Virus record (IMG/VR): IMGVR_UViG_3300035670_000340 | Coordinates: 1-48,054 of that record | Length of the DNA: 48,054 bases | Direction: 5' to 3' (one strand) | Source of the DNA: a virus | Shown here: in pieces, positions 1-48,054 of the stretch | How positions within the stretch are numbered: position 1 is the first letter of the stretch | Layout: each line of letters starts with the position of its first letter | Program-made: the position numbers and the translations under genes | Notes under the pieces: model-generated | The model's input: only the letters and a program-made list of their open reading frames with translations | The model's database searches: none | What the model was told of the DNA's origin: nothing

Positions 1-127
1 GGATCTCGGGCCGATTGCACGGAGATGATCGTGGCGGATTGCCGCCCCAGCGGGCGCGTCTCATCCGTCAAATTATCCAGCACAAAATCACCGCGCTTCG
101 TCGTGACGATCAGCACGGCGTGGTACT
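1..127. repeat. 127-bp terminal direct repeat, left copy
   Basis: Bases 1-127 are identical to 47928-48054. A peptidase gene is intact only when the two ends are joined at this repeat, so the repeat marks a circular contig. The length of 127 is a common assembler k-mer, so it probably reflects assembly overlap and not a physical terminal repeat. Confidence 0.95.
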
Positions 128-449
128 CACCGGATAGCAGAACGCCCGTTGCCAGGAGGGCGTTCGCCGAGCCGATCCCGGCGGCGATCAGTGCGTCGCG
201 CTTGGCGAGCGCGTAGTCCTCACAGTCACCCGTCGAGCCGCCCACTTTCCAGATGTCCTGGCCGGGCGGCTCGGGCTGCGGACGAATGGCGGCGTTGACG
301 CGACGATTGATGGCGTCGATCTCGCTGAGCGCGACTGGCCGTTGGGCTGCCACGGGTTCGCATTGGCGCGGCTGCTCGGCGCACAGGGCATAAAAGCCCG
401 TCGGCGCCAAGGTATACCCGACGATGACCAGCGTCGCCAACAAGCCCAT
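1..449 (-). CDS. Transglutaminase-like cysteine peptidase (BTLCP type), 5' part
   Basis: The reading frame starts at ATG 449 and runs off base 1. Across the circular junction it continues at the right end and stops at 47900, giving about 158 aa. The N-terminus is a hydrophobic signal or anchor (MGLLATLVIVGYTLAPTGF). A GDCEDYALAKR motif carries the likely catalytic Cys, EYHAVLIV the His, and FVLDN the Asp. This triad order is that of bacterial transglutaminase-like cysteine peptidases. The anchor suggests action in the envelope or periplasm. In bacteria the family can cleave surface adhesins such as LapA; a similar role here (remodelling the host surface) is inference. The gene lies in the minus operon between the NADAR gene and the tail spike. 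Confidence 0.8.
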   Translation of the reverse strand, partial: MGLLATLVIVGYTLAPTGFYALCAEQPRQCEPVAAQRPVALSEIDAINRRVNAAIRPQPEPPGQDIWKVGGSTGDCEDYALAKRDALIAAGIGSANALLATGVLLSGEYHAVLIVTTKRGDFVLDNLTDETRPLGRQSATIISVQSARD

Positions 450-458
450 GGCGTCAGC

Positions 459-875
459 TTAACGGAGCTTTTCGCGCGTCGCCATCAGGATCTTGCCCAG
501 ATGGTTGTCCCCCTTTCCGCGGCACACGCCCCAGAACGTGTCGCCCCACGTGTTGCCTTCCACAAGCCCGGCGTCGCCGGTGGCCAGCAACTTCTCGCGC
601 AATTCGGGATGCTGGAACTTCTGAGCGACGAGATCGGCCATAACTTCCAGCTTCGCTGCGTCCCAGTCGGGACGCAGCTTAAGTTTGCGCCCGAGGCGCT
701 TCACGTCACCGGGTTTCTCGACGGCGCGGATCTTGGCGCGCTCGGACACGTCCAGTGTCTTGGCCGCCACATAAGCATGCTCGACCGACGGATACAGATC
801 GCCGTCAAGCACCACGCCAGCCGGCCAGAAGTTGGAGAGAAACCGATGCTCACCGTGAAAAGACGTAATTTCCAT
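459..875 (-). CDS. NADAR family (DUF1768/YbiA-like) N-glycosidase
   Basis: The 138-aa product shows the NADAR signature: an N-terminal FLSNFWPAG, then YPSVEHAYVAAK, GDTFWG and a C-terminal LGKILM. ATG 875 is chosen over the longer frame because GGAG precedes it by 7 bases. NADAR proteins hydrolyse N-glycosidic bonds of ADP-ribose-linked substrates. Some members remove ADP-ribose from guanine in DNA as antitoxins of DarT-like toxins. In a phage, a counter-defence role (reversing nucleic-acid ADP-ribosylation or altering NAD metabolism) is plausible but inferred. It is in the minus operon 10 bases upstream of the peptidase. Confidence 0.88.
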   Translation of the reverse strand: MEITSFHGEHRFLSNFWPAGVVLDGDLYPSVEHAYVAAKTLDVSERAKIRAVEKPGDVKRLGRKLKLRPDWDAAKLEVMADLVAQKFQHPELREKLLATGDAGLVEGNTWGDTFWGVCRGKGDNHLGKILMATREKLR

Positions 876-886
876 TTTCTGTTCTC

Positions 887-1015
887 CTAGGTTAAAAGCC
901 AGAGTACCAGCAGCCAAAACGCCACGGGCGGCCCCAGCCAGATGTAGATGCGCGGTATCTTACCCACGATCGTGACTTTCCTCACGAGTTTCTTGCTGCC
1001 CACCAACGCCGTCAT
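887..1015 (-). CDS. Small single-pass membrane protein (42 aa)
   Basis: The frame encodes 42 aa with a basic N-terminal half and a C-terminal hydrophobic segment (IWLGPPVAFWLLVLWLL). It overlaps the end of the lipoprotein gene by 56 bases in another frame. No good ribosome binding site precedes ATG 1015, so translation may depend on coupling. The function is unknown; size and topology resemble small phage membrane proteins such as holin-like factors, but nothing more can be claimed. Confidence 0.4.
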   Translation of the reverse strand: MTALVGSKKLVRKVTIVGKIPRIYIWLGPPVAFWLLVLWLLT

Positions 1016-1331
1016 TGGCAGACGGGGTGGACGGCGTCTGCGTTGCAGGCGTTTCGGTGACCGGCTGCGAGGGCGCTGACGGCGCTTCGGTTGACGGCGA
1101 GGGCGCTTCGGCCGCCGGGGCGCTTGGCTGTTCGGCAACTGGCGCCGATGGCATGCCGCCCGATGCGGCCGGCTCCGTCGTGCCGCTGGTCGGCGTGCTC
1201 GACTGCCCTCCATCGTCGGCCATGATCAGCGCGGCAATCGGATCGTCGAACACCGGCCACGTGAAGCGCGCGGGCTGGCAGACCGAGCAGCCGGCCAGCG
1301 CCAGGAGCGGCAACGCCGCAAGGGTTTTCAC
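960..1331 (-). CDS. Putative lipoprotein, Pro/Ser/Thr/Ala-rich
   Basis: The 123-aa product starts at a GTG that overlaps the upstream stop as GTGA. It has a lipoprotein signal peptide (MKTLAALPLLALAGC) with lipobox LAGC and Cys15. The rest is low-complexity Pro/Ser/Thr/Ala/Glu sequence typical of a disordered periplasmic linker. It should be lipidated after export. Superinfection exclusion or envelope modification is possible but unsupported. Its neighbours are a 55-aa protein upstream and a 42-aa membrane protein downstream. Confidence 0.7.
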   Translation of the reverse strand: MKTLAALPLLALAGCSVCQPARFTWPVFDDPIAALIMADDGGQSSTPTSGTTEPAASGGMPSAPVAEQPSAPAAEAPSPSTEAPSAPSQPVTETPATQTPSTPSANDGVGGQQETREESHDRG

Positions 1332-1495
1332 GCCCCGGCCTCGACGGGCTCAGTCTCGACCTTGTGCTTCGTGCGCATCGCCCAGAAGCAATGCTTTCCA
1401 AGCCAAACGCGCGGCTCGCGCTCATCGTGATCAATGATGCGAACCGTCTGCGAATTGTCGGCGAGGTTCGTCGTGGTGACCTTGACCAGCTGCAT
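1328..1495 (-). CDS. Small protein of unknown function (55 aa)
   Basis: This is the first gene of the minus operon. ATG 1495 is preceded by GGGAG at suitable spacing. The product begins MQLVKVTTTNLADNSQT and is rich in charged residues with no membrane segment. Its stop overlaps the GTG of the lipoprotein gene, indicating translational coupling. I do not recognise the family. Confidence 0.65.
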   Translation of the reverse strand: MQLVKVTTTNLADNSQTVRIIDHDEREPRVWLGKHCFWAMRTKHKVETEPVEAGA

Positions 1496-1528
1496 TTTCA
1501 GTCTCCCGTAAAAATCGCTCGAAGCGAC

Positions 1529-1557
1529 TTTACACGTATTACATATCGTCATACAGT
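1529..1557 (+). promoter_or_regulatory. Promoter with dyad GTATTAC-N5-GTCATAC
   Basis: TTTACA (1529-1534), a 17-base spacer and TACAGT (1552-1557) precede the gene at 1588. The dyad GTATTAC (1536-1542) N5 GTCATAC (1548-1554) covers the spacer and the first half of the -10. The same arrangement recurs at 36689-36716 and, on the minus strand, at 9776-9804. Confidence 0.6.
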
Positions 1558-1569
1558 CCGACTTGTCAA
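1540..1569 (-). promoter_or_regulatory. Sigma70-like promoter for the minus operon
   Basis: On the minus strand, TTGACA (1569-1564) is followed after 18 bases by TATGTA (1545-1540). Transcription would start near 1533, upstream of the 55-aa gene. It overlaps the plus-strand promoter at 1529-1557, so the two probably interfere or share an operator. Confidence 0.6.
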
Positions 1570-1587
1570 CGCGAATTTGGAGCCGAT

Positions 1588-1845
1588 ATGGCAGAAAAAT
1601 CAGCACCGCGCAAAGTCGCAAAGCCCCGTCGACAACAGGACCGCCCGACGGTGTCGTTCCGTCTCGATCAATCCAAGCTGGGGGCACTGGACAAGAACGC
1701 TCGCCGGTTGCGGTGCACCCGCACCGATCTGATCGAAGCCGTGATCAACCGCTTTCTGGGCGAGCCGTTCACCAACGTCGCCGAATTGGACCGACATCTG
1801 AAGGGAGAGAAACCCGATGACCGACAACTCAACATCTTCGGTTGA
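1588..1845 (+). CDS. Ribbon-helix-helix-like regulator with QLNIF C-terminus
   Basis: The 85-aa protein has a basic N-terminal tail, then RPTVSFRLDQSKLGALDK and TRTDLIEAVINRFL, a beta-helix-helix layout of small RHH DNA-binding proteins. ATG 1588 follows GGAG by 5 bases. It is the first gene of the rightward operon and sits beside the divergent promoters, as expected for an autoregulator. The last residues are RQLNIFG; QLNIF matches the bacterial beta-clamp-binding consensus and is one of the recurring IF tails in this genome. The RHH assignment is by pattern only. Confidence 0.65.
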   Translation: MAEKSAPRKVAKPRRQQDRPTVSFRLDQSKLGALDKNARRLRCTRTDLIEAVINRFLGEPFTNVAELDRHLKGEKPDDRQLNIFG

Positions 1846-2098
1846 CTGGCAACCAATCGAAACCGCGCCGCATGACGGCACTTGGATACTGTTGTGTGGC
1901 GGCAAATGCACCGGGGAAGGCCCAGACCCTTGGCAAGCCGCATGCGTTACTGCCTGTTGGGACGCTGAGAATTACTACGCACGGCGCGAAATGCGGGCGG
2001 GAAGTTGGGTGCGCTCTTACTGGGACGCTTGGCATCTCTGCCTCTATGACGCGCCGACGCACTGGGCGCCGCTGCCGAAAGGACCGGCCGATGTCTGA
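1817..2098 (+). CDS. DUF551-like phage protein
   Basis: The 93-aa product has the pattern WQPIETAPHDGTWILLC near residue 11 and PTHWAPLP near the end, which is characteristic of the DUF551 family common in phages. ATG 1817 lies inside the end of the previous gene (29-base overlap) and is preceded by GGGAG. Several Trp and Cys residues suggest a compact fold. The biochemical role of the family is unknown. Confidence 0.75.
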   Translation: MTDNSTSSVDWQPIETAPHDGTWILLCGGKCTGEGPDPWQAACVTACWDAENYYARREMRAGSWVRSYWDAWHLCLYDAPTHWAPLPKGPADV

Positions 2099-2345
2099 CC
2101 GTTTCGACGAGATCCGGTCGGAAAACCCCGATCTGGCGATCAATCTGTACGCGATGACGCCCGGCGGCGACGTGACCCTGGAAGTCATCGAGTCCGACGT
2201 TAACAACGACGGGCAGTCCATCACGTACACTTGGACGGCGCCGACAGCAGCGGAAGTTATGGCGCTAGCCTTTCCGGCTGACCCGGAGCCCGACGCCGAC
2301 GTCGACGCGCCGCCCGAACCGCAACCGACAAGCATCTTCGACTGA
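2091..2345 (+). CDS. Small acidic protein ending in SIFD
   Basis: The 84-aa protein starts at ATG 2091 and overlaps the previous stop by 8 bases. It is strongly acidic: the C-terminal third is Asp/Glu/Pro-rich (DPEPDADVDAPPEPQP) and looks disordered, ending in TSIFD. An acidic flexible tail followed by a hydrophobic-Phe terminus recalls SSB C-terminal tails. The globular part (residues 1-60) is not recognised. Confidence 0.65.
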   Translation: MSDRFDEIRSENPDLAINLYAMTPGGDVTLEVIESDVNNDGQSITYTWTAPTAAEVMALAFPADPEPDADVDAPPEPQPTSIFD

Positions 2346-2360
2346 TCGGAGACAACCGAC

Positions 2361-2600
2361 ATGAACTCCAGAACCAATACCCTTTTGTTATTCACACTCG
2401 CCGCGAGCGGAGCCATCGCCGGGCTGGCCGGCGGCTATTTGATCGATACGTGGCCCAACCGCGGAGCGCGTATCGAGGCCGAGACGATGACCGGCCATTT
2501 GTACATCGCCGGCACGGGCGCCGATTGCCGCGCCGCCTGGGCTGCGGCTAGAGCCGAGCCTGGCACACGCCGGGTCATCTGCGTTCAGGGAGACGAGTGA
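2361..2600 (+). CDS. Small membrane or secreted protein of unknown function
   Basis: The 79-aa product has an N-terminal hydrophobic segment (residues 8-28, LLLFTLAASGAIAGLAGGYL) that would act as a membrane anchor or uncleaved signal. Two Cys residues in the remaining 50 aa could pair in the periplasm. GGAG lies 11 bases upstream of ATG 2361. The stop TGA overlaps the next ATG. The function is unknown. Confidence 0.6.
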   Translation: MNSRTNTLLLFTLAASGAIAGLAGGYLIDTWPNRGARIEAETMTGHLYIAGTGADCRAAWAAARAEPGTRRVICVQGDE

Positions 2601-2854
2601 TGCCCTACCCCGCTCTGATCTATCGGGCTGACAACGCCCCGCCGCCGCGCCCCAGAAATCGCCGCGCAACCCCGCGCGGGGCGCGCATTCTGGCCCGGAT
2701 CGAAATGCTGGGCGTGACGATGGAAAGCGTCGCCCGCCGATCAGGTTTCTCCTGTAGCGCGATCTATCCTGCTTTGTCGAGCGAACACCCGGACACGTTC
2801 TTGCTGGAATGTGTCGAGCAAGCACTCGATCTGCCGAAATGGAAGGGAGGCTAG
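2600..2854 (+). CDS. XRE/Cro-like helix-turn-helix protein
   Basis: The 84-aa protein has a basic N-terminal tail and then RILARIEMLGVTMESVARR-SGFSCSAIYPAL, which fits a lambda-repressor-type helix-turn-helix (about residues 30-75). It lacks a C-terminal peptidase or dimerisation domain, so it would be Cro-like in size. ATG 2600 overlaps the previous TGA; a GTG three bases earlier is possible. It is a candidate lysis-lysogeny regulator because no longer cI-like gene is visible in the window. Confidence 0.6.
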   Translation: MPYPALIYRADNAPPPRPRNRRATPRGARILARIEMLGVTMESVARRSGFSCSAIYPALSSEHPDTFLLECVEQALDLPKWKGG

Positions 2855-2855
2855 A

Positions 2856-3191
2856 ATGGAAATGAAAAGCAACGTATGGCCCAACGGATGCGACCACACC
2901 GCCCCCGCCGCGCTACGTTATTTGGCGGAAAACAGACGCCCTATTGGCGGAGAGGACATGTTTAACGCTGCGCGCTTACTCCAAATAGCCGACGAATTAG
3001 AGCTAGCCGTAGCGGAAAGCCAAAAACCTCGCGAGCGCTCACGTTCTAGCTCGTCAACTACCGAATTGGTTGAAGCTTTAGAGGTCGTATCATACTACCT
3101 ATCGCGTCAAACAACGGGCCAAGGCATAAAGCGCCTTGTCGACGATGCGCTATCCGCCTACCGCGCGAGCAAGGAGCCTGCTCATGATTGA
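2856..3191 (+). CDS. Unknown protein from a locally AT-rich segment
   Basis: The 111-aa product starts at ATG 2856 behind a strong GGGAGG. It contains two amphipathic helical stretches (MFNAARLLQIADELELAVAE and TTELVEALEVVSYYLSRQ) separated by a Ser-rich linker. Codons are clearly less GC-rich than those of the neighbours (many TTA, TTT and CTA), suggesting recent acquisition. The family is not recognised. Confidence 0.65.
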   Translation: MEMKSNVWPNGCDHTAPAALRYLAENRRPIGGEDMFNAARLLQIADELELAVAESQKPRERSRSSSSTTELVEALEVVSYYLSRQTTGQGIKRLVDDALSAYRASKEPAHD

Positions 3192-3483
3192 CGACCCCTA
3201 CGACTACCTGGCTGGGGCCATCGCCGCGCATTGGGGCGAGCGCTGCCCGGACTACGAGCCCCAGTGCGCCTGCTGCGCGGCTTGGGCGCAGTACGACGCG
3301 CTGAAAGTCGATGGCCTGAACCACGCAATCAAGTTCGTCACGGATAGGCGCGACGATTATCTGGAGGAACACGGTAACTACGACCCTGAAACCGGGTTGA
3401 CAGAATGCGCACCAGCTGGGGAAGAGTACGTCTCTGAACTGGAAGAGATCATGGAGGGGCTGGAAGCCCTGCGCGCCAAATGA
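3184..3483 (+). CDS. Unknown acidic protein with Cys cluster
   Basis: The 99-aa product starts at ATG 3184 with AGGAG seven bases upstream and overlaps the previous stop. A CPDYEPQCACCAAW segment (residues 19-32) contains four Cys that could bind zinc. The rest is acidic and helical (EEYVSELEEIMEGLEAL). The stop overlaps the next start as ATGA. The function is unknown. Confidence 0.6.
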   Translation: MIDDPYDYLAGAIAAHWGERCPDYEPQCACCAAWAQYDALKVDGLNHAIKFVTDRRDDYLEEHGNYDPETGLTECAPAGEEYVSELEEIMEGLEALRAK

Positions 3484-3815
3484 CCCCGCGCGAACTGTCT
3501 GTCGTCATCCTGAAGCAAGTCGCCGCCAAGCACGGCACCACGCTGGCGGATCTGCACAAGGGCGCCAGATGGCCCGAGCTATGCCAAGCGCGGTGGGAAG
3601 CATTCTACCGGCTACGCACTGAACGCCGCATGACGCTGAAGCAGATCGGCGAGCTGCTGGGGTACGATCATGCCACGGTGCACTATGGCGTCTCTCGGCA
3701 CGCCGAACTCGCCGGCATCGCAGCGCTGAAAGACCGGGCCGACTACACGGTCCAGAAGCGCGCCAAGGCCCGCCAACGTTATCACGAGCGCGCCGCGGCG
3801 GAACGGGCTGGCTAG
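3480..3815 (+). CDS. DnaA domain IV-like DNA-binding protein
   Basis: The 111-aa protein resembles only the C-terminal DNA-binding domain of DnaA. Residues 50-74 read RMTLKQIGELLGYDHATVHYGVSRH, matching the DnaA signature in which the D-H-[AST]-T-V-x-[YH] segment contacts the DnaA box. No ATPase domain is present. In phages such stand-alone domains may bind origin-like boxes or regulate host DnaA; here the primase-helicase and an iteron cluster lie about 4 kb downstream. The start overlaps the previous stop (ATGA). Confidence 0.75.
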   Translation: MTPRELSVVILKQVAAKHGTTLADLHKGARWPELCQARWEAFYRLRTERRMTLKQIGELLGYDHATVHYGVSRHAELAGIAALKDRADYTVQKRAKARQRYHERAAAERAG

Positions 3816-3840
3816 ATCGTCGCATTTGTGCGATGAAATA

Positions 3841-3866
3841 GAACGGCGGCCGTTAAGCCGCCGTTC
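3841..3866 (+). terminator. Perfect 10-bp hairpin, possible terminator or processing site
   Basis: GAACGGCGGC (3841-3850) and GCCGCCGTTC (3857-3866) form a perfect stem with a 6-base loop. There is no T-run, so it may be a weak terminator or an mRNA stabiliser between the DnaA-like gene and the methyltransferase gene. Confidence 0.45.
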
Positions 3867-3914
3867 CGGTCCAACCGACAAGTGAGACCAAGCAACGCCA
3901 CTGGGAGACTGAGC

Positions 3915-4916
3915 GTGCCTGACATTTCTACCGCATTCGCGGGGTTGACACAACCCCTTGCGGCTACAACACCCCCTTCTATCGACATCCGCGAAGGCGA
4001 CTGCCGCGACGTTCTAAAGACGCTGCCCAGTTCATCGGTCAATTGCATCGTGACGAGCCCGCCTTACTTCGGGCTACGCGACTACGGCGTTGACAGGCAG
4101 ATGGGCTTGGAGCCGTCGCCGGACGAGTTCGCCGCAGCACTGGTCGGCGTTCTGCACGAGGCGCGGCGCGTGCTGAGAGATGACGGAACGCTTTGGCTGA
4201 ACCTTGGCGATAGCTATGCCGGCGGCAACGCGACAGGAAAATGGCGTGAAGGCAGTGCGCGCGCAGATGGCGATGTGCGCGACGATGGGCATAGTCGACG
4301 CAACCGGAACGGCATCGGATCTGTCGATGGCTGCAAGCCCAAAGACCTGATCGGCATCCCATGGCGCGTTGCCTTTGCGCTGCAAGCCGACGGCTGGTAT
4401 TTGCGGCAAGATATCATCTGGCACAAACCGAACCCGATGCCGGAAAGCGTGCGCGACCGATGCACCAAGGCGCACGAGTACATCTTTTTGCTGAGCAAGT
4501 CGGAGCGGTACTACTTCGACAGCGAGGCGATGAAGGAGCCAATTGCAGACCCGAGCCGGGTAGGTGAACGCACACAAGTCAACTACGCCGACGAAAGCAA
4601 GCTGGGTAGAGCGGAAATCGACCGTCATGTTGTGACCAGAAAAGCAACCCGCAACCGCCGCAGCGTCTGGACCGTTGCGACCCGCCCATTCAGCGGCGCC
4701 CACTTCGCTACGTTCCCGCCAGATCTGATCGAGCCGTGCATTCTGGCTGGCTGTCCGAAGGGCGGAACAGTGCTGGACCCGTTCTTCGGCGCCGGCACGA
4801 CGGGGCTGGTTGCGCAACGCCACGGCCGAAATGCCATCGGCATCGAACTGAACCCGGAGTACGTGCGCATCGCGAAGCGTCGTCTGGGTCTGCCGGAAAC
4901 GGACATCTTTTCATGA
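3915..4916 (+). CDS. Beta-class site-specific DNA methyltransferase
   Basis: The 333-aa protein has the N4-C/N6-A methyltransferase motif IV TSPPY (residues 47-51) near the N-terminus and the SAM-binding motif DPFFGAGTTG (288-297) near the C-terminus. This order defines the beta class. The central part is the target-recognition region. GTG 3915 is chosen because GGGAG stands 7 bases upstream; GTG 3882 is an in-frame alternative. No cognate endonuclease is adjacent, so it is an orphan enzyme, likely protecting phage DNA from host restriction. The protein ends in ETDIFS and its stop overlaps the next ATG. Confidence 0.9.
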   Translation: MPDISTAFAGLTQPLAATTPPSIDIREGDCRDVLKTLPSSSVNCIVTSPPYFGLRDYGVDRQMGLEPSPDEFAAALVGVLHEARRVLRDDGTLWLNLGDSYAGGNATGKWREGSARADGDVRDDGHSRRNRNGIGSVDGCKPKDLIGIPWRVAFALQADGWYLRQDIIWHKPNPMPESVRDRCTKAHEYIFLLSKSERYYFDSEAMKEPIADPSRVGERTQVNYADESKLGRAEIDRHVVTRKATRNRRSVWTVATRPFSGAHFATFPPDLIEPCILAGCPKGGTVLDPFFGAGTTGLVAQRHGRNAIGIELNPEYVRIAKRRLGLPETDIFS

Positions 4917-4923
4917 CAATAGC
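4893..4923 (+). repeat. 31-bp direct repeat at gene junction (copy 1)
   Basis: The 31 bases encode the last residues of the methyltransferase (PETDIFS), its stop, and the first codons of the next gene (MTIA). An identical 31-base sequence occurs at 5543-5573, exactly one gene downstream. Confidence 0.9.
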
Positions 4924-5566
4924 TGCTCTCTACGTCGAGACAAACGGCGCGTACTACGGGTTGGCCGGTGTTGACCCGTGGGATGAACACCGCGACGCCC
5001 GTAACTATACGGGCCCACATGCCGTGGTGGCGCACCCGCCATGCCAACGCTGGGGCAAGATGTGGTTCGGGCAACCGCTGACAGTAAAGCTGACTGGCGT
5101 ACGCAAGAAAAAAGGCGACGATGGCGGCTGTTTCGCTGCCGCGCTGGACGCAGTGCGTACATGGGGCGGCGTTCTGGAGCATCCGTGGCAGTCTCACGCG
5201 TGGCCGCATTTCGGGCTCGCCGTGCCGCCGCGATCCGGCGGGTGGGTGCGGGCTGACAACTGTGGTGGCTGGACCTGTTGCGTCGAGCAAGGCCGGTACG
5301 GGCACTACGCCAGAAAGCCAACCATGCTGTACGCGGTAAGGACACACCTGCCAGAACTGGACTGGGGCACCAGCGAGGCAAGGCTGGACCCGGCCGTTGT
5401 CGAGCGCATGGGCCTCAAGCGCGCCCGTCGATTGGGCGAAGTAGGCGCGCGAGGCGGCGGAACAGACAGCACACCCCGCATTCACACGCCACCACAGTTT
5501 CGCGAACTGCTAATCAGCATGGCGCGCTCCGTCGGCGGGCTACCGGAAACGGACATCTTTTCATGA
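4913..5566 (+). CDS. PPC-motif phage protein, possibly C5-methyltransferase-related
   Basis: The 217-aa protein has AHPPCQRWG (about residues 40-48) and GGVLEHPWQS (about 83-92). These recall motif IV (PPC) and motif VI (ENV) of cytosine-C5 methyltransferases, but there is no recognisable SAM-binding FxGxG. It may be a degenerate or divergent relative, or an unrelated conserved phage family. It ends in ETDIFS, as the preceding methyltransferase does. The gene is flanked by 31-bp direct repeats, so it looks like a single-gene cassette. Confidence 0.65.
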   Translation: MTIAALYVETNGAYYGLAGVDPWDEHRDARNYTGPHAVVAHPPCQRWGKMWFGQPLTVKLTGVRKKKGDDGGCFAAALDAVRTWGGVLEHPWQSHAWPHFGLAVPPRSGGWVRADNCGGWTCCVEQGRYGHYARKPTMLYAVRTHLPELDWGTSEARLDPAVVERMGLKRARRLGEVGARGGGTDSTPRIHTPPQFRELLISMARSVGGLPETDIFS

Positions 5567-5573
5567 CAATAGC
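5543..5573 (+). repeat. 31-bp direct repeat at gene junction (copy 2)
   Basis: This is identical to 4893-4923. Here it joins the end of the PPC-motif gene to the start of the primase-helicase gene. The unit length between copies is 650 bases. Confidence 0.9.
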
Positions 5574-7716
5574 CGTAGACTTTCTGCGCCAGTTCGATCC
5601 GACTGGCTGGCACAATCTCGTCGCCATAGCGCCCGACACGCGCGCCATCTGCGGCGTCACGATCCCGCCCGGCGAGTGGTCAAAGGCTGAAGCGTTCGTC
5701 GAGAAGTGGAACGGCAAACGCAATTTGTACTGGTCCGTCAACGAGCCTAAGCTAGACGCCCCCGACGCGAAATTAGGCGAGGCCGACATCGCGGCCATCC
5801 GCGCGGTCTACGCCGACGTGGACCCCAAGCCGGGCGATCTGGACGCGGCTCGGCAAGATATCCGCAACCGTGCGAAGCTCGCGTTGGGGAACGCGAAGCC
5901 CTCACTGGTGATCGACAGCGGCGGCGGCTTACAATTCTTTTGGACCGTGAATAAAACGCCGGTCGACGAGGCGGTGAAGCGAACAGCAAAACGCCAAGGC
6001 CGCGGCATTGCCCATCTGATGGACGGCGACGGCGTCTGCAACATCGACCGTATCATGCGCTTGCCGGGCACGGTCAACTTGCCCGACAAGGCCAAGCTGG
6101 CGAAAGGGCGGCGCGTCGCGACAGCAACCGTTCTCGACCAGCGCGACGAACGCTATCGGCTGGAAGATCTCGCCAAATTCTACAGGCCACTTGACGCCGA
6201 GGAAGGCGAGGACAAAGACGGCGAAATTGCCCAGTTGCAGCAGGCCATGCAGTCGTGGCGGCCAGAATTTTCCTGTCTGGACGAGGCGCCCGATACGCTG
6301 CGCGCCCGGTTCGCCGAGGCGATGGCCGCTGACGAGGGCTTGGCGCGGTTGTGGACGGGCGAGTGCGCGCCGGACGATACCAGCAACAGCGGCTGGCGTT
6401 TCGCGCTGGCAGAAGCGTTGAAGTCGATCGGCGGGTTCGGGCCAGAAGACTTCGCATCGATCCTGTACTGCTGGGATCGGCATGACCCGGAAAAGATCAC
6501 ACCGCGCACCATCGCTCGCGACTGGATCCGGGCGGATGATGGCGGGCGCGGACTGATCGGCGATCTGACCGGCGGCGTTCAAGAAACCGAACAACCCGCA
6601 TCGGGCAAGAAATTCCACTTCGAGAGCTTCGCCGACGTTGTTGCGGCCGACATTACCCAGACGCCCGCGTTGATCGACGGGCTGCTGGATCAAGGCGCGA
6701 TGAGCGTGGTGTACGGCGACAGCAACGCCGGCAAGACGTTCGTCGTGATGGACATGGCCTTTCACGTCGGCGCCGGGTTGCCGTACGCGGGAATGGACGT
6801 TGCGCAAGGGCTGGTGGTGTACGTGGCGGCAGAAGGCGGCCAGGGCATCAAGAAACGCGTCAAGGCGCTCCACAAGGCCTACCCGAGCGTTCAGCCTGAC
6901 TTCGTGCTGTTGGCCTCTCCAGTCGATTTGCGCAACCCCAAGGCCGACACTGCCCCATTGTGCGAGGCCGTGCGCGGGCTGGGGCGGCCGGTGGCGCTGA
7001 TGGTCATCGATACCCTGTCGCGTGCCATGGCGGGCGGCGACGAGAACTCGTCGGTCGATATGGGCGCGCTGGTGAAGCACTTCGACGTGATCCGCAAGGC
7101 GTGCGCTCCGGCCCATCTTCTGATCGTGCACCACACGGGCAAGGACAAGGCCCGTGGCGCCCGCGGGCATTCGCTGTTGCGGGCGGCCACCGACACGGAA
7201 ATCGAGGTCGCAGCGCCCGAACGCGGGGAGCGTGGCGAGAAAGGCTCGGGGGGCGTGTCGACCATCACCGTAACCAAGCAGCGCGACATGGACGGCGAAT
7301 GGACGCGGGCGTTCTCGTTGCGAGAATGGGTGCTGGGAGCCAAGCCGAACGGCAAACCGATCACCTCGTGCACCGTCGATTTGCTGACCGTGGGGGAAGC
7401 GCGGGCCGTGAAATCCATCCCCACGGCGACAGAAACGGACGTTCTGGCGGCCCTCGAAGTGGCCCAGTCAGAGGCCGGTGGCGGGCCCGTTTCGACCGTT
7501 GCGGTGGCTCTGCAATACGGCGGTAATACAGAGGCAAAAGCTGTTTCTGCAATACGCCAGCACCTGAGGAGCTTAGAGACAAAGTGTCTCGTTTTTAGGC
7601 CAAAATCGGGCCTTTGGGGTGTAAAAAATCCAATTTTACACTTTAGCCATACAACAGGGTCGGGTGTAGAGAGTGTAGAAAGTGTAGGAAAAATTGACGG
7701 TGGAATTTTCGCATAG
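5563..7716 (+). CDS. Primase-helicase (RepB/prim-pol-like plus RepA-like ATPase)
   Basis: The 717-aa protein combines an N-terminal primase-type region, with DVDPKPGDL, IDSGGGLQFFW and NIDRIMRLPGTVNLPDK motifs, and a C-terminal RecA-fold hexameric helicase. The helicase has Walker A GDSNAGKT (residues 385-392) and Walker B VALMVIDT (D483). It should unwind the phage origin and prime synthesis for the phage polymerase. ATG 5563 overlaps the upstream stop as ATGA. The last codons run into GTGTA iterons, so the VESVESV sequence is partly dictated by DNA repeats. The tail is DGGIFA. Confidence 0.88.
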   Translation: MTIAVDFLRQFDPTGWHNLVAIAPDTRAICGVTIPPGEWSKAEAFVEKWNGKRNLYWSVNEPKLDAPDAKLGEADIAAIRAVYADVDPKPGDLDAARQDIRNRAKLALGNAKPSLVIDSGGGLQFFWTVNKTPVDEAVKRTAKRQGRGIAHLMDGDGVCNIDRIMRLPGTVNLPDKAKLAKGRRVATATVLDQRDERYRLEDLAKFYRPLDAEEGEDKDGEIAQLQQAMQSWRPEFSCLDEAPDTLRARFAEAMAADEGLARLWTGECAPDDTSNSGWRFALAEALKSIGGFGPEDFASILYCWDRHDPEKITPRTIARDWIRADDGGRGLIGDLTGGVQETEQPASGKKFHFESFADVVAADITQTPALIDGLLDQGAMSVVYGDSNAGKTFVVMDMAFHVGAGLPYAGMDVAQGLVVYVAAEGGQGIKKRVKALHKAYPSVQPDFVLLASPVDLRNPKADTAPLCEAVRGLGRPVALMVIDTLSRAMAGGDENSSVDMGALVKHFDVIRKACAPAHLLIVHHTGKDKARGARGHSLLRAATDTEIEVAAPERGERGEKGSGGVSTITVTKQRDMDGEWTRAFSLREWVLGAKPNGKPITSCTVDLLTVGEARAVKSIPTATETDVLAALEVAQSEAGGGPVSTVAVALQYGGNTEAKAVSAIRQHLRSLETKCLVFRPKSGLWGVKNPILHFSHTTGSGVESVESVGKIDGGIFA

Positions 7717-7826
7717 ATATCAGAGGCTTACGGAAAAGTGTAAAAAGTGTAAAAAGTGTAAAATGTCATACGGTGAAGGGGTGTAAAGTGTAAGACCCCT
7801 ATATATAGGTCTTACACTTCCTACAC
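7619..7826. repeat. GTGTA iteron array, candidate replication origin
   Basis: GTGTA starts at 7664, 7673 and 7682 (9-bp period inside the primase-helicase gene) and again at 7738, 7747 and 7756 (9-bp period, GTGTAAAAA). Further copies start at 7619, 7781 and 7788. Inverted TACAC copies start at 7637, 7813 and 7822, the last two again 9 bp apart. The array surrounds a long palindrome and lies at the junction of convergent genes beside the primase-helicase gene. Together these suggest an origin or initiator-binding region. Confidence 0.6.
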
Positions 7827-7928
7827 CCGCCGATTTTACAGTTTGCGAGCGGCTGGGCCGGATAAGAAAAATGGCGCCGTTTCGGGTGCCGTTTCGAGGT
7901 TTTCGGGGGCTTGTTGTATTACACTGTG
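7717..7928. other. Intergenic region between convergent operons
   Basis: These 212 bases contain no credible gene. They hold half of the iteron array, the 7787-7818 palindrome, one GTCATAC half-site (7765-7771) and a GTATTAC half-site near 7916. Confidence 0.7.
7787..7818. repeat. 11-bp perfect inverted repeat with AT core
   Basis: AGTGTAAGACC (7787-7797) and GGTCTTACACT (7808-7818) are perfect complements around CCTATATATA. The outer sequences GGGTGTA and TACACCC extend the symmetry. It could be an origin cruciform or unwinding element, or a bidirectional terminator for the convergent operons; no T-run follows. Confidence 0.75.
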
Positions 7929-8159
7929 TTAACGATCGAAGCGCCGTAGTTGCGCCTTCACCTTGTAGGCGTCTTCGTTCGTCGGGTGGACGCTGACGCG
8001 AAATACGGCCACATATCCCGACGCGCCAGAAATGTCCGTCTCGTTTAGTTCCCATCCATTAGGCAGATGCAAACGCCCCTCCTCGAATGCACGCCATAAG
8101 CGATCCGGGTTTGTGCGGAGCGCGAAGCATATTTTCAAATCGTCCCATGGCAGGGTCAT
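7929..8159 (-). CDS. Small protein of unknown function (76 aa)
   Basis: This is the last gene of the 8-10 kb minus cluster. ATG 8159 overlaps the stop of the upstream membrane-protein gene as ATGA, and GGAG lies about ten bases before it. The product begins MTLPWDDLKICFALRTNPDRL and has a mixed alpha/beta composition. The family is not recognised. Confidence 0.55.
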   Translation of the reverse strand: MTLPWDDLKICFALRTNPDRLWRAFEEGRLHLPNGWELNETDISGASGYVAVFRVSVHPTNEDAYKVKAQLRRFDR

Positions 8160-8281
8160 TTCTGGAAACTCCGATAGAGGGCGGAGCAGATCGCACTGAC
8201 AGCGGCGGGCAGTGCCGCGAACAACATGGCGGCGGGCATCGCAGCTACCAGCCAGACGAGCAGGGCGAGAAGGGCGATCAT
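8156..8281 (-). CDS. Small hydrophobic membrane protein (41 aa)
   Basis: Reading the minus strand from ATG 8281 gives a 41-aa, almost wholly hydrophobic protein (MIALLALLVWLVAAMPAAML followed by more Ala/Leu). It can span the membrane once or twice. Both ends overlap neighbouring genes as ATGA, which supports a real coupled gene despite its size. The function is unknown; a holin-like role is possible but its distance from the lysis genes argues against it. Confidence 0.6.
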   Translation of the reverse strand: MIALLALLVWLVAAMPAAMLFAALPAAVSAICSALYRSFQK

Positions 8282-8685
8282 GCCGCACTGCCTACGTCGT
8301 CGGCATGGTCGGAATTGGCTTCCAGCTGTCGTCTAGCCGCTTCCTTCCAGACGCAGGTATTGACGCTAAGGCTGTAGCCTTCGCCGTTCTCGCGGAGCGC
8401 TTTGACGACGTGTTGCGGTAGCTTCATGCGGTCCCATTCGTTTAGCGTCGTGTAAGGTGAGTTGAGATGGTTATCGCCAGCGGCCACGGCTTGCGCGCAG
8501 CGCTTGAGCAAATCCGAGCTATGCACCCTGATATTGAACGCCTTGACGTAGCGCCCCCAATAGTCGCGATGCAGCTTGTAGGCTTCGGCGCGGTGCGCGT
8601 CGTTGTCCAGATCCTTGAGCGCGTCGTGGCGTTCCCAGAATTCTTTGCGCGTCAGGACTTCGGTTCCGTTTACCATGGAAGGCAT
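8278..8685 (-). CDS. Unknown protein (135 aa)
   Basis: The product is charged and probably helical (TRKEFWERHDALKDLDNDAH near the N-terminus). GGAG stands 7 bases before ATG 8685; a second Met three codons later is possible. Its stop overlaps the next ATG. I do not recognise it. It belongs to the leftward cluster of small genes driven by the promoter at 9776-9804. Confidence 0.65.
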   Translation of the reverse strand: MPSMVNGTEVLTRKEFWERHDALKDLDNDAHRAEAYKLHRDYWGRYVKAFNIRVHSSDLLKRCAQAVAAGDNHLNSPYTTLNEWDRMKLPQHVVKALRENGEGYSLSVNTCVWKEAARRQLEANSDHADDVGSAA

Positions 8686-8791
8686 GTCTTTTCTCCATAT
8701 TTGGCCGGTGGCGGCGTTTTGACGTTTCGAGGTGTTGAGGCCCGCTTCGGAGCAAATGCCCGTCAGCGGGCTTGTGTGGCGTCAGGAAGGG

Positions 8792-8986
8792 CTATGCGCC
8801 ACGTGGGGGCAATACTGTCAGGAAGCCCGCATAGCGCTGCCATAAGGCGGGTCGGCGGAGGATGTTCGCTTCTAGATCTTCGCGGGTTAGCGGGTTAGTC
8901 GGGTGGTTCACAAGCTCCATGAAAGCCGCGTCTGCGTCTCCGCATCTACGGCTGGCCGAGTAAAACAGTTGAGCTTGGCTTAACAT
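8792..8986 (-). CDS. Small protein of unknown function (64 aa)
   Basis: ATG 8986 is preceded by CACGGAG, the same core as the repeated leaders of the upstream genes. The protein begins MLSQAQLFYSASRRC and has no membrane segment or known motif. It is a member of the leftward small-gene cluster. Confidence 0.55.
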   Translation of the reverse strand: MLSQAQLFYSASRRCGDADAAFMELVNHPTNPLTREDLEANILRRPALWQRYAGFLTVLPPRGA

Positions 8987-9007
8987 GCGATTGCTCCGTG
9001 TTTCCAG

Positions 9008-9199
9008 TTATTTGCCTTCAGGCAGGTATTCCCAACCAAGGCGGGCTTTGGTCGCGATCCACTTGGCTTTCACGGCCTCGCTGGAGGCGTAGGCCGACCA
9101 GTGCGAGCCGTCGGGCAGGCGCCAGTGAACATGCAGGCCGGCGGCTCCGCGTTGCGCCATGGCGCGGGCGATCAGGGCAGATGAGGCGGGGCTGAGCAT
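9008..9199 (-). CDS. Small protein of unknown function (63 aa)
   Basis: The product reads MLSPASSALIARAMAQRG, then HVHWRLPDGSHWSAYASSEA, which suggests a small beta-hairpin plus helix fold. The gene has the conserved leader TGACAACACGGAGAAAA before its start. The function is unknown. Confidence 0.6.
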   Translation of the reverse strand: MLSPASSALIARAMAQRGAAGLHVHWRLPDGSHWSAYASSEAVKAKWIATKARLGWEYLPEGK

Positions 9200-9203
9200 G
9201 GCG

Positions 9204-9230
9204 TTTTCTCCGTGTTGTCAGGGCCTTGTG
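9204..9230 (-). promoter_or_regulatory. Repeated leader with RBS (copy 1)
   Basis: On the minus strand CAAGGCCCTGACAACACGG is followed by AGAAAA directly before the 9008-9199 gene. It matches the leaders at 9520-9547 and 9740-9767. Confidence 0.75.
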
Positions 9231-9248
9231 CGTCGGTAGGAAGGGCTG

Positions 9249-9515
9249 TTAGACGCCTTTTCTTGTGGCGAACAAGCTGCCAAGAGGCATGCCGCGTTTG
9301 TCGGTCATGTCGAGGCGCAGCGGCGTCGATGGCGCGTATTTGTCGGCCCACCACGAACCGCGTTGGATAGCGGGCCAAAGTTGTGCCGGAAGTTTTTCAC
9401 AAAGCGCGGAGAAGTCGGGGATGTACATGAGGCCGCGCGTCGCGTTGGCGGGAACTTCGAATTTGCGGCATAGGTTTCCGTTGCGGTGTAGCTCCACTTC
9501 GAACCATATGGTCAT
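9249..9515 (-). CDS. Unknown protein (88 aa)
   Basis: The product begins MTIWFEVELHRNGNLCRKF and has alternating hydrophobic residues indicating beta strands, then an amphipathic helix (PDFSALCEKLPAQLWPAI). ATG 9515 follows the conserved GGAGAAAA leader. No family is recognised. Confidence 0.6.
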   Translation of the reverse strand: MTIWFEVELHRNGNLCRKFEVPANATRGLMYIPDFSALCEKLPAQLWPAIQRGSWWADKYAPSTPLRLDMTDKRGMPLGSLFATRKGV

Positions 9516-9519
9516 GGTA

Positions 9520-9547
9520 TTTTCTCCGTGTTGTCAACGCCTTCGTG
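9520..9547 (-). promoter_or_regulatory. Repeated leader with RBS (copy 2)
   Basis: On the minus strand CACGAAGGCGTTGACAACAC is followed by GGAGAAAA. It differs from copy 3 at only two or three positions. Confidence 0.75.
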
Positions 9548-9588
9548 TTGCGAAAGCAAGGGGTATTTTATTCAGTGCGCGTAGCGTT

Positions 9589-9735
9589 TCAGCGCTGTTG
9601 GACCCACGTATAGGCGTCATCGTTACTCTCGAACGCCATGTACCCGCCACAGACCTTGATGACACGGCACGCCCAAGGCGCGAGTTTACGGGCGGTCTTG
9701 GCGCTCTTGCACCCTCCGAGAAAAGTCTTGCGCAT
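9589..9735 (-). CDS. Small basic protein (48 aa)
   Basis: Reading the minus strand from ATG 9735 gives 48 aa: a basic half (MRKTFLGGCKSAKTARK), then APWACRVIKVCGGYMAF and an acidic, aromatic end. Three Cys residues are present. It is the first gene of the leftward cluster, directly behind the conserved leader and about 34 bases from the predicted transcription start. The function is unknown. Confidence 0.6.
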   Translation of the reverse strand: MRKTFLGGCKSAKTARKLAPWACRVIKVCGGYMAFESNDDAYTWVQQR

Positions 9736-9739
9736 TTTG

Positions 9740-9767
9740 TTTTCTCCGTGTTGTCAGTGCCTTCGTG
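9740..9767 (-). promoter_or_regulatory. Repeated leader with RBS (copy 3)
   Basis: On the minus strand CACGAAGGCACTGACAACAC is followed by GGAGAAAA before the 48-aa gene. It begins at the predicted transcription start of the cluster. Confidence 0.75.
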
Positions 9768-9775
9768 TTGCTTTT

Positions 9776-9804
9776 GTTGTATGACAGATTGTAATGCGCG
9801 TCAA
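9776..9804 (-). promoter_or_regulatory. Promoter with dyad GCATTAC-N5-GTCATAC
   Basis: On the minus strand TTGACG (9804-9799), 17 bases and TACAAC (9781-9776) form a good promoter for the leftward cluster. GCATTAC-N5-GTCATAC (9797-9779) overlies the spacer and -10 in the same register as at 1529-1557 and 36689-36716. Confidence 0.65.
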
Positions 9805-9877
9805 CAGGAAAAATGCAGGCGAGGCGAAAAATAATCGCGGATCGGGCTAAAAGCTAAGGATGTGCGTTCAGGGCGGA

Positions 9878-9906
9878 TTGCATGTCTGTAGCGTATGGCA
9901 TAAGAT
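9878..9906 (+). promoter_or_regulatory. Promoter before the small terminase gene
   Basis: TTGCAT (9878-9883), a 17-base spacer and TAAGAT (9901-9906) would start transcription near 9913. The 19-bp repeats overlap the spacer, -10 and start region, so a repeat-binding protein would occlude it. Confidence 0.5.
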
Positions 9907-9942
9907 GTAGCGTAGGCTACACTTTGTAGGATAGGCTAAATG
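9887..9942 (+). repeat. Three 19-bp tandem repeats before the small terminase gene
   Basis: TGTAGCGTA starts at 9887 and 9906 and TGTAGGATA at 9925, an exact 19-bp period reaching into the ATG at 9940. The middle unit contains the palindrome TGTAGC-GTAG-GCTACA (9906-9921). These may be small-terminase recognition (pac-like) sites or an autoregulatory operator. Confidence 0.75.
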
Positions 9943-10389
9943 CCCTTAAAGAACGGACACTTAACGGCTGGCGAACGTGGCGTGGCGCGTGAAATGGCGT
10001 TGCACGGGTCGCCTGAGGCGGCGGCGCTGAAAACCGGGCTGTCGGCTAGCGGCGTGAAGGCGGTTTTGCGTCGTCCGGCGGTGCATGCGGAGATCGCCAG
10101 GCAGCAGCAGGAGCTACTTTTCCGCGATATCCTGCCGCTCGCCGTCGCCGCGCATAAGCGGCTGTTGACTGATCCGCGCACGCCGGCCGGCGCCGTCGCG
10201 CAGGCCGTAAAGCTGGCCTATGACAGGACTTTGGGCAGCGAGGAAGGCGCGCGCAGCAAAGAGCCGCACGAGATGACACCAGAGGAGCTGGCTGAGGCAA
10301 TCGCCACGTTGAGCCGCATTGCCAGCGAGCGCGCAAAGCCGGTCATCGAGATCGGCGCCGAGGTCGACGACAGCTCGATCTTCGACTGA
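9940..10389 (+). CDS. Putative terminase small subunit
   Basis: The 149-aa protein begins with a helix-turn-helix region (residues 8-45, ending AALKTGLSASGVKAVLRR), followed by a helical oligomerisation-like stretch and an acidic C-terminus ending in DDSSIFD. Size, N-terminal HTH and position upstream of the virion genes fit a small terminase, which recognises packaging sites and recruits the large subunit. The large subunit lies 4 kb downstream, an unusual separation. A transcriptional regulator is the main alternative. Confidence 0.6.
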   Translation: MPLKNGHLTAGERGVAREMALHGSPEAAALKTGLSASGVKAVLRRPAVHAEIARQQQELLFRDILPLAVAAHKRLLTDPRTPAGAVAQAVKLAYDRTLGSEEGARSKEPHEMTPEELAEAIATLSRIASERAKPVIEIGAEVDDSSIFD

Positions 10390-10442
10390 TGCGCGCAACG
10401 AGCGCCCAACGACATGCGCTAAGCTATTGATGCATATGGACG

Positions 10443-10469
10443 ACGAATAGTCTTAGTAAGACTGTTCGT
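10443..10469. repeat. 27-bp near-perfect palindrome
   Basis: ACGAA-T-AGTCTTA-G-TAAGACT-G-TTCGT is symmetric around 10456 with a single T/G mismatch. It lies about 50 bases after the small terminase stop. It could be an operator, a cleavage or packaging site, or a transcript-end hairpin; no T-run follows. Confidence 0.8.
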
Positions 10470-10616
10470 TGCTCCAAGGGCGGCGCGGCATGACGCTTGC
10501 GGCGGGTTGATCGGCCGTCGAGCCCCGGCCCACCCCTGGCAGGCGGTCGGGCGCGCGGGCGGAAACGGCGCCGGGCGCCGCTACCAAAATTCCGGCCGAA
10601 AAGGAAACGGACCGTC

Positions 10617-10645
10617 TTGTCCGCCCCGCCGATAAGCGCTAAATG
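10617..10645 (+). promoter_or_regulatory. Promoter P1 of the leader RNA
   Basis: TTGTCC (10617-10622), a 17-base spacer and TAAATG (10640-10645). The -35 and most of the spacer lie in a 22-bp block repeated exactly at 10856-10877. Initiation is expected near 10652. Confidence 0.6.
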
Positions 10646-10651
10646 TGTTGG

Positions 10652-10845
10652 CAGCGGATCGCGTCAGTAGGGCTCCCTGCGGGTGACCGACGGTGTGGCA
10701 GCCGGCCCAAGATAGCTTCCCAATTCCACGGCGAGTGGAATGCGCAGCCAGACCGCATGTCCGGAAGTCCTACTACGTGGACTTCACGCCCGTTTAGGGT
10801 CAGGCCATCACTGACCGCCCGAAGCGCAAGTTTCGGGCGGTTTTT
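10652..10845 (+). ncRNA. Candidate structured leader RNA (about 195 nt)
   Basis: A transcript from P1 to the terminator would be about 194 nt. It contains two perfect hairpins, ATTCCAC/GTGGAAT (10723-10741, 5-nt loop) and GAAGTCC/GGACTTC (10764-10785, 8-nt loop), followed by the intrinsic terminator. No open frame of note fits. Size and position (ahead of the late genes and cut by a terminator) recall lambda 6S RNA from pR'. The paired hairpins also recall HK022 put antitermination RNA. A regulatory role is inference. Confidence 0.55.
10815..10845 (+). terminator. Intrinsic terminator of the leader RNA
   Basis: CCGCCCGAA (10815-10823) pairs with TTCGGGCGG (10832-10840) around an 8-base loop, followed by TTTTTCTTT. 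This is a textbook rho-independent terminator. Confidence 0.9.
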
Positions 10846-10860
10846 CTTTGACTGGCCGTC

Positions 10861-10889
10861 TTGTCCGCCCCGCCGATCCGGGCTATACG
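10861..10889 (+). promoter_or_regulatory. Promoter P2, twin of P1
   Basis: TTGTCC (10861-10866), 17 bases and TATACG (10884-10889). The -35 and spacer start are identical to P1. Initiation is expected at about 10896, which is the A of the ATG of the next gene, so the mRNA may be leaderless. Confidence 0.6.
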
Positions 10890-10895
10890 TTGCCC

Positions 10896-11063
10896 ATGTC
10901 CGACGAGATCAGCATCAATCAGCCGACGATCACGGCCATCACCGACACACCGTCGGTTCGGGTCATCTATCGGAACGATGCAGGCGCCACGTTTCGCGTC
11001 AACGCCGTCCAGAAGCCTAACCCGATCGGCTTTCTCGCCAGATTGCCCGGCAAGCGGGCCTAA
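10896..11063 (+). CDS. Small protein, probably from a leaderless mRNA (55 aa)
   Basis: The product begins MSDEISINQPTITAITDTPS and looks like a small beta-rich protein. No Shine-Dalgarno sequence precedes ATG 10896, but promoter P2 would start transcription at that base. It lies between two intrinsic terminators, so it forms a short unit with the next gene. The function is unknown. Confidence 0.5.
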   Translation: MSDEISINQPTITAITDTPSVRVIYRNDAGATFRVNAVQKPNPIGFLARLPGKRA

Positions 11064-11081
11064 CCGACAGGCGAACCCAAC

Positions 11082-11300
11082 ATGAAACCCGTGAAGACTG
11101 AATTGGTTTTCAAACTGAGCGCCCCTGAGCCCCGCAAGGAGCGCATCATTGTGGAGGCCATACCGGTGCAGGATAACGTGACCGAGCCCCGCATCATGGT
11201 GTTTGTGGCCGGCATCGACGGCGCGGCGGTACAGGTAGTCATCCCCGCCCCGGAAGCGCGCGAGATGGCCGAGAACATTCTGCGCGCGCTTACCACTTGA
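11082..11300 (+). CDS. Small protein of unknown function (72 aa)
   Basis: The product begins MKPVKTELVFKLSAPEPRKE and shows alternating hydrophobic beta strands (RIMVFVAGIDGAAVQVVIPA) before a C-terminal helix (EAREMAENILRAL). The ribosome binding site is weak. It is followed by the terminator at 11392. The family is not recognised. Confidence 0.55.
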   Translation: MKPVKTELVFKLSAPEPRKERIIVEAIPVQDNVTEPRIMVFVAGIDGAAVQVVIPAPEAREMAENILRALTT

Positions 11301-11391
11301 CACCTGCCACGGACTGGGACAATATCACTGCATCGGCCAAGTTCCCTTCCCCCGTCTCGGCCGATCTTTCCTCCCGGAAGACCCAACTAGC

Positions 11392-11430
11392 GCCCCGTCA
11401 GGTGTACCAATTGGCGGGGCTTTTCTTTTT
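11392..11430 (+). terminator. Intrinsic terminator before the tail fibre
   Basis: GCCCCGTCA (11392-11400) pairs with TTGGCGGGGC (11411-11420), allowing one G-T wobble, and is followed by TTTTCTTTTT. It would end P2 transcripts before the fibre gene unless antitermination or partial read-through occurs. Confidence 0.88.
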
Positions 11431-11476
11431 GGCCGTTTTGCCCTACAACCGACAGGACGCAACGCGGGTGTGGGCC

Positions 11477-12931
11477 ATGTCGTATCCGACCATTTACGAT
11501 GTTTCGTATAGCTACACTGGCTTTCAGGCCGCTTTGGGCGACGGGTCGTTCCCCGGAACGCAGCTCGACGCCGATATGGCGGGCTTGTCCGACAGTATCG
11601 CTTCAATCGAAGCGTTCATTCAGACGGCTTTCCGGTCGGACGGGGTGCTGAAGGCTGCGTCGCTGCCCGGAACCGACCCGATCTTGCAGTACGTCGACGA
11701 AGCTGCCGCGGCGGCAGCCGCGTCAGCGACGGAAATCGCCACGACGGCGGCAACGTCCGCTTCAGCGAGCGCAACGGCGGCCGCCGGGTCCGCGACGAAC
11801 GCAGCGACTTCGGAAACGCAGGCCGCTTCGAGCGCGTCCGCCGCGCAAACGGCGCGGACTGGGGCCGAAACGGCCCAAACAGCCGCTGTTGCCGCAAAAA
11901 CGGCGGCCGAAACGGCCCAAACTGGCGCCCAGACGGCCGAAACGGTCGCCGTAACGGCAAAAACCGCCGCGGAGACCGCTCAAACGGGCGCTCAGACGGC
12001 GCGTACCGGCGCCGAGACCGCCCAAACGGCGGCGGAAGCCGCAAAAACCGCCACTGAGGCGTTTTTCACGTCCGGCAGCTTCTCCACGACGCATCTGGTG
12101 CATGCGGTTTCGGCGACGACACGCTTTCCCGCCAGTTCGCGCTACATCGCGTCGAACAACGGCTACGGTTTTCTCGCCGATGTCTACGGCGGCTATGGCG
12201 GATTGTTCGGGCGGCGTACCGGCGGCACCAATGCATCCCCGACGGCGTTGACTGGGACAAATACGCTGGTGGCTTACGAGGGCGCGGGCTGGCATTCCGG
12301 CGGTGCGTTCGGAACGCACGTCGTTGGCGTCTATCTGGTCGGCGCCGGGGACTTCACCTCGACCAGCCAGCCGACGCGGATCGATTTCGACGTCACGCCG
12401 ACCGGGTCCATCACCCAGGCCACGGCGCTGCGCATCCAGCCGTCCGGGCTGATCGACGTTCTGTCGGGCAAGATCGGCTTCCCGGCCACTCAGATCCCGT
12501 CGACCGATCCGAACGTGCTTGACGACTACGAGGAAGGCTCGTTCACGCCCGTTCTGGTCGGGTCGGGCAACACGTTCTCGTTTCTGACGCAAGCCGGGCG
12601 CTACACGAAGATCGGCCGGATGGTCAACTTCGAGCTGACGATCGAGCTGAACACGTCCGGCAACACGCTGGCCGCGAATGCGCTGACGATCACCGGATTG
12701 CCGTTCACGTCGGGTACGACGAATGCCGTGTTCCCGGTTGCGTGGCACAACTCGACTTCGCTGTTCGTTCATGTTTCGGCAGCGCTGTCGTCCGGCAGCA
12801 CGACGCTGACGCTCTACGGGCTGACGGCGGCCGCCACTTCCAGCTACTCGGCGGCAACGGGGCTGACCCTGATGCACGCTACGAACGGTTCGCGCTTGCG
12901 GATCAACGGAACCTATGAGGCCTCGGCATGA
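11477..12931 (+). CDS. Tail fibre protein with coiled-coil stalk
   Basis: The 484-aa protein has an N-terminal virion-anchor domain (YSYTGFQA...LDADMAGLS...RSDGVLK), then an Ala/Thr-rich stalk (about residues 80-195) with repeats of the type TAAETAQTGAQTAE. A beta-rich C-terminal domain probably binds the receptor. The anchor resembles the N-terminus of the minus-strand tail spike at 45449-47848. ATG 11477 lies 47 bases after a strong terminator; earlier in-frame starts would cross it. The stop overlaps the next gene as ATGA. Confidence 0.8.
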   Translation: MSYPTIYDVSYSYTGFQAALGDGSFPGTQLDADMAGLSDSIASIEAFIQTAFRSDGVLKAASLPGTDPILQYVDEAAAAAAASATEIATTAATSASASATAAAGSATNAATSETQAASSASAAQTARTGAETAQTAAVAAKTAAETAQTGAQTAETVAVTAKTAAETAQTGAQTARTGAETAQTAAEAAKTATEAFFTSGSFSTTHLVHAVSATTRFPASSRYIASNNGYGFLADVYGGYGGLFGRRTGGTNASPTALTGTNTLVAYEGAGWHSGGAFGTHVVGVYLVGAGDFTSTSQPTRIDFDVTPTGSITQATALRIQPSGLIDVLSGKIGFPATQIPSTDPNVLDDYEEGSFTPVLVGSGNTFSFLTQAGRYTKIGRMVNFELTIELNTSGNTLAANALTITGLPFTSGTTNAVFPVAWHNSTSLFVHVSAALSSGSTTLTLYGLTAAATSSYSAATGLTLMHATNGSRLRINGTYEASA

Positions 12932-13128
12932 CTATTCCGCTCCAAGAACTAGTAGACGCCGCGGTAATCGAAGGCCGCGTGAAGCGCATTCCGCTCGGCG
13001 AAACGGGGCGCCCGGTGAGGGCAAGCGCCGGGGGCAAACCACTTCGCACGCGCCCCGAAACGTGCGGATCTGGCTTCCAAGTACCACGGCATGGATGTCT
13101 GGATGAGATGGACGGAGACTTTTCATGA
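12928..13128 (+). CDS. Small protein of unknown function (66 aa)
   Basis: The gene is coupled to its neighbours on both sides by ATGA overlaps. The product begins MTIPLQELVDAAVIEGRVKR and is basic with an acidic end (DEMDGDFS). It lies between the fibre and the lysozyme, so a fibre-assembly or lysis-accessory role is possible but unsupported. The terminus resembles the genome's IF tails but lacks the Ile. Confidence 0.55.
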   Translation: MTIPLQELVDAAVIEGRVKRIPLGETGRPVRASAGGKPLRTRPETCGSGFQVPRHGCLDEMDGDFS

Positions 13129-13793
13129 CGCGACAGGTAACGCCGGAAATTGTTCAGCACGTCAAGCGCTTCGAGGGCTGCAAGTTGACGGCCTACCCGG
13201 ATCCGGGCTCAAAGAACGGCGAACCGTGGACCATCGGTTATGGGCATACCAGCGATGGGTTCTTGAAGGTCGAAAAGGGGCTGCGGATCACTCAGGACGT
13301 GGCCGATGGCGCGCTGGAGAATGATCTGAACGAGGTCGCCGCGGCGGTCGAACGGCTGGTCAAGGTCGATCTGAACGACAATCAGTTCGGCGCGCTGGTC
13401 AGCTTCACGTTCAATGTCGGCGTTGGGGCGTTTTCCAAGTCTACGCTGCTGAAGAAGCTGAACGCCGGCAACTACGACGCCGTTCCGGGCGAATTGGCCC
13501 GTTGGAACAAGAACGACGGCAAGGTCATGACCGGGCTGACGAACCGCCGGGCGGCGGAAGCCGGTTTGTGGGCCAAAGGCGCGTTTGTCGCGTCGAATAC
13601 CGTCGCCGCCGCACCCGAAAGCCCGATCAAGGCGGCATTGAAGCCAGAAGTCATGACGGCGGCTGGCGGTCTTCTGGCCGGCGCGGGCGGCCTGACGACG
13701 GGAACTGGGCCAGTTCAGATCGCGTTGGCCGTCTGTCTGGTCGTCGCTGTGGTCGTCGTCGCCGTGCTCGTCATCCGGAAGGCGCGCGCATGA
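13125..13793 (+). CDS. T4-type lysozyme (GH24) endolysin with C-terminal membrane segment
   Basis: The 222-aa protein has the glycoside hydrolase 24 active-site region FEGCKLTAYPDPG with catalytic Glu17 and GYGHT ending at Thr42. It cleaves the glycan strands of peptidoglycan. Unlike plain T4 lysozyme it carries an extra C-terminal region with a strong transmembrane helix (IALAVCLVVAVVVVAVLVI) and a positive end (RKARA). This suggests membrane tethering or a holin-like function in the same protein. It overlaps its neighbours as ATGA. Confidence 0.88.
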   Translation: MTRQVTPEIVQHVKRFEGCKLTAYPDPGSKNGEPWTIGYGHTSDGFLKVEKGLRITQDVADGALENDLNEVAAAVERLVKVDLNDNQFGALVSFTFNVGVGAFSKSTLLKKLNAGNYDAVPGELARWNKNDGKVMTGLTNRRAAEAGLWAKGAFVASNTVAAAPESPIKAALKPEVMTAAGGLLAGAGGLTTGTGPVQIALAVCLVVAVVVVAVLVIRKARA

Positions 13794-14032
13794 CGTGGCT
13801 GTTTTCCCTCGGCGCGAAGTTGAAGCTCTGGGCGCTTGCGGCCGGCGCGGCGGTCGTCGCGCTTGGCGCGTTCTATCTGAAAGCCCGGCAGGACGGCAAG
13901 AATGCCGTCGAAGCGGAGCAGGCGCGGGCTCGTGCGAAGCTACAGGAGCGTTACGATGAAATCGACGCTGGCCCGGTTGATCCTAGTGGGTCTTACGATC
14001 GCCTTCGCCGGCTGTCAGAGCGTCGTCGGTAG
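13790..14032 (+). CDS. Putative i-spanin (Rz-like)
   Basis: The 80-aa protein has an N-terminal membrane helix (LWALAAGAAVVALGAFYL) followed by a charged helical periplasmic region (KNAVEAEQARARAKLQERYD). An out-of-frame lipoprotein gene is embedded in its 3' half. This nested arrangement is the hallmark of Rz/Rz1 spanins, which fuse inner and outer membranes at lysis. It starts in an ATGA overlap with the lysozyme gene. Confidence 0.75.
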   Translation: MTWLFSLGAKLKLWALAAGAAVVALGAFYLKARQDGKNAVEAEQARARAKLQERYDEIDAGPVDPSGSYDRLRRLSERRR

Positions 14033-14168
14033 CTGCCCGCAGCTTTCGCCGCCGCCGAGCGCCGCGATCGATGCGCTTCAGGGCGCTCATAACGGCGCCG
14101 TCGATGCCTGGGTCGTCGATCTTGACCGCCATTATCAGAAACTTGCGGTCTGCAAGGGCGCGAAGTGA
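13956..14168 (+). CDS. Putative o-spanin lipoprotein (Rz1-like)
   Basis: The 70-aa product has a lipoprotein signal (MKSTLARLILVGLTIAFAGC) with lipobox FAGC and a Pro-containing mature part (CPQLSPPPSAAI). AGGAG lies 7 bases before ATG 13956. It overlaps the i-spanin gene in another frame and would be its outer-membrane partner. Confidence 0.78.
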   Translation: MKSTLARLILVGLTIAFAGCQSVVGSCPQLSPPPSAAIDALQGAHNGAVDAWVVDLDRHYQKLAVCKGAK

Positions 14169-14179
14169 GCGAGGAGCCC

Positions 14180-14530
14180 ATGCAATTGCCCCGCGCCAAG
14201 AACGAGGTCAATATCAATACCGTCATCACGATCGTCGGGTTTTTGCTGACCATTGCGGGTGGTGGCGTCGCATGGGGCACGGCGCAAGCCAACATCGCCA
14301 CGCTGACGACCGGGCAAGCCGAGCTGGGCACACGGATGACGACGGCCGAAGGCGTCACCAGCCGGTTGGTAAATCTGGAGTATCGCGTGACCGTCGCCGA
14401 ACAAGCCAATACCAATCTGGCGAGAGCGGTCGACGAGCTACGCGCCGCCGTGGCAAACCAGAGCGCTGATATTAGGGTCGTTCGGGAAATCGTGACCCGC
14501 ATGGACCGGCAGTTGGCCGATGGAAAGTAA
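14180..14530 (+). CDS. Membrane-anchored coiled-coil protein, possible holin
   Basis: The product (116 aa from ATG 14180, behind GAGGAG; GTG 14165 is an alternative) has one N-terminal membrane helix (TVITIVGFLLTIAGGGVAWG) and a long predicted coiled coil. The layout resembles small phage membrane proteins in lysis cassettes (DUF2730-like). No other clear holin is present, so this or the C-terminal helix of the endolysin may provide the function. It overlaps the large terminase start by 11 bases. Confidence 0.6.
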   Translation: MQLPRAKNEVNINTVITIVGFLLTIAGGGVAWGTAQANIATLTTGQAELGTRMTTAEGVTSRLVNLEYRVTVAEQANTNLARAVDELRAAVANQSADIRVVREIVTRMDRQLADGK

Positions 14531-17237
14531 ACCGAAGCGCGGCGGTGGCCGTGCCAGCATGATCAACCCGAAGACGGGCAAGCGCTACGGCTGGGAAGCG
14601 GAGCAAGCCGCGCGCAAGGCCGCCGAGCCCGATTTGGAAGAGGTAACGCAGCGCCTGGGGCTGCTCAAGCGCGCTCAGCGCGCCCAGCAGGCGCGCGAAA
14701 AGTTCATGCCGTTCGTCAAGTTCACGTCGCCGGATCCCGCCGACCCGAACGATGTTGACAAGTCGCGCTACCAGAACGCCCGTCATCACGATGCCATTGC
14801 CCGCGTCGTCGAGGAAGTCGTCAACGGCGGCATTCGCTTCCTGATCCTGACGATGCCACCGCGGCATGGAAAACAGCTTGCACACGAAACGCCGGTCCCG
14901 ACGCCGGCCGGATATGTGCGCCACGGAGATTTACGGCCTGGTGACACTGTGTTTGGGCCTGACGGCCAACCGGTAAAGGTGTTGGCTATCAGCCCCGAAG
15001 CGCCGCAGGACGTGGAGATAGAGTTTACAAACGGCGAGATTGTTCGCTGCCACGAGAAACATGAATGGACGGTGCGGGATCGGCGCTCGTACCCGCCACG
15101 AATGCGGACGCTCGAAACGCGCGACCTGGAACACGATGTGTGGATAGGCAAAGCTGGAGCCCGCGGCGGGCGGGCGCGTTGGCAGCTTCCCGACGCGGAC
15201 TGCTTGTCATACCCGTCGGCTGTGCAGCCGCTTCACCCGTACGCTCTTGGTGTTTGGCTCGGCGACGGCGCGACAACGAAGCCGCATATAACTGGGGTAG
15301 ATGAAGAGGTGTTTGACGCGGCAGCGGCGTGCAGCGGCTTTCATGAAACAGGCCGTTGGGTGCACAAGACCACGGGCGTCACGACGGTGGCTTTTTCTGG
15401 CCCGCGTCCGAACGTTCGGGGCCAATTGTCAGCAGCTTTGCACGCGCTCGGGCTCGTGAATATCAAATTCATTCCGCCGCAGTACTTGCGCGCCAGCAGA
15501 GAGCAGCGCTTGCAGTTGTTGGCCGGGTTGATGGACACTGACGGGCATGTCGAGCACGATACCGGTCGCTGCCGGTTCGTTACTGGTGACGAGCGGCTGG
15601 CGGACGACGTTTTTACGCTAGCTAGTGGTTTGGGGTTTCGGCCGTACGTCATGCGGCAACAGCCGGGCCTGTCGACTTCGGGTATACAGGGGCGCCGCGA
15701 GATTATCACTGTGGGTTTTCAACCGACAGAGGCTATACCTACGCGGCTAGAGCGTAAACGCGTTCTGAAATTCGGGGTGCGCAGGCGTGTAGCGATCAAG
15801 AGTATTCGTCGTGTTGCGCCTCATATGGGACGGTGCATTCAAGTTGACCGTCCGGACGGCCTGTATATCGTCGGCCGCAAGCATGTCGTAACCCACAATA
15901 GCGAGCTGGTTTCGCGCCGTCTGCCGGCGTGGTTCATCGGCAAGTTCCCGCACCAGAATGGCGTTGTGGCAACCTATAACGACGATTTCGCCGCCGATTT
16001 CGGCAAGGACGTGCGGACGATCGTCAGCAGCCCCCAGTTCAAGCAGGTATTCCCCGGCGTGCGGCTCCAGCGCGGTGGCGCCGCGTCGGACTTCCTGAAA
16101 ACGACGGAAGGCGGGCAGTGGGCCTTTGTCGGCCGGCGCGGTTCGCTGACCGGTCGCGGCGCGCACCTTGCGATCATGGACGACTTGATCAAGGACGACA
16201 AGGAAGCCCAGTCCCAAACGATCCGCGACGAGGCGTGGAACTTCTTCACCAAGGTCGTGATGACCCGCCGCATGGGGCTGAAGCTGGTGATCATGACGTT
16301 CACCCGCTGGCATTCGGATGACCCGATCGGCCGTCTGACCGACCCGGAGAACCCCTACTACAACGAGAACCTGGCGCGGAAGATCAAGATCATCAACCTG
16401 CCGGCCATCGCGGAAGAAGACGACCCGCTCGGGCGCGAGCCGGGCGAGGCGCTCTGGCCGGACGGCCCGGACAAGTTCGACCTGGAGTTTCTGGAGGAAC
16501 AGCGCAGCATCGACGCACTTGGCTTCGAGGCGCTGTATCAGCAGCACCCGAGCTTGCTGGACGGCGAGCTGTATCGGCGCGAGACGATCAAGTTCTACGG
16601 CCCCGGAACCGGCGTCGATCTGCCGGCCAATCTGCGCTATTACGCGGCGTCCGATCACGCGCTTGACAGTGGTCGGCGGCACGATCCGTCGTGTCTGCTG
16701 AAAATCGGCGTCGACAAGAACAGCGATATCTACATTCTAGACTGCATCTGGAAGAAGATGCCGACGGACGTGGCGGTGGAGGCCATGCTCGCCATGATGC
16801 GCGACGGCACGCCGCCGCTGCTGTGGTGGGCTGAAAAGGGCCACATCTCCAAGTCGATCGGCCCGTTTTTGCGTAAGCGCATGCTGGAGACTGGAACCTA
16901 CATCAACATCGTCGAGGTCACGCCCGTGTCCGACAAGGGCACGCGCGCTCAGTCGATGGTCGGCCGCGTCGCAATGGGCAAGGTCTATTTCCCGAAGGGC
17001 GCGTGGTGGACGGAAAAGGCCATCAACGAGATGATGGCGTTTCCCAACGGCACGCACGACGACTTCTGCGATACCTTGAGCCTGTTCGGTCTCGGATTGC
17101 AAAACCAGTTCGCTCCGAGTAAATCTGTAGCGTCGGCCAAGATCGCCGCGCCCGCGTTCGGGACGCTGGCCTGGGTTCGACAGGCGGATACATGGCGCGA
17201 GCGGCAACGTGCTGAGCGTACGGCCGGAGGCTTCTGA
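14520..17237 (+). CDS. terL: Terminase large subunit interrupted by an intein
   Basis: The 905-aa precursor has the TerL ATPase P-loop MPPRHGK up to residue 118, interrupted by a 342-aa intein (119-460). It resumes at SELVSRRLP, so splicing restores PPRHGKS. Downstream are a Walker B-like HLAIMDDL and nuclease-domain acidic motifs (YYAASDHALDSG and THDDFCDT). The mature protein would be 563 aa, normal for TerL. It cuts and pumps DNA into the prohead through the portal encoded next. The start lies inside the previous gene without a clear Shine-Dalgarno sequence. The precursor is inactive in ATP binding until splicing. Confidence 0.93.
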   Translation: MESKPKRGGGRASMINPKTGKRYGWEAEQAARKAAEPDLEEVTQRLGLLKRAQRAQQAREKFMPFVKFTSPDPADPNDVDKSRYQNARHHDAIARVVEEVVNGGIRFLILTMPPRHGKQLAHETPVPTPAGYVRHGDLRPGDTVFGPDGQPVKVLAISPEAPQDVEIEFTNGEIVRCHEKHEWTVRDRRSYPPRMRTLETRDLEHDVWIGKAGARGGRARWQLPDADCLSYPSAVQPLHPYALGVWLGDGATTKPHITGVDEEVFDAAAACSGFHETGRWVHKTTGVTTVAFSGPRPNVRGQLSAALHALGLVNIKFIPPQYLRASREQRLQLLAGLMDTDGHVEHDTGRCRFVTGDERLADDVFTLASGLGFRPYVMRQQPGLSTSGIQGRREIITVGFQPTEAIPTRLERKRVLKFGVRRRVAIKSIRRVAPHMGRCIQVDRPDGLYIVGRKHVVTHNSELVSRRLPAWFIGKFPHQNGVVATYNDDFAADFGKDVRTIVSSPQFKQVFPGVRLQRGGAASDFLKTTEGGQWAFVGRRGSLTGRGAHLAIMDDLIKDDKEAQSQTIRDEAWNFFTKVVMTRRMGLKLVIMTFTRWHSDDPIGRLTDPENPYYNENLARKIKIINLPAIAEEDDPLGREPGEALWPDGPDKFDLEFLEEQRSIDALGFEALYQQHPSLLDGELYRRETIKFYGPGTGVDLPANLRYYAASDHALDSGRRHDPSCLLKIGVDKNSDIYILDCIWKKMPTDVAVEAMLAMMRDGTPPLLWWAEKGHISKSIGPFLRKRMLETGTYINIVEVTPVSDKGTRAQSMVGRVAMGKVYFPKGAWWTEKAINEMMAFPNGTHDDFCDTLSLFGLGLQNQFAPSKSVASAKIAAPAFGTLAWVRQADTWRERQRAERTAGGF
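14874..15899 (+). mobile_element. Class 3-type intein with LAGLIDADG homing endonuclease
   Basis: The 342-residue insertion begins at Gln (QLAHETPVPTPAGY) instead of Cys or Ser and ends THN followed by Ser. It carries the class 3 triad: Trp at intein residue 65 (KHEWTV, block B), Cys at 321 (RCIQVD, block F) and Thr at 340 (VVTHN, block G). The block F Cys is expected to replace the missing N-terminal nucleophile. Two LAGLIDADG motifs are visible, LGVWLGDGA (from residue 125) and LAGLMDTDG (from 216), so it is probably a mobile full-length intein. Confidence 0.88.
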
Positions 17238-19447
17238 TGGACGACTACACGGATGACTTCGTAGCCGAACCCGGCGAAACGCCCGAAGGTGCTTTCGGCC
17301 CGTCCGGCGACGCCGACGAAGAGAAACAGACGACCGAGCAGCGCAAGCGGCTGGTAGCTGAGATCATCGCCGACATCAAGGCCGACAAGAAGCACCACGA
17401 CAAGGCGTTCCGGCGCATGCGCCGCGACATGCAGATCGCCATGTGGGGCGCCGACAAGGACTGGATTGCGGGCGGCAACTACGTCGCCAACATCGCCGGT
17501 CGGCACGTCAAGCAGAAGACCGCCGCGCTGTACGCCAAGAACCCGCGCGTCATCGCGCGCCGCCGCGAGCAGATGGACTACGCCGTCTGGGACGAAAATC
17601 CCATGTCGCTGCAATTGGCGATGAAGACGATGCTGGAGGGCCAGCAGGCCGTCCAGATGGCCCAGGCTGCGCCGCCGTCCTTCGACCCGATGACCGGAAT
17701 GCCGCGTCAGGCCGAGCCGCAGATGCCGAACGGCTATGAAGAGGCCATGGCGCTGTTGCAGGACGCCCAGCAGGGCTTCCAGCGCCGCCAGATGTACGAC
17801 AAGATAGGCAAGACGACCGAGCTGCTGACTGCCTACTTCATGAACGAGCAGCAGCCGCTCGACTTCAAGCGCGGCATGAAGGCCACCGTGCGCCGCGCCA
17901 ACACAACCGGCGTGGGCTACGTCGAGCTTGGGTTCCAGCGTGAGATGGGGCCGCGTCCCGGTCTGTCCGATCAGTTGGCCGATGCTCGCGCCCGGCTCGA
18001 CCATCTGCGGTCGATCGCCGAACAGCTCATGGAAGGCGAGTACGATCCGGACGCGCCGGAGCGGGAAGAACTGGCGCTGTCCATCCAGTCGCTCGTCAAC
18101 GAGCCTGAGATCGTGCTGCGTGAAGGTCTGATCTTCGACTATCCGCAATCGACGAAGGTCATCCCGGACAAGTGCACCAAGTCTCTGGATGGTTTCATTG
18201 GCGCCCGCCATATGGCTGTGGAGTACATCTACACGCCGGAAGAGATCCATGAGATATTCGGCGTCGATCTGAAAGAAGGCTATACAAGCTATTCTGCCAA
18301 TTCCGGGTCGTCGCGCGAGATTGGCGCCTACGATTTCGACGATGAAGACTATGAGTGGTCGCCGGCTGACGCCAAGAAAGGCGGCATGGTCTGCGTATGG
18401 AAGTATTACGACAAGCCAACTGGGCTTGTTTACTACGTCGCGGATGGCTATTCCGACTTCTTGCGTGAGCCGGCGCCACCGGACGTGTTCGTCGAGACCT
18501 TCTGGCCGATCTTCGCGCTGACCTTCAACGCGGTTGAGAGCGAAGACGAGCTGTTCCCGCCGTCCGACGTGTCGCTGATCCGCGACATGCAGAAGGAGCA
18601 TAACCGCTCCCGACAGGGCTTGCGGGAGCATCGTGACGCGGCGCGTCCGCGCTGGGTATTCGCGAACGGCTCGTTCGCCGACGAGGAAGACCCGCTTCTT
18701 CTGAAGAACCTGAAGCCGTTCGAGGCTCTGGGGCTCAACATGGGGCCGCAGGCCAAGATCGCCGACTTGTTGCAGGTCGTACCGGTGCCCGGCGTCGACC
18801 CGAACCTGTATGAGACTGGGCCGATTTTCTCCGACACGCAGGTCGTTGTCGGCTCGCAGGAAGCGCAGTTCGGCGGCGTCTCCAAGGCGACGGCGACGGA
18901 AAGCGCCATCGCGGCCAATTCGACCACGTCGTCGGACGGCGCGGCGATCGATGATCTCGACGCCTTCCTGACGGCGGTAGCGCGCGCCTGCGGGCAAATT
19001 CTCCAGCGGGAGATGACCGAGGACATCGTCAAGAAGATCGTCGGCCCCGGCGCCGTCTGGCCGGAAATGACGCTTGCCGAGATATCAGGTGAGATCGTTC
19101 TGGAGATCGAGGCCGGATCTACCGGCAAGCCGAACCAGGCTGTCGAGATCCAGAACATGGAGCGCTTGCTGCCGCTGATCATTCAGTTGCCCGGTATTCA
19201 GCCCTACTGGCTGGCAAAGCAGGTGCTGAAGCGTCTCGACGATCGTCTGGACCTGACGGAAGGGCTCGCCGAGGGCCTGCCGTCTATCATGGCCCAGAAC
19301 GGCATGGCCCAGCCGGCGCCATCCGATCCGACCAAAGACCCGAACGCCCAAGGGGCGCAGGGCAAGAACAACGCCCCGGCGCCTCCGGGCGGCTCGGGCG
19401 GCAGCATGGCGCATTTTGGGAGCAATCAGGTACCCGGCCGCATCTAG
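17237..19447 (+). CDS. Portal protein
   Basis: The 736-aa protein starts in a TGATG overlap with terL. The N-terminus is acidic and is followed by helical segments (AFRRMRRDMQIAMWGADKDW) typical of large podovirus portals. The C-terminus is Pro/Gly/Asn-rich. Length and position between terminase and scaffold identify it as the dodecameric head-tail portal, by analogy with P22-type portals (about 725 aa). Packaging motor and adaptor dock to it. Confidence 0.82.
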   Translation: MDDYTDDFVAEPGETPEGAFGPSGDADEEKQTTEQRKRLVAEIIADIKADKKHHDKAFRRMRRDMQIAMWGADKDWIAGGNYVANIAGRHVKQKTAALYAKNPRVIARRREQMDYAVWDENPMSLQLAMKTMLEGQQAVQMAQAAPPSFDPMTGMPRQAEPQMPNGYEEAMALLQDAQQGFQRRQMYDKIGKTTELLTAYFMNEQQPLDFKRGMKATVRRANTTGVGYVELGFQREMGPRPGLSDQLADARARLDHLRSIAEQLMEGEYDPDAPEREELALSIQSLVNEPEIVLREGLIFDYPQSTKVIPDKCTKSLDGFIGARHMAVEYIYTPEEIHEIFGVDLKEGYTSYSANSGSSREIGAYDFDDEDYEWSPADAKKGGMVCVWKYYDKPTGLVYYVADGYSDFLREPAPPDVFVETFWPIFALTFNAVESEDELFPPSDVSLIRDMQKEHNRSRQGLREHRDAARPRWVFANGSFADEEDPLLLKNLKPFEALGLNMGPQAKIADLLQVVPVPGVDPNLYETGPIFSDTQVVVGSQEAQFGGVSKATATESAIAANSTTSSDGAAIDDLDAFLTAVARACGQILQREMTEDIVKKIVGPGAVWPEMTLAEISGEIVLEIEAGSTGKPNQAVEIQNMERLLPLIIQLPGIQPYWLAKQVLKRLDDRLDLTEGLAEGLPSIMAQNGMAQPAPSDPTKDPNAQGAQGKNNAPAPPGGSGGSMAHFGSNQVPGRI

Positions 19448-19507
19448 GCCAAGTCTTGCGGCAAAAGACGAATTGCGGTATTTCTCACGGACCAACAGGA
19501 GTAACTT

Positions 19508-20542
19508 ATGTCTCTTGACGACGTAAAAGAGGTTGCGGATCAGGTCTCGTCCCCTGACCCCGAGGACGCGCAGGAACAGGAAACGCCTGTTGCTGAGACC
19601 GCAGAACCGTCCGCTGCGACCGGCGAAACTGACGATGCCGATTTGCTTTCGGTTGTCCGCGATGTCGTGGGCAAGCAGAGCGAAGCGGAAGACGATCAGA
19701 CGGCCTCGCCAGCCGAAGGTGAAGAGACGGTCGAAGCCGAAAGCGCGGCAACGGATGACGAGGACTACTCGAAGATCCCGTTCGCCAAGCATCCCGACTT
19801 CAAGAAGCTCGTGCGCAAGAAGAACGAATACCGCGACAAGGCGCGGGCGTTCGAGACACAAGCGCGAGAGTATGAGCAGGACGCGGTACGCTACCGTGAA
19901 GTTCAGAACTTCATGGACCACAACAATCTGGCGGCCAACGAGGCCGCAGAACTGTTGATCATCGGCGGTCTGATGAAGACCAACCCGGTGGAAGCGTGGC
20001 GGCGTGCTCAGCCTACGATCCAGAAGCTGCTTGTGGCAGCCGGCGAACTGCTTCCCGATGATCTCGCGCAGCGAGTGCAGCGGGGCGAGCTGAACCCGGC
20101 GTCGGCGATGGCGGAAAGCCGCGCCCGAGCCATGCAGATGTCCATGCAGCGGACGCAGTCCTTCCAGGAACAGCGCCGTCAGCAGCAGGAAGCCCAGAAC
20201 GCCGTGTCGGCCAACAAGCAGGCCGCCATTTCGTGGGCCACGGATCGCGAGCAGAAAGACCCGAACTTCGCCGCCAAAATGCCGTCTCTCCAGCGAGAGA
20301 TCACTTTTCTGCAACGCACCGAAGGTGTCCCGCAAGACCCCCAGGGCGTTCAGGAGCAGCTTGCCAGAGCGTACAAGGCGGTAAATGCCGCTTTCCGCGC
20401 GCCGCAGGCCGCTCCTCAGGCGCAACAGCGCCCGGCGCAGAAAAAGCCGATCACTCCCGTGCGGGGCGGACAGGTCGCAGGTAATGCCGGGCAGACGGAG
20501 TTGTCCACGATGGACATCGTTCGTCAGCACACTCGGCGATAA
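19508..20542 (+). CDS. Scaffolding protein
   Basis: The 344-aa product has a very acidic, disordered N-terminal 85 residues (EDAQEQETPVAETAEPSA), a central coiled-coil-prone region and a Gln/Ala/Pro-rich C-terminus ending in a basic helix. This composition and the location directly before the capsid gene are those of a phage scaffold that nucleates prohead assembly. AGGAG precedes ATG 19508 by 5 bases. Confidence 0.8.
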   Translation: MSLDDVKEVADQVSSPDPEDAQEQETPVAETAEPSAATGETDDADLLSVVRDVVGKQSEAEDDQTASPAEGEETVEAESAATDDEDYSKIPFAKHPDFKKLVRKKNEYRDKARAFETQAREYEQDAVRYREVQNFMDHNNLAANEAAELLIIGGLMKTNPVEAWRRAQPTIQKLLVAAGELLPDDLAQRVQRGELNPASAMAESRARAMQMSMQRTQSFQEQRRQQQEAQNAVSANKQAAISWATDREQKDPNFAAKMPSLQREITFLQRTEGVPQDPQGVQEQLARAYKAVNAAFRAPQAAPQAQQRPAQKKPITPVRGGQVAGNAGQTELSTMDIVRQHTRR

Positions 20543-20559
20543 CATGAAGGACGGCAGCG

Positions 20560-21648
20560 ATGCCCTATTCCGCTGATCTGCTCGCCGAGATCAACGCCTC
20601 GGCGCTCAAGAACTATCTGAACAAGCGCGATGTTCTCTCGCAGGACATCCAGAACAAGCCGCTTCTGGCGGCGCTCAATCGTGGCGCCGGCCGCTTCACG
20701 GGCGGCAACGGCCTGACGACTTCGCGAGCGGTCGATGCTGGCGATGGCGGCGGCTCGCTTCAGGGCTACGAGGGCGACGATCAGGTTGCTTACTACAACC
20801 CGACCGGCACCAAGCGGGCCGAGTATACCGGCAAGGAGCATCACATCGGTGTCGTGATGACCATGTCGGAGCTGAAGCAGGACGGCATCGACGTTGTCGA
20901 GAACGGCGCTGACCAGAGCACGGTCAACGTCTCCGGCCGCGAAGAGCATGCGCTGGTCGACATTCTGGAGACCAAGTATCGTCGTCTCGACGAGGACTTC
21001 AACCGCTCGCTGAACCTTCTGTGCTGGAAGGACGGTTCCGCCGATCCGAAGGCCCTCGCCGGCATTCAGTCGCTCATTCTGGACGTTCCGACGACCGGCA
21101 CGACCGGCGGCATCAATCGCGCGTTGTTCACGTGGTGGCAGAACCGCGCCGCCACGGCAGCTTACGGTTTGGCCGGCGGCCAGGGCGCCATCACCTCCAG
21201 CGCCAGCAATGGCGGCGCGCTGATCGAGTTCATGGACAAGGAAATCCGTCAGCTCAAGCGCTACAACAACGGCATGACCAACTGGGTTTGGCTGGCCGGT
21301 TCGGCGTGGATCGACGCCTACAAGCTGGAGCTTCGCGCCAACGGCAACTACTCCATGACGATGTCCACCGATCGCGGCGTTCCGGACGGATCGATGAAGG
21401 ACCCGCGCCATGCCGGCAACGACATCATCTATGATCCGACGCTCGACGATCTCAGCCTGTCGAAGCGCTGCTACGTCCTCGCGATGGGCGAAGATGACAT
21501 TCAGCTGAAGTACTTCAACGGCAAGAAGAAGCAGCAGCACAACCCGGCGTGGCCCTACGATCGCTACGTCATGTACAACGGCATCACCACGACCGCTGTC
21601 ATGACCGCGCATCGTCTGCGTTCCTCGGGCGTCTACGACATCGCGTAA
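20560..21648 (+). CDS. Major capsid protein
   Basis: The 362-aa protein begins MPYSADLLAEINASALKNYL and has the charged/Gly-rich N-arm and mixed alpha/beta core expected of an HK97-fold coat. Its place between scaffold and decoration/adaptor genes supports the call. Codon use is strongly biased to GC-rich, abundant codons, consistent with very high expression. I cannot assign it to a named coat family. Confidence 0.82.
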   Translation: MPYSADLLAEINASALKNYLNKRDVLSQDIQNKPLLAALNRGAGRFTGGNGLTTSRAVDAGDGGGSLQGYEGDDQVAYYNPTGTKRAEYTGKEHHIGVVMTMSELKQDGIDVVENGADQSTVNVSGREEHALVDILETKYRRLDEDFNRSLNLLCWKDGSADPKALAGIQSLILDVPTTGTTGGINRALFTWWQNRAATAAYGLAGGQGAITSSASNGGALIEFMDKEIRQLKRYNNGMTNWVWLAGSAWIDAYKLELRANGNYSMTMSTDRGVPDGSMKDPRHAGNDIIYDPTLDDLSLSKRCYVLAMGEDDIQLKYFNGKKKQQHNPAWPYDRYVMYNGITTTAVMTAHRLRSSGVYDIA

Positions 21649-21663
21649 GGCCCATGTGGCGGG

Positions 21664-21681
21664 CGGGGCCGCAAAGCCCCG
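21664..21681 (+). other. GC-rich hairpin after the capsid gene
   Basis: CGGGGC and GCCCCG form a 6-bp stem with a CGCAAA loop. It has no T-run and probably tunes mRNA stability or expression ratio downstream of the capsid gene. Confidence 0.6.
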
Positions 21682-21708
21682 TCTTCACCCGAATTTGGAG
21701 GCCCGACC

Positions 21709-22362
21709 ATGGGCGCTATCGCAAACAAGACCCACACGATCGCATCGAACGTGACGAACACGAGCACGTTCACCACGACCTATCCGTCCGGCACGTCCCA
21801 GGCTTCGCTTCAGGGCTCGACCGGCGGCCGGTTGGTCTATCAGCAGGCGGTGTTCAAGCAGGACGACGCGGCTGGCTTTTCGCTGTCCTTTGGCGCCAGC
21901 ACCATCACGATCACCAACAACACGGGCGTCACGCTGGCGGCCGGCGAGGTGATCACGCTGTCCTTCGGTGACACGACCTACAACGGTTCCTACAACCTGT
22001 CGGTCGGAACGGCCAAAGGCCAGGCCGCTGCCGGCGACGGCTCCGGCGCGAAGATCAGCACTCTGACTGCCACGGCTGCCGTTCCGGCGGGCACGCGCAT
22101 TCTGGAGCTGAACCACGCCTCGACGGTTATCGCCGCCACGATCGCCGATCTGGCTGCGTTCCCCGGCTTCCTGACGGTGCGCAACACCAGCGCGTCCGGC
22201 ACGGCGGCGCACACGGTCACGCTGACCAACGGCACGTGGAACGGCACGAACAAGGTCATCACGCTCGACGCTCCGGGCGAGGCGATCACTGTTCGCGTCG
22301 ATAGCGCCGGTCGCGGGCAGGTCATCGAGAACACCGGCTCCGTGGGCCTGTCTGGCACCTAA
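21709..22362 (+). CDS. Putative head decoration or structural protein
   Basis: The 217-aa protein is Thr/Ser/Gly/Ala-rich with beta-strand alternation (STITITNNTGVTLAAGEVIT) and no Cys. It sits directly after the capsid gene and behind GGAGG. Such small beta-sandwich proteins commonly decorate capsids. A neck or fibre component is the alternative. Confidence 0.55.
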   Translation: MGAIANKTHTIASNVTNTSTFTTTYPSGTSQASLQGSTGGRLVYQQAVFKQDDAAGFSLSFGASTITITNNTGVTLAAGEVITLSFGDTTYNGSYNLSVGTAKGQAAAGDGSGAKISTLTATAAVPAGTRILELNHASTVIAATIADLAAFPGFLTVRNTSASGTAAHTVTLTNGTWNGTNKVITLDAPGEAITVRVDSAGRGQVIENTGSVGLSGT

Positions 22363-22376
22363 GAGCTACCGCCCCG

Positions 22377-22399
22377 CTCCGGGGCCTAGCGCCCCGGAG
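22377..22399 (+). other. Strong 9-bp hairpin between structural genes
   Basis: CTCCGGGGC (22377-22385) and GCCCCGGAG (22391-22399) pair perfectly around CTAGC. No T-run follows, so partial termination or mRNA processing is more likely than full termination. Confidence 0.65.
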
Positions 22400-22429
22400 A
22401 TCCTACCATCCGACAAGGAGTTTCCCTGA

Positions 22430-22984
22430 ATGCAGACGGCAAATGTCCTCTTGGCCCTTGCGGGCAAGCGAGGCGAGACGGTTCCCAAGTACGGCGTCAC
22501 CCCGGCCGAAGTCGCGGTTCTCCGCTTCCTGCATGGCGAGGATGCCGTCTACGACGTTGATGTGCGCGACGACGAAGTCCAGCGCACCAATCGGCAGGAG
22601 ATCGAGCGTCTGCGGCAGACCTACAGCTACCGCAACGGCGACAAGGTCGTGTCGCCCGCTATCAGTGCGCTGTTCCCCGGCGTCGGCGCCCAGGTGCCGC
22701 AGAAGTTCGCCGATCTGGAGTTGCCTGAAGAGCTGTTCATCGTCGCGACGCGCAAGGTCGATCCGTTGGACCATGACGGTGATGGCCGCAAGGGCGGGTC
22801 CAAGCCGCTCGAAGAGCGCGCCGTGGCTGACATGACCGTTTCGCAGATGCGCGTCTACGCCAGCAAGTTTGCCGATCTGGACTTGACGGGCCTGACCCGA
22901 AAAGAGGATATTCGGGAAGCGATCGAGCTGCACGAAGCCAACATGGCGGAAGCCGCGCCGAAGTCGGGCAGCGTCTTCGAGTAA
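22430..22984 (+). CDS. Unknown virion-region protein ending in SVFE
   Basis: The 184-aa product starts MQTANVLLALAGKRGETVPK behind AAGGAG. It contains an acidic DHDGDG segment and a C-terminal helical part (TVSQMRVYASKFADLDLTGL) that resembles a small HeH/SAP-like domain. The place between decoration and adaptor genes suggests a head-completion role. It ends in SGSVFE, the only structural-block protein with the recurring hydrophobic-Phe tail. Confidence 0.6.
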   Translation: MQTANVLLALAGKRGETVPKYGVTPAEVAVLRFLHGEDAVYDVDVRDDEVQRTNRQEIERLRQTYSYRNGDKVVSPAISALFPGVGAQVPQKFADLELPEELFIVATRKVDPLDHDGDGRKGGSKPLEERAVADMTVSQMRVYASKFADLDLTGLTRKEDIREAIELHEANMAEAAPKSGSVFE

Positions 22985-22995
22985 GGATCAGGCTC

Positions 22996-23700
22996 ATGTC
23001 CCGTGGAACGACCCTCGTCAAGTTGCTGGACGATCTACGGGCCGAGTGCCGAATTTCGCTCAACCCGGCGCATAACAGGCAGCAGCGCGACGTTCAGGTG
23101 AAGATGCTTCAGCGCAAGCAGGAGTGGCTTTGGAACGACTTCGCGTGGCCGCATCTCCGGGTCGAGCGCTTCATCGATTTGCAAGCCGGGCAGCGATACT
23201 ATGACATGCCCGATGATCTTGATCTGGAGCGCATCTCCAAGATCGAAGTTCGCCAGGACAGCGTTTATCTGCCGCTGGAGTGGGGTGTTGGCGCCCATCA
23301 GTACGCGCTCTATGACAGCGAGTTGGGTGTAAGGGCCTCCCCGCAGGAGCGCGTCCAGATCACTGAGGACAGCCAGCTTGAGATCTGGCCCATTCCGGAC
23401 ACGGACTTCGACCCGGTTTCGCTGGAACGACGCATCAAGGTAACGGGCATCCGCAAGCTGGCGCCGCTGGTCGATGACGGCGACCGCGCCGATTTGGACG
23501 ACCAGTTGATCGTGCTCCATTGCGCCGCCGAGTATCTGGCTCAAACCGGCGCGCAGGACGCGCAAATCAAGCTGGACCGCGCACAGGCGCTCTACTTGCG
23601 TCTCCGCAGTCAGCTCATGCCGAAGCGCGTGTTCCGCATGTTCGGCGAGAAATATCAGCGCTACCGTCCGCGCTACCCGATCGCCGTCTACAACAAATGA
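22996..23700 (+). CDS. Head-tail adaptor (T7 gp11-like)
   Basis: The 234-aa protein has the layout of podovirus tail-tube A/adaptor proteins: an N-terminal helical part with QEWLWNDFAWPHLRVER, a beta-rich middle (YYDMPDDLDLERISKIEV) and a C-terminal helical part rich in Arg and Tyr. It should bridge the portal and the nozzle. The nozzle gene follows after 32 bases. Confidence 0.72.
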   Translation: MSRGTTLVKLLDDLRAECRISLNPAHNRQQRDVQVKMLQRKQEWLWNDFAWPHLRVERFIDLQAGQRYYDMPDDLDLERISKIEVRQDSVYLPLEWGVGAHQYALYDSELGVRASPQERVQITEDSQLEIWPIPDTDFDPVSLERRIKVTGIRKLAPLVDDGDRADLDDQLIVLHCAAEYLAQTGAQDAQIKLDRAQALYLRLRSQLMPKRVFRMFGEKYQRYRPRYPIAVYNK

Positions 23701-23732
23701 CCCTTGGGTAACGTTTCCTAGGAGAGTTCAAA

Positions 23733-26474
23733 GTGGGGAACGTGTGGTTCCGCGAGTTCATTGGTGGTCTAGACACCCGTAGGTTGCCGGAGGCGGCATC
23801 CGGCGGTGTGCTGATCAAGGCCAACAACGGGCACATCACGCGCGGCGGCGAGTTCGAGCAGCGGGCGGCCTTCGTCCCCGAATTCGCGCTCCCTGAAGGA
23901 ACCATCGGGCTGTCCCATACGACGGCCGGCATTTTCGTGTTCGGGCATCAGGCCGAGCCGTCTGGCATGCCGGGCGGCGTCAGCTACCAGCGGCTCCAGC
24001 ACCCGGACGGCGTAACCGCGCTAGTACGTGTCCTGTCGACCGACCTCTACGCCGCCAAGCTGTACGCCGTGGGCGAGTTCGCCGATGGCGGCGTCTACCA
24101 CTTCTACGATGGCGCCCAGGTCACCGACTGGTTCGATGGGCGCGCTCGCGCGACTTTTGCCATCACGGGCGGCGTCAGCGACAGTGCCGTGGCGGCGTCC
24201 GGCCGCTTCGACATCACGGGCGGCTCGGCCATGACGCCGGCCGTCGCCGCGACCGGCGGCTTTACGGTGACCGGCGGCACGCTGGGCAGCGGAAATCAGT
24301 TGACCAGCCTGACGATCAACGGCGTCGAGGTGTTGGGCGCCGCCGTGGCGCACACGGGCGATAACAGCACGACGGCGGCCGCCATAGCGGCACAGATCAC
24401 GTCCTACGCTTCCAGCCCGGAGTACACCGCCGCAGCAGTGGGCGCTACCGTCACGATCACAGCGGCTGTTGCCGGCGCGGCGGCCAACGGGCGCACCGTC
24501 ACGCCGACAGTCGGCGGTGATTTGACAGTCGGCAGTGTGGCGAACATGTCCGGCGGCGCCGACGCGGTCTACAATCGCATCACGTCGGTTCTGGTGGCCG
24601 GCGTAGACGTGCTGGGCGCGTCCGTCATCCATACGGGTAACAATAGCACGACGGCGACCGCCGTGGCCGCGCAGATCAACTCCTACACGTCGTCGCCCGA
24701 CTACTCGGCGTCCACGATTGGCGCCACGGTCATCGTCACGGCGGCCGTTGCCGGCGCCGCGGCCAACGGTCGCGTCGTCGCCCCGAGCGTTAGCGGCGAC
24801 GCGACAGTGGGTAGCATCGCTAACCTGTCCGGCGGTTCCGACAACGCAACGTCGCGTCTGCTCGACATGCGCATCAACGGCATCTCCGTGATCGGCGCCC
24901 CGGTGGAGTGGGGCACGTCGAACGAAGACACGGCCACGGCGGTCGCGACGGCGATCAACAGTTACGTGTCCGTTCCGGACTACACGGCGTCGGCGGTCGG
25001 TACGTCGGTCAGCGTGGCCGCAGCGGCGACCGGCTCGGCGGCGAACGGTTACAATGTAACGTTCGACACGGAATTTGGCTTCGTCGCGACGCCGTCCACG
25101 CTGACGATGGCGGGCGGCGGCGATCTGGCGGGCGCCCCGGCGACCGGCTCGCTGACCGTCACGGCGGGCGCCAGCGGCAACCAGATGACCGCTCTGACGG
25201 TCAACAATGTCGGCCTGATCTCGTCGGCAGTCACGCATACCGGCGACAACACGACCACGGCGGCGGCAATCGCCACGGCGATCAATAGCGCCACGTCGAG
25301 CCCGGATTACTCGGCGGCTTCCGACGGCGCGGTTGTGACGATCTCCACGGCCGACAACATCTCCAGCGTCAACGGGCTTGCGCTGGTGCCCGTCTTCACC
25401 GGAACGTTCGCCGCCACGTTGACCAACATGGCCGGCGGCGTAGACGACACCTATCAGCCCGGCGATTTCGTCAAGACCGTGGGCCAGAAGGTCTATTCGG
25501 TGTCCGGGCCGAACCTGCACTTTTCCGGCATTCAGGCGCCGACGAAGTGGACGACCGATAGCGTTGGCGCCGGTTTTATCGACATGTCGTCGGAAAGCTC
25601 GGGCTCGGAAGAACTGATCGCCATCGCGCGCTACCAGACGTTCCTGGCGGTGTTCGCCGAGCGCATCATTCAGATCTGGTATCTCGACCCGGACCCGGAG
25701 CTGTTGCGGCAGACCCAGGTTCTCAGCAACACGGGTACGGCCAGCGCCCATTCCGTGACGGCGTTCGGCGACGCCGACCTGTTCTATCTCGACGAAAGCG
25801 GGCTGCGTTCGCTCCGGGCGCGCGATAGCTCCAACTCCGCGGCGACCGCCGACATTGGTGTCCCGGTCGACGAGGCGATCGTCGCCAAGCTGGCGACGCT
25901 GGACGAAAACGAGCGCAAACAGATCACGGGGCTTATTGAACCGTCTGATGGGCGTTTTTGGCTGATCATGAAGGACCAGGTATTCACCTTCTCCTTCTTC
26001 GCGGGCGCCAAGGTCAGCGCGTGGTCGACTTACGACACGACCTATCAGAACGAGGACGACGAGGCGGTCGCGTTCAATGTCGAGTACGCCGATGTGTACC
26101 GACGCCGGGTCTACCTGCGCGCCGGCAACACGATTTACGTCTATGGCGGGCTGAACGGGACAACGTACGACGCATCCGTCGCCGAAGCGTGGCTGCCCTA
26201 TATGGACGCTGACGATCCGACGCGGTACAAGGAGTTCACAGGCATTGACGTTGTCATGCGCGGGTTGTGGGCAACGTCGGCCGCCATGGACCCAACCGAT
26301 GAAACCGCCGAGGATCTGATTGCGGTTCTCGACAGCACGACCTACTCAATGAACCGGGTGCCCTTTGCGCACAATGCAACTCACGCGTCCCTACGCTTCC
26401 GTTCGCAAGGAACTGGTCCACACCGGCTCGGGGCCTGCGTCATCCATTTCCGGGGCAGTGCGGGCGAAGATTGA
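23733..26474 (+). CDS. Tail nozzle protein (T7 gp12-like) with inserted repeat domains
   Basis: The 913-aa protein starts at GTG 23733 behind AGGAG. The N-terminal part and the C-terminal part (after about residue 570, with TFLAVFAERIIQIWYLDP and DLFYLDESGLRSLRARD) match the layout of podovirus nozzle proteins. Between them lie four tandem repeats of about 90 aa (24275-25440), each with a core like AVAHTGDNSTTAAAIAAQI, after shorter FxITGG repeats. The repeats may project as host-contact domains. They add about 390 aa over a standard nozzle. Confidence 0.75.
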   Translation: MGNVWFREFIGGLDTRRLPEAASGGVLIKANNGHITRGGEFEQRAAFVPEFALPEGTIGLSHTTAGIFVFGHQAEPSGMPGGVSYQRLQHPDGVTALVRVLSTDLYAAKLYAVGEFADGGVYHFYDGAQVTDWFDGRARATFAITGGVSDSAVAASGRFDITGGSAMTPAVAATGGFTVTGGTLGSGNQLTSLTINGVEVLGAAVAHTGDNSTTAAAIAAQITSYASSPEYTAAAVGATVTITAAVAGAAANGRTVTPTVGGDLTVGSVANMSGGADAVYNRITSVLVAGVDVLGASVIHTGNNSTTATAVAAQINSYTSSPDYSASTIGATVIVTAAVAGAAANGRVVAPSVSGDATVGSIANLSGGSDNATSRLLDMRINGISVIGAPVEWGTSNEDTATAVATAINSYVSVPDYTASAVGTSVSVAAAATGSAANGYNVTFDTEFGFVATPSTLTMAGGGDLAGAPATGSLTVTAGASGNQMTALTVNNVGLISSAVTHTGDNTTTAAAIATAINSATSSPDYSAASDGAVVTISTADNISSVNGLALVPVFTGTFAATLTNMAGGVDDTYQPGDFVKTVGQKVYSVSGPNLHFSGIQAPTKWTTDSVGAGFIDMSSESSGSEELIAIARYQTFLAVFAERIIQIWYLDPDPELLRQTQVLSNTGTASAHSVTAFGDADLFYLDESGLRSLRARDSSNSAATADIGVPVDEAIVAKLATLDENERKQITGLIEPSDGRFWLIMKDQVFTFSFFAGAKVSAWSTYDTTYQNEDDEAVAFNVEYADVYRRRVYLRAGNTIYVYGGLNGTTYDASVAEAWLPYMDADDPTRYKEFTGIDVVMRGLWATSAAMDPTDETAEDLIAVLDSTTYSMNRVPFAHNATHASLRFRSQGTGPHRLGACVIHFRGSAGED
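24275..25440 (+). repeat. Four tandem ~90-aa repeat domains in the nozzle gene
   Basis: Repeat cores recur near 24330, 24610, 24890 and 25220 (HTGDNSTTAAAIAAQI, HTGNNSTTATAVAAQI, a diverged third, HTGDNTTTAAAIATAI). Each is followed by SPxYxA and AxVTITAA-type strands and ends in an NMSGG-like turn. The third copy is the most diverged. Boundaries are approximate. Confidence 0.8.
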
Positions 26475-26934
26475 GCCGGCGTCGCGTGACGATGTCCTGG
26501 CGGTAGCGCTGGCGATGCGCGAGCGAGACTATCAGGAGTTGTTAGCCACGTCGGCAGTGAACTCACGAGCGGAGCTGGCCCATGTCCTTGCGGCGCGTTA
26601 CGGTGATCGTTCGGATGTACTGGTCGGGCGTGCGAACGGTGCGCCGGTATGCATCGGGGGCACGATTGCGCCGTGGCCGGGCGTGATTTCGCTGCTGTTC
26701 TTCGCGACGCCTGAGTTCCCCAAGATCGGGCTGACGATCACGCGCTGGATCAGCAAGGAGCTATTCCCGCGCTATTTTGATGCCGGCGTGCATCGCATCC
26801 AGGCCACGTCGCTAGACGGGTACGACGAAGTGCATCGGTGGCTAGGGGCGTTGGGGCTGGAGCGCGAGACGGTCTTGCCGGCGTTCGGCCGCAACGGCGA
26901 GGATTTCGTCCAGTTCGCAAAGGTGAAGCGCTGA
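26458..26934 (+). CDS. DUF2833-like acyltransferase-fold protein (T7 gp13-like)
   Basis: From GTG 26458 the 158-aa product begins RAKIEPASRDDVLAVALAMR and continues with an N-acetyltransferase-like fold, ending in LGLERETVLPAFGRNGEDF. This resembles the DUF2833 proteins found between tail and internal virion genes in T7-like phages, needed for morphogenesis. An upstream ATG (26374) would overlap the nozzle gene by 100 bases and is less likely. The stop overlaps the next ATG. Confidence 0.65.
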   Translation: MRAKIEPASRDDVLAVALAMRERDYQELLATSAVNSRAELAHVLAARYGDRSDVLVGRANGAPVCIGGTIAPWPGVISLLFFATPEFPKIGLTITRWISKELFPRYFDAGVHRIQATSLDGYDEVHRWLGALGLERETVLPAFGRNGEDFVQFAKVKR

Positions 26935-27428
26935 TGTTCTGCCGGCTCGCGATGCCCTACGATGAGGACGCCGTTGTTGAGATGGCCCGCATGGACATCG
27001 AAGAGACGCGGCCCGATATGTCGTTCAACGAGGCCAAGTGCCGCGCCACGTTTCAACGATCCTTGAAAACCGCCGACCCCACTATCTGGGTTGTCGAGGA
27101 AAAGCGCGCCACGATTGCGTTTTTGCTCGCTGGCATGTATGAATACGAAGCAGCGGACGGCTTTTTCACGGTCCAACGTGTCTTGTTCGTCCGGCGCGGT
27201 CACCGAGGCAGTCGCGCAGCCGTTTTGTTGATGAAGACCTTCATCGCATGGAGCCGGAGACTTGGCGCCAGGGAAATCATCGGTGGAAACGACAACGAGT
27301 TCAACTCGGAACGTACCGCCAAGTTTCTGGAGCACTTCGGCTTCGAGCGGGTAGGCTTCTCTCTCAGGATGCTACTCGATGGGCGGCAAGAGCGGCGGTG
27401 GCGAAGCGGCGCAAGCTCGCGCGGATGA
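26934..27428 (+). CDS. GNAT-family acetyltransferase-like protein
   Basis: The 164-aa protein shows GNAT features: DEDAVVEMARMDIEETRPD at the N-terminus, a beta4-like FFTVQRVLFVRRGHRGSRA with the acetyl-CoA loop (RRGHRGSRA), and AKFLEHFGFERVGF at the end. It may acetylate a virion or host protein, or be a structural derivative. It is the second acyltransferase-fold gene in a row. It overlaps the next gene by 50 bases. Confidence 0.72.
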   Translation: MFCRLAMPYDEDAVVEMARMDIEETRPDMSFNEAKCRATFQRSLKTADPTIWVVEEKRATIAFLLAGMYEYEAADGFFTVQRVLFVRRGHRGSRAAVLLMKTFIAWSRRLGAREIIGGNDNEFNSERTAKFLEHFGFERVGFSLRMLLDGRQERRWRSGASSRG

Positions 27429-27999
27429 AGAGGCGCGGCAAGCACGCATTCGCTCGGGCACAACGAGCATCAACAATACGTTCGACAGCCAGTTTACCGA
27501 CGACTACTACAAGCAGCGTCGGAACGCGTATACGAACTACGCGACGCCGCAGCTTGAAGACCAATACGCGGACGCGCAGAAGCAGCTCACCTATGCTCTC
27601 GCTCGCGGCGGGTTGCTGGACAGCTCCATTCGCGGCAGCAAGTTGGGCGAGCTTCAGCAGCAATACGCGCTCCAGAACCAGGACATCGCCGATAAGGCGC
27701 TCGCCAGTGAAACCGATGCGAGAAACGCCGTAGAGGACGCCCGTTCGAACCTGATCACGACGCTGAACGCTACAGGCGACGCGCAGCAGGCGGCCAGCAC
27801 GGCTATCTCGCGCGCTTCCGCGTTGTCCCAGCCAGCGGCCTACAGCCCGCTCGCGTCGCTGTTCGCGAACTTCACGGACGCGCTTGGAACGCAAGCCGCG
27901 CTCTCGAAGGCAAACTCCTACGCAGGGTCCGGGACGGGGGCGACCAACTATTCGACTGGGCTGTTCAGTAACCGCAACTCCGTTCGAAATAGCAGGTGA
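27379..27999 (+). CDS. Internal virion/ejection protein, Ala/Gln-rich
   Basis: The 206-aa product begins MGGKSGGGEAAQARADEEAR and has a YKQRRNAYTNYATPQLEDQY segment, then Ala/Gln-rich helices. Such sequences are typical of small internal head proteins ejected with DNA in short-tailed phages. The start overlaps the GNAT gene. Partner genes for the ejection apparatus follow. Confidence 0.6.
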   Translation: MGGKSGGGEAAQARADEEARQARIRSGTTSINNTFDSQFTDDYYKQRRNAYTNYATPQLEDQYADAQKQLTYALARGGLLDSSIRGSKLGELQQQYALQNQDIADKALASETDARNAVEDARSNLITTLNATGDAQQAASTAISRASALSQPAAYSPLASLFANFTDALGTQAALSKANSYAGSGTGATNYSTGLFSNRNSVRNSR

Positions 28000-28003
28000 A
28001 GCG

Positions 28004-28678
28004 ATGTGTGACCCCTTAACCGCAACGCTCATCGGCGGCGCGCTGTCAATCGGATCCACGGCGTTGGAGTATTCTGCGCAAGCGAAAGTCCGCGCAGCGC
28101 GTGAAGACGCGTTGGCGGCCGAACGCATTCGCCAGAAGTCGCTCGATACCGAGGCAGCTACCGTCACCGACACGTCGCGCGATCGGTACAACGATTTTCA
28201 GGGTCAGCAGGACACCAAAGCCGCTGACTTGGGCCAATACTTCGCCGATCAGACAGTCGGAGAGCCGACGACTGGCGAGGCGCTACCCACGTCGTCTTCC
28301 AACATCACGGTTCAGGAAGAGGCCAAGCAGCGCGCCAAGGCGAAGAATTTCACCGACAAGTCGGGCATGGCGCTGGCAGGGCTGCGGTCGTTCGGCGACA
28401 CGTTGGGCGGTATAAGTCGCTTGCAGGCGCGGGACGACGCGCTGGTGCGGCAGCTTGGCGGCTTCAAGACCGGTTCGGCCAATGTGCTGCCGCTGGAATT
28501 GGACGAAGCGCAGAATGCCGGCAACAAGTTAAGCATCCTCGGGAAGGTGCTCGGTGGTGTCGGTGGGCTGACGATGAATTACGGCATGAGTGGTCTCGGC
28601 AAGCCGGCCGGCGGGATAACCCAGGCGGCGATCACCAAGTCGACGACAAACCCGCTCATCCTCGGCAGTCTCTATTGA
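28004..28678 (+). CDS. Internal virion protein (T7 gp14-like)
   Basis: The 224-aa protein starts MCDPLTATLIGGALSIGSTA, the short hydrophobic N-terminus seen in gp14-like ejection proteins, followed by a long charged helix (YSAQAKVRAAREDALAAERI) and a Gly-rich end. In T7, gp14 enters the outer membrane to form part of the DNA channel. AGGTGA lies just before ATG 28004. Assignment is by layout. Confidence 0.65.
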   Translation: MCDPLTATLIGGALSIGSTALEYSAQAKVRAAREDALAAERIRQKSLDTEAATVTDTSRDRYNDFQGQQDTKAADLGQYFADQTVGEPTTGEALPTSSSNITVQEEAKQRAKAKNFTDKSGMALAGLRSFGDTLGGISRLQARDDALVRQLGGFKTGSANVLPLELDEAQNAGNKLSILGKVLGGVGGLTMNYGMSGLGKPAGGITQAAITKSTTNPLILGSLY

Positions 28679-28687
28679 GGTTCTGAT

Positions 28688-30217
28688 ATGCCCATCTCCA
28701 TGAACCGCGTATACAGTGATCTCGACCGAGGGTTCGCCAACTTGGGCAAGCTGTTTGCGCCACCCGATCCGGCCGACTTGGCAAACGCAGCGCTGGCGCG
28801 CTCGCGCGACGAGGACACGGCGCGCCGCCGGGCGCTGTTCAGTATTGCGCAAGAGAGTGGGCTGGATCAGAACCTGTTTGATCGCATGAACATAGCCGCC
28901 GGCCTGTATGCGCCCAACGTGGGCTATTACGGCGTTGATCAGGGCAACGCTACGTCTCGCGCGAATAACGCGGCTGACAACGCTCGCATTCTGGAAGAGC
29001 AGCGGCTGAAGAACGACGCTGCTATGCGCGAGGCCATTCTGGGCGCCGCGACCGCACCCGTAGCCCAGGGCGCGGCCCGGCCCGGCTTCAATCCGGCCGA
29101 CTATGGCGCGCCGGCCATCCCCACCGTGCCGGAGTTTGCTGGCCCGACCGCGCCGCTGTCGGAAACGCAGCAGAAAGCCGCCGAGCGCCAAGACATGATC
29201 GCGCAGGGCAAGTTCACGCCTGAGATGATCATGGACGCCATTCTGGGCGCGGATACGCCAGTACAGGCCATCGGCCCGAACGGGAAGCCTGCCTACATGT
29301 CGCCCGGCGCAGCGGTGCGCGCGGGTGCGCAACCCTACGACAAGCCGTCCGGCGACGCGCAGAAGCCTTCCGGCTACCGCTCCCCGACCGGCGGCGTGGG
29401 TATGTTCGTCATGAGCCCGGATGGCGTGCCGATCGACGCGGCGACGCGGGAGCCCCTTCCCCAGGGCAGCGTGCCGATTGGCGTCAACGTGCAGGCCGCC
29501 AACCCCGACGCGGCGCTCGGCAATACGCGCACCAAGGAAGCCAAGAACAACGTCGTGATCGAGGACATCGGCCGCGCGCTGAACGAGATCGAGAGCAATC
29601 CGACGCTCGCGACCGGTGCGTTCAACCAGATGTTGGGCGCGCTGGGCGGCACGTCGGCCAATGCGCTCAACCAGTATCTGGCGGGTGTCAAGGCTAACGT
29701 GGGTTTCGACCAGCTTCAGGCCATGCGCGCCGCGTCGCCGACTGGCGGCGCTCTGGGCGCCGTGTCGGACACGGAAAACAAGCTGCTCCAGTCTGTGCTC
29801 GGTAGCCTTGAGGGCTCGCAGCGCCCGGAGGATCTGGCCTACAATCTGAAGCGTCTGAACAACACCGTGCTCGACATCGTACACGGCCCCGGCAACGGGC
29901 CGGCGCGCTACGATCTCGCGACCGGAAAACTGGTCGGCGCGGAGCCCACACAGGCAACAGGCGCCACGGGCACGATGCCGCAGCCGTCGCGCTTCGACGA
30001 TGCATTCGGACGGTTCGGTGCTCCGGCGTCTGCCGCGCAGCCGCCTTCCCCGCCGTCGCCCCCCGCGCCGCCTTCCCCGCCCGCGCCGCAGTATACGCCG
30101 TCAGCGGCCATTCCGCCGGCCGCCATCGAGATGTTGCGCGCCGATCCGTCGCGAGCGGCTCAATTCGATGAAGTGTTCGGGCCGGGCGCGGCGCAACGCG
30201 TTCTCGGAGGACAGTGA
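28688..30217 (+). CDS. Large internal/structural protein, Pro-rich C-terminus
   Basis: The 509-aa protein has an N-terminal helical region, a middle with Pro/Gly linkers, a helical domain around residues 280-400 and a Pro-rich segment (PPSPPSPPAPPSPPAP) before a short terminal helix. No enzymatic motif is seen. The position among ejection genes suggests a virion-internal protein. Confidence 0.6.
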   Translation: MPISMNRVYSDLDRGFANLGKLFAPPDPADLANAALARSRDEDTARRRALFSIAQESGLDQNLFDRMNIAAGLYAPNVGYYGVDQGNATSRANNAADNARILEEQRLKNDAAMREAILGAATAPVAQGAARPGFNPADYGAPAIPTVPEFAGPTAPLSETQQKAAERQDMIAQGKFTPEMIMDAILGADTPVQAIGPNGKPAYMSPGAAVRAGAQPYDKPSGDAQKPSGYRSPTGGVGMFVMSPDGVPIDAATREPLPQGSVPIGVNVQAANPDAALGNTRTKEAKNNVVIEDIGRALNEIESNPTLATGAFNQMLGALGGTSANALNQYLAGVKANVGFDQLQAMRAASPTGGALGAVSDTENKLLQSVLGSLEGSQRPEDLAYNLKRLNNTVLDIVHGPGNGPARYDLATGKLVGAEPTQATGATGTMPQPSRFDDAFGRFGAPASAAQPPSPPSPPAPPSPPAPQYTPSAAIPPAAIEMLRADPSRAAQFDEVFGPGAAQRVLGGQ

Positions 30218-31767
30218 TGGCCGACAATCCGTTTGCGCAATTCGCCGCGCCGCCCGCACAGCCGAACAACCCGTTCGCGCAGTTCGCGCAGTTCGCGCAG
30301 CCGCCCGCTGAAGCGGCCGGCCCGCGTAGCGCTGATGAGGTGCAGGCCGAATATGACGCCCTGCCGTGGTATCAGAAGGCCGCGACGGCGGCCTACGACA
30401 CTGCCCGACTGGCGAACAACGGGCTCACGATGGGCGCGTACGACGCGCTGATCGGTGCGATAACCGGCAACACGGATCAGCAGCGGGCGATGACACAGGA
30501 AGCCCGTGATCGCGCCGGCAGCGCCGGTCTGGCCGCTGAAGTGGGCGGCGCGGGCGCCGTGCCGATGGGCGCAGCCAAGGCTGGGCTTACGCTGGCTGGC
30601 CGATTGGGCTCGGGTGCCGTCAGCGGGCTAAAGGGGCTGGCGGCGCGGAGCGGCCTCATGGCCGCCGAGGGCTCCGGCTACGGCGCGCTGTCGGCGGCGG
30701 GCAACGATCAGGACGTGGGCCAAGGCGCGCTGCTCGGGGCGATCTTCGGAGCGGGCGGTAACGCCGCTGCTGAGGGCCTGACGAACACGCTCGGCGCCAT
30801 TGCGGGCATGTTCGGGCGTCCGCCAGTGCCGACGATGGCCGACATCACGGCGGCGCGCGATGCGGCCTACAAGGCGGCCGACGACGCTGGCGTTGTGTTC
30901 TCGCCGCAGGGTATGCAGGGCCTGAACCAGCGCCTGACGAACGAGCTGGCGGACTTTGGTTATGACCCGGCCTTGCAGCCGGGCGCGGCGCCCGTGTTGC
31001 GGCGGCTCGGCGAACAGTCGGGCGACAACGTCACGCTGAAAGGCCTCGATACGCTTCGCAAGATGGCGAACCATGGCTACGACAGCGGCGGCCCGATGAC
31101 ACCGCCGAACCGGTCGAACAACGCCGCCGTGAACAAGATCGTGGGCGGGATCGACGATCTGATCGACAATCCGCAGCCTGGCGACGTGCTGGTCGGTGAC
31201 GCGGCCGGCGGCGCGCAGGCGATGGCCGACGCGCGCGACATGGCCCGCCGGGCGATCAAGGCGTCGGAGATTGAGGATCGTCTGGTGTACGCCGGCCGGC
31301 GAGCTGCTTCGACCGGCAAGGGCGGCAACATCGACAACGCCACCCGTCAGAACATGCGCCATATTCTGGACCGAGGCGCACGTGGCTACACGCCGGACGA
31401 AGTCGCGGCGCTGAACAAGATCGTGTACGGCACGCCGACGCAGAATTTCTTGCGGTGGGCCGGCGGCTTCGCGCCCCAGAACAACCTCGTGGGCGGTGCT
31501 GGGCTGGGCATTGGCGCATCGATCGGCGGTTCGCTCGGAGGGCTGCCCGGCGCGCTCGCGGGCGCGGCGGCGTCCGGCTTTCTGGGGCAAGGGGCGAAGA
31601 TCCTGGCCGACAACATGACGCGTGGTGGCGTCGAGGATCTTCTGGCAACTATTATGCGTGGAGGAACGGCGGTTCAGCCCAACGCCGTGCAGCGCGGCTT
31701 GACCGCCAGCCAGGATGCCTTGGCGCGGCTGTTCATGCAGGGCGGCAACGTCGAGGCCAATCAGTGA
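30217..31767 (+). CDS. Putative DNA-ejection protein with hydrophobic Gly/Ala segments
   Basis: The 516-aa product begins with repeated NPFAQF motifs (residues 4-30), followed by a helical part. Strongly hydrophobic Gly/Ala segments near residues 90-190 and 410-460 (GLGIGASIGGSLGGLPGALA) could insert into membranes during DNA entry. This matches large ejection proteins in general properties only. ATG 30217 is preferred to the GTG three bases earlier; it overlaps the previous stop. Confidence 0.6.
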   Translation: MADNPFAQFAAPPAQPNNPFAQFAQFAQPPAEAAGPRSADEVQAEYDALPWYQKAATAAYDTARLANNGLTMGAYDALIGAITGNTDQQRAMTQEARDRAGSAGLAAEVGGAGAVPMGAAKAGLTLAGRLGSGAVSGLKGLAARSGLMAAEGSGYGALSAAGNDQDVGQGALLGAIFGAGGNAAAEGLTNTLGAIAGMFGRPPVPTMADITAARDAAYKAADDAGVVFSPQGMQGLNQRLTNELADFGYDPALQPGAAPVLRRLGEQSGDNVTLKGLDTLRKMANHGYDSGGPMTPPNRSNNAAVNKIVGGIDDLIDNPQPGDVLVGDAAGGAQAMADARDMARRAIKASEIEDRLVYAGRRAASTGKGGNIDNATRQNMRHILDRGARGYTPDEVAALNKIVYGTPTQNFLRWAGGFAPQNNLVGGAGLGIGASIGGSLGGLPGALAGAAASGFLGQGAKILADNMTRGGVEDLLATIMRGGTAVQPNAVQRGLTASQDALARLFMQGGNVEANQ

Positions 31768-31839
31768 TCAGCCGCGTGGCGCGCCGACGGCGATGAACAC
31801 CAAGTAGCCTATCGACAGCCAGTAGACGACATCGAACAC
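31768..31839 (-). CDS. Tiny membrane peptide on the opposite strand (23 aa)
   Basis: On the minus strand GTG 31839 is preceded by a consensus AGGAGG (31850-31845) at 5-base spacing. It encodes a 23-aa hydrophobic peptide containing VVYWLSIGYLVFIAVGA. It exactly fills the gap between two late plus-strand genes. It is downstream of the minus-strand genes at 32569-33317, so it could be transcribed with them. It may also be chance. Confidence 0.4.
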   Translation of the reverse strand: MFDVVYWLSIGYLVFIAVGAPRG

Positions 31840-31867
31840 GACAGCCTCCTGAGTACGGAATACGCAA

Positions 31868-32572
31868 ATGAACGATCTGCTCCGAAACGGCATTCTGGCG
31901 ACAGCGGCGGCGGTCGGAGCGAACCCCGTCGATCTCGCTACCGCGATTTCATACGAAACGGGCGGAACGTTCAACCCGCTTCAGGCCGGCCCGACGACCC
32001 AGTGGGGCCAGCATCGCGGGTTGATCCAGTTCGGCGAGCCCCAAGCCAAGCAGTACGGCGTCAACTGGGACGACCCGCTCAATTCGCAACTGGGGCCGAA
32101 TGGCGCCATCGCGAACTATCTGCGCGCCTCAGGCTTCAAACCCGGCATGTCCGGTATGGATCTGTACTCGACGATCAATGCCGGCGCGCCGGGGCGCTAC
32201 GGTGCTTCGGACGCGAACAATGGTGGCGCGCCCGGCACGGTGCAGGACAAATGGAACCAGCAGATGGCTGGGCATCGCCAGAAGGCCGAAGCGCTGCTGG
32301 GCGGCTCCGGAGGCCAGCCGTCCGCCATTGCCGCCGAAGTGGCCCAGTTGTTCGGCGGCGCTTCGCCCGCTGCGGCACCAACCAGCGCCCCGGCCGCCGC
32401 GGCCCAAGATCAGCCCATGACGATCGGCGGCGTCCCGTTGGGCCGTGTAGCGGCACAATTCATGCGGAGCCAGAACCGCCGATCTGCCGAAGAACAAGCC
32501 GCCCAGGACGCCGACGAGCAACAGCGGCGGACGGCGCTACTGAGCACCTTCGCCAAGCTCTACGGGGCCTAG
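31868..32572 (+). CDS. Virion-associated muralytic (lysozyme-fold) protein
   Basis: The 234-aa protein has an N-terminal lysozyme/transglycosylase-like region: AISYETGGTFNPLQAGP with likely catalytic Glu30, then QHRGLIQFGEPQAKQYG. The C-terminal half is Ala-rich and helical. At the end of the ejection-protein block it probably locally opens peptidoglycan during DNA entry, like the N-terminal domain of T7 gp16. It is distinct from the lysis endolysin at 13125. Confidence 0.72.
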   Translation: MNDLLRNGILATAAAVGANPVDLATAISYETGGTFNPLQAGPTTQWGQHRGLIQFGEPQAKQYGVNWDDPLNSQLGPNGAIANYLRASGFKPGMSGMDLYSTINAGAPGRYGASDANNGGAPGTVQDKWNQQMAGHRQKAEALLGGSGGQPSAIAAEVAQLFGGASPAAAPTSAPAAAAQDQPMTIGGVPLGRVAAQFMRSQNRRSAEEQAAQDADEQQRRTALLSTFAKLYGA

Positions 32573-32901
32573 CGTTTCGCATGCAGTCCGTAGGGCTTCA
32601 AGGACATCGTCTGCGGGCATTTCAGCATGCGGCGTTTCTTCTTGCCGTCGACAAGGACAGCCCGCGAATGGAACTCGACATACGCCTTATCCAGATAGTC
32701 CATCATGTGGTCATATGCTCTGCGCGGCTGCGCGCCGTGGCGAAGTGCGTCAAGCGCGATGTGGAACGCGTTGTCGCGCAAGCGTTGCGTCTTTGTTTCG
32801 CGCATGGGCGCAAAATCATAGCATGCGAACCCGATATCGACCCAGTGCGCGGCAGCACCTGCAAGCGACCGCACGGTAATCGCGTTTTCCGTGTAGCTCA
32901 T
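32569..32901 (-). CDS. Unknown basic protein (110 aa)
   Basis: ATG 32901 follows a consensus AGGAGG. The product begins MSYTENAITVRSLAGAAAHW and is basic and mostly helical with DKAYVEFHSRAVLVDGKKKR near the end. Its stop overlaps the stop of the convergent late operon. It is the last full-size gene of the integrase-proximal minus operon. The family is unknown. Confidence 0.6.
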   Translation of the reverse strand: MSYTENAITVRSLAGAAAHWVDIGFACYDFAPMRETKTQRLRDNAFHIALDALRHGAQPRRAYDHMMDYLDKAYVEFHSRAVLVDGKKKRRMLKCPQTMSLKPYGLHAKR

Positions 32902-32910
32902 GACTTCCTC

Positions 32911-33078
32911 CTAAAGAGTGGGAACCGAAACGCGGAATAACGACCAGCGCGTTTCGGCCATGACCAGGCGGCCAGTCCCCGCCGTTCTGTAGTAGCTGAC
33001 CGGGCGCCCTGATACCGCGTCGGTGAACGCGAACGTGATGCGCCGCATGGGCCAGAACGTATCGAGAAGCCAGTTCAT
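32911..33078 (-). CDS. Small protein of unknown function (55 aa)
   Basis: Reading the minus strand from ATG 33078, in an ATGA overlap with the upstream stop, gives 55 aa beginning MNWLLDTFWPMRRITFAFTD and ending in RVSVPTL. It looks like a small beta-rich protein with an amphipathic N-terminus. Tight coupling on both sides supports it. Confidence 0.55.
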   Translation of the reverse strand: MNWLLDTFWPMRRITFAFTDAVSGRPVSYYRTAGTGRLVMAETRWSLFRVSVPTL

Positions 33079-33317
33079 TCCGTCCACCAGTCCGGCTTCG
33101 GGAAGCGGTCAGTGAAGGAGATTTCCTGCTCGCCCCAGTCGTCGATGTTCTCCGCGTCCGGCCAGCGGTCAGCTCGCGTCAGCGTTTCCTCGTCGGGCGA
33201 GTAGGCAACTACCACGGTATGCGTGTCGCTGTAACCGGTTACCCAGAATGGGCCTTCCGGCGGGAAAGCCAGCGGGCGCCCGTCGTCGCCCGGAACGTAA
33301 AAGCGGAAGCGTTTCAT
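33075..33317 (-). CDS. Small acidic protein of unknown function (80 aa)
   Basis: The product begins MKRFRFYVPGDDGRPLAFPP, continues with a beta-rich region (FWVTGYSDTHTVVVAYSPDE) and ends in DRFPKPDWWTE. ATG 33317 overlaps the integrase stop. An earlier start would lie inside the integrase gene and is rejected. The fold looks like a small beta-barrel; the function is unknown. Confidence 0.6.
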   Translation of the reverse strand: MKRFRFYVPGDDGRPLAFPPEGPFWVTGYSDTHTVVVAYSPDEETLTRADRWPDAENIDDWGEQEISFTDRFPKPDWWTE

Positions 33318-34399
33318 TCTACCGTCTCCAGTGCCCCGTTGCTGATGAGATCCACGGTGCCGGCGGGGTCTTCCGGCGCCCATTTCGCGTAGACGCGCTC
33401 CACGCTTTGTGTTGTATTTCCGAGTGTCTTGGCGATTTTCCATAGTGGCACGCCCCGGCGGGCCATCCACGTCGCCGCCGTGTGCCGCAGCGTGTGGGCC
33501 GAAATGCCCGTGGCTGCGATCCGTTCGCCGCGCTCCGGCGCGTCGGCCAAGCCGGCCTCGATGACGATGCGCTGAATGGTTTCCCAGATCGCGCTTTGGT
33601 CCGTCATGACCAATTCGTTGACGCGCTCACGATACGCCCGTTCCAACACCGGGCGCAACGACGACGAGATCGACACGGCGGCGCGGCGCTTCTTGGTCTT
33701 CGCCCGGCCCGGCATGTCGTAGTGGATCGTGTTCGTCTCGAAATCGACCCGACCCCACGTCAGCTCCAGAATGGCCTCCTGGCGCGCGGCGGTCTCCAGC
33801 GCCAGCCACAAGAAGCGCTCACCCCGCGACAGCGCCGACCCGACACGCAGCCGGGCAGCAGCAGACAACAGACGCTGCATTTCGTCCATCTTCAGCCAGC
33901 GCTCGCGCGGCGCGCCGTCCGGCGGCAGCTCGACGGGCACGATCGATGACGTGGCGATCAGCCGCTGCTTGGCGCAGTAGTGCAGCGCCGCGATCAGTAC
34001 GGCCAGTTCCTTCCGGCAGGTGTGAGGCTGGGCCTGATGGCCTAACTTACCCGTCGTCCGCCGCGCTACATAGAGATCGACGGCGTTCTGATTGATCTCC
34101 GGCACGGTAAGCGCGCCGAAGTGCGGCCCTAGGCAGCGCGCCCACAGCTTCTCCAGATCGGCCGCCGTGATGACGTTGGGCCGAACGTGCTTCTCAAAAT
34201 AGATGGCCCAGCACTCGTTGGCTGTCCTGGCCGATATCGGAATTCCGATATCGTTGCGCGTCAGCAGCCAGCGCGCAAAGCGCGTCTCGGCTTCGGCGGC
34301 ATTCGTCGTGCCCATGCTACGGCGCCTGCTGCGGCGGTTCTCCGACCAGTGCGCGTAATAGACGCCCTTGTCGTCGGGCTTCAGAACGGGTGTTGTCAT
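33314..34399 (-). CDS. int: Tyrosine-family site-specific integrase
   Basis: The 361-aa protein has an N-terminal arm-binding region, a core-binding domain and a catalytic domain. The catalytic domain shows Arg206 (ETAARQEAI), His302-x2-Arg305 (AHTLRHTAATWMARRG) and Tyr337 (SVERVYAKW). It should recombine phage attP with a host attB, so the phage is temperate. ATG 34399 is chosen; upstream sequence belongs to the 116-aa gene that overlaps it. No attP core could be recognised nearby. Confidence 0.92.
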   Translation of the reverse strand: MTTPVLKPDDKGVYYAHWSENRRSRRRSMGTTNAAEAETRFARWLLTRNDIGIPISARTANECWAIYFEKHVRPNVITAADLEKLWARCLGPHFGALTVPEINQNAVDLYVARRTTGKLGHQAQPHTCRKELAVLIAALHYCAKQRLIATSSIVPVELPPDGAPRERWLKMDEMQRLLSAAARLRVGSALSRGERFLWLALETAARQEAILELTWGRVDFETNTIHYDMPGRAKTKKRRAAVSISSSLRPVLERAYRERVNELVMTDQSAIWETIQRIVIEAGLADAPERGERIAATGISAHTLRHTAATWMARRGVPLWKIAKTLGNTTQSVERVYAKWAPEDPAGTVDLISNGALETVE

Positions 34400-34746
34400 T
34401 CGGGGGCTCTCACGGATGCGATATACCCGCGCGGCTGAATAACTTCCAGCCAGTGGTCGAGATCGTCGAGCGGAGCGCCTGTAGGTTCCTCGGCCGGCGC
34501 GGGCTCGATGCGGTACGAGTAGCCCTCGGCGTTGCAGTAGCACAGAAAGGCATCGAGAAATTCCGGCGACACGCGGCACCGGTAGGGCGGCGTCATCGTG
34601 CGCAACTCGGTCAACGCGCGCTCGACTTTCTGCGCGATTTCGCGCTCTTCGGCTTCCTGCGCTTCACGGTCCCTATAGCCGATTTGCTTCTTGAAGCGCT
34701 CGACTTCTTCCCATGCGCGGATGCCCGCTTCGGTCTCGTTGTGCAT
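34396..34746 (-). CDS. Unknown protein upstream of the integrase gene (116 aa)
   Basis: The product begins MHNETEAGIRAWEEVERFKK and has a long charged helix (REAQEAEEREIAQKVERALT) and then a mixed domain. ATG 34746 follows AGGAG. It is the first gene of the leftward integrase operon and could be an excisionase or regulator by position, but it has no visible HTH. Confidence 0.6.
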   Translation of the reverse strand: MHNETEAGIRAWEEVERFKKQIGYRDREAQEAEEREIAQKVERALTELRTMTPPYRCRVSPEFLDAFLCYCNAEGYSYRIEPAPAEEPTGAPLDDLDHWLEVIQPRGYIASVRAPE

Positions 34747-34772
34747 GGCGTTCTCCTGTGTCTGTATGGCGA

Positions 34773-34801
34773 AACGTATGACATCGCTAACCGGCCGTCA
34801 A
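34773..34801 (-). promoter_or_regulatory. Promoter of the integrase operon
   Basis: On the minus strand TTGACG (34801-34796), a 17-base spacer and TACGTT (34778-34773). A GTCATAC half-site (34782-34776) overlaps the -10 as in the other dyad promoters, but the left half-site is degenerate. Confidence 0.5.
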
Positions 34802-34834
34802 GTGCTTTTCGCGCGCTGAATGACAAAATGTCTC

Positions 34835-34863
34835 TTGCCAATATGTCTGGAGCGCGCTATGGT
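34835..34863 (+). promoter_or_regulatory. Rightward promoter of the 35-kb replication operon
   Basis: TTGCCA (34835-34840), a 17-base spacer and TATGGT (34858-34863) precede the gene at 34896. A small dyad, TGACA-AAA-TGTCT, lies just upstream of the -35 and could be an operator. Confidence 0.5.
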
Positions 34864-34895
34864 GGCGCATCAATCCAAACCGACAGGAGACGACA

Positions 34896-35330
34896 ATGGG
34901 ACTGGACACGACACACGGCGCGTTTCACGGTGCGTACTCGGCTTTCAACCGCTTCAGGCAGATCGTCGCCGAAGCGGCAGGCGGAAGCTATCCGCCGCAC
35001 AAAACGCCGCTCATTATCGGCGGTGAAGAAGTTACGAACCCAGATGATGGCATGTGGTACGTACCGGACTGGGAGAAGTTTCAAGTCGACCACCCTGGGC
35101 TTTCTGCGTTTTTTATCAGCAATGATTGCGAAGGGCAGTTCAGCCCTGAAACGTGCAAACAGATGGCCGATGAAATTGAGGCACTGTTGCCGGCGATCGA
35201 ATTCGTTGCTTCTCGCCATATCGCAGCGGGGCACTTGGAGCGCGATGGCGGCTACGTTAAGGTAGCCGAGCGCTATATTGCCGGCTGTCGCGCCGCCCAC
35301 GCCGCTAAAGAACCGCTTGAGTATCACTGA
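34896..35330 (+). CDS. Conserved phage protein (MGLDTTHGA type)
   Basis: The 144-aa protein begins MGLDTTHGAFHGAYSAFNRF, a start I recognise from a conserved but uncharacterised phage family. It continues with a WYVPDWEKFQVDHPGLSAFF region and a helical C-terminus. AGGAG precedes ATG 34896 by 7 bases. It is the first gene of the rightward operon. The function is unknown. Confidence 0.7.
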   Translation: MGLDTTHGAFHGAYSAFNRFRQIVAEAAGGSYPPHKTPLIIGGEEVTNPDDGMWYVPDWEKFQVDHPGLSAFFISNDCEGQFSPETCKQMADEIEALLPAIEFVASRHIAAGHLERDGGYVKVAERYIAGCRAAHAAKEPLEYH

Positions 35331-35575
35331 TGGTCGACCAGCTCGCCTTTCTCAAGGAGCACTTCGGCGACGCTGACGGCGTGTTGGGTCTGCTGGGAAA
35401 GCACGCAGAGTGCATTCCTCAGCGCCCGGCCGTCATCAAGTGGTTTCGTCGGGGCTCGGTCCCCGGCGAATGGCTGTTTCTGTTGCTGGTCGCGCTGAAG
35501 CACGAAAACGGCGAATGGCCCGACCTGGAACCGTTCATGGGTGCGCCCGCTTCGGGCGATAGCATATTCGACTGA
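35330..35575 (+). CDS. Putative HTH-like regulator ending in SIFD
   Basis: The 81-aa product has QRPAVIKWFRRGSVPGEWLF, which resembles the recognition-helix region of small Cro/YdaS-like phage regulators. It starts in a TGATG overlap with the previous gene and ends in SGDSIFD, encoded ATA-TTC-GAC, with a different Ile codon from other copies of the tail. DNA binding is inferred. Confidence 0.6.
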   Translation: MVDQLAFLKEHFGDADGVLGLLGKHAECIPQRPAVIKWFRRGSVPGEWLFLLLVALKHENGEWPDLEPFMGAPASGDSIFD

Positions 35576-35586
35576 CGGAGGTGGCG

Positions 35587-35769
35587 ATGCGTCGTACGCG
35601 CCGATCTGAGAACCAGCGTGCCGAGCAGCGGGGCAAACTGAGCCAGGAATTGTGGGGCGCTCGGCCTCTGGCTGGCTGGACGCGCTCAGCTGAGAATAAG
35701 CGTCTGGCGCGACGGTTGGAGCGCCGAAGAGCGGACCGTCTTGCGGCGAGCTTGAGCGCCGAAGAATGA
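35587..35769 (+). CDS. Small, highly basic protein (60 aa)
   Basis: About a third of the residues are Arg or Lys (MRRTRRSENQRAEQRGKLSQ, RRLERRRADRLAASL). ATG 35587 has GGAGG 6 bases upstream. The composition suggests nucleic-acid binding. It overlaps the RusA gene start as ATGA. Confidence 0.55.
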   Translation: MRRTRRSENQRAEQRGKLSQELWGARPLAGWTRSAENKRLARRLERRRADRLAASLSAEE

Positions 35770-36197
35770 TCCATATCGTTCTCGCCGGTCAAGCCATCGG
35801 CAAGCAGCGCGTTCGCTTCTCCCGAGCCTCGGGGCGGGCCTACACGCCCGAAAAGACCGTATCTTATGAGGGCCGGCTGGCTTACGCGGCGCAACAGGCC
35901 ATGAACGGCCGGACGCCCCTGGAGGGGCCAGTAGCCGTGGAAGCGACGATCTACGTCGCCATTCCGGCCTCGAAGCCGAAGAAATGGAAAGCGGCGGCAC
36001 TGGCCGGCGCGATCCGCCCCACGTCGAAGCCCGATATCGATAACGTCATAAAATCAAGTTTCGATGGTTTGAACCTGGTGGTCTGGGTCGACGACAGTCA
36101 AGTCGTCGAATTGAAGACTGCAAAGTGGTACAGCGATGCGCCCCGGCTGGAAATGTGGGTGCGCGAAGTTCAACCGACGGAAGGGATATTCTCATGA
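35766..36197 (+). CDS. rusA: RusA-family Holliday junction resolvase
   Basis: The 143-aa protein has the RusA signature KPDIDN (residues 88-93), followed by an acidic pair (VWVDD, 107-110) and Lys117, which form the metal-dependent active site. It cleaves four-way junctions or branched DNA arising during replication and recombination, often before packaging. It ends in TEGIFS, and the stop overlaps the next start (TCATGA). Confidence 0.92.
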   Translation: MIHIVLAGQAIGKQRVRFSRASGRAYTPEKTVSYEGRLAYAAQQAMNGRTPLEGPVAVEATIYVAIPASKPKKWKAAALAGAIRPTSKPDIDNVIKSSFDGLNLVVWVDDSQVVELKTAKWYSDAPRLEMWVREVQPTEGIFS

Positions 36198-36679
36198 CTA
36201 AGCGGGAAGAGACGCCGCTGGACGCCAACCTGGATCATAGGCTGCTGAGGGTTTTTCGGGAAGGCATGCGCGCTCGCGATACCGGCGCTGAGGACCCGTA
36301 CCGTGCCGGTACACTGGAGCACTGCCTGCACGCCTCCGGCTGGGTTTCACGGGATTTGTCGCTCGCGCTTCAGCGTGAAAGCGGCGGAAAATACACGGCG
36401 CCCGAGCTTTTGGCAGTCAACCCCGCCGAAGGAGCCGCAAAGCCGATCGAGCCCGCAAAGTCCGAAGTGGCCCACGACCCCGTCGAGCATCCGAAACACT
36501 ATACCGGCCATCCATCCGGCGTGGAGTGCATCGCGATCACCGAGCACATGAACTTCTGCCTGGGCAACGCCGTCAAGTACATCTGGCGGGCCGGCGAAAA
36601 GGGCGACGCGCTTACGGACCTGAAAAAGGCCCGCTGGTATATCGACCGGGAAATCGAACGGCTGTCGAAAAACGCTTGA
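36194..36679 (+). CDS. DUF3310 protein (T7 gp1.7-like)
   Basis: The C-terminal domain (about residues 92-160) is DUF3310: VEHPKHYTGHPSGVECI, then FCLGNAVKYIWRAGEKGD and LKKARWYIDREIERL. In T7 the gp1.7 protein, which contains this domain, is a nucleotide kinase for dTMP/dGMP. The N-terminal 90 residues are an added helical region. It is followed by a promoter, so it ends the operon. Confidence 0.85.
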   Translation: MTKREETPLDANLDHRLLRVFREGMRARDTGAEDPYRAGTLEHCLHASGWVSRDLSLALQRESGGKYTAPELLAVNPAEGAAKPIEPAKSEVAHDPVEHPKHYTGHPSGVECIAITEHMNFCLGNAVKYIWRAGEKGDALTDLKKARWYIDREIERLSKNA

Positions 36680-36688
36680 CAGCCCCGA

Positions 36689-36716
36689 TTGAGCGTATTA
36701 CGGTACGTCATACAAG
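36689..36716 (+). promoter_or_regulatory. Promoter with dyad GTATTAC-N5-GTCATAC
   Basis: TTGAGC (36689-36694), a 16-base spacer and TACAAG (36711-36716). GTATTAC (36695-36701) N5 GTCATAC (36707-36713) overlies the spacer and -10 exactly as at 1529-1557. A TTGACA at 36676-36681 is an alternative -35. Confidence 0.6.
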
Positions 36717-36719
36717 CCC

Positions 36720-36743
36720 TGGCAGACGGCTGAAAGTCTGCCA
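36720..36743 (+). other. 5' mRNA hairpin
   Basis: TGGCAGAC (36720-36727) and GTCTGCCA (36736-36743) form an 8-bp stem with an 8-base loop at the predicted transcript 5' end. It may stabilise the SNF2-helicase mRNA. Confidence 0.6.
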
Positions 36744-36797
36744 CTGTTCCGCACGCTTTCCTGTCTGTTCGCGCTTTTCGCTCTTTAGGAACACACC

Positions 36798-38162
36798 ATG
36801 GGCCTCGCGCTCACACCCGACCCCCACCAAATCGACGGCGCCCGCTGGCTGTCCGGCAAAAAGCATGCGCTTCTGGCCGATCAACCCCGCGTCGGGAAGA
36901 CCGGCACGCTGATCATGGCCGCCGACGATGTCATGGCCGATACGGTGCTGACAATCACGACGGCGTCGGGCTTGCCAGTCTGGGCGAGAGGCTGGCGGGA
37001 TTGGTCAACGTTCAATAGGCCGCTTCAGGCCGTCGGTCCACACTTCTGCATCGCCAAAGCGCCGGCACTGGTGACGGTGTCATGGAATATGCTCTGGCGA
37101 CCGGAGATCCGTGGCGAGCTGCTGAAGCGCAAATGGGATCTGATCATCGCCGACGAGGCCCACAAGGCCAAGAACTACGACAACACGACGACCCAGTCCC
37201 TGTACGGCGTTCTGCACGATGACGGGCGCGAGCTGTTGGCTTCTGCCGCACTATTCCATAAGGCCGAGCGCGTCTGGCCGGCGACTGGAACGCCGATCCC
37301 GCACGATCCCGCCGACCTGTACCCGATGATGCGGGCGCTGTGCCCCGAGCGGCTGCGGGCCGATGCGGCGCGCGGCTGGACGGACGTGACGCGCTATGAG
37401 GCCTTTCGCGACCGCTACTGCCACTGGCGGCCAAAAAAGTTGCCCGGCTCGTGGCGGACGATCATCGTGATCATGGGCGGCAAGCGGGAAGACGAGCTGA
37501 ACGCCCGTCTGAAAGGCTTCTGGTTGCTGCGAACCCAGGCCGAAATCGGCATCTTGCAGCCGGTCTACGAGACCTTCCCGCTGGCCGTCAGCGACAAGAT
37601 GCTGAAAGCCGCCAATGGCGATCTAAAGGCCGACGCGATCCTGAACGCCGCCCGGCAAGGCGACACGCGCTCGCTTGACATGCATCTGGGGCCGTTGCGC
37701 CGTATCACGGGCGAGCTTAAGGCTCGCGCTGTCATCGACGCCGTTCACGACGAACTGGACGGCGGGCTCGACAAGATCGTTCTAGCCTACTGGCACCAAG
37801 ACGTGGGCCGTATCCTGAAAGAAGGGCTGTCGAAGTACGGCGTGACCGGTATCGACGGCTCAACGTCGCCGAAGAACCGCGACCTGAACGTCGAGGCGTT
37901 TCAGAGCGGGCGCTGTCGGGTCTTTCTGGCCCAGATCGAAGCGGCCGGCGAAGCGATCGATCTGAGCGCGGCGGCCGAACTGTGGTTCGTCGAGACGGTC
38001 TTCCAACCGAAGGCCATGAAGCAGATGTCGCTTCGCGTGACGAATAGAAACCGGCATCGTCGACCCATCGTACGCGTTTGTACGCTCGAAGGCAGCATCG
38101 ACGAAGCATTGCAAGAAATCCTGCTCCGCTTGTGGAGCACGATACGTGAAGTCCTAAAATAG
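36798..38162 (+). CDS. SNF2/DEAH-type superfamily 2 DNA helicase
   Basis: The 454-aa protein has Walker A DQPRVGKTG (residues 28-36), motif II DEAH (119-122), motif III-like PATGTPIP and motif VI QMSLRVTNRNRHRRP near the C-terminus. This is a compact SNF2-like ATPase common in phage replication modules. It may remodel forks or displace proteins from DNA. It starts after a promoter and hairpin. Confidence 0.9.
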   Translation: MGLALTPDPHQIDGARWLSGKKHALLADQPRVGKTGTLIMAADDVMADTVLTITTASGLPVWARGWRDWSTFNRPLQAVGPHFCIAKAPALVTVSWNMLWRPEIRGELLKRKWDLIIADEAHKAKNYDNTTTQSLYGVLHDDGRELLASAALFHKAERVWPATGTPIPHDPADLYPMMRALCPERLRADAARGWTDVTRYEAFRDRYCHWRPKKLPGSWRTIIVIMGGKREDELNARLKGFWLLRTQAEIGILQPVYETFPLAVSDKMLKAANGDLKADAILNAARQGDTRSLDMHLGPLRRITGELKARAVIDAVHDELDGGLDKIVLAYWHQDVGRILKEGLSKYGVTGIDGSTSPKNRDLNVEAFQSGRCRVFLAQIEAAGEAIDLSAAAELWFVETVFQPKAMKQMSLRVTNRNRHRRPIVRVCTLEGSIDEALQEILLRLWSTIREVLK

Positions 38163-38174
38163 GAGACTAGGAAG

Positions 38175-38864
38175 ATGAGCGTTGAGATCAAGATTTACGG
38201 CGAAACGGCGAAGGATGCGCTGGATGAGCTTTCTGGACTGGCGTCCGGGATGCGCCCCACCGGCTTCCGCCCGGAGCTAGCCGCGCCGTACGGCACCGGG
38301 TCGAACATGACGGTTGACGAGGCCTATGCGGCGGCCGCCGCGCAAGGCGCTGAGCCCTCAGAGCAGCCCGCAGCGCGGGGCCACACGGTTGCACAGAATT
38401 CTACCCGCAAGCGTGGCGAACCGTCGCCCGGCAAGAAGCGGCGCACCGCGGCGGAAGTTGCCGAGGACGAAGCTGCCGAGGCCGCCGAGAATGCGGCGAA
38501 GCAGAACATCTCGACCGGCGAAGCGCGCGTCGATCCGGAGAACCCGGAAGAGGCTGCGGATAGCGAAGCAGACGCGGCCCAGGACGCCGCCGATGAAGCC
38601 GCCGAGGTCGAAGCGCATCGCGACCCGGAGAAGCCGCTAACGATCGACGACGTGAAGGCTGCGGTCATGGCTTACGCCGAGAAGTACGGCATGCCGGCTG
38701 CCCAGGCTGACGGCCCGCGCATCTTCGTCGAAGCGCTGGGCGTCCCGCCGAAGGGTGAAGAGTTCTGGAAGTTCTCCATTCTGCCGGTTGACGACCAGGA
38801 GAAGATCCGGAAAGTCATTTCGATCTGGCAGCGCGCCACGACCGAAAACCCATTCAAGCACTGA
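38175..38864 (+). CDS. Unknown acidic replication-module protein (229 aa)
   Basis: The protein has a disordered, Ala/Glu-rich middle (residues 50-150, such as DEAAEAAENAAKQNISTGEA) with a basic patch (KRGEPSPGKKRRTAAE) and a folded C-terminal domain (TIDDVKAAVMAYAEKYGMPA). Position just before the nuclease and SSB genes suggests a recombination accessory. The family is not recognised. Confidence 0.65.
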   Translation: MSVEIKIYGETAKDALDELSGLASGMRPTGFRPELAAPYGTGSNMTVDEAYAAAAAQGAEPSEQPAARGHTVAQNSTRKRGEPSPGKKRRTAAEVAEDEAAEAAENAAKQNISTGEARVDPENPEEAADSEADAAQDAADEAAEVEAHRDPEKPLTIDDVKAAVMAYAEKYGMPAAQADGPRIFVEALGVPPKGEEFWKFSILPVDDQEKIRKVISIWQRATTENPFKH

Positions 38865-38879
38865 CCAAGGGAGGTCGAA

Positions 38880-39062
38880 TTGGCCCACGAAAAACGCAAC
38901 CTGAAGGAATTTATAACGGGCGATACGTGTTTTCGCGTCACCCGCAAGGGAGAGTTGGAAACTGACGACGAAGTGCTGGTGACGGGCGGCGACATGACTG
39001 CGTTCATAGCTTGGCTCGCCGCGGAAGTCGAAGCGTTGAAGTCCGGCAAGTGCTATGACTGA
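38880..39062 (+). CDS. Small protein with TTG start (60 aa)
   Basis: TTG 38880 follows GGGAGG at good spacing, and no better start exists. The product has charged residues and a beta-hairpin-like CFRVTRKGELETDDEVLV followed by a helix (TAFIAWLAAEVEALKSG). It overlaps the nuclease gene start by 8 bases. The function is unknown. Confidence 0.6.
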   Translation: MAHEKRNLKEFITGDTCFRVTRKGELETDDEVLVTGGDMTAFIAWLAAEVEALKSGKCYD

Positions 39063-40347
39063 CCACGCCGCACGAGACCACGCCCAGTGGTCTGCTAGCG
39101 CAACGGATCGCAACTGGCACTGCCCCGGTGCGCTGGCGTTGACCATGGATCTGCCCGAGACGACGAATGATGCGGCGGACTGGGGCACATGTTGCCATCA
39201 GATCGCGGAGAAGTGTCTGCGCGACCGCAAGGACGCCGCCGAGTTCATCGGCACAACCGAGAAAGGAAAGAAATACGAGTTCGAGGTAGACGACGAGATG
39301 GCCGACACGGCCCAGATGTACGTCGACTACTGCCGAAGCCGGATCGATGCATATAAGGCGGAAACGGGCAAGAACGCGCTCGTTTTCGTGGAAGAGAAGT
39401 TCTCGCTGGCCGCGCTCAATCCTCCGTTCGAGGCCGGGGGTACGGGCGACTGCGTGATGATCTTCCCGGACTGGCAGACGCTGGAAGTCGTCGATCTGAA
39501 GGGTGGGCGGGGTGTCGTGGTGGAAGCCAAGGGCAACCCGCAGGGCCGGACTTACGGCTTGGGCGCGGTGCTCAAGCACACCGGCCATACCATCCGCAAG
39601 ATCATCGTCACGATCGTTCAGCCGCGAGCCGGGCACCCTGACGGGCGCATCCGTTCCGACGTGTTCGACATGGCCGATCTGGTGGAGTGGACGACGGACC
39701 TGATGACCGCCATGCGGCGTTCAGCCGAAGCCCTAGAATGGCATAAGGCTGGCGCCAAGCCGTCGGTCGAATGGGGCCGCGACTACTTGGCAGCCGGCAG
39801 CCACTGCAAGTTCTGCAAAGCGGCGGGCTTCTGCCCGGCGCTGGAACAGAAGGCAACCGATGCGGCCGGCATCTGGTTCGACGATCTGGACAAGCCGCGC
39901 ATCTCCAACTCTCCCGACGCAATGTCGCCGGAGAAGTTGGCTCAGACGCTCGACATGCTGGACATGATCGATGACTGGTGCAACGCGGTGCGCGCTCATG
40001 CTCACCGCGAAGCCGAGGCCGGGACGGTCATTCCCGGCTACCAGTTGGTCGAGAAGATCGGCAACCGGGCATGGAAGGCCGACGTGACGACTGACGCCGT
40101 GGCCGCGCTGCTGACCGGCGCGGGCAAGGACGCCAAGCTGGCCTACGCGGCGCCCAAGGCCGCCTCTCCGGCCCAGGTCGAGAAGGCCTTGGGCGCGAAG
40201 AACAAGGGCCTCTTGGCCGACTTGGTCGAGCGGCCCTCCCGTGGAACCAATCTGGTATCCACGGCATCGACAACCCGGCCGGCAGTCACGCCGCTCGTTC
40301 AACAGCATCTTACCGATCTGGATGCGAAACCCAACCTGTTCGACTGA
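39055..40347 (+). CDS. DUF2800 Cas4/RecB-like exonuclease
   Basis: The 430-aa protein belongs to the DUF2800/PD-(D/E)XK group. It has an N-terminal HCPGALAL (Cys23) and a C-terminal cluster C251-x2-C254-x5-C260 (HCKFCKAAGFCPA). These four Cys can hold an iron-sulfur cluster as in Cas4/AddB nucleases. The nuclease core includes GTGDCVMI and VVDLKGG (Asp and Lys of the D-x-K motif). With the following SSB it forms a likely recombination pair. The tail is KPNLFD. Confidence 0.85.
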   Translation: MTDHAARDHAQWSASATDRNWHCPGALALTMDLPETTNDAADWGTCCHQIAEKCLRDRKDAAEFIGTTEKGKKYEFEVDDEMADTAQMYVDYCRSRIDAYKAETGKNALVFVEEKFSLAALNPPFEAGGTGDCVMIFPDWQTLEVVDLKGGRGVVVEAKGNPQGRTYGLGAVLKHTGHTIRKIIVTIVQPRAGHPDGRIRSDVFDMADLVEWTTDLMTAMRRSAEALEWHKAGAKPSVEWGRDYLAAGSHCKFCKAAGFCPALEQKATDAAGIWFDDLDKPRISNSPDAMSPEKLAQTLDMLDMIDDWCNAVRAHAHREAEAGTVIPGYQLVEKIGNRAWKADVTTDAVAALLTGAGKDAKLAYAAPKAASPAQVEKALGAKNKGLLADLVERPSRGTNLVSTASTTRPAVTPLVQQHLTDLDAKPNLFD

Positions 40348-40358
40348 AGGAACTGAAA

Positions 40359-40991
40359 ATGGCACGTTCTGAAGACATCAAGACCCCGAAGGCTATCATC
40401 GCGTTTGCGCAGGCCGCATTCGAGCCCCAGGAGCGCAAGAATGGCAAGAAGCAGTACGCTCCGTCGCTGCTGTTCAAGAAGGGCGCCGATCTGTCGGCGC
40501 TCAAGAAGATCGCCGCTGATGCGGCCATCGCCGAATGGGGCGACAAGGCCATCCAGTGGATCAAGGACGAAGTGATCAAGTCGCCGTTTCTCGATGGCGA
40601 CGGTAAGCAGGCCGTGTCGAAGAAGACCGGCGAGCGGCATCCCGGTTTCGCCGGCCATACGTTCATTCGTTGCGTATCGGGCGAAGAGTACCCGCCTAAG
40701 ATCTTCGGCCGCAACGCCGTGTCGCGCATCACCGACAAGAACGACATGCCGTCGGGCTCCGAGGTCTACGCCGTGGTGAACGCGTTCACCTGGGAGAATG
40801 ACGAGAACGGCAAGGGCATCTCGTTCGGCGTGTCGATCATCCAGCTCGTCAAAAAGGCCGAAGGCGACGAAGTGCTGGGCGGTGGCGGCGGTGGCCCGGA
40901 CCCGGACAAGTTTCTGGAAAAGCTGGCCGACGAGGGCGACGCCCCCGCCGAGACCAAGAGCGGTGCCGGGGCTTCCGGGCTGTTCGGTTGA
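40359..40991 (+). CDS. DUF2815 single-stranded DNA-binding protein
   Basis: The 210-aa protein matches the DUF2815 family, whose Enc34 phage member is an OB-fold SSB. Visible marks are APSLLFKKGADLSALKK, GHTFIRCVSGEEYPPKI and SGSEVYAVVNAFTW. A Gly-rich linker (VLGGGGGGPDPD) leads to an acidic tail ending in ASGLFG, as expected for an SSB that recruits partners through its C-terminus. It follows the nuclease gene by 11 bases. Confidence 0.88.
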   Translation: MARSEDIKTPKAIIAFAQAAFEPQERKNGKKQYAPSLLFKKGADLSALKKIAADAAIAEWGDKAIQWIKDEVIKSPFLDGDGKQAVSKKTGERHPGFAGHTFIRCVSGEEYPPKIFGRNAVSRITDKNDMPSGSEVYAVVNAFTWENDENGKGISFGVSIIQLVKKAEGDEVLGGGGGGPDPDKFLEKLADEGDAPAETKSGAGASGLFG

Positions 40992-40998
40992 ACGAAAC

Positions 40999-41020
40999 GC
41001 GGCGGTCTTCGGGCCGCCGC
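40999..41020 (+). other. Very stable cUUCGg hairpin
   Basis: GCGGCGGTC and GGCCGCCGC (one G-T wobble) close a TTCG tetraloop, which as RNA is the exceptionally stable C(UUCG)G. It lies directly after the SSB stop with no T-run, so it probably blocks 3' exonucleases and sets the SSB mRNA level. Confidence 0.75.
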
Positions 41021-41040
41021 ATAACCCCTAGGAGACTGGA

Positions 41041-41418
41041 ATGAATAAGACTCAACAGCAGTATGCGACATCTCGCGTTGATGGACTTCTTGCGAAGAAA
41101 GAAGTCGCACTGAAGACGAAGTTCACCAAGGAAGCGCAAGTAATTTCGCCTGAAGAGCGCGCGGCGCCGATCCGTTCCGGAAAGGTAAAACTGCGTAGCG
41201 ACGTTACGCAGATCCACGTCTACACGGACGTTTCTGACGTTTTCGACTTCTCCAAGTACGCATGGCCGAGAACACTGAACGCAGATGCGTTCGAGAAAGC
41301 ATTTCGCCCTCTTGCGGACGAAGCGCAGTCGCTGAAAGACACAATCATGCTCGGCGACAGCACGGAAGCGTTGGCGGCTATAGAAAAGTTCGCCGAGAAA
41401 TGCGGGGCCTCGGCATGA
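41041..41418 (+). CDS. Unknown protein (125 aa)
   Basis: The product begins MNKTQQQYATSRVDGLLAKK, has a basic N-terminal half, a central VTQIHVYTDVSDVFDFSKY strand region and a helical C-terminus. AGGAG precedes ATG 41041 and the stop overlaps the GapR start. I do not recognise it; the neighbours suggest a DNA-associated role. Confidence 0.65.
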   Translation: MNKTQQQYATSRVDGLLAKKEVALKTKFTKEAQVISPEERAAPIRSGKVKLRSDVTQIHVYTDVSDVFDFSKYAWPRTLNADAFEKAFRPLADEAQSLKDTIMLGDSTEALAAIEKFAEKCGASA

Positions 41419-41687
41419 CCAATCCTGACCTGAAGGGCGGCGACAATGCCCAGACTGTCGCGGCGGCCGAATTGCGCGCGTTCGTCGAGCGCCGTGAGCG
41501 GCTGGAAGCCGACAAGGCCGAAATCGGCGAAGACATCAAGGAACTGAACGCCGAAGTGAAGGGCCGCGGCTACGACATGAAGATGTTCAATGAGATGGTC
41601 AAGCTGAGGAAGATGGACGCCGACGAGCGCGCGGAGCGTGAAGCACTACGTGATCTATACGCCTCTAGCTTGGGCATCTTCGGATGA
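41415..41687 (+). CDS. gapR: GapR-family (DUF2312) DNA-binding protein
   Basis: The 90-aa protein matches DUF2312: AELRAFVERRERLEADKAEI, then GEDIKELNAEVKGRGYD and KLRKMDADERAEREALRDLY. Alphaproteobacterial GapR encircles overtwisted DNA ahead of forks and helps relieve supercoils. A phage copy could support fork movement or compete with host GapR. It ends in LGIFG, a tail beyond the conserved domain. ATGA overlaps occur on both sides. Confidence 0.9.
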   Translation: MTNPDLKGGDNAQTVAAAELRAFVERRERLEADKAEIGEDIKELNAEVKGRGYDMKMFNEMVKLRKMDADERAEREALRDLYASSLGIFG

Positions 41688-41899
41688 CGCTCGAAACCGC
41701 AATTCGGGAGGCCGCCGCAAGCGGCCTTTCCGAGCTGGACGTAAACGAAAGCCTGGGCGGCTGGCAAGCCATCGCAAAATTCCACGGCGCGTTGACCGGG
41801 CCGTGGTGCGTCGGCGTGGACCCCGATCCGGTCGAAGCGATCCGGAAAGCGCTGGCAAAGCGCGCCGCCCAAACAACCGACAAGGACATCTTCTCATGA
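41684..41899 (+). CDS. Small protein ending in DIFS (71 aa)
   Basis: The product begins MTLETAIREAAASGLSELDV and includes WQAIAKFHGALTGPWCVGVD, then a helix (PVEAIRKALAKRA) and the tail TTDKDIFS. The stop overlaps the next start as TCATGA, the same junction type as after rusA and the methyltransferase. The function is unknown. Confidence 0.65.
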   Translation: MTLETAIREAAASGLSELDVNESLGGWQAIAKFHGALTGPWCVGVDPDPVEAIRKALAKRAAQTTDKDIFS

Positions 41900-42156
41900 G
41901 CAAAGTAGTCCACTATTTGCTGGGCGCGGACCGTAACAATCCTGATGCGGCTCGCGCGCACATCTACGCAAAAACATCAGCTGGTAACCTCTGGCCGATG
42001 TGTGACTATGGCTGGAACCGCAGTAACGGCGAACGCTTCAGTATTCTAAGGAGCTGGAACAGCGCACGCGGCAATTGCAAAATTTGCGAACGCCGTCTTG
42101 AAGCGGGGTTGCGCCCTATTGTCCATGCGCGTCCGCACAAAACCAAGTGGCTGTGA
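41896..42156 (+). CDS. Small putative zinc-binding protein (86 aa)
   Basis: The protein begins MSKVVHYLLGADRNNPDAAR. Cys and His residues (MCDYGW, then NCKICERR) and HARPHK at the end could bind zinc. It is coupled to the preceding gene. No family is recognised. Confidence 0.55.
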   Translation: MSKVVHYLLGADRNNPDAARAHIYAKTSAGNLWPMCDYGWNRSNGERFSILRSWNSARGNCKICERRLEAGLRPIVHARPHKTKWL

Positions 42157-42169
42157 GGGAGAACTGCCA

Positions 42170-42460
42170 ATGAGCTTCTTTCAGCAGATCGAAGGCGAGG
42201 GCTGCATCTTGATGCTCGCCGGTACTTTCTACCAGACGACACTGTGGGCGCGTGACGGCTACCTGTACGCCAAGCACGGCGCCGGCTGGGTGCGTCTGAT
42301 GGCCGATGGCGCCACATCCAAGGCCAAGCTGCGATTGGATTTCATGACATTGCCCACGCCGCCGTGCCGGGACGCGTTGGGGCGGCTGTGCATGCCGACC
42401 GTGGCGGGTGCGAAGCCACTGACGCCAGAGCACGCCGTGCGCTTGCTGGGCCAGGCTTAA
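42170..42460 (+). CDS. Unknown protein (96 aa)
   Basis: The product begins MSFFQQIEGEGCILMLAGTF and is beta-rich in the first half (YLYAKHGAGWVRLMADGATS), with a helical end. GGGAG precedes ATG 42170. The family is unknown. Confidence 0.6.
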   Translation: MSFFQQIEGEGCILMLAGTFYQTTLWARDGYLYAKHGAGWVRLMADGATSKAKLRLDFMTLPTPPCRDALGRLCMPTVAGAKPLTPEHAVRLLGQA

Positions 42461-42462
42461 TC

Positions 42463-43146
42463 ATGAGCTACGCCAACTTAAAGGCCGTTCTCGAAAAGGC
42501 CGATCCGACAGACCGCGCGGAAGGCCAGTTGGCGTACTCGCGCTACAACACGCTTCTACAAGAAATCGCCGACTATTACTGTTTCGGCGTGGAGCAGACA
42601 ATAGCAGCTTTCGCCGCGTTGTCCCCTAATAACGACTACATGGGCAATCTGCGTTCGCTAGTGTCGCTCTTAGTCGGCATAAACAGACATTGTGACTGTA
42701 AGGACATTACTGTCTCGACTTATAAGGCGTGCAGAGACCGAGCTTACGCTTACGCGACGAATAGCGTGAGTTTTACAGACACTGTTCGCGGACCTAAAAT
42801 ACGCGCTTTCTATTTTAACATTCTCAATCCGCAAGATCGTCGGTTTGTGACGATAGACGGCCATATGGCCGCCGCGTATCGCGCCAATAACGGAACCATG
42901 GAAGAGAATTTAGTAAAGCGCGGAGAGTATAACCGTATAGCAGACACAGTAAAACGCTTGGCACGACGCGAGGGCCTAATACCCAACCAAGTACAAGCAA
43001 CCATATGGTTTACACGTAAACGCTTACTGAACATAAAATATGACGCACAGCTAGATCTATTCGACGCACCCGACAACAAATGGAAAACTTTAGTTAGCGT
43101 AAACGACATAAAACCATATGCCAGAGAAGGGTCAACTGCATCATGA
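42463..43146 (+). CDS. Conserved phage protein with internal QLDLFD motif
   Basis: The 227-aa protein has AFAALSPNNDYMGNLRSLVS, GPKIRAFYFNILNP and RFVTIDGHMAAAYR. I recall this pattern in conserved phage proteins of DUF7178 type, perhaps distantly like helix-hairpin-helix DNA glycosylases. QLDLFDAPD near residue 200 is a canonical beta-clamp-binding motif, suggesting recruitment to replication forks. From about 42600 the codons become AT-rich, unlike the neighbours, indicating separate origin. It overlaps the polymerase gene start. Confidence 0.65.
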   Translation: MSYANLKAVLEKADPTDRAEGQLAYSRYNTLLQEIADYYCFGVEQTIAAFAALSPNNDYMGNLRSLVSLLVGINRHCDCKDITVSTYKACRDRAYAYATNSVSFTDTVRGPKIRAFYFNILNPQDRRFVTIDGHMAAAYRANNGTMEENLVKRGEYNRIADTVKRLARREGLIPNQVQATIWFTRKRLLNIKYDAQLDLFDAPDNKWKTLVSVNDIKPYAREGSTAS

Positions 43147-45452
43147 CTGCGGTCAGCATCGATTTCGAGACCCGCTCCGATATCGACCTCAAGACGCTGG
43201 GCATGTTCCGCTATTTCGAGAGCCGACATGCCCGCGTCTTGATCGGTTCGTATCGCATCGATGGCAGCGCGCCGCACCGCTGGCAGTACGGCGAGCCCTG
43301 CCCTGCCGACTTGACGGAAGCGATTGCCGGCGGCGCAATGCTGTCAGCGCACAACGCGGGTTTCGAGATCTGCTGTTTCGAGTGGCTACACAAGAACGCT
43401 GGCTGGCCCATGCCGGCGCTGACGCAATTCCGCTGTACGGCTGCTACGGCGTCTGCCTTGGCGCTGCCACGTGCGCTTGACACCAAGGGCGCCAAGACCG
43501 GTCTAGCCGAAGTTCTGGGGCTTTCTGCCCGCAAGGACAAGGAAGGCGAGCGGCTGATCCAGAAGTTCTCCAAGCCTCGCCGCGCGCGGGCTGGCGAAGA
43601 CCCGAACGGCGTCTATTTCAACGAGCCCGAAGACTTCCCGGAGGACTTCGAGAAGTTCAAGGCCTACTGCGATCAGGACGTGATCGTTGAGGACGCCGCC
43701 GACGCCCGCATGATCTCGCTGTCGGACTATGAGCAAGCCGTCTGGCAGATGACAGAGGCGATCAACCGGCGCGGCGTCCGCATCGATCGCCGAAGCGCCC
43801 GCGCCGCCATGCGGCTGGCTGCCAAAGCGGGCAAAGCTCTCGACGCCGAAATGGCGCTGGCGACCGGCGGCTACGTCACAGCGTGTTCCCAGGTTCAGAA
43901 GCTGACGACCTGGGTCGAGACGCAAGGCGTGACGATCGGCAGTCTGGGCAAGACCGAGATCGCCGACCTGTTGGAAGCCGAAGACATCCCCGACAACGTG
44001 CGCCGCGCTCTCGCGCTGCGGCAGGAAGCGGGCAAGATATCCACGTCCAAGCTGAAGACCATGCTGGCAAGAGCGAACGCCGATGGGCGCGTTCGCGGCG
44101 GCTTCATCTACCATCAGGCCGGGACCGGGCGTTCCCAGAGCGTGGGCGTCAACTGGAACAACATGCCCAGGCCGCGCAAGGTCTTTGAGGACACGCATCC
44201 GCAATCGGCGCTACTGTTCAAGGCGCTCAATTCGGAAGACCCGGCGCTGCTCGCGTTTCTGTACCCGGAGACGCCGAACCCGCCCGCTCCCGACATGGCC
44301 CGCTTCCTGCTGCCCAACCAGGACGGCGCACTTGGCCGGCCGCTGCATCTGATCGCCGATGCGCTGCGCGGCTTCATCTGGGCCGCGCCGGGCTACGATC
44401 TCGTGCAGGCCGACTTCTCGAATATCGAGGGCAACGTCATCGCATGGACTTCCGGCGAAGAATGGAAGCTGCAAGCCATCCGCGAGATCAACGCCGACCC
44501 GAAGAACCACCCCGACATGTACCGGCGCACGGCGGCCGCCATTCTGAACAGTACGACCGACATCATCACCAAAAAGCATCCCATGCGGCAGGGCTGCGGC
44601 AAGCCGGCGGAACTCGGGCTTTCATTCGGCGGCGGCGTCATGGCCTTCGTCAAATTCGCCCGCAATGGCGGCGTGAGGCTGTCGGCGCTCTATGAGCCCG
44701 TGTGGGGCGCGGCCACCGAGGAACGCCGCGCCAAGGCCACCAAGGCCTGGGAAAGCTACTCCAAGCGTGGGCTGTACGGAACCGCCGAGCTGACGAAAGA
44801 AGCGTGGCTGGCGTGCGAGATCATCAAGCTCGGCTGGCGCGAACAGAACAGCGCTATCTACCAGTCCGGCAAGGATCTGGAAACCGCCGTCCGTGAAGCC
44901 GTGCAAGACCCAGGCACGATTACCCGCGCCGCCAAGGTCGAATATCTGGTCGCCCACGGCTTCCTGTTCGGCCGACTGCCCTCGGGGCGCTGTCTCGCTT
45001 ACGCGGCGCCGGGCCTCAAGGCTCAGGTCTGGGCCAAGGTCAGGATCGGACCGGATGAGTGGTCGGACGCCGAAGTCATGGACCTAGACAGCGCACGGCG
45101 CGGCGAGCGCAACGGCACGGTCAAGATCGAAGGCCCGACATCCGACAAGGTGACCTTTCTCGGCGTCAACGACAAGAAACAGTGGGCCCGCTCGGCGCTG
45201 TATTCTGGCATTATCGCCGAGAATAATACCCAGGCCATCGCCCGCGATCTGCTGGTCAACGGCATGTTCAAGGCTGAAGCGGCTGGCTACCCGATCATCG
45301 CCACGGTCTACGACGAGATCATCTCCGAAGTGCCGCGCGGCTACGGCTCGCTGAAGGATTTCGAGCGCATGATCTGCGAACTGCCGGACTGGGCGGCCGG
45401 ATTGCCGCTCGTCGCCAGCGGATGGCGGGGCAAGCGCTACCGAAAAGATTAA
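43143..45452 (+). CDS. Family A DNA polymerase with 3'-5' exonuclease
   Basis: The 769-aa protein has an N-terminal proofreading domain: Exo I SIDFE (D7, E9), Exo II AHNAGFE (N71) and Exo III Y175-x3-D179 (YCDQD). The polymerase domain has motif A ADFSNIE (D424) and motif C VYDEI (D724), where Tyr replaces the more usual His before the DE pair. The fingers motif lies in between. It is the replicative polymerase of the phage. Its stop overlaps that of the convergent tail spike. Confidence 0.93.
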   Translation: MTAVSIDFETRSDIDLKTLGMFRYFESRHARVLIGSYRIDGSAPHRWQYGEPCPADLTEAIAGGAMLSAHNAGFEICCFEWLHKNAGWPMPALTQFRCTAATASALALPRALDTKGAKTGLAEVLGLSARKDKEGERLIQKFSKPRRARAGEDPNGVYFNEPEDFPEDFEKFKAYCDQDVIVEDAADARMISLSDYEQAVWQMTEAINRRGVRIDRRSARAAMRLAAKAGKALDAEMALATGGYVTACSQVQKLTTWVETQGVTIGSLGKTEIADLLEAEDIPDNVRRALALRQEAGKISTSKLKTMLARANADGRVRGGFIYHQAGTGRSQSVGVNWNNMPRPRKVFEDTHPQSALLFKALNSEDPALLAFLYPETPNPPAPDMARFLLPNQDGALGRPLHLIADALRGFIWAAPGYDLVQADFSNIEGNVIAWTSGEEWKLQAIREINADPKNHPDMYRRTAAAILNSTTDIITKKHPMRQGCGKPAELGLSFGGGVMAFVKFARNGGVRLSALYEPVWGAATEERRAKATKAWESYSKRGLYGTAELTKEAWLACEIIKLGWREQNSAIYQSGKDLETAVREAVQDPGTITRAAKVEYLVAHGFLFGRLPSGRCLAYAAPGLKAQVWAKVRIGPDEWSDAEVMDLDSARRGERNGTVKIEGPTSDKVTFLGVNDKKQWARSALYSGIIAENNTQAIARDLLVNGMFKAEAAGYPIIATVYDEIISEVPRGYGSLKDFERMICELPDWAAGLPLVASGWRGKRYRKD

Positions 45453-47848
45453 ATGGCGCCCGACGCCGCAACCACAAAATCGCCTACAGCAGAACTATAC
45501 ACTATTCGCGCCCATGTGCCGCTCGCCAAAGTGACGTACGTAATAGTATTTCCCGAGTTTCGCACTAAAAGGGGGAAAGCCCCGGAAGCGGGCCTAGATA
45601 CTAATACTTCGGCCCCATCAGAAATCGACGCCGTTTGTAAATTTACTGTTCTGGCCGCAGTGAGCGCAGTTGTAAATAGTAGCGTAGTAGCCCCTCCGCC
45701 ATGGGTCCAACTTGCCCCGGCGTCGCCCACGAGCTGCACCCCCGGAACTATACCAACTGGAAGCCACGTTCCAGGAGTTCCGCCCACCGTACACATTGCA
45801 TGAGTGGCGCGTCCTGGAGCGTACATCTCCCGGCGTACCAAAGCCCCAACCTCCCACGTGCCTACACTGGGCGGCACATTACCGCTAACAAATATGTCTT
45901 CCCAATAGAAAGCCACGATTGTCAAACGCGTGCTGCCCATCGCGGCGCCATTACACACCCGCGCCTCAAAATCTGAGTACTTTAGAAAATTAGCGGGCAC
46001 AGGTAGCCTGTACCACAAAGAAACTGTAGTTATAGTAGGACTCGTTATTGTAGTTTCCACACCCCCCGCAAATACCCTAAAGTCGTACCCGTGTTCAGCT
46101 GTGCTCTTAGCCCGCACCCACAATGTAGCTCCATTTCTACTTGGCGCTGGAGCATACCTGACTGCTAGTACAGGCTCACCGGTTAGCCCATTGCCCCTCA
46201 ATGCCGTGCCCGATATACTTTCTGCGTCGCTCACTAAAGTACGGCCGTCCAGAGTAGACCCGTGATACGCTAGATAGTTCTCGTCGTCTAAAACCGACAG
46301 CCGGCTATGCTTTTTAGAGGCCACTACATAGTTGCCCGGACTCTCTGCAAAAAACGTGGACCTGGAGTTACCGTATTGTACCACAGTGCCTACGTAAGTT
46401 CCGCGCACGTCAACCTCTATAAGCGTAGAGGCAGAAGTGTCAGTAAACGCTGTCGGCGAAGAAGAATTAAGGGCCTTACCCCTTACTGATATATTATCGC
46501 AAGCTACTATATAGAAAGCCAAGCTATACGATGTGTATACACAACTACTGTCAAAAGTAAAGCGTGATACGTTTTTTAGTGCCACTAATGGGTATGCGCT
46601 ACCCCCTTGCTCAAATTTACAGCCCATAAACCTGATACTATTATTACGGCCGGGAGCAGAAGCGTCGTTCATGGAGCGCAGTAGCGTAGGGTGCGTACCG
46701 CCTAGATGCTCAAAATGACACGCAACAAAGCGAAGATCGTTATTTTGAATATCTATATCTGTGGCGTCGCCTGGGGAAAGTTCTAGCGCTCCGCAGATGT
46801 TTTGGTAGCCGGGGCCCCTAATAAACAGGCGCCAAAAATTTATATCTTGACACGCCGTTAGTCTAAGCCCCGCACCGCCGCTAGTTATGCCGGTTATAAG
46901 AACGTCGGACATTGTGCCGCCGTATGAATATGCCATCTGAATAAAATCAGACGCCCTTATCTCCGCGTCCGCAAAAGTAATCCGGGATAACCCGCCAAAA
47001 TCCTGATAATTGTACTTCGCACCAGTTTGTTGCCACATGACGATATCGGCAGAACGTTTTATCACGGTTCCGCCAAATAAACTTGCCGACGCTCCGGTAA
47101 GCGCACGGCTATTTGCATTTATTGGCTGATTAATAACATACGTTTTCGCGGCTAACTGTACTAACGCACGCGGCAGCGCGGCGTTTACTGCGGCCTGTAT
47201 CGCGCACCAGTCTACCTCATCGGATAAAGCTGTTGCATGTGGGTACACCAATCTCGCGTCGGCCAATGACGCAAACACCTCTGATAGTGGATGCGACGCG
47301 CCATCTCCGATAGCCCCAAAATTGTCTACGTGTACTGCGGTGGCAACAGCAATAGCTTGACGCGTCCGCAGCGGCGTCATGCCCTTATCGTTCACGACGC
47401 CGGCCTCAGCTTCCGCTTGCGAGGCCGTAGCGCGCAGAGTGGCGTTCTCCAGCGCCCGTTCAGCCGCGTACTCAGCGGCTTCGCGCTGATCCTCGGCGTA
47501 CACTTCAGAAGCGTGAGCGGCAGTAGCTGACGCCGCGGCAGCCGTCGCAAACGAAGCGGCGGCACCCTGCGACGCTTCCGCGGCGTCCGCTGCTGCTTCC
47601 GCCCGAACTGCGTTCGCCAGAATATCCGTGCTTACCTCCGGCGCCATGGCGTCGGCCGTGACAATGCCATTCTTTAGCGCGCCGTCGGCGCGCCGGATAT
47701 CTTTCAGCGCGTCGATCGTCTCGTCGATGCTGGTCGAGATATTCTCCAGTTCGTCGTCCAGGCGCGGCGCCGGAAGGGGCTTGGAGGGGTTGTTGGCCTG
47801 GTAGCCCTCGAAGGAGTAGCCCTTGGTGTACTTGGTGGGGTCGGCCAT
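45449..47848 (-). CDS. Tail spike or fibre with beta-helix domain
   Basis: From ATG 47848 (GGAG upstream) the protein has 799 aa. An N-terminal virion anchor (KGYSFEGYQANNPSKPLPAP, then RRADGALKNGIV) resembles that of the plus-strand fibre. An Ala/Glu-rich stalk leads to a pectate-lyase-like start (VHVDNFGAIGDGASHPL) and a long right-handed beta-helix with a C-terminal beta domain. It probably binds or degrades a surface polysaccharide. The anchor-stalk DNA is GC-rich, while 45470 to about 47390 is markedly AT-richer, as in a swapped receptor domain. Confidence 0.85.
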   Translation of the reverse strand: MADPTKYTKGYSFEGYQANNPSKPLPAPRLDDELENISTSIDETIDALKDIRRADGALKNGIVTADAMAPEVSTDILANAVRAEAAADAAEASQGAAASFATAAAASATAAHASEVYAEDQREAAEYAAERALENATLRATASQAEAEAGVVNDKGMTPLRTRQAIAVATAVHVDNFGAIGDGASHPLSEVFASLADARLVYPHATALSDEVDWCAIQAAVNAALPRALVQLAAKTYVINQPINANSRALTGASASLFGGTVIKRSADIVMWQQTGAKYNYQDFGGLSRITFADAEIRASDFIQMAYSYGGTMSDVLITGITSGGAGLRLTACQDINFWRLFIRGPGYQNICGALELSPGDATDIDIQNNDLRFVACHFEHLGGTHPTLLRSMNDASAPGRNNSIRFMGCKFEQGGSAYPLVALKNVSRFTFDSSCVYTSYSLAFYIVACDNISVRGKALNSSSPTAFTDTSASTLIEVDVRGTYVGTVVQYGNSRSTFFAESPGNYVVASKKHSRLSVLDDENYLAYHGSTLDGRTLVSDAESISGTALRGNGLTGEPVLAVRYAPAPSRNGATLWVRAKSTAEHGYDFRVFAGGVETTITSPTITTVSLWYRLPVPANFLKYSDFEARVCNGAAMGSTRLTIVAFYWEDIFVSGNVPPSVGTWEVGALVRREMYAPGRATHAMCTVGGTPGTWLPVGIVPGVQLVGDAGASWTHGGGATTLLFTTALTAARTVNLQTASISDGAEVLVSRPASGAFPLLVRNSGNTITYVTLASGTWARIVYSSAVGDFVVAASGAI

Positions 47849-47899
47849 TTGGAGCGCTCCGCTGTTTGGGCCGAACAATACCCGAACCGCGCGTTCCGA

Positions 47900-48054
47900 T
47901 CAATGTCTTACCCGCTGCCACAGCCGGGGATCTCGGGCCGATTGCACGGAGATGATCGTGGCGGATTGCCGCCCCAGCGGGCGCGTCTCATCCGTCAAAT
48001 TATCCAGCACAAAATCACCGCGCTTCGTCGTGACGATCAGCACGGCGTGGTACT
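47900..48054 (-). CDS. Transglutaminase-like cysteine peptidase (BTLCP type), 3' part
   Basis: This is the C-terminal part of the gene that begins at 449. Within the repeated segment it encodes the His and Asp motifs. Beyond the repeat it adds about nine residues, ending in LWQRVRH before a TGA stop at 47900-47902. The tail-spike ATG lies 52 bases further downstream on the same strand, so the two genes are probably co-transcribed. Confidence 0.75.
   Translation of the reverse strand, partial: YHAVLIVTTKRGDFVLDNLTDETRPLGRQSATIISVQSARDPRLWQRVRH
47928..48054. repeat. 127-bp terminal direct repeat, right copy
   Basis: This is the second copy of the sequence at 1-127. Removing one copy leaves 47,927 bases of unique sequence. 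Confidence 0.95.

Follow-up and report, generated by a model that had tools for sequence, protein, structure and literature searches.

A shared C-terminal tetrapeptide pattern on mostly DNA-acting phage proteins looks like a recruitment tag read by one putative partner

Why should thirteen proteins of a single phage end in nearly the same four residues? In the window analyzed here, the whole 48,054-nucleotide stretch of virus record IMGVR_UViG_3300035670_000340, the pattern [S/D/G/N]-[I/L/V]-F-[D/S/G/A/E]-COOH closes thirteen genes, where internal composition would predict about 0.2. All thirteen tails listed by a first-pass annotation were present at their stop codons (Table 1). That annotation had put the chance level at two or three proteins by counting any penultimate Phe; the tripeptide class is far rarer, and in a statistical set of 56 window genes, from which the gene ending at 5566 was left out, 12 tails were found where the frequency of that class inside proteins predicts 0.15-0.18 (p ~1e-19). 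Among all open reading frames of at least 40 amino acids on both strands (n = 416), the tail occurred on 14, namely the 13 genes and a doubtful ORF at 342-890. For several genes the start of the longest ORF is probably too early, with internal starts (e.g., 2091, 4913, 5563, and 41400) being likelier. The DIFS tails at 4916 and 5566 are not independent of each other, because a 37-bp direct repeat carries tail, stop and next start at both gene junctions; its 31-bp core is exact between copies, where chance predicts none.

Table 1. Tailed genes, repeat copies and candidate readers in the window.
Feature	Coordinates	Strand	C-terminal tail	Remarks
RHH/CopG-family protein	1588..1845	+	QLNIFG	Pfam RHH_1; 8/9 family members tailed
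~84-aa protein	2091..2345	+	SIFD	
N6/N4 DNA methylase	4101..4916	+	DIFS	PF01555 1.1e-54; start uncertain, ORF from 3882
37-bp direct repeat, copy 1	4887..4923	+		tail, stop and start of next gene
217-aa protein, phrog_12600	4913..5566	+	DIFS	copied together with gene junction
37-bp direct repeat, copy 2	5537..5573	+		95% identical to copy 1
Primase-helicase (AAA_25)	5563..7716	+	GIFA	Pfam match
Probable small terminase subunit	9940..10389	+	SIFD	18/23 family members tailed
Endonuclease VII-like protein	22430..22984	+	SVFE	weak phrog_3281 match; 15/23 tailed
81-aa protein	35330..35575	+	SIFD	only 2/14 family members tailed
RusA resolvase	35766..36197	+	GIFS	PF05866 1e-33; 18/20 tailed in family
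Candidate reader	38175..38864	+		linker protein with small helical C-terminal domain; untailed
DUF2800/PDDEXK (Cas4-like) nuclease	39145..40347	+	NLFD	Pfam match
Enc34/T7 gp2.5-type SSB	40359..40991	+	GLFG	PF10991 3.8e-16; 24/34 tailed
GapR-like DNA-binding protein	41400..41687	+	GIFG	PF10073; 21/28 tailed in family
71-aa protein	41684..41899	+	DIFS	17/19 tailed; F[small/acidic] end in 19/19
Family A DNA polymerase (PolA)	43143..45452	+		rival reader; tailed in 0/28

The carriers had been described as mainly DNA-transaction proteins, and Pfam matches back this for the methylase, RusA, the AAA_25 primase-helicase, the DUF2800/PDDEXK nuclease, the Enc34-type SSB, GapR and the RHH protein. The small terminase call rests on a sub-threshold Terminase_2 match in an orthologue, the endonuclease VII-like gene sits amid structural genes, and four tailed proteins (2091-2345, 4913-5566, 35330-35575, and 41684-41899) have no assigned function. 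The SSB matches solved Enc34/DUF2815 structures by profile (4jg2, 7.4e-22; 5odj, 4.1e-7), and in its AlphaFold2 model residues 202-210 had pLDDT <50 compared with ~95 for the body, a disordered tail beyond the OB domain. Together with the nearby DUF2800 nuclease and PolA genes, the SSB gene makes up a duf2800-gp2.5-polA module.

Conservation was assessed in 25 related tailed phages (1,469 genes). [ILVM]F stood at positions -3/-2 in 220 proteins, versus 3-19 proteins at any other offset and 5 of the 1,469 at the very last position, and Phe was at -2 in all counted tails. Orthologous genes retained the tail although the flanking sequence diverges, so the first-pass annotation's condition for refutation, absence of the tails from orthologues in related phages, did not arise: F716 of the primase-helicase is among only 9 residues invariant in 14 orthologues, methylase orthologues end in DVFA and NVFG, and the family of the ~84-aa protein ends in [ILVM]F[small/acidic] in 18/21 members and in F[small/acidic] in 21/21. 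As 244 tails were encoded by 130 distinct 9-mers, selection acts on the peptide, as had been proposed. GenBank-annotated genomes, independent of the gene calling used here, carried the tail in 12 of 69 RHph_N65 genes and 11 of 75 genes of EBPR siphovirus 2.

The tail was specific to its genomic setting. It occurred on 24 of 4,779 genes at control loci, on none of 81 GapR homologues in unrelated phages, almost never on structural proteins, and not on RusA at loci without the replication cassette. It goes with that cassette, since EBPR siphovirus 2 and phage G011 are tailed without the portal and capsid genes of the family; these phages also dispose of capsid or portal proteins as readers of the tail. 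The DUF2800 nuclease was tailed in only 1 of 34 cases in the alphaproteobacterial phage family, yet generally in beta- and gammaproteobacterial relatives. Searching genome contigs with the SSB profile recovered no relative; the PolA profile did find relatives.

Residue -3 (I in 65, V in 81, L in 71 and A in 17 of 248 tails) changes in concert across the proteins of one phage, with mostly one of I, V, L or A used per lineage: V in 11/11 tails of EBPR siphovirus 2, L in 9/9 of G032 and I in 8/9 of G010. In beta- and gammaproteobacterial phages with the duf2800-gp2.5-polA cassette, the tips of SSB and DUF2800 match each other (DDLV/EDLV, ESLI/ESLI, and DIFS/DIFA), with a mean BLOSUM score of 3.25 over 110 pairs versus -1.00 ± 0.39 with shuffled partners. 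Xenorhabdus phages use two spellings inside one host genus, and the last three columns of their SSB are the only ones that separate the two. The sequences themselves establish the tag along with its confinement to the exact C-terminus, its conservation and the way it is re-spelled in concert; that the tail is a genuine tag seems near certain. Given its retention and in-step re-spelling across dozens of related phages, it looks like a recruitment tag read by one putative partner protein, a common partner being the natural reading of tails borne mainly by DNA-transaction proteins, as the first-pass annotation had supposed.

We infer that the tail binds a partner, that this partner is phage-encoded, and that it may be the C-terminal domain of the protein at 38175-38864. 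Specifically, a disordered Pro/Gly/acidic-rich end closing in [G/S/D/N]-[I/V/L/A]-F-[D/G/A/S/E]-COOH would let a single phage-encoded reader recruit SSB, the primase-helicase, GapR, nucleases, methylases and further DNA enzymes. That such a reader gathers these proteins, with the domain encoded just before DUF2800 as the candidate, is the reading we favor, at somewhat less than even confidence; marginally more tentative is its equation with the three-helix, phrog_408-like C-terminal domain, which would probably serve as an adaptor with a hydrophobic groove for the side chains at -3 and -2. In proteobacterial phages with the module, the widespread clients would be SSB and the DUF2800 nuclease, and in the alphaproteobacterial family many further proteins may have acquired the tag. 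A general address code, in which phrog_408-like domains across many phages read matched tips on SSB, the recombination nuclease and, in alphaproteobacterial phages, a dozen more DNA enzymes, with reader and clients of each lineage held to its own spelling in lock-step, is a slightly more speculative suggestion still.

The candidate gene lies between the SNF2 helicase and DUF2800 genes and was found in 25/25 tailed phages. Its domain was present at 191 of 220 loci with both SSB and DUF2800, versus 2 of 150 loci with neither. By position and profile, the protein appears homologous to that encoded upstream of DUF2800 in beta and gamma phages; the case for domain homology between alpha and gamma forms consists of moderate profile matches, at 87.6% from alpha to beta and only 15.6% from alpha to gamma directly, and of a shared phrog_408 match. 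That match was obtained for the relative in EBPR siphovirus 2 (3.7e-4) and for the Xenorhabdus protein (4.1e-7), but the window protein itself matched no phrog, and a fold search with its AlphaFold2 model returned nothing significant in the PDB and only its own relative in BFVD. Three distant phages (L424, L356, and L453) have shared tips without a match to the window protein's profile, and a homologous-looking domain is encoded there at the same site upstream of DUF2800. No reader was found at L392 and L395, though upstream sequence was there to search, and at L172 and L177 the family is present with few tails.

Covariation with spelling also points to this domain. In gamma phages, five hydrophobic columns of the reader domain fully separate the F- from the L-spelling. 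In Xenorhabdus, 11 of 47 variable columns of the reader separate the spellings versus 10 of 699 columns pooled over the other proteins, and inside the reader protein such columns make up 11/37 in the C-terminal domain and 5/67 in the remainder. A single switch of spelling is seen on the tree of the reader domain (support 96), whereas the trees of SSB, PolA and DUF2800 each show two; a single clade is rejected (p 0.032) by the DUF2800 body, situated between reader and tips. The gamma contrast may, however, be a single event, so the reader columns do not count as independent evidence. In alpha phages, contrasting A- with V-spelling yielded no reader signal, with no protein standing out, and tip distance was not linked to the reader domain in a partial Mantel test across 90 phages. 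Another Xenorhabdus gene, p210, separated the spellings (3 phages against 3), but it is absent from the tailed L484, L429, and L437.

The same Mantel test linked tip distance to distance in the phage family A DNA polymerase (r 0.15-0.29, p 0.003), an alternative reader that belongs to the core cassette and is never tailed itself. Phage T7 offers a precedent with an SSB of the same fold type as the window's, a tailed helicase-primase and a family A polymerase (PMC5686142, PMC12593628): T7 tails bind the polymerase gp5 (PMC12593628), with the helicase gp4 docking through its C-terminal tails onto basic patches there, and the gp2.5 tail has been implicated in polymerase contacts. In contrast to the tails of T7, which are described as long and acidic, the tag here has four residues, sits on 9-13 proteins and is borne also by GapR, a terminase candidate, nucleases and methylases. 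Of 230 variable PolA columns in Xenorhabdus, only 4 separate the spellings, no larger a share than in other proteins; PolA relatives also occur in phages with very different tips, and the Mantel link may merely mean that the longest protein tracks phylogeny best. We regard PolA as a rather unlikely reader.

For the common hub, which could gather the carriers into one replication centre, the first-pass annotation had offered the host sliding clamp or a phage partner. A host reader, most plausibly the beta clamp or else another host replication protein, would suit carriers that are DNA-transaction proteins, like clamp clients, and QLNIF at the stop at 1845 resembles the clamp motif. Like that motif and the PCNA PIP box, the tag is one short motif on many DNA enzymes, as for a single hub, and [D/S/G/N][I/L]F overlaps the 3' half of the clamp motif QL[SD]LF. 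The tag differs in having no conserved Gln, in tolerating V or A and in its exact C-terminal register. Compared with Q-phi-x-[L/M]-[F/L], Gln was found at -6 in 9 of 248 tails (0.9x background, i.e., unenriched), although clamp binding does not strictly require it (PMC11139829), and entire lineages spell V or A where the motif wants L or M. Concerted changes of spelling would be unexpected for a highly conserved host pocket, and two spellings among phages of the single genus Xenorhabdus are hard to reconcile with a conserved host reader. A host reader appears distinctly unlikely, and a phage-encoded partner the better reading.

Tails might instead bind SSB or compete for its ssDNA groove, recruiting enzymes to, or exchanging them on, SSB-coated DNA. 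SSB is encoded in every tailed phage, and the crystal structure of the Enc34 SSB shows the C-terminus inserted into the groove of a neighbor. AlphaFold2 leaves the window SSB's tail disordered, which argues against docking in cis and is weak evidence against SSB as reader; no body column of SSB follows the spelling in Xenorhabdus, and this role seems improbable. Degrons and some cargo tags typically sit at a fixed C-terminal position. A stability signal (degron or protection from host proteases) or a capsid-loading signal, acting with no docking, is a shade more improbable again. The carriers are DNA-acting, including the one encoded among structural genes (22430-22984), so a general stability signal does not explain the tails; they also persist without the family's capsid and portal genes, and SSB and nuclease spellings are matched within one host genus. 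A last alternative is chance, common ancestry of the gene ends or an artefact at the DNA level (start signals that overlap, or repeats), and the copied 4916/5566 junction is an instance of the latter. As a general account it is already refuted by the diversity of encoding 9-mers, the enrichment at one offset and the unrelated carrier families whose homologues elsewhere have no tail.

The E. coli SSB C-terminal tip is likewise a short disordered end of a DNA-binding protein that recruits partners, and an SSB is among the carriers here too; in contrast to that system, many unrelated enzymes bear the tip, Phe is penultimate rather than terminal, and the spelling is lineage-dependent. The nuclease, SSB and polymerase of the window correspond to the published duf2800-gp2.5-polA module; the description found of it (PMC8093625) says nothing of matched C-terminal tips or of an adaptor domain. 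Relative to it, both are new observations, and no earlier description of the tag was found in the open-access literature searched.

If the proposed reading is true, one tetrapeptide shows which phage proteins act together, and the last four residues would assign uncharacterised genes to DNA metabolism. A widespread phage domain would gain a testable function, and the assembly of replication and recombination hubs in otherwise dissimilar phages would be explained with no need for long shared interfaces. Closely related Xenorhabdus phages, with their natural dialect switch, would then make the co-evolution of a short linear motif and its reader directly testable.

The 48,054-bp IMG/VR record carries a 127-bp terminal direct repeat and is therefore probably a complete phage. 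Genes were called with a codon-based script (56 genes) and every C-terminus was tabulated. All 13 tails of the form [S/D/G/N]-[I/L/V]-F-[D/S/G/A/E]-COOH listed in the first-pass annotation were found, the thirteenth tailed gene being absent from the 56-gene set owing to overlap. Ends matching [ILVM]F[DSGAENT] closed 12 of the 56 genes, against 0.15 predicted from internal tripeptide frequencies (p ~1e-19), which bears out the reported excess over chance. Among 416 ORFs (≥40 aa, both strands), 14 end in the tail pattern, 13 of them being the reported genes.

Other features of the window are listed below. The large terminase ORF has LAGLIDADG/Hom_end matches at residues 328-380, ahead of the terminase domain match, and probably encodes an intein with a homing endonuclease; the 39-nt repeats are possible promoter or operator elements. 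Close relatives integrated in the genomes of Bosea lathyri and Rhodopseudomonas pseudopalustris (L411, L413) point to alphaproteobacterial (Hyphomicrobiales) hosts.

Repeats and other features of the window
Feature	Position	Detail
Large terminase ORF	14520-17237	905 aa vs 556 in RHph_N65
Three 39-nt repeats around TTTTCTCCGTGTTGTCA	9197-9771	spaced 316 and 220; beside small leftward genes
Tandem AAAGTGTAA units	7735-7793	directly downstream of primase-helicase gene
40-nt direct repeat	10607-10646 and 10851-10890	83% identical

The tails were kept in related phages, on 12 of 69 genes in Rhizobium phage RHph_N65 and 11 of 75 in EBPR siphovirus 2 (gene coordinates as deposited in GenBank). Across four phages, RusA ends in GIFS, GVFG, DIFG and GVFG, SSB in GLFG, GLFG, GLFE and SLFGNQ, and GapR in GIFG, GIFG, DIFG and GVFA. 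A profile search with SSB recovered 42 loci, and complete records were retrieved for 26. In 25 tailed phages (1,469 genes), [ILVM]F occurred 220 times with Phe at -2 (the last residue being -1) and 3-19 times at each other offset from -1 to -15, a single peak that ties the motif to the C-terminus itself. G, S, N or D is favoured at -4 and D or G, more weakly S or A, at -1; the sequence upstream is variable and favours Pro, Gly and acidic residues. Because the last three codons have 130 different spellings among 244 tails, selection acts on the peptide, as had been proposed. Only nine residues are invariant in the primase-helicase alignment (14-40% identity to the window protein), including the tail Phe (F716), the first Met and the Walker-type G390/K391.

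In family counts whose denominators take in untailed outgroup phages, tails were present on SSB (24/34), GapR (21/28), primase-helicase (20/32), the small-terminase candidate (18/23), an endonuclease VII-like protein (15/23), RusA (18/20), RHH (8/9) and two small families of unknown function (18/21 and 17/19); Rv2179c-like exonuclease, HNH nucleases and C5 methylase were also tailed. The tailed-phage family tabulation gave no tailed members for portal, major capsid, most other structural families, PolA or the family of the window protein 38175-38864, and one for SNF2. GapR outside the cassette had the tail in 0 of 81 cases, usually ending in ALGM, and RusA genes of unrelated phages were without it; control loci had 24 tails in 4,779 genes with a wider pattern allowed. 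The DNA methylase of EBPR siphovirus 2 (L013:24310-26694), with Hint and LAGLIDADG domains, probably contains an intein and still has its tail, NVFG.

Unrelated proteins of one phage tend to have the same -3 residue: V in 11/11 tails of EBPR siphovirus 2, L in 9/9 and I in 8/9 in two related genomes (G032 and G010). This uniformity is well above proteome composition in I-, V- and L-type genomes and falls short of significance in A-type genomes, since Ala is common; SSB nearly always retains L. The window nuclease, SSB and polymerase form the published duf2800-gp2.5-polA module (PMC8093625), and where the module occurs in phages of beta- and gammaproteobacteria, SSB and DUF2800 have matched tips in different spellings (TADDLV/SVEDLV, DAESLI/SAESLI, QVEDFA/ASEDFA, EADIFS/SDDIFA). 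Over 110 phages, the last three residues of SSB and DUF2800 had a mean BLOSUM62 score of 3.25, against -1.00 ± 0.39 for shuffled partners; windows shifted 9 and 12 residues upstream also exceeded shuffles, by much less, so composition and relatedness contribute. Xenorhabdus prophages fall into F- and L-spelling groups whose SSB, nuclease and polymerase are 76-98% identical, and the last three residues are the only SSB alignment columns that fully separate them. We regard it as nearly certain that the tail is a genuine shared feature, is conserved, sits strictly at the C-terminus and changes its spelling in concert.

The tails fit poorly with the published motif of the sliding clamp, Q-phi-x-[L/M]-[F/L] (PMC11139829), the host clamp having been proposed earlier as one possible common hub: Gln at -6 is unenriched, V and A are common where L or M is needed, and internal positions are unused. 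Any host reader is disfavoured by two dialects in one host genus, whose members would be expected to offer an identical pocket, although such a pocket might tolerate both. The reader is probably phage-encoded.

In most of these phages the gene directly upstream of DUF2800, whose positional counterpart in the window is 38175-38864, encodes a protein that joins a disordered linker to a ~55-60-residue C-terminal domain, the latter predicted to be helical in the window protein. Profile comparison of this domain gave 98% for beta-gamma, 98% for Firmicutes-beta and 87.6% for alpha-beta, with a weak direct alpha-gamma match (15.6%); in a separate comparison, phrog_408 (function unknown) was matched by the Xenorhabdus protein as well as by the relative from EBPR siphovirus 2. 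The most conserved stretch of the family in alpha phages, QDAADEAAE (residues ~134-145 of the window protein), belongs to a predicted helix that is not part of the C-terminal domain. Among 24 gamma sequences, five hydrophobic domain columns split F- from L-spelling without exceptions, and a sixth near the domain end has few sequences behind it. In Xenorhabdus phages, separating columns made up 11/47 variable columns in the domain and 5/67 in the rest of the protein, vs 10/699 pooled in other proteins.

This match may reflect a single recombination history. However, spelling changes once on the domain tree and twice on the SSB, PolA and DUF2800 trees, and the DUF2800 body, physically between domain and tips, rejects a grouping of F-type phages (p 0.032); it is thus unlikely that linkage alone produced the match. 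The analogy with T7 makes PolA a serious rival as reader, and in a partial Mantel test over 90 phages tip distance followed PolA distance but showed no correlation with reader-domain distance. The 38175 family also gave no signal in the A- vs V-spelling contrast of alpha phages and is present in two loci with few tails (L172, L177), and tips occur in L392/L395, where the domain was not detectable; in L431, L439, L442, L471 and L485 the region upstream of DUF2800 is missing from the contig. We put the 38175-type domain as the reader at somewhat below an even chance.

Two adjacent genes, with ends at 4916 and 5566, share a 37-bp direct repeat (4887-4923 and 5537-5573), which spans tail, stop and the first codons of the next gene; gene 4913-5566 lies between the copies. 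This arrangement suggests gene-junction duplication as one way for a newly inserted gene to acquire the tag; most other tails have different codons, and convergence is the better explanation for them. In several related loci (L194-L200, L188, L191, L046, L049), SSB ends in GLFG plus one residue, GapR in LGLFD, and RusA is untailed; these appear transitional, and the tag may spread stepwise. The tail itself is likely to be a docking tag.

Follow-up and report, generated by a model that had tools for sequence, protein, structure and literature searches.

The phage and the region behind its small terminase gene

The DNA analysed here (the window) comes as a virus record of 48,054 bases that looks complete and has a repeat of 127 bp at its ends. 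It encodes a tyrosine integrase, for which reason the phage is probably temperate. Its closest isolate is Rhizobium phage RHph_N65; full-length relatives are found in IMG/VR (L003, L004 and L010), and Rhizobiales genomes hold weak prophage relatives. Searches with the family of the small terminase gene (terS) yielded about 28 distinct relatives, 29 loci are compared below, and searches by tail protein and prophage gained few further loci. One of the scanned loci (L047) later proved to be without the conserved block behind terS, and L002 represents the same phage as the window, with one base different in 13 kb. Several other features of the genome lie outside the region studied: a 37-nt repeat of 95% identity at the end of a methyltransferase gene and near a primase-like gene (4887-4923 and 5537-5573, 650 nt apart), a gene for a DnaA domain IV-like protein (3480-3815), a promoter/ribosome-site cassette occurring three times on the minus strand ahead of three tiny early genes (9197-9235, 9513-9551 and 9733-9771), and a large terminase of 905 aa (14520-17237) with an extra part of ~345 aa that carries a LAGLIDADG_3 domain, is missing in the nearest relatives and is probably an intein.

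The gene preceding the reported feature (9940-10389, plus strand, 149 aa) is a small terminase according to its family profile, which matches the small terminases 7joq (E 2.5e-9) and 6w7t (E 1.8e-7) in the PDB; Terminase_2 is recognised in 6 of 15 family members and the PHROG terminase small subunit in 8 of 15. Directly behind terS, nearly all relatives possess ~200-250 noncoding bases, which alignments of 5 and of 29 loci delimit in the window as a conserved block at 10390-10622 (no strand assigned). Here the block comprises two GCGCNCAAC direct repeats (10390-10410), a C-rich stretch, the element AAAATTC...GAAAA and a final dyad, GGAC-CGTCTT-GTCC (10609-10622); across the family, direct repeats lie near GTGCGCAAC and are accompanied by a C-rich stretch and an AAAAATTCG element, and the block closes with a dyad GGAC-N4-6-GTCC, the strict pattern of which is present in 23 of 28 relatives. 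The dyad is the limit of conservation, and the sequence beyond it is not conserved. Three loci (L033:4430-4600, and L026 and L028 near the dyad) contain two or three tandem copies of the dyad with its flank. Its repeats and its position next to terS make the block an obvious packaging-site candidate, and it may perhaps be a packaging or an operator site; a comparison with PaP3, which has a related small terminase, leaves the packaging question undecided, as its terS is placed differently relative to the genome ends. For this phage family the block offers a concrete packaging-site candidate.

The right arm of the dyad is also the -35 box of a predicted promoter, P1 (10617-10645, plus strand), in which TTGTCC (10617-10622) and TAAATG (10640-10645) are separated by 17 nt and which would start transcription near 10652. 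P1 is not listed by a plain sigma-70 scan; it is supported by a 22-bp repeat in a second promoter, P2 (chance 0.01), and by spacing in the relatives, where a TA stands exactly 17 nt past the dyad in 6 of 23 cases and at any other spacing in 0-2. On account of this spacing, the dyad is predicted to serve some members of the family as a promoter as well. The site also stands before a tRNA-Thr gene in L030, and tRNA genes occupy the slot that separates terS from the tail genes in L030 (5822-5909), L031 (6150-6227) and L042 (6468-6546).

An earlier note on this DNA had described P1, a roughly 194-nt RNA, a pair of perfect hairpins and a terminator, with no gene inside; these elements are indeed present at 10612-10850, and the intrinsic terminator is strong. 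The predicted transcript, RNA A, spans 10652-10850 on the plus strand from promoter to terminator (about 195-198 nt, the end being expected at about 10848) and contains the perfect 7-bp hairpins ATTCCAC-5-GTGGAAT (10723-10741) and GAAGTCC-8-GGACTTC (10764-10785); 1.7% of shuffles of its sequence possess two or more such hairpins. Its terminator (10813-10850, with the stem at 10813-10842 followed by a T tract) has 13 pairs and -24.2 kcal/mol and is the top terminator-like site between 8 and 14 kb of the window. With this terminator the fold of RNA A reaches z -3.2 against shuffles, while the body without it is no more stable than they are (z -0.5). RNA A shows no coding signal: GC3 is 0.58-0.68 in its three frames as compared with 0.72-0.83 in the real neighbouring genes, and the long spurious ORF finds no match in the phage collection. 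A tRNA in the window was likewise rejected, and Rfam at its curated cut-offs gives no match there.

RNA A appears to be private to this phage: no homologue exists among the 28 relatives, the sole match being the same phage (L002), and neither the phages nor the plasmids searched contain a DNA relative of the reported region. Pairing of the hairpins in homologous phages, which the earlier note had named as one test of its proposal, is not conserved in the 28 relatives, and this speaks against the proposal as far as the test can be applied. The anti-Shine-Dalgarno motif treated below is missing from RNA A. A similar plan is seen in L037, where a direct repeat of the site flanks an RNA of ~169 nt and a terminator, with the TA 17 nt downstream in both copies of the site as in both copies in the window, and with an RNA unrelated in sequence. 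Immediately after the terminator of RNA A lies P2 (10861-10889, plus strand; TTGTCC-17-TATACG), which has a better -10 (TATACG) than P1 and whose end lies 7 nt upstream of an ATG (10896), so that a leaderless start of this gene is predicted and, with it, a new start directly behind the terminated RNA. The gene in question (10896-11063, 55 aa, GC3 0.80) and the following one (11082-11300, 72 aa, GC3 0.77) lie on the plus strand, both without a homologue found.

The late module and its predicted small RNA

A further unit, which we call the late module, is located at 11297-11428, 500 bases beyond the reported stretch and just before the tail genes. On the plus strand it consists of a promoter found by the promoter-terminator scan (P3, TTGACA-17-CAATAT, 11297-11325) and a predicted alpha-r8-like small RNA of ~95 nt (RNA B, 11332-11428) with a weak hairpin, the sequence UUUCCUCCC at 11367-11375 and an intrinsic terminator (11392-11428), whose T tract is the -35 of yet another promoter (P4, TTTTCT-17-TACAAC, 11421-11449) ahead of the first tail gene (fibre-like, 11477-12931), which opens the run of late genes. 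The window thus holds two modules of promoter, RNA, terminator and promoter, a private one (RNA A) and a family-wide one (RNA B).

The latter designation rests on a scan of the 2.2 kb downstream of terS in the 29 loci for a promoter followed by a terminator within 220 nt. Of the 29 loci, 18 have such a unit; dinucleotide shuffles give 1.0, and the opposite strand gives 2. After removal of L037 (a unit of the reported type) and L040 (a pair within coding sequence), and of an extra pair in L042, the late module is present in at least 16 of 29 loci, with a median of 87 nt, just before tail or neighbouring late genes; a further promoter occurs at the T tract of the terminator in 14 of the 16 modules (2.8 expected). 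At the same place, L016, L030, L041 and L046 carry TCCTCCC and then a terminator, which the strict scan missed. The family conserves the general layout in which promoter, short RNA and terminator precede the tail genes; the RNA units themselves are so divergent that a covariance model built on the late RNAs gave no shared pairing.

What these RNAs share is a short motif. CCTCCC occurs in 11 of the 16 module RNAs (2.7, at most 7, in shuffles), and the anti-Shine-Dalgarno sequence TCCTCCC ten times in 1.4 kb of modules as compared with twelve times in 397 kb elsewhere, a 230-fold enrichment; over the motifs considered, enrichment is 70- to 230-fold relative to the rest of the same loci. TTTCCTCCC is found three times in modules and never elsewhere in the loci, and in the window, scanned on both strands, it is single and lies at 11367 inside RNA B. 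RNA B likewise contains the window's single copy of UUUCCUCCC, which represents nine bases of the alpha-r8 (MmgR/SisA) core. The 10-mer UUUCCUCCCU is complete in L042 (10/10) and nearly so in the window and L032 (9/10); the other relatives are without it, many having just CCUCCC. Folds of RNA B and of its counterparts in L042, L031 and L032 place a weak hairpin upstream of the core and a Rho-independent terminator downstream. The exposure of CCTCC is little above that of other stretches rich in C (0.88 vs 0.84).

Rfam models point to the same places. The suhB/mmgR model matches exactly on the module in the window, L042, L033, L018, L031 and L032, the match in the window being the sole one in its genome (11361-11435, 17.9 bits) and the best relative being L042 (37.5 bits, E 7.5e-8 per genome), which shares a near-identical 20-nt core. 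The ar14 model, without a match in the window, falls exactly on the module of RHph_N65 (26.7 bits, E 9.7e-5), L021 (25.8 bits) and L018. These matches are mostly the best of their genome; all, including those of the window and L042, score below the gathering cut-offs (41 bits for RF00519, 58.8 bits for RF02344), and many control genomes also give weak matches to both models. Because of these scores we do not file the module RNAs as members of alpha-r8 or alpha-r14, which they resemble in predicted layout and core motif. A second suhB/mmgR-like match lies upstream of terS on the opposite strand in L031 (2697-2784, minus), with a counterpart in L032. Duplex energies between the RNAs and phage gene starts, which ignore self-folding, were uninformative.

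Proposed small RNA units ahead of the late genes

We favour, with a probability of roughly 0.6, the reading that the reported stretch is an autonomous small RNA gene and RNA B a family-wide trans-acting small RNA of alpha-r8/alpha-r14 type standing before the late promoter. P1, a host-type promoter, would give rise to the noncoding RNA A of ~195 nt ending at its own terminator, and the genes beyond would start afresh from P2; for RNA A an autonomous predicted transcript is all that we propose. The slot between terS and the late genes would house the small RNA units of this phage family, and the late module would be its family-wide occupant, with P3, the ~95-nt RNA bearing an exposed anti-Shine-Dalgarno core UUUCCUCCC, and the terminator on whose T tract the tail-gene promoter P4 is built, which would drive the late genes. 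Both RNAs are presumed to be transcribed by the host RNA polymerase, stopping at their terminators. As for targets, RNA B would most likely act in trans like the alpha-r8/alpha-r14 RNAs of the host, by pairing, in the lysogen or at a late stage of infection, with the ribosome-binding sites on mRNAs of the host (or on early phage mRNAs); we infer its transcription, termination, pairing and targets from the sequence and layout, the motif enrichment and the co-location of the models.

Three other explanations have to be weighed. P1 might be no promoter at all, TTGTCC being kept as the right arm of a dyad that serves packaging or as an operator, and its downstream repeat being a duplication, with RNA A as unexpressed filler and the terminator serving the terS transcript. 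Such an account would fit the dyad of 23 of 28 relatives, which mostly lacks a -10 at 17 nt, and the local duplications in L033, L026 and L028; it is made rather unlikely by the TA at exactly 17 nt in 6 of 23 relatives and in both copies of the window and of L037, and by the tRNA gene that the site precedes in L030. A comparably low probability attaches to the view that modules of the RNA B type are plain terminators insulating the late operon, which owe their alpha-r8 likeness to an easily matched C-rich leader followed by a terminator. Scores under the cut-offs and the weak matches in many control genomes speak for it; the 70- to 230-fold motif enrichment and the fact that two independent models match exactly at the modules speak against it.

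Least probable of the three, and quite improbable, is the switch suggested in the earlier note, i.e. an antitermination leader in which the RNA from P1 stops at the terminator as long as the polymerase is unmodified; once altered by a phage factor or by the RNA itself, the polymerase would read the late genes. A short RNA with a strong terminator does stand before the late genes in most relatives, as at lambda pR'. The proposed kind of unit is there, equipped with a promoter and a terminator of its own and placed ahead of the late genes, and its general layout is family-conserved; the pR'-like position, however, belongs to the module at 11297-11428 and not to 10612-10850, and there too a second promoter follows the terminator. 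Such a promoter is present both here (P2, with its predicted leaderless start) and in 14 of 16 late modules, another terminator (11392-11420) lies between RNA A and the late genes, and RNA A is unconserved, all of which argues against antitermination. So does the search for a Q protein, in which PF06323, PF06530 and PF03589 gave no match in the genome, although the control for one of these three models (PF06323) also gave none.

The preferred reading, that of autonomous small RNA units, suggests phage-encoded alpha-r8-like anti-Shine-Dalgarno RNAs that are, by sequence prediction, coupled to late promoters. RNA B, which resembles regulatory RNAs of the likely bacterial hosts, would then be a type of cargo new to these phages. 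A broader proposition, on which we would lay an even wager, is that a family of temperate rhizobial phages carries its own alpha-r8/alpha-r14-like RNA, fused to the late promoter via a shared terminator and -35, as a host-mimicking riboregulator placed with the late genes, and that these phages may spread alpha-r8 laterally. If the RNAs are transcribed, the phages would use the same anti-Shine-Dalgarno code as the metabolic small RNAs of their hosts. Since RHph_N65, isolated on Rhizobium phaseoli, carries the module, with its RNA predicted to run from near 38058 to near 38160 of that record, the reading is open to immediate test; its annotation shows nothing at the module, and our literature search found no paper on this phage.

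Comparison with known systems

The put RNA of HK022 is a pair of hairpins in a phage transcript, close to its 5' side. RNA A also has two hairpins; it differs in showing no sequence relation to put, in the terminator that directly follows and in its own promoter P2 after that, and the conserved paired structure typical of put is absent among the 28 relatives. In lambda, pR', the 6S RNA and tR' form, together with Q, a unit of promoter, short RNA and terminator ahead of the late genes, and the units of the window and its family share this arrangement; they differ in the second promoter past the terminator, in that Q was not found and in an RNA sequence that is not conserved. The module RNA would lie where lambda makes its unexplained 6S RNA.

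Phage-encoded small RNAs as such are already known (reviewed in PMC12197685); a phage-borne RNA like alpha-r8 (MmgR) or alpha-r14 was not found in the literature searched, and a phage-borne alpha-r8-like RNA is apparently unreported so far. The alpha-r14 or cuckoo RNAs (NfeR1, SmelA075; RF02344) have CCUCCUCCC in every hairpin and stems that diverge strongly (PMC3927594; PMC10746234). RHph_N65, L021 and others resemble them in their unpaired CCUCCC motifs, whereas the phage RNAs have one to three motifs instead of CCUCCUCCC per hairpin and remain under the cut-off.

The alpha-r8 family (RF00519), with SisA-D of Caulobacter and MmgR as its Sinorhizobium meliloti member (PMC7143759), is defined by the 10-mer UUUCCUCCCU below a weak hairpin and by a Rho-independent terminator (PMC12559287). 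RNA B differs in being phage-borne, in lying between terS and a late promoter, in its score under the Rfam cut-off and in a core of 9/10 in the window. It is like alpha-r8, together with several relatives, in the weak hairpin, the UUUCCUCCC core, the Rho-independent terminator and a length of ~70-100 nt, and L042 has GGCGUUUCCUCCCUAnACUUU in common with the family. If the phage RNAs are transcribed, such phages would give the alpha-r8 RNAs a path for the lateral transfer that has been noted for them (PMC12559287).
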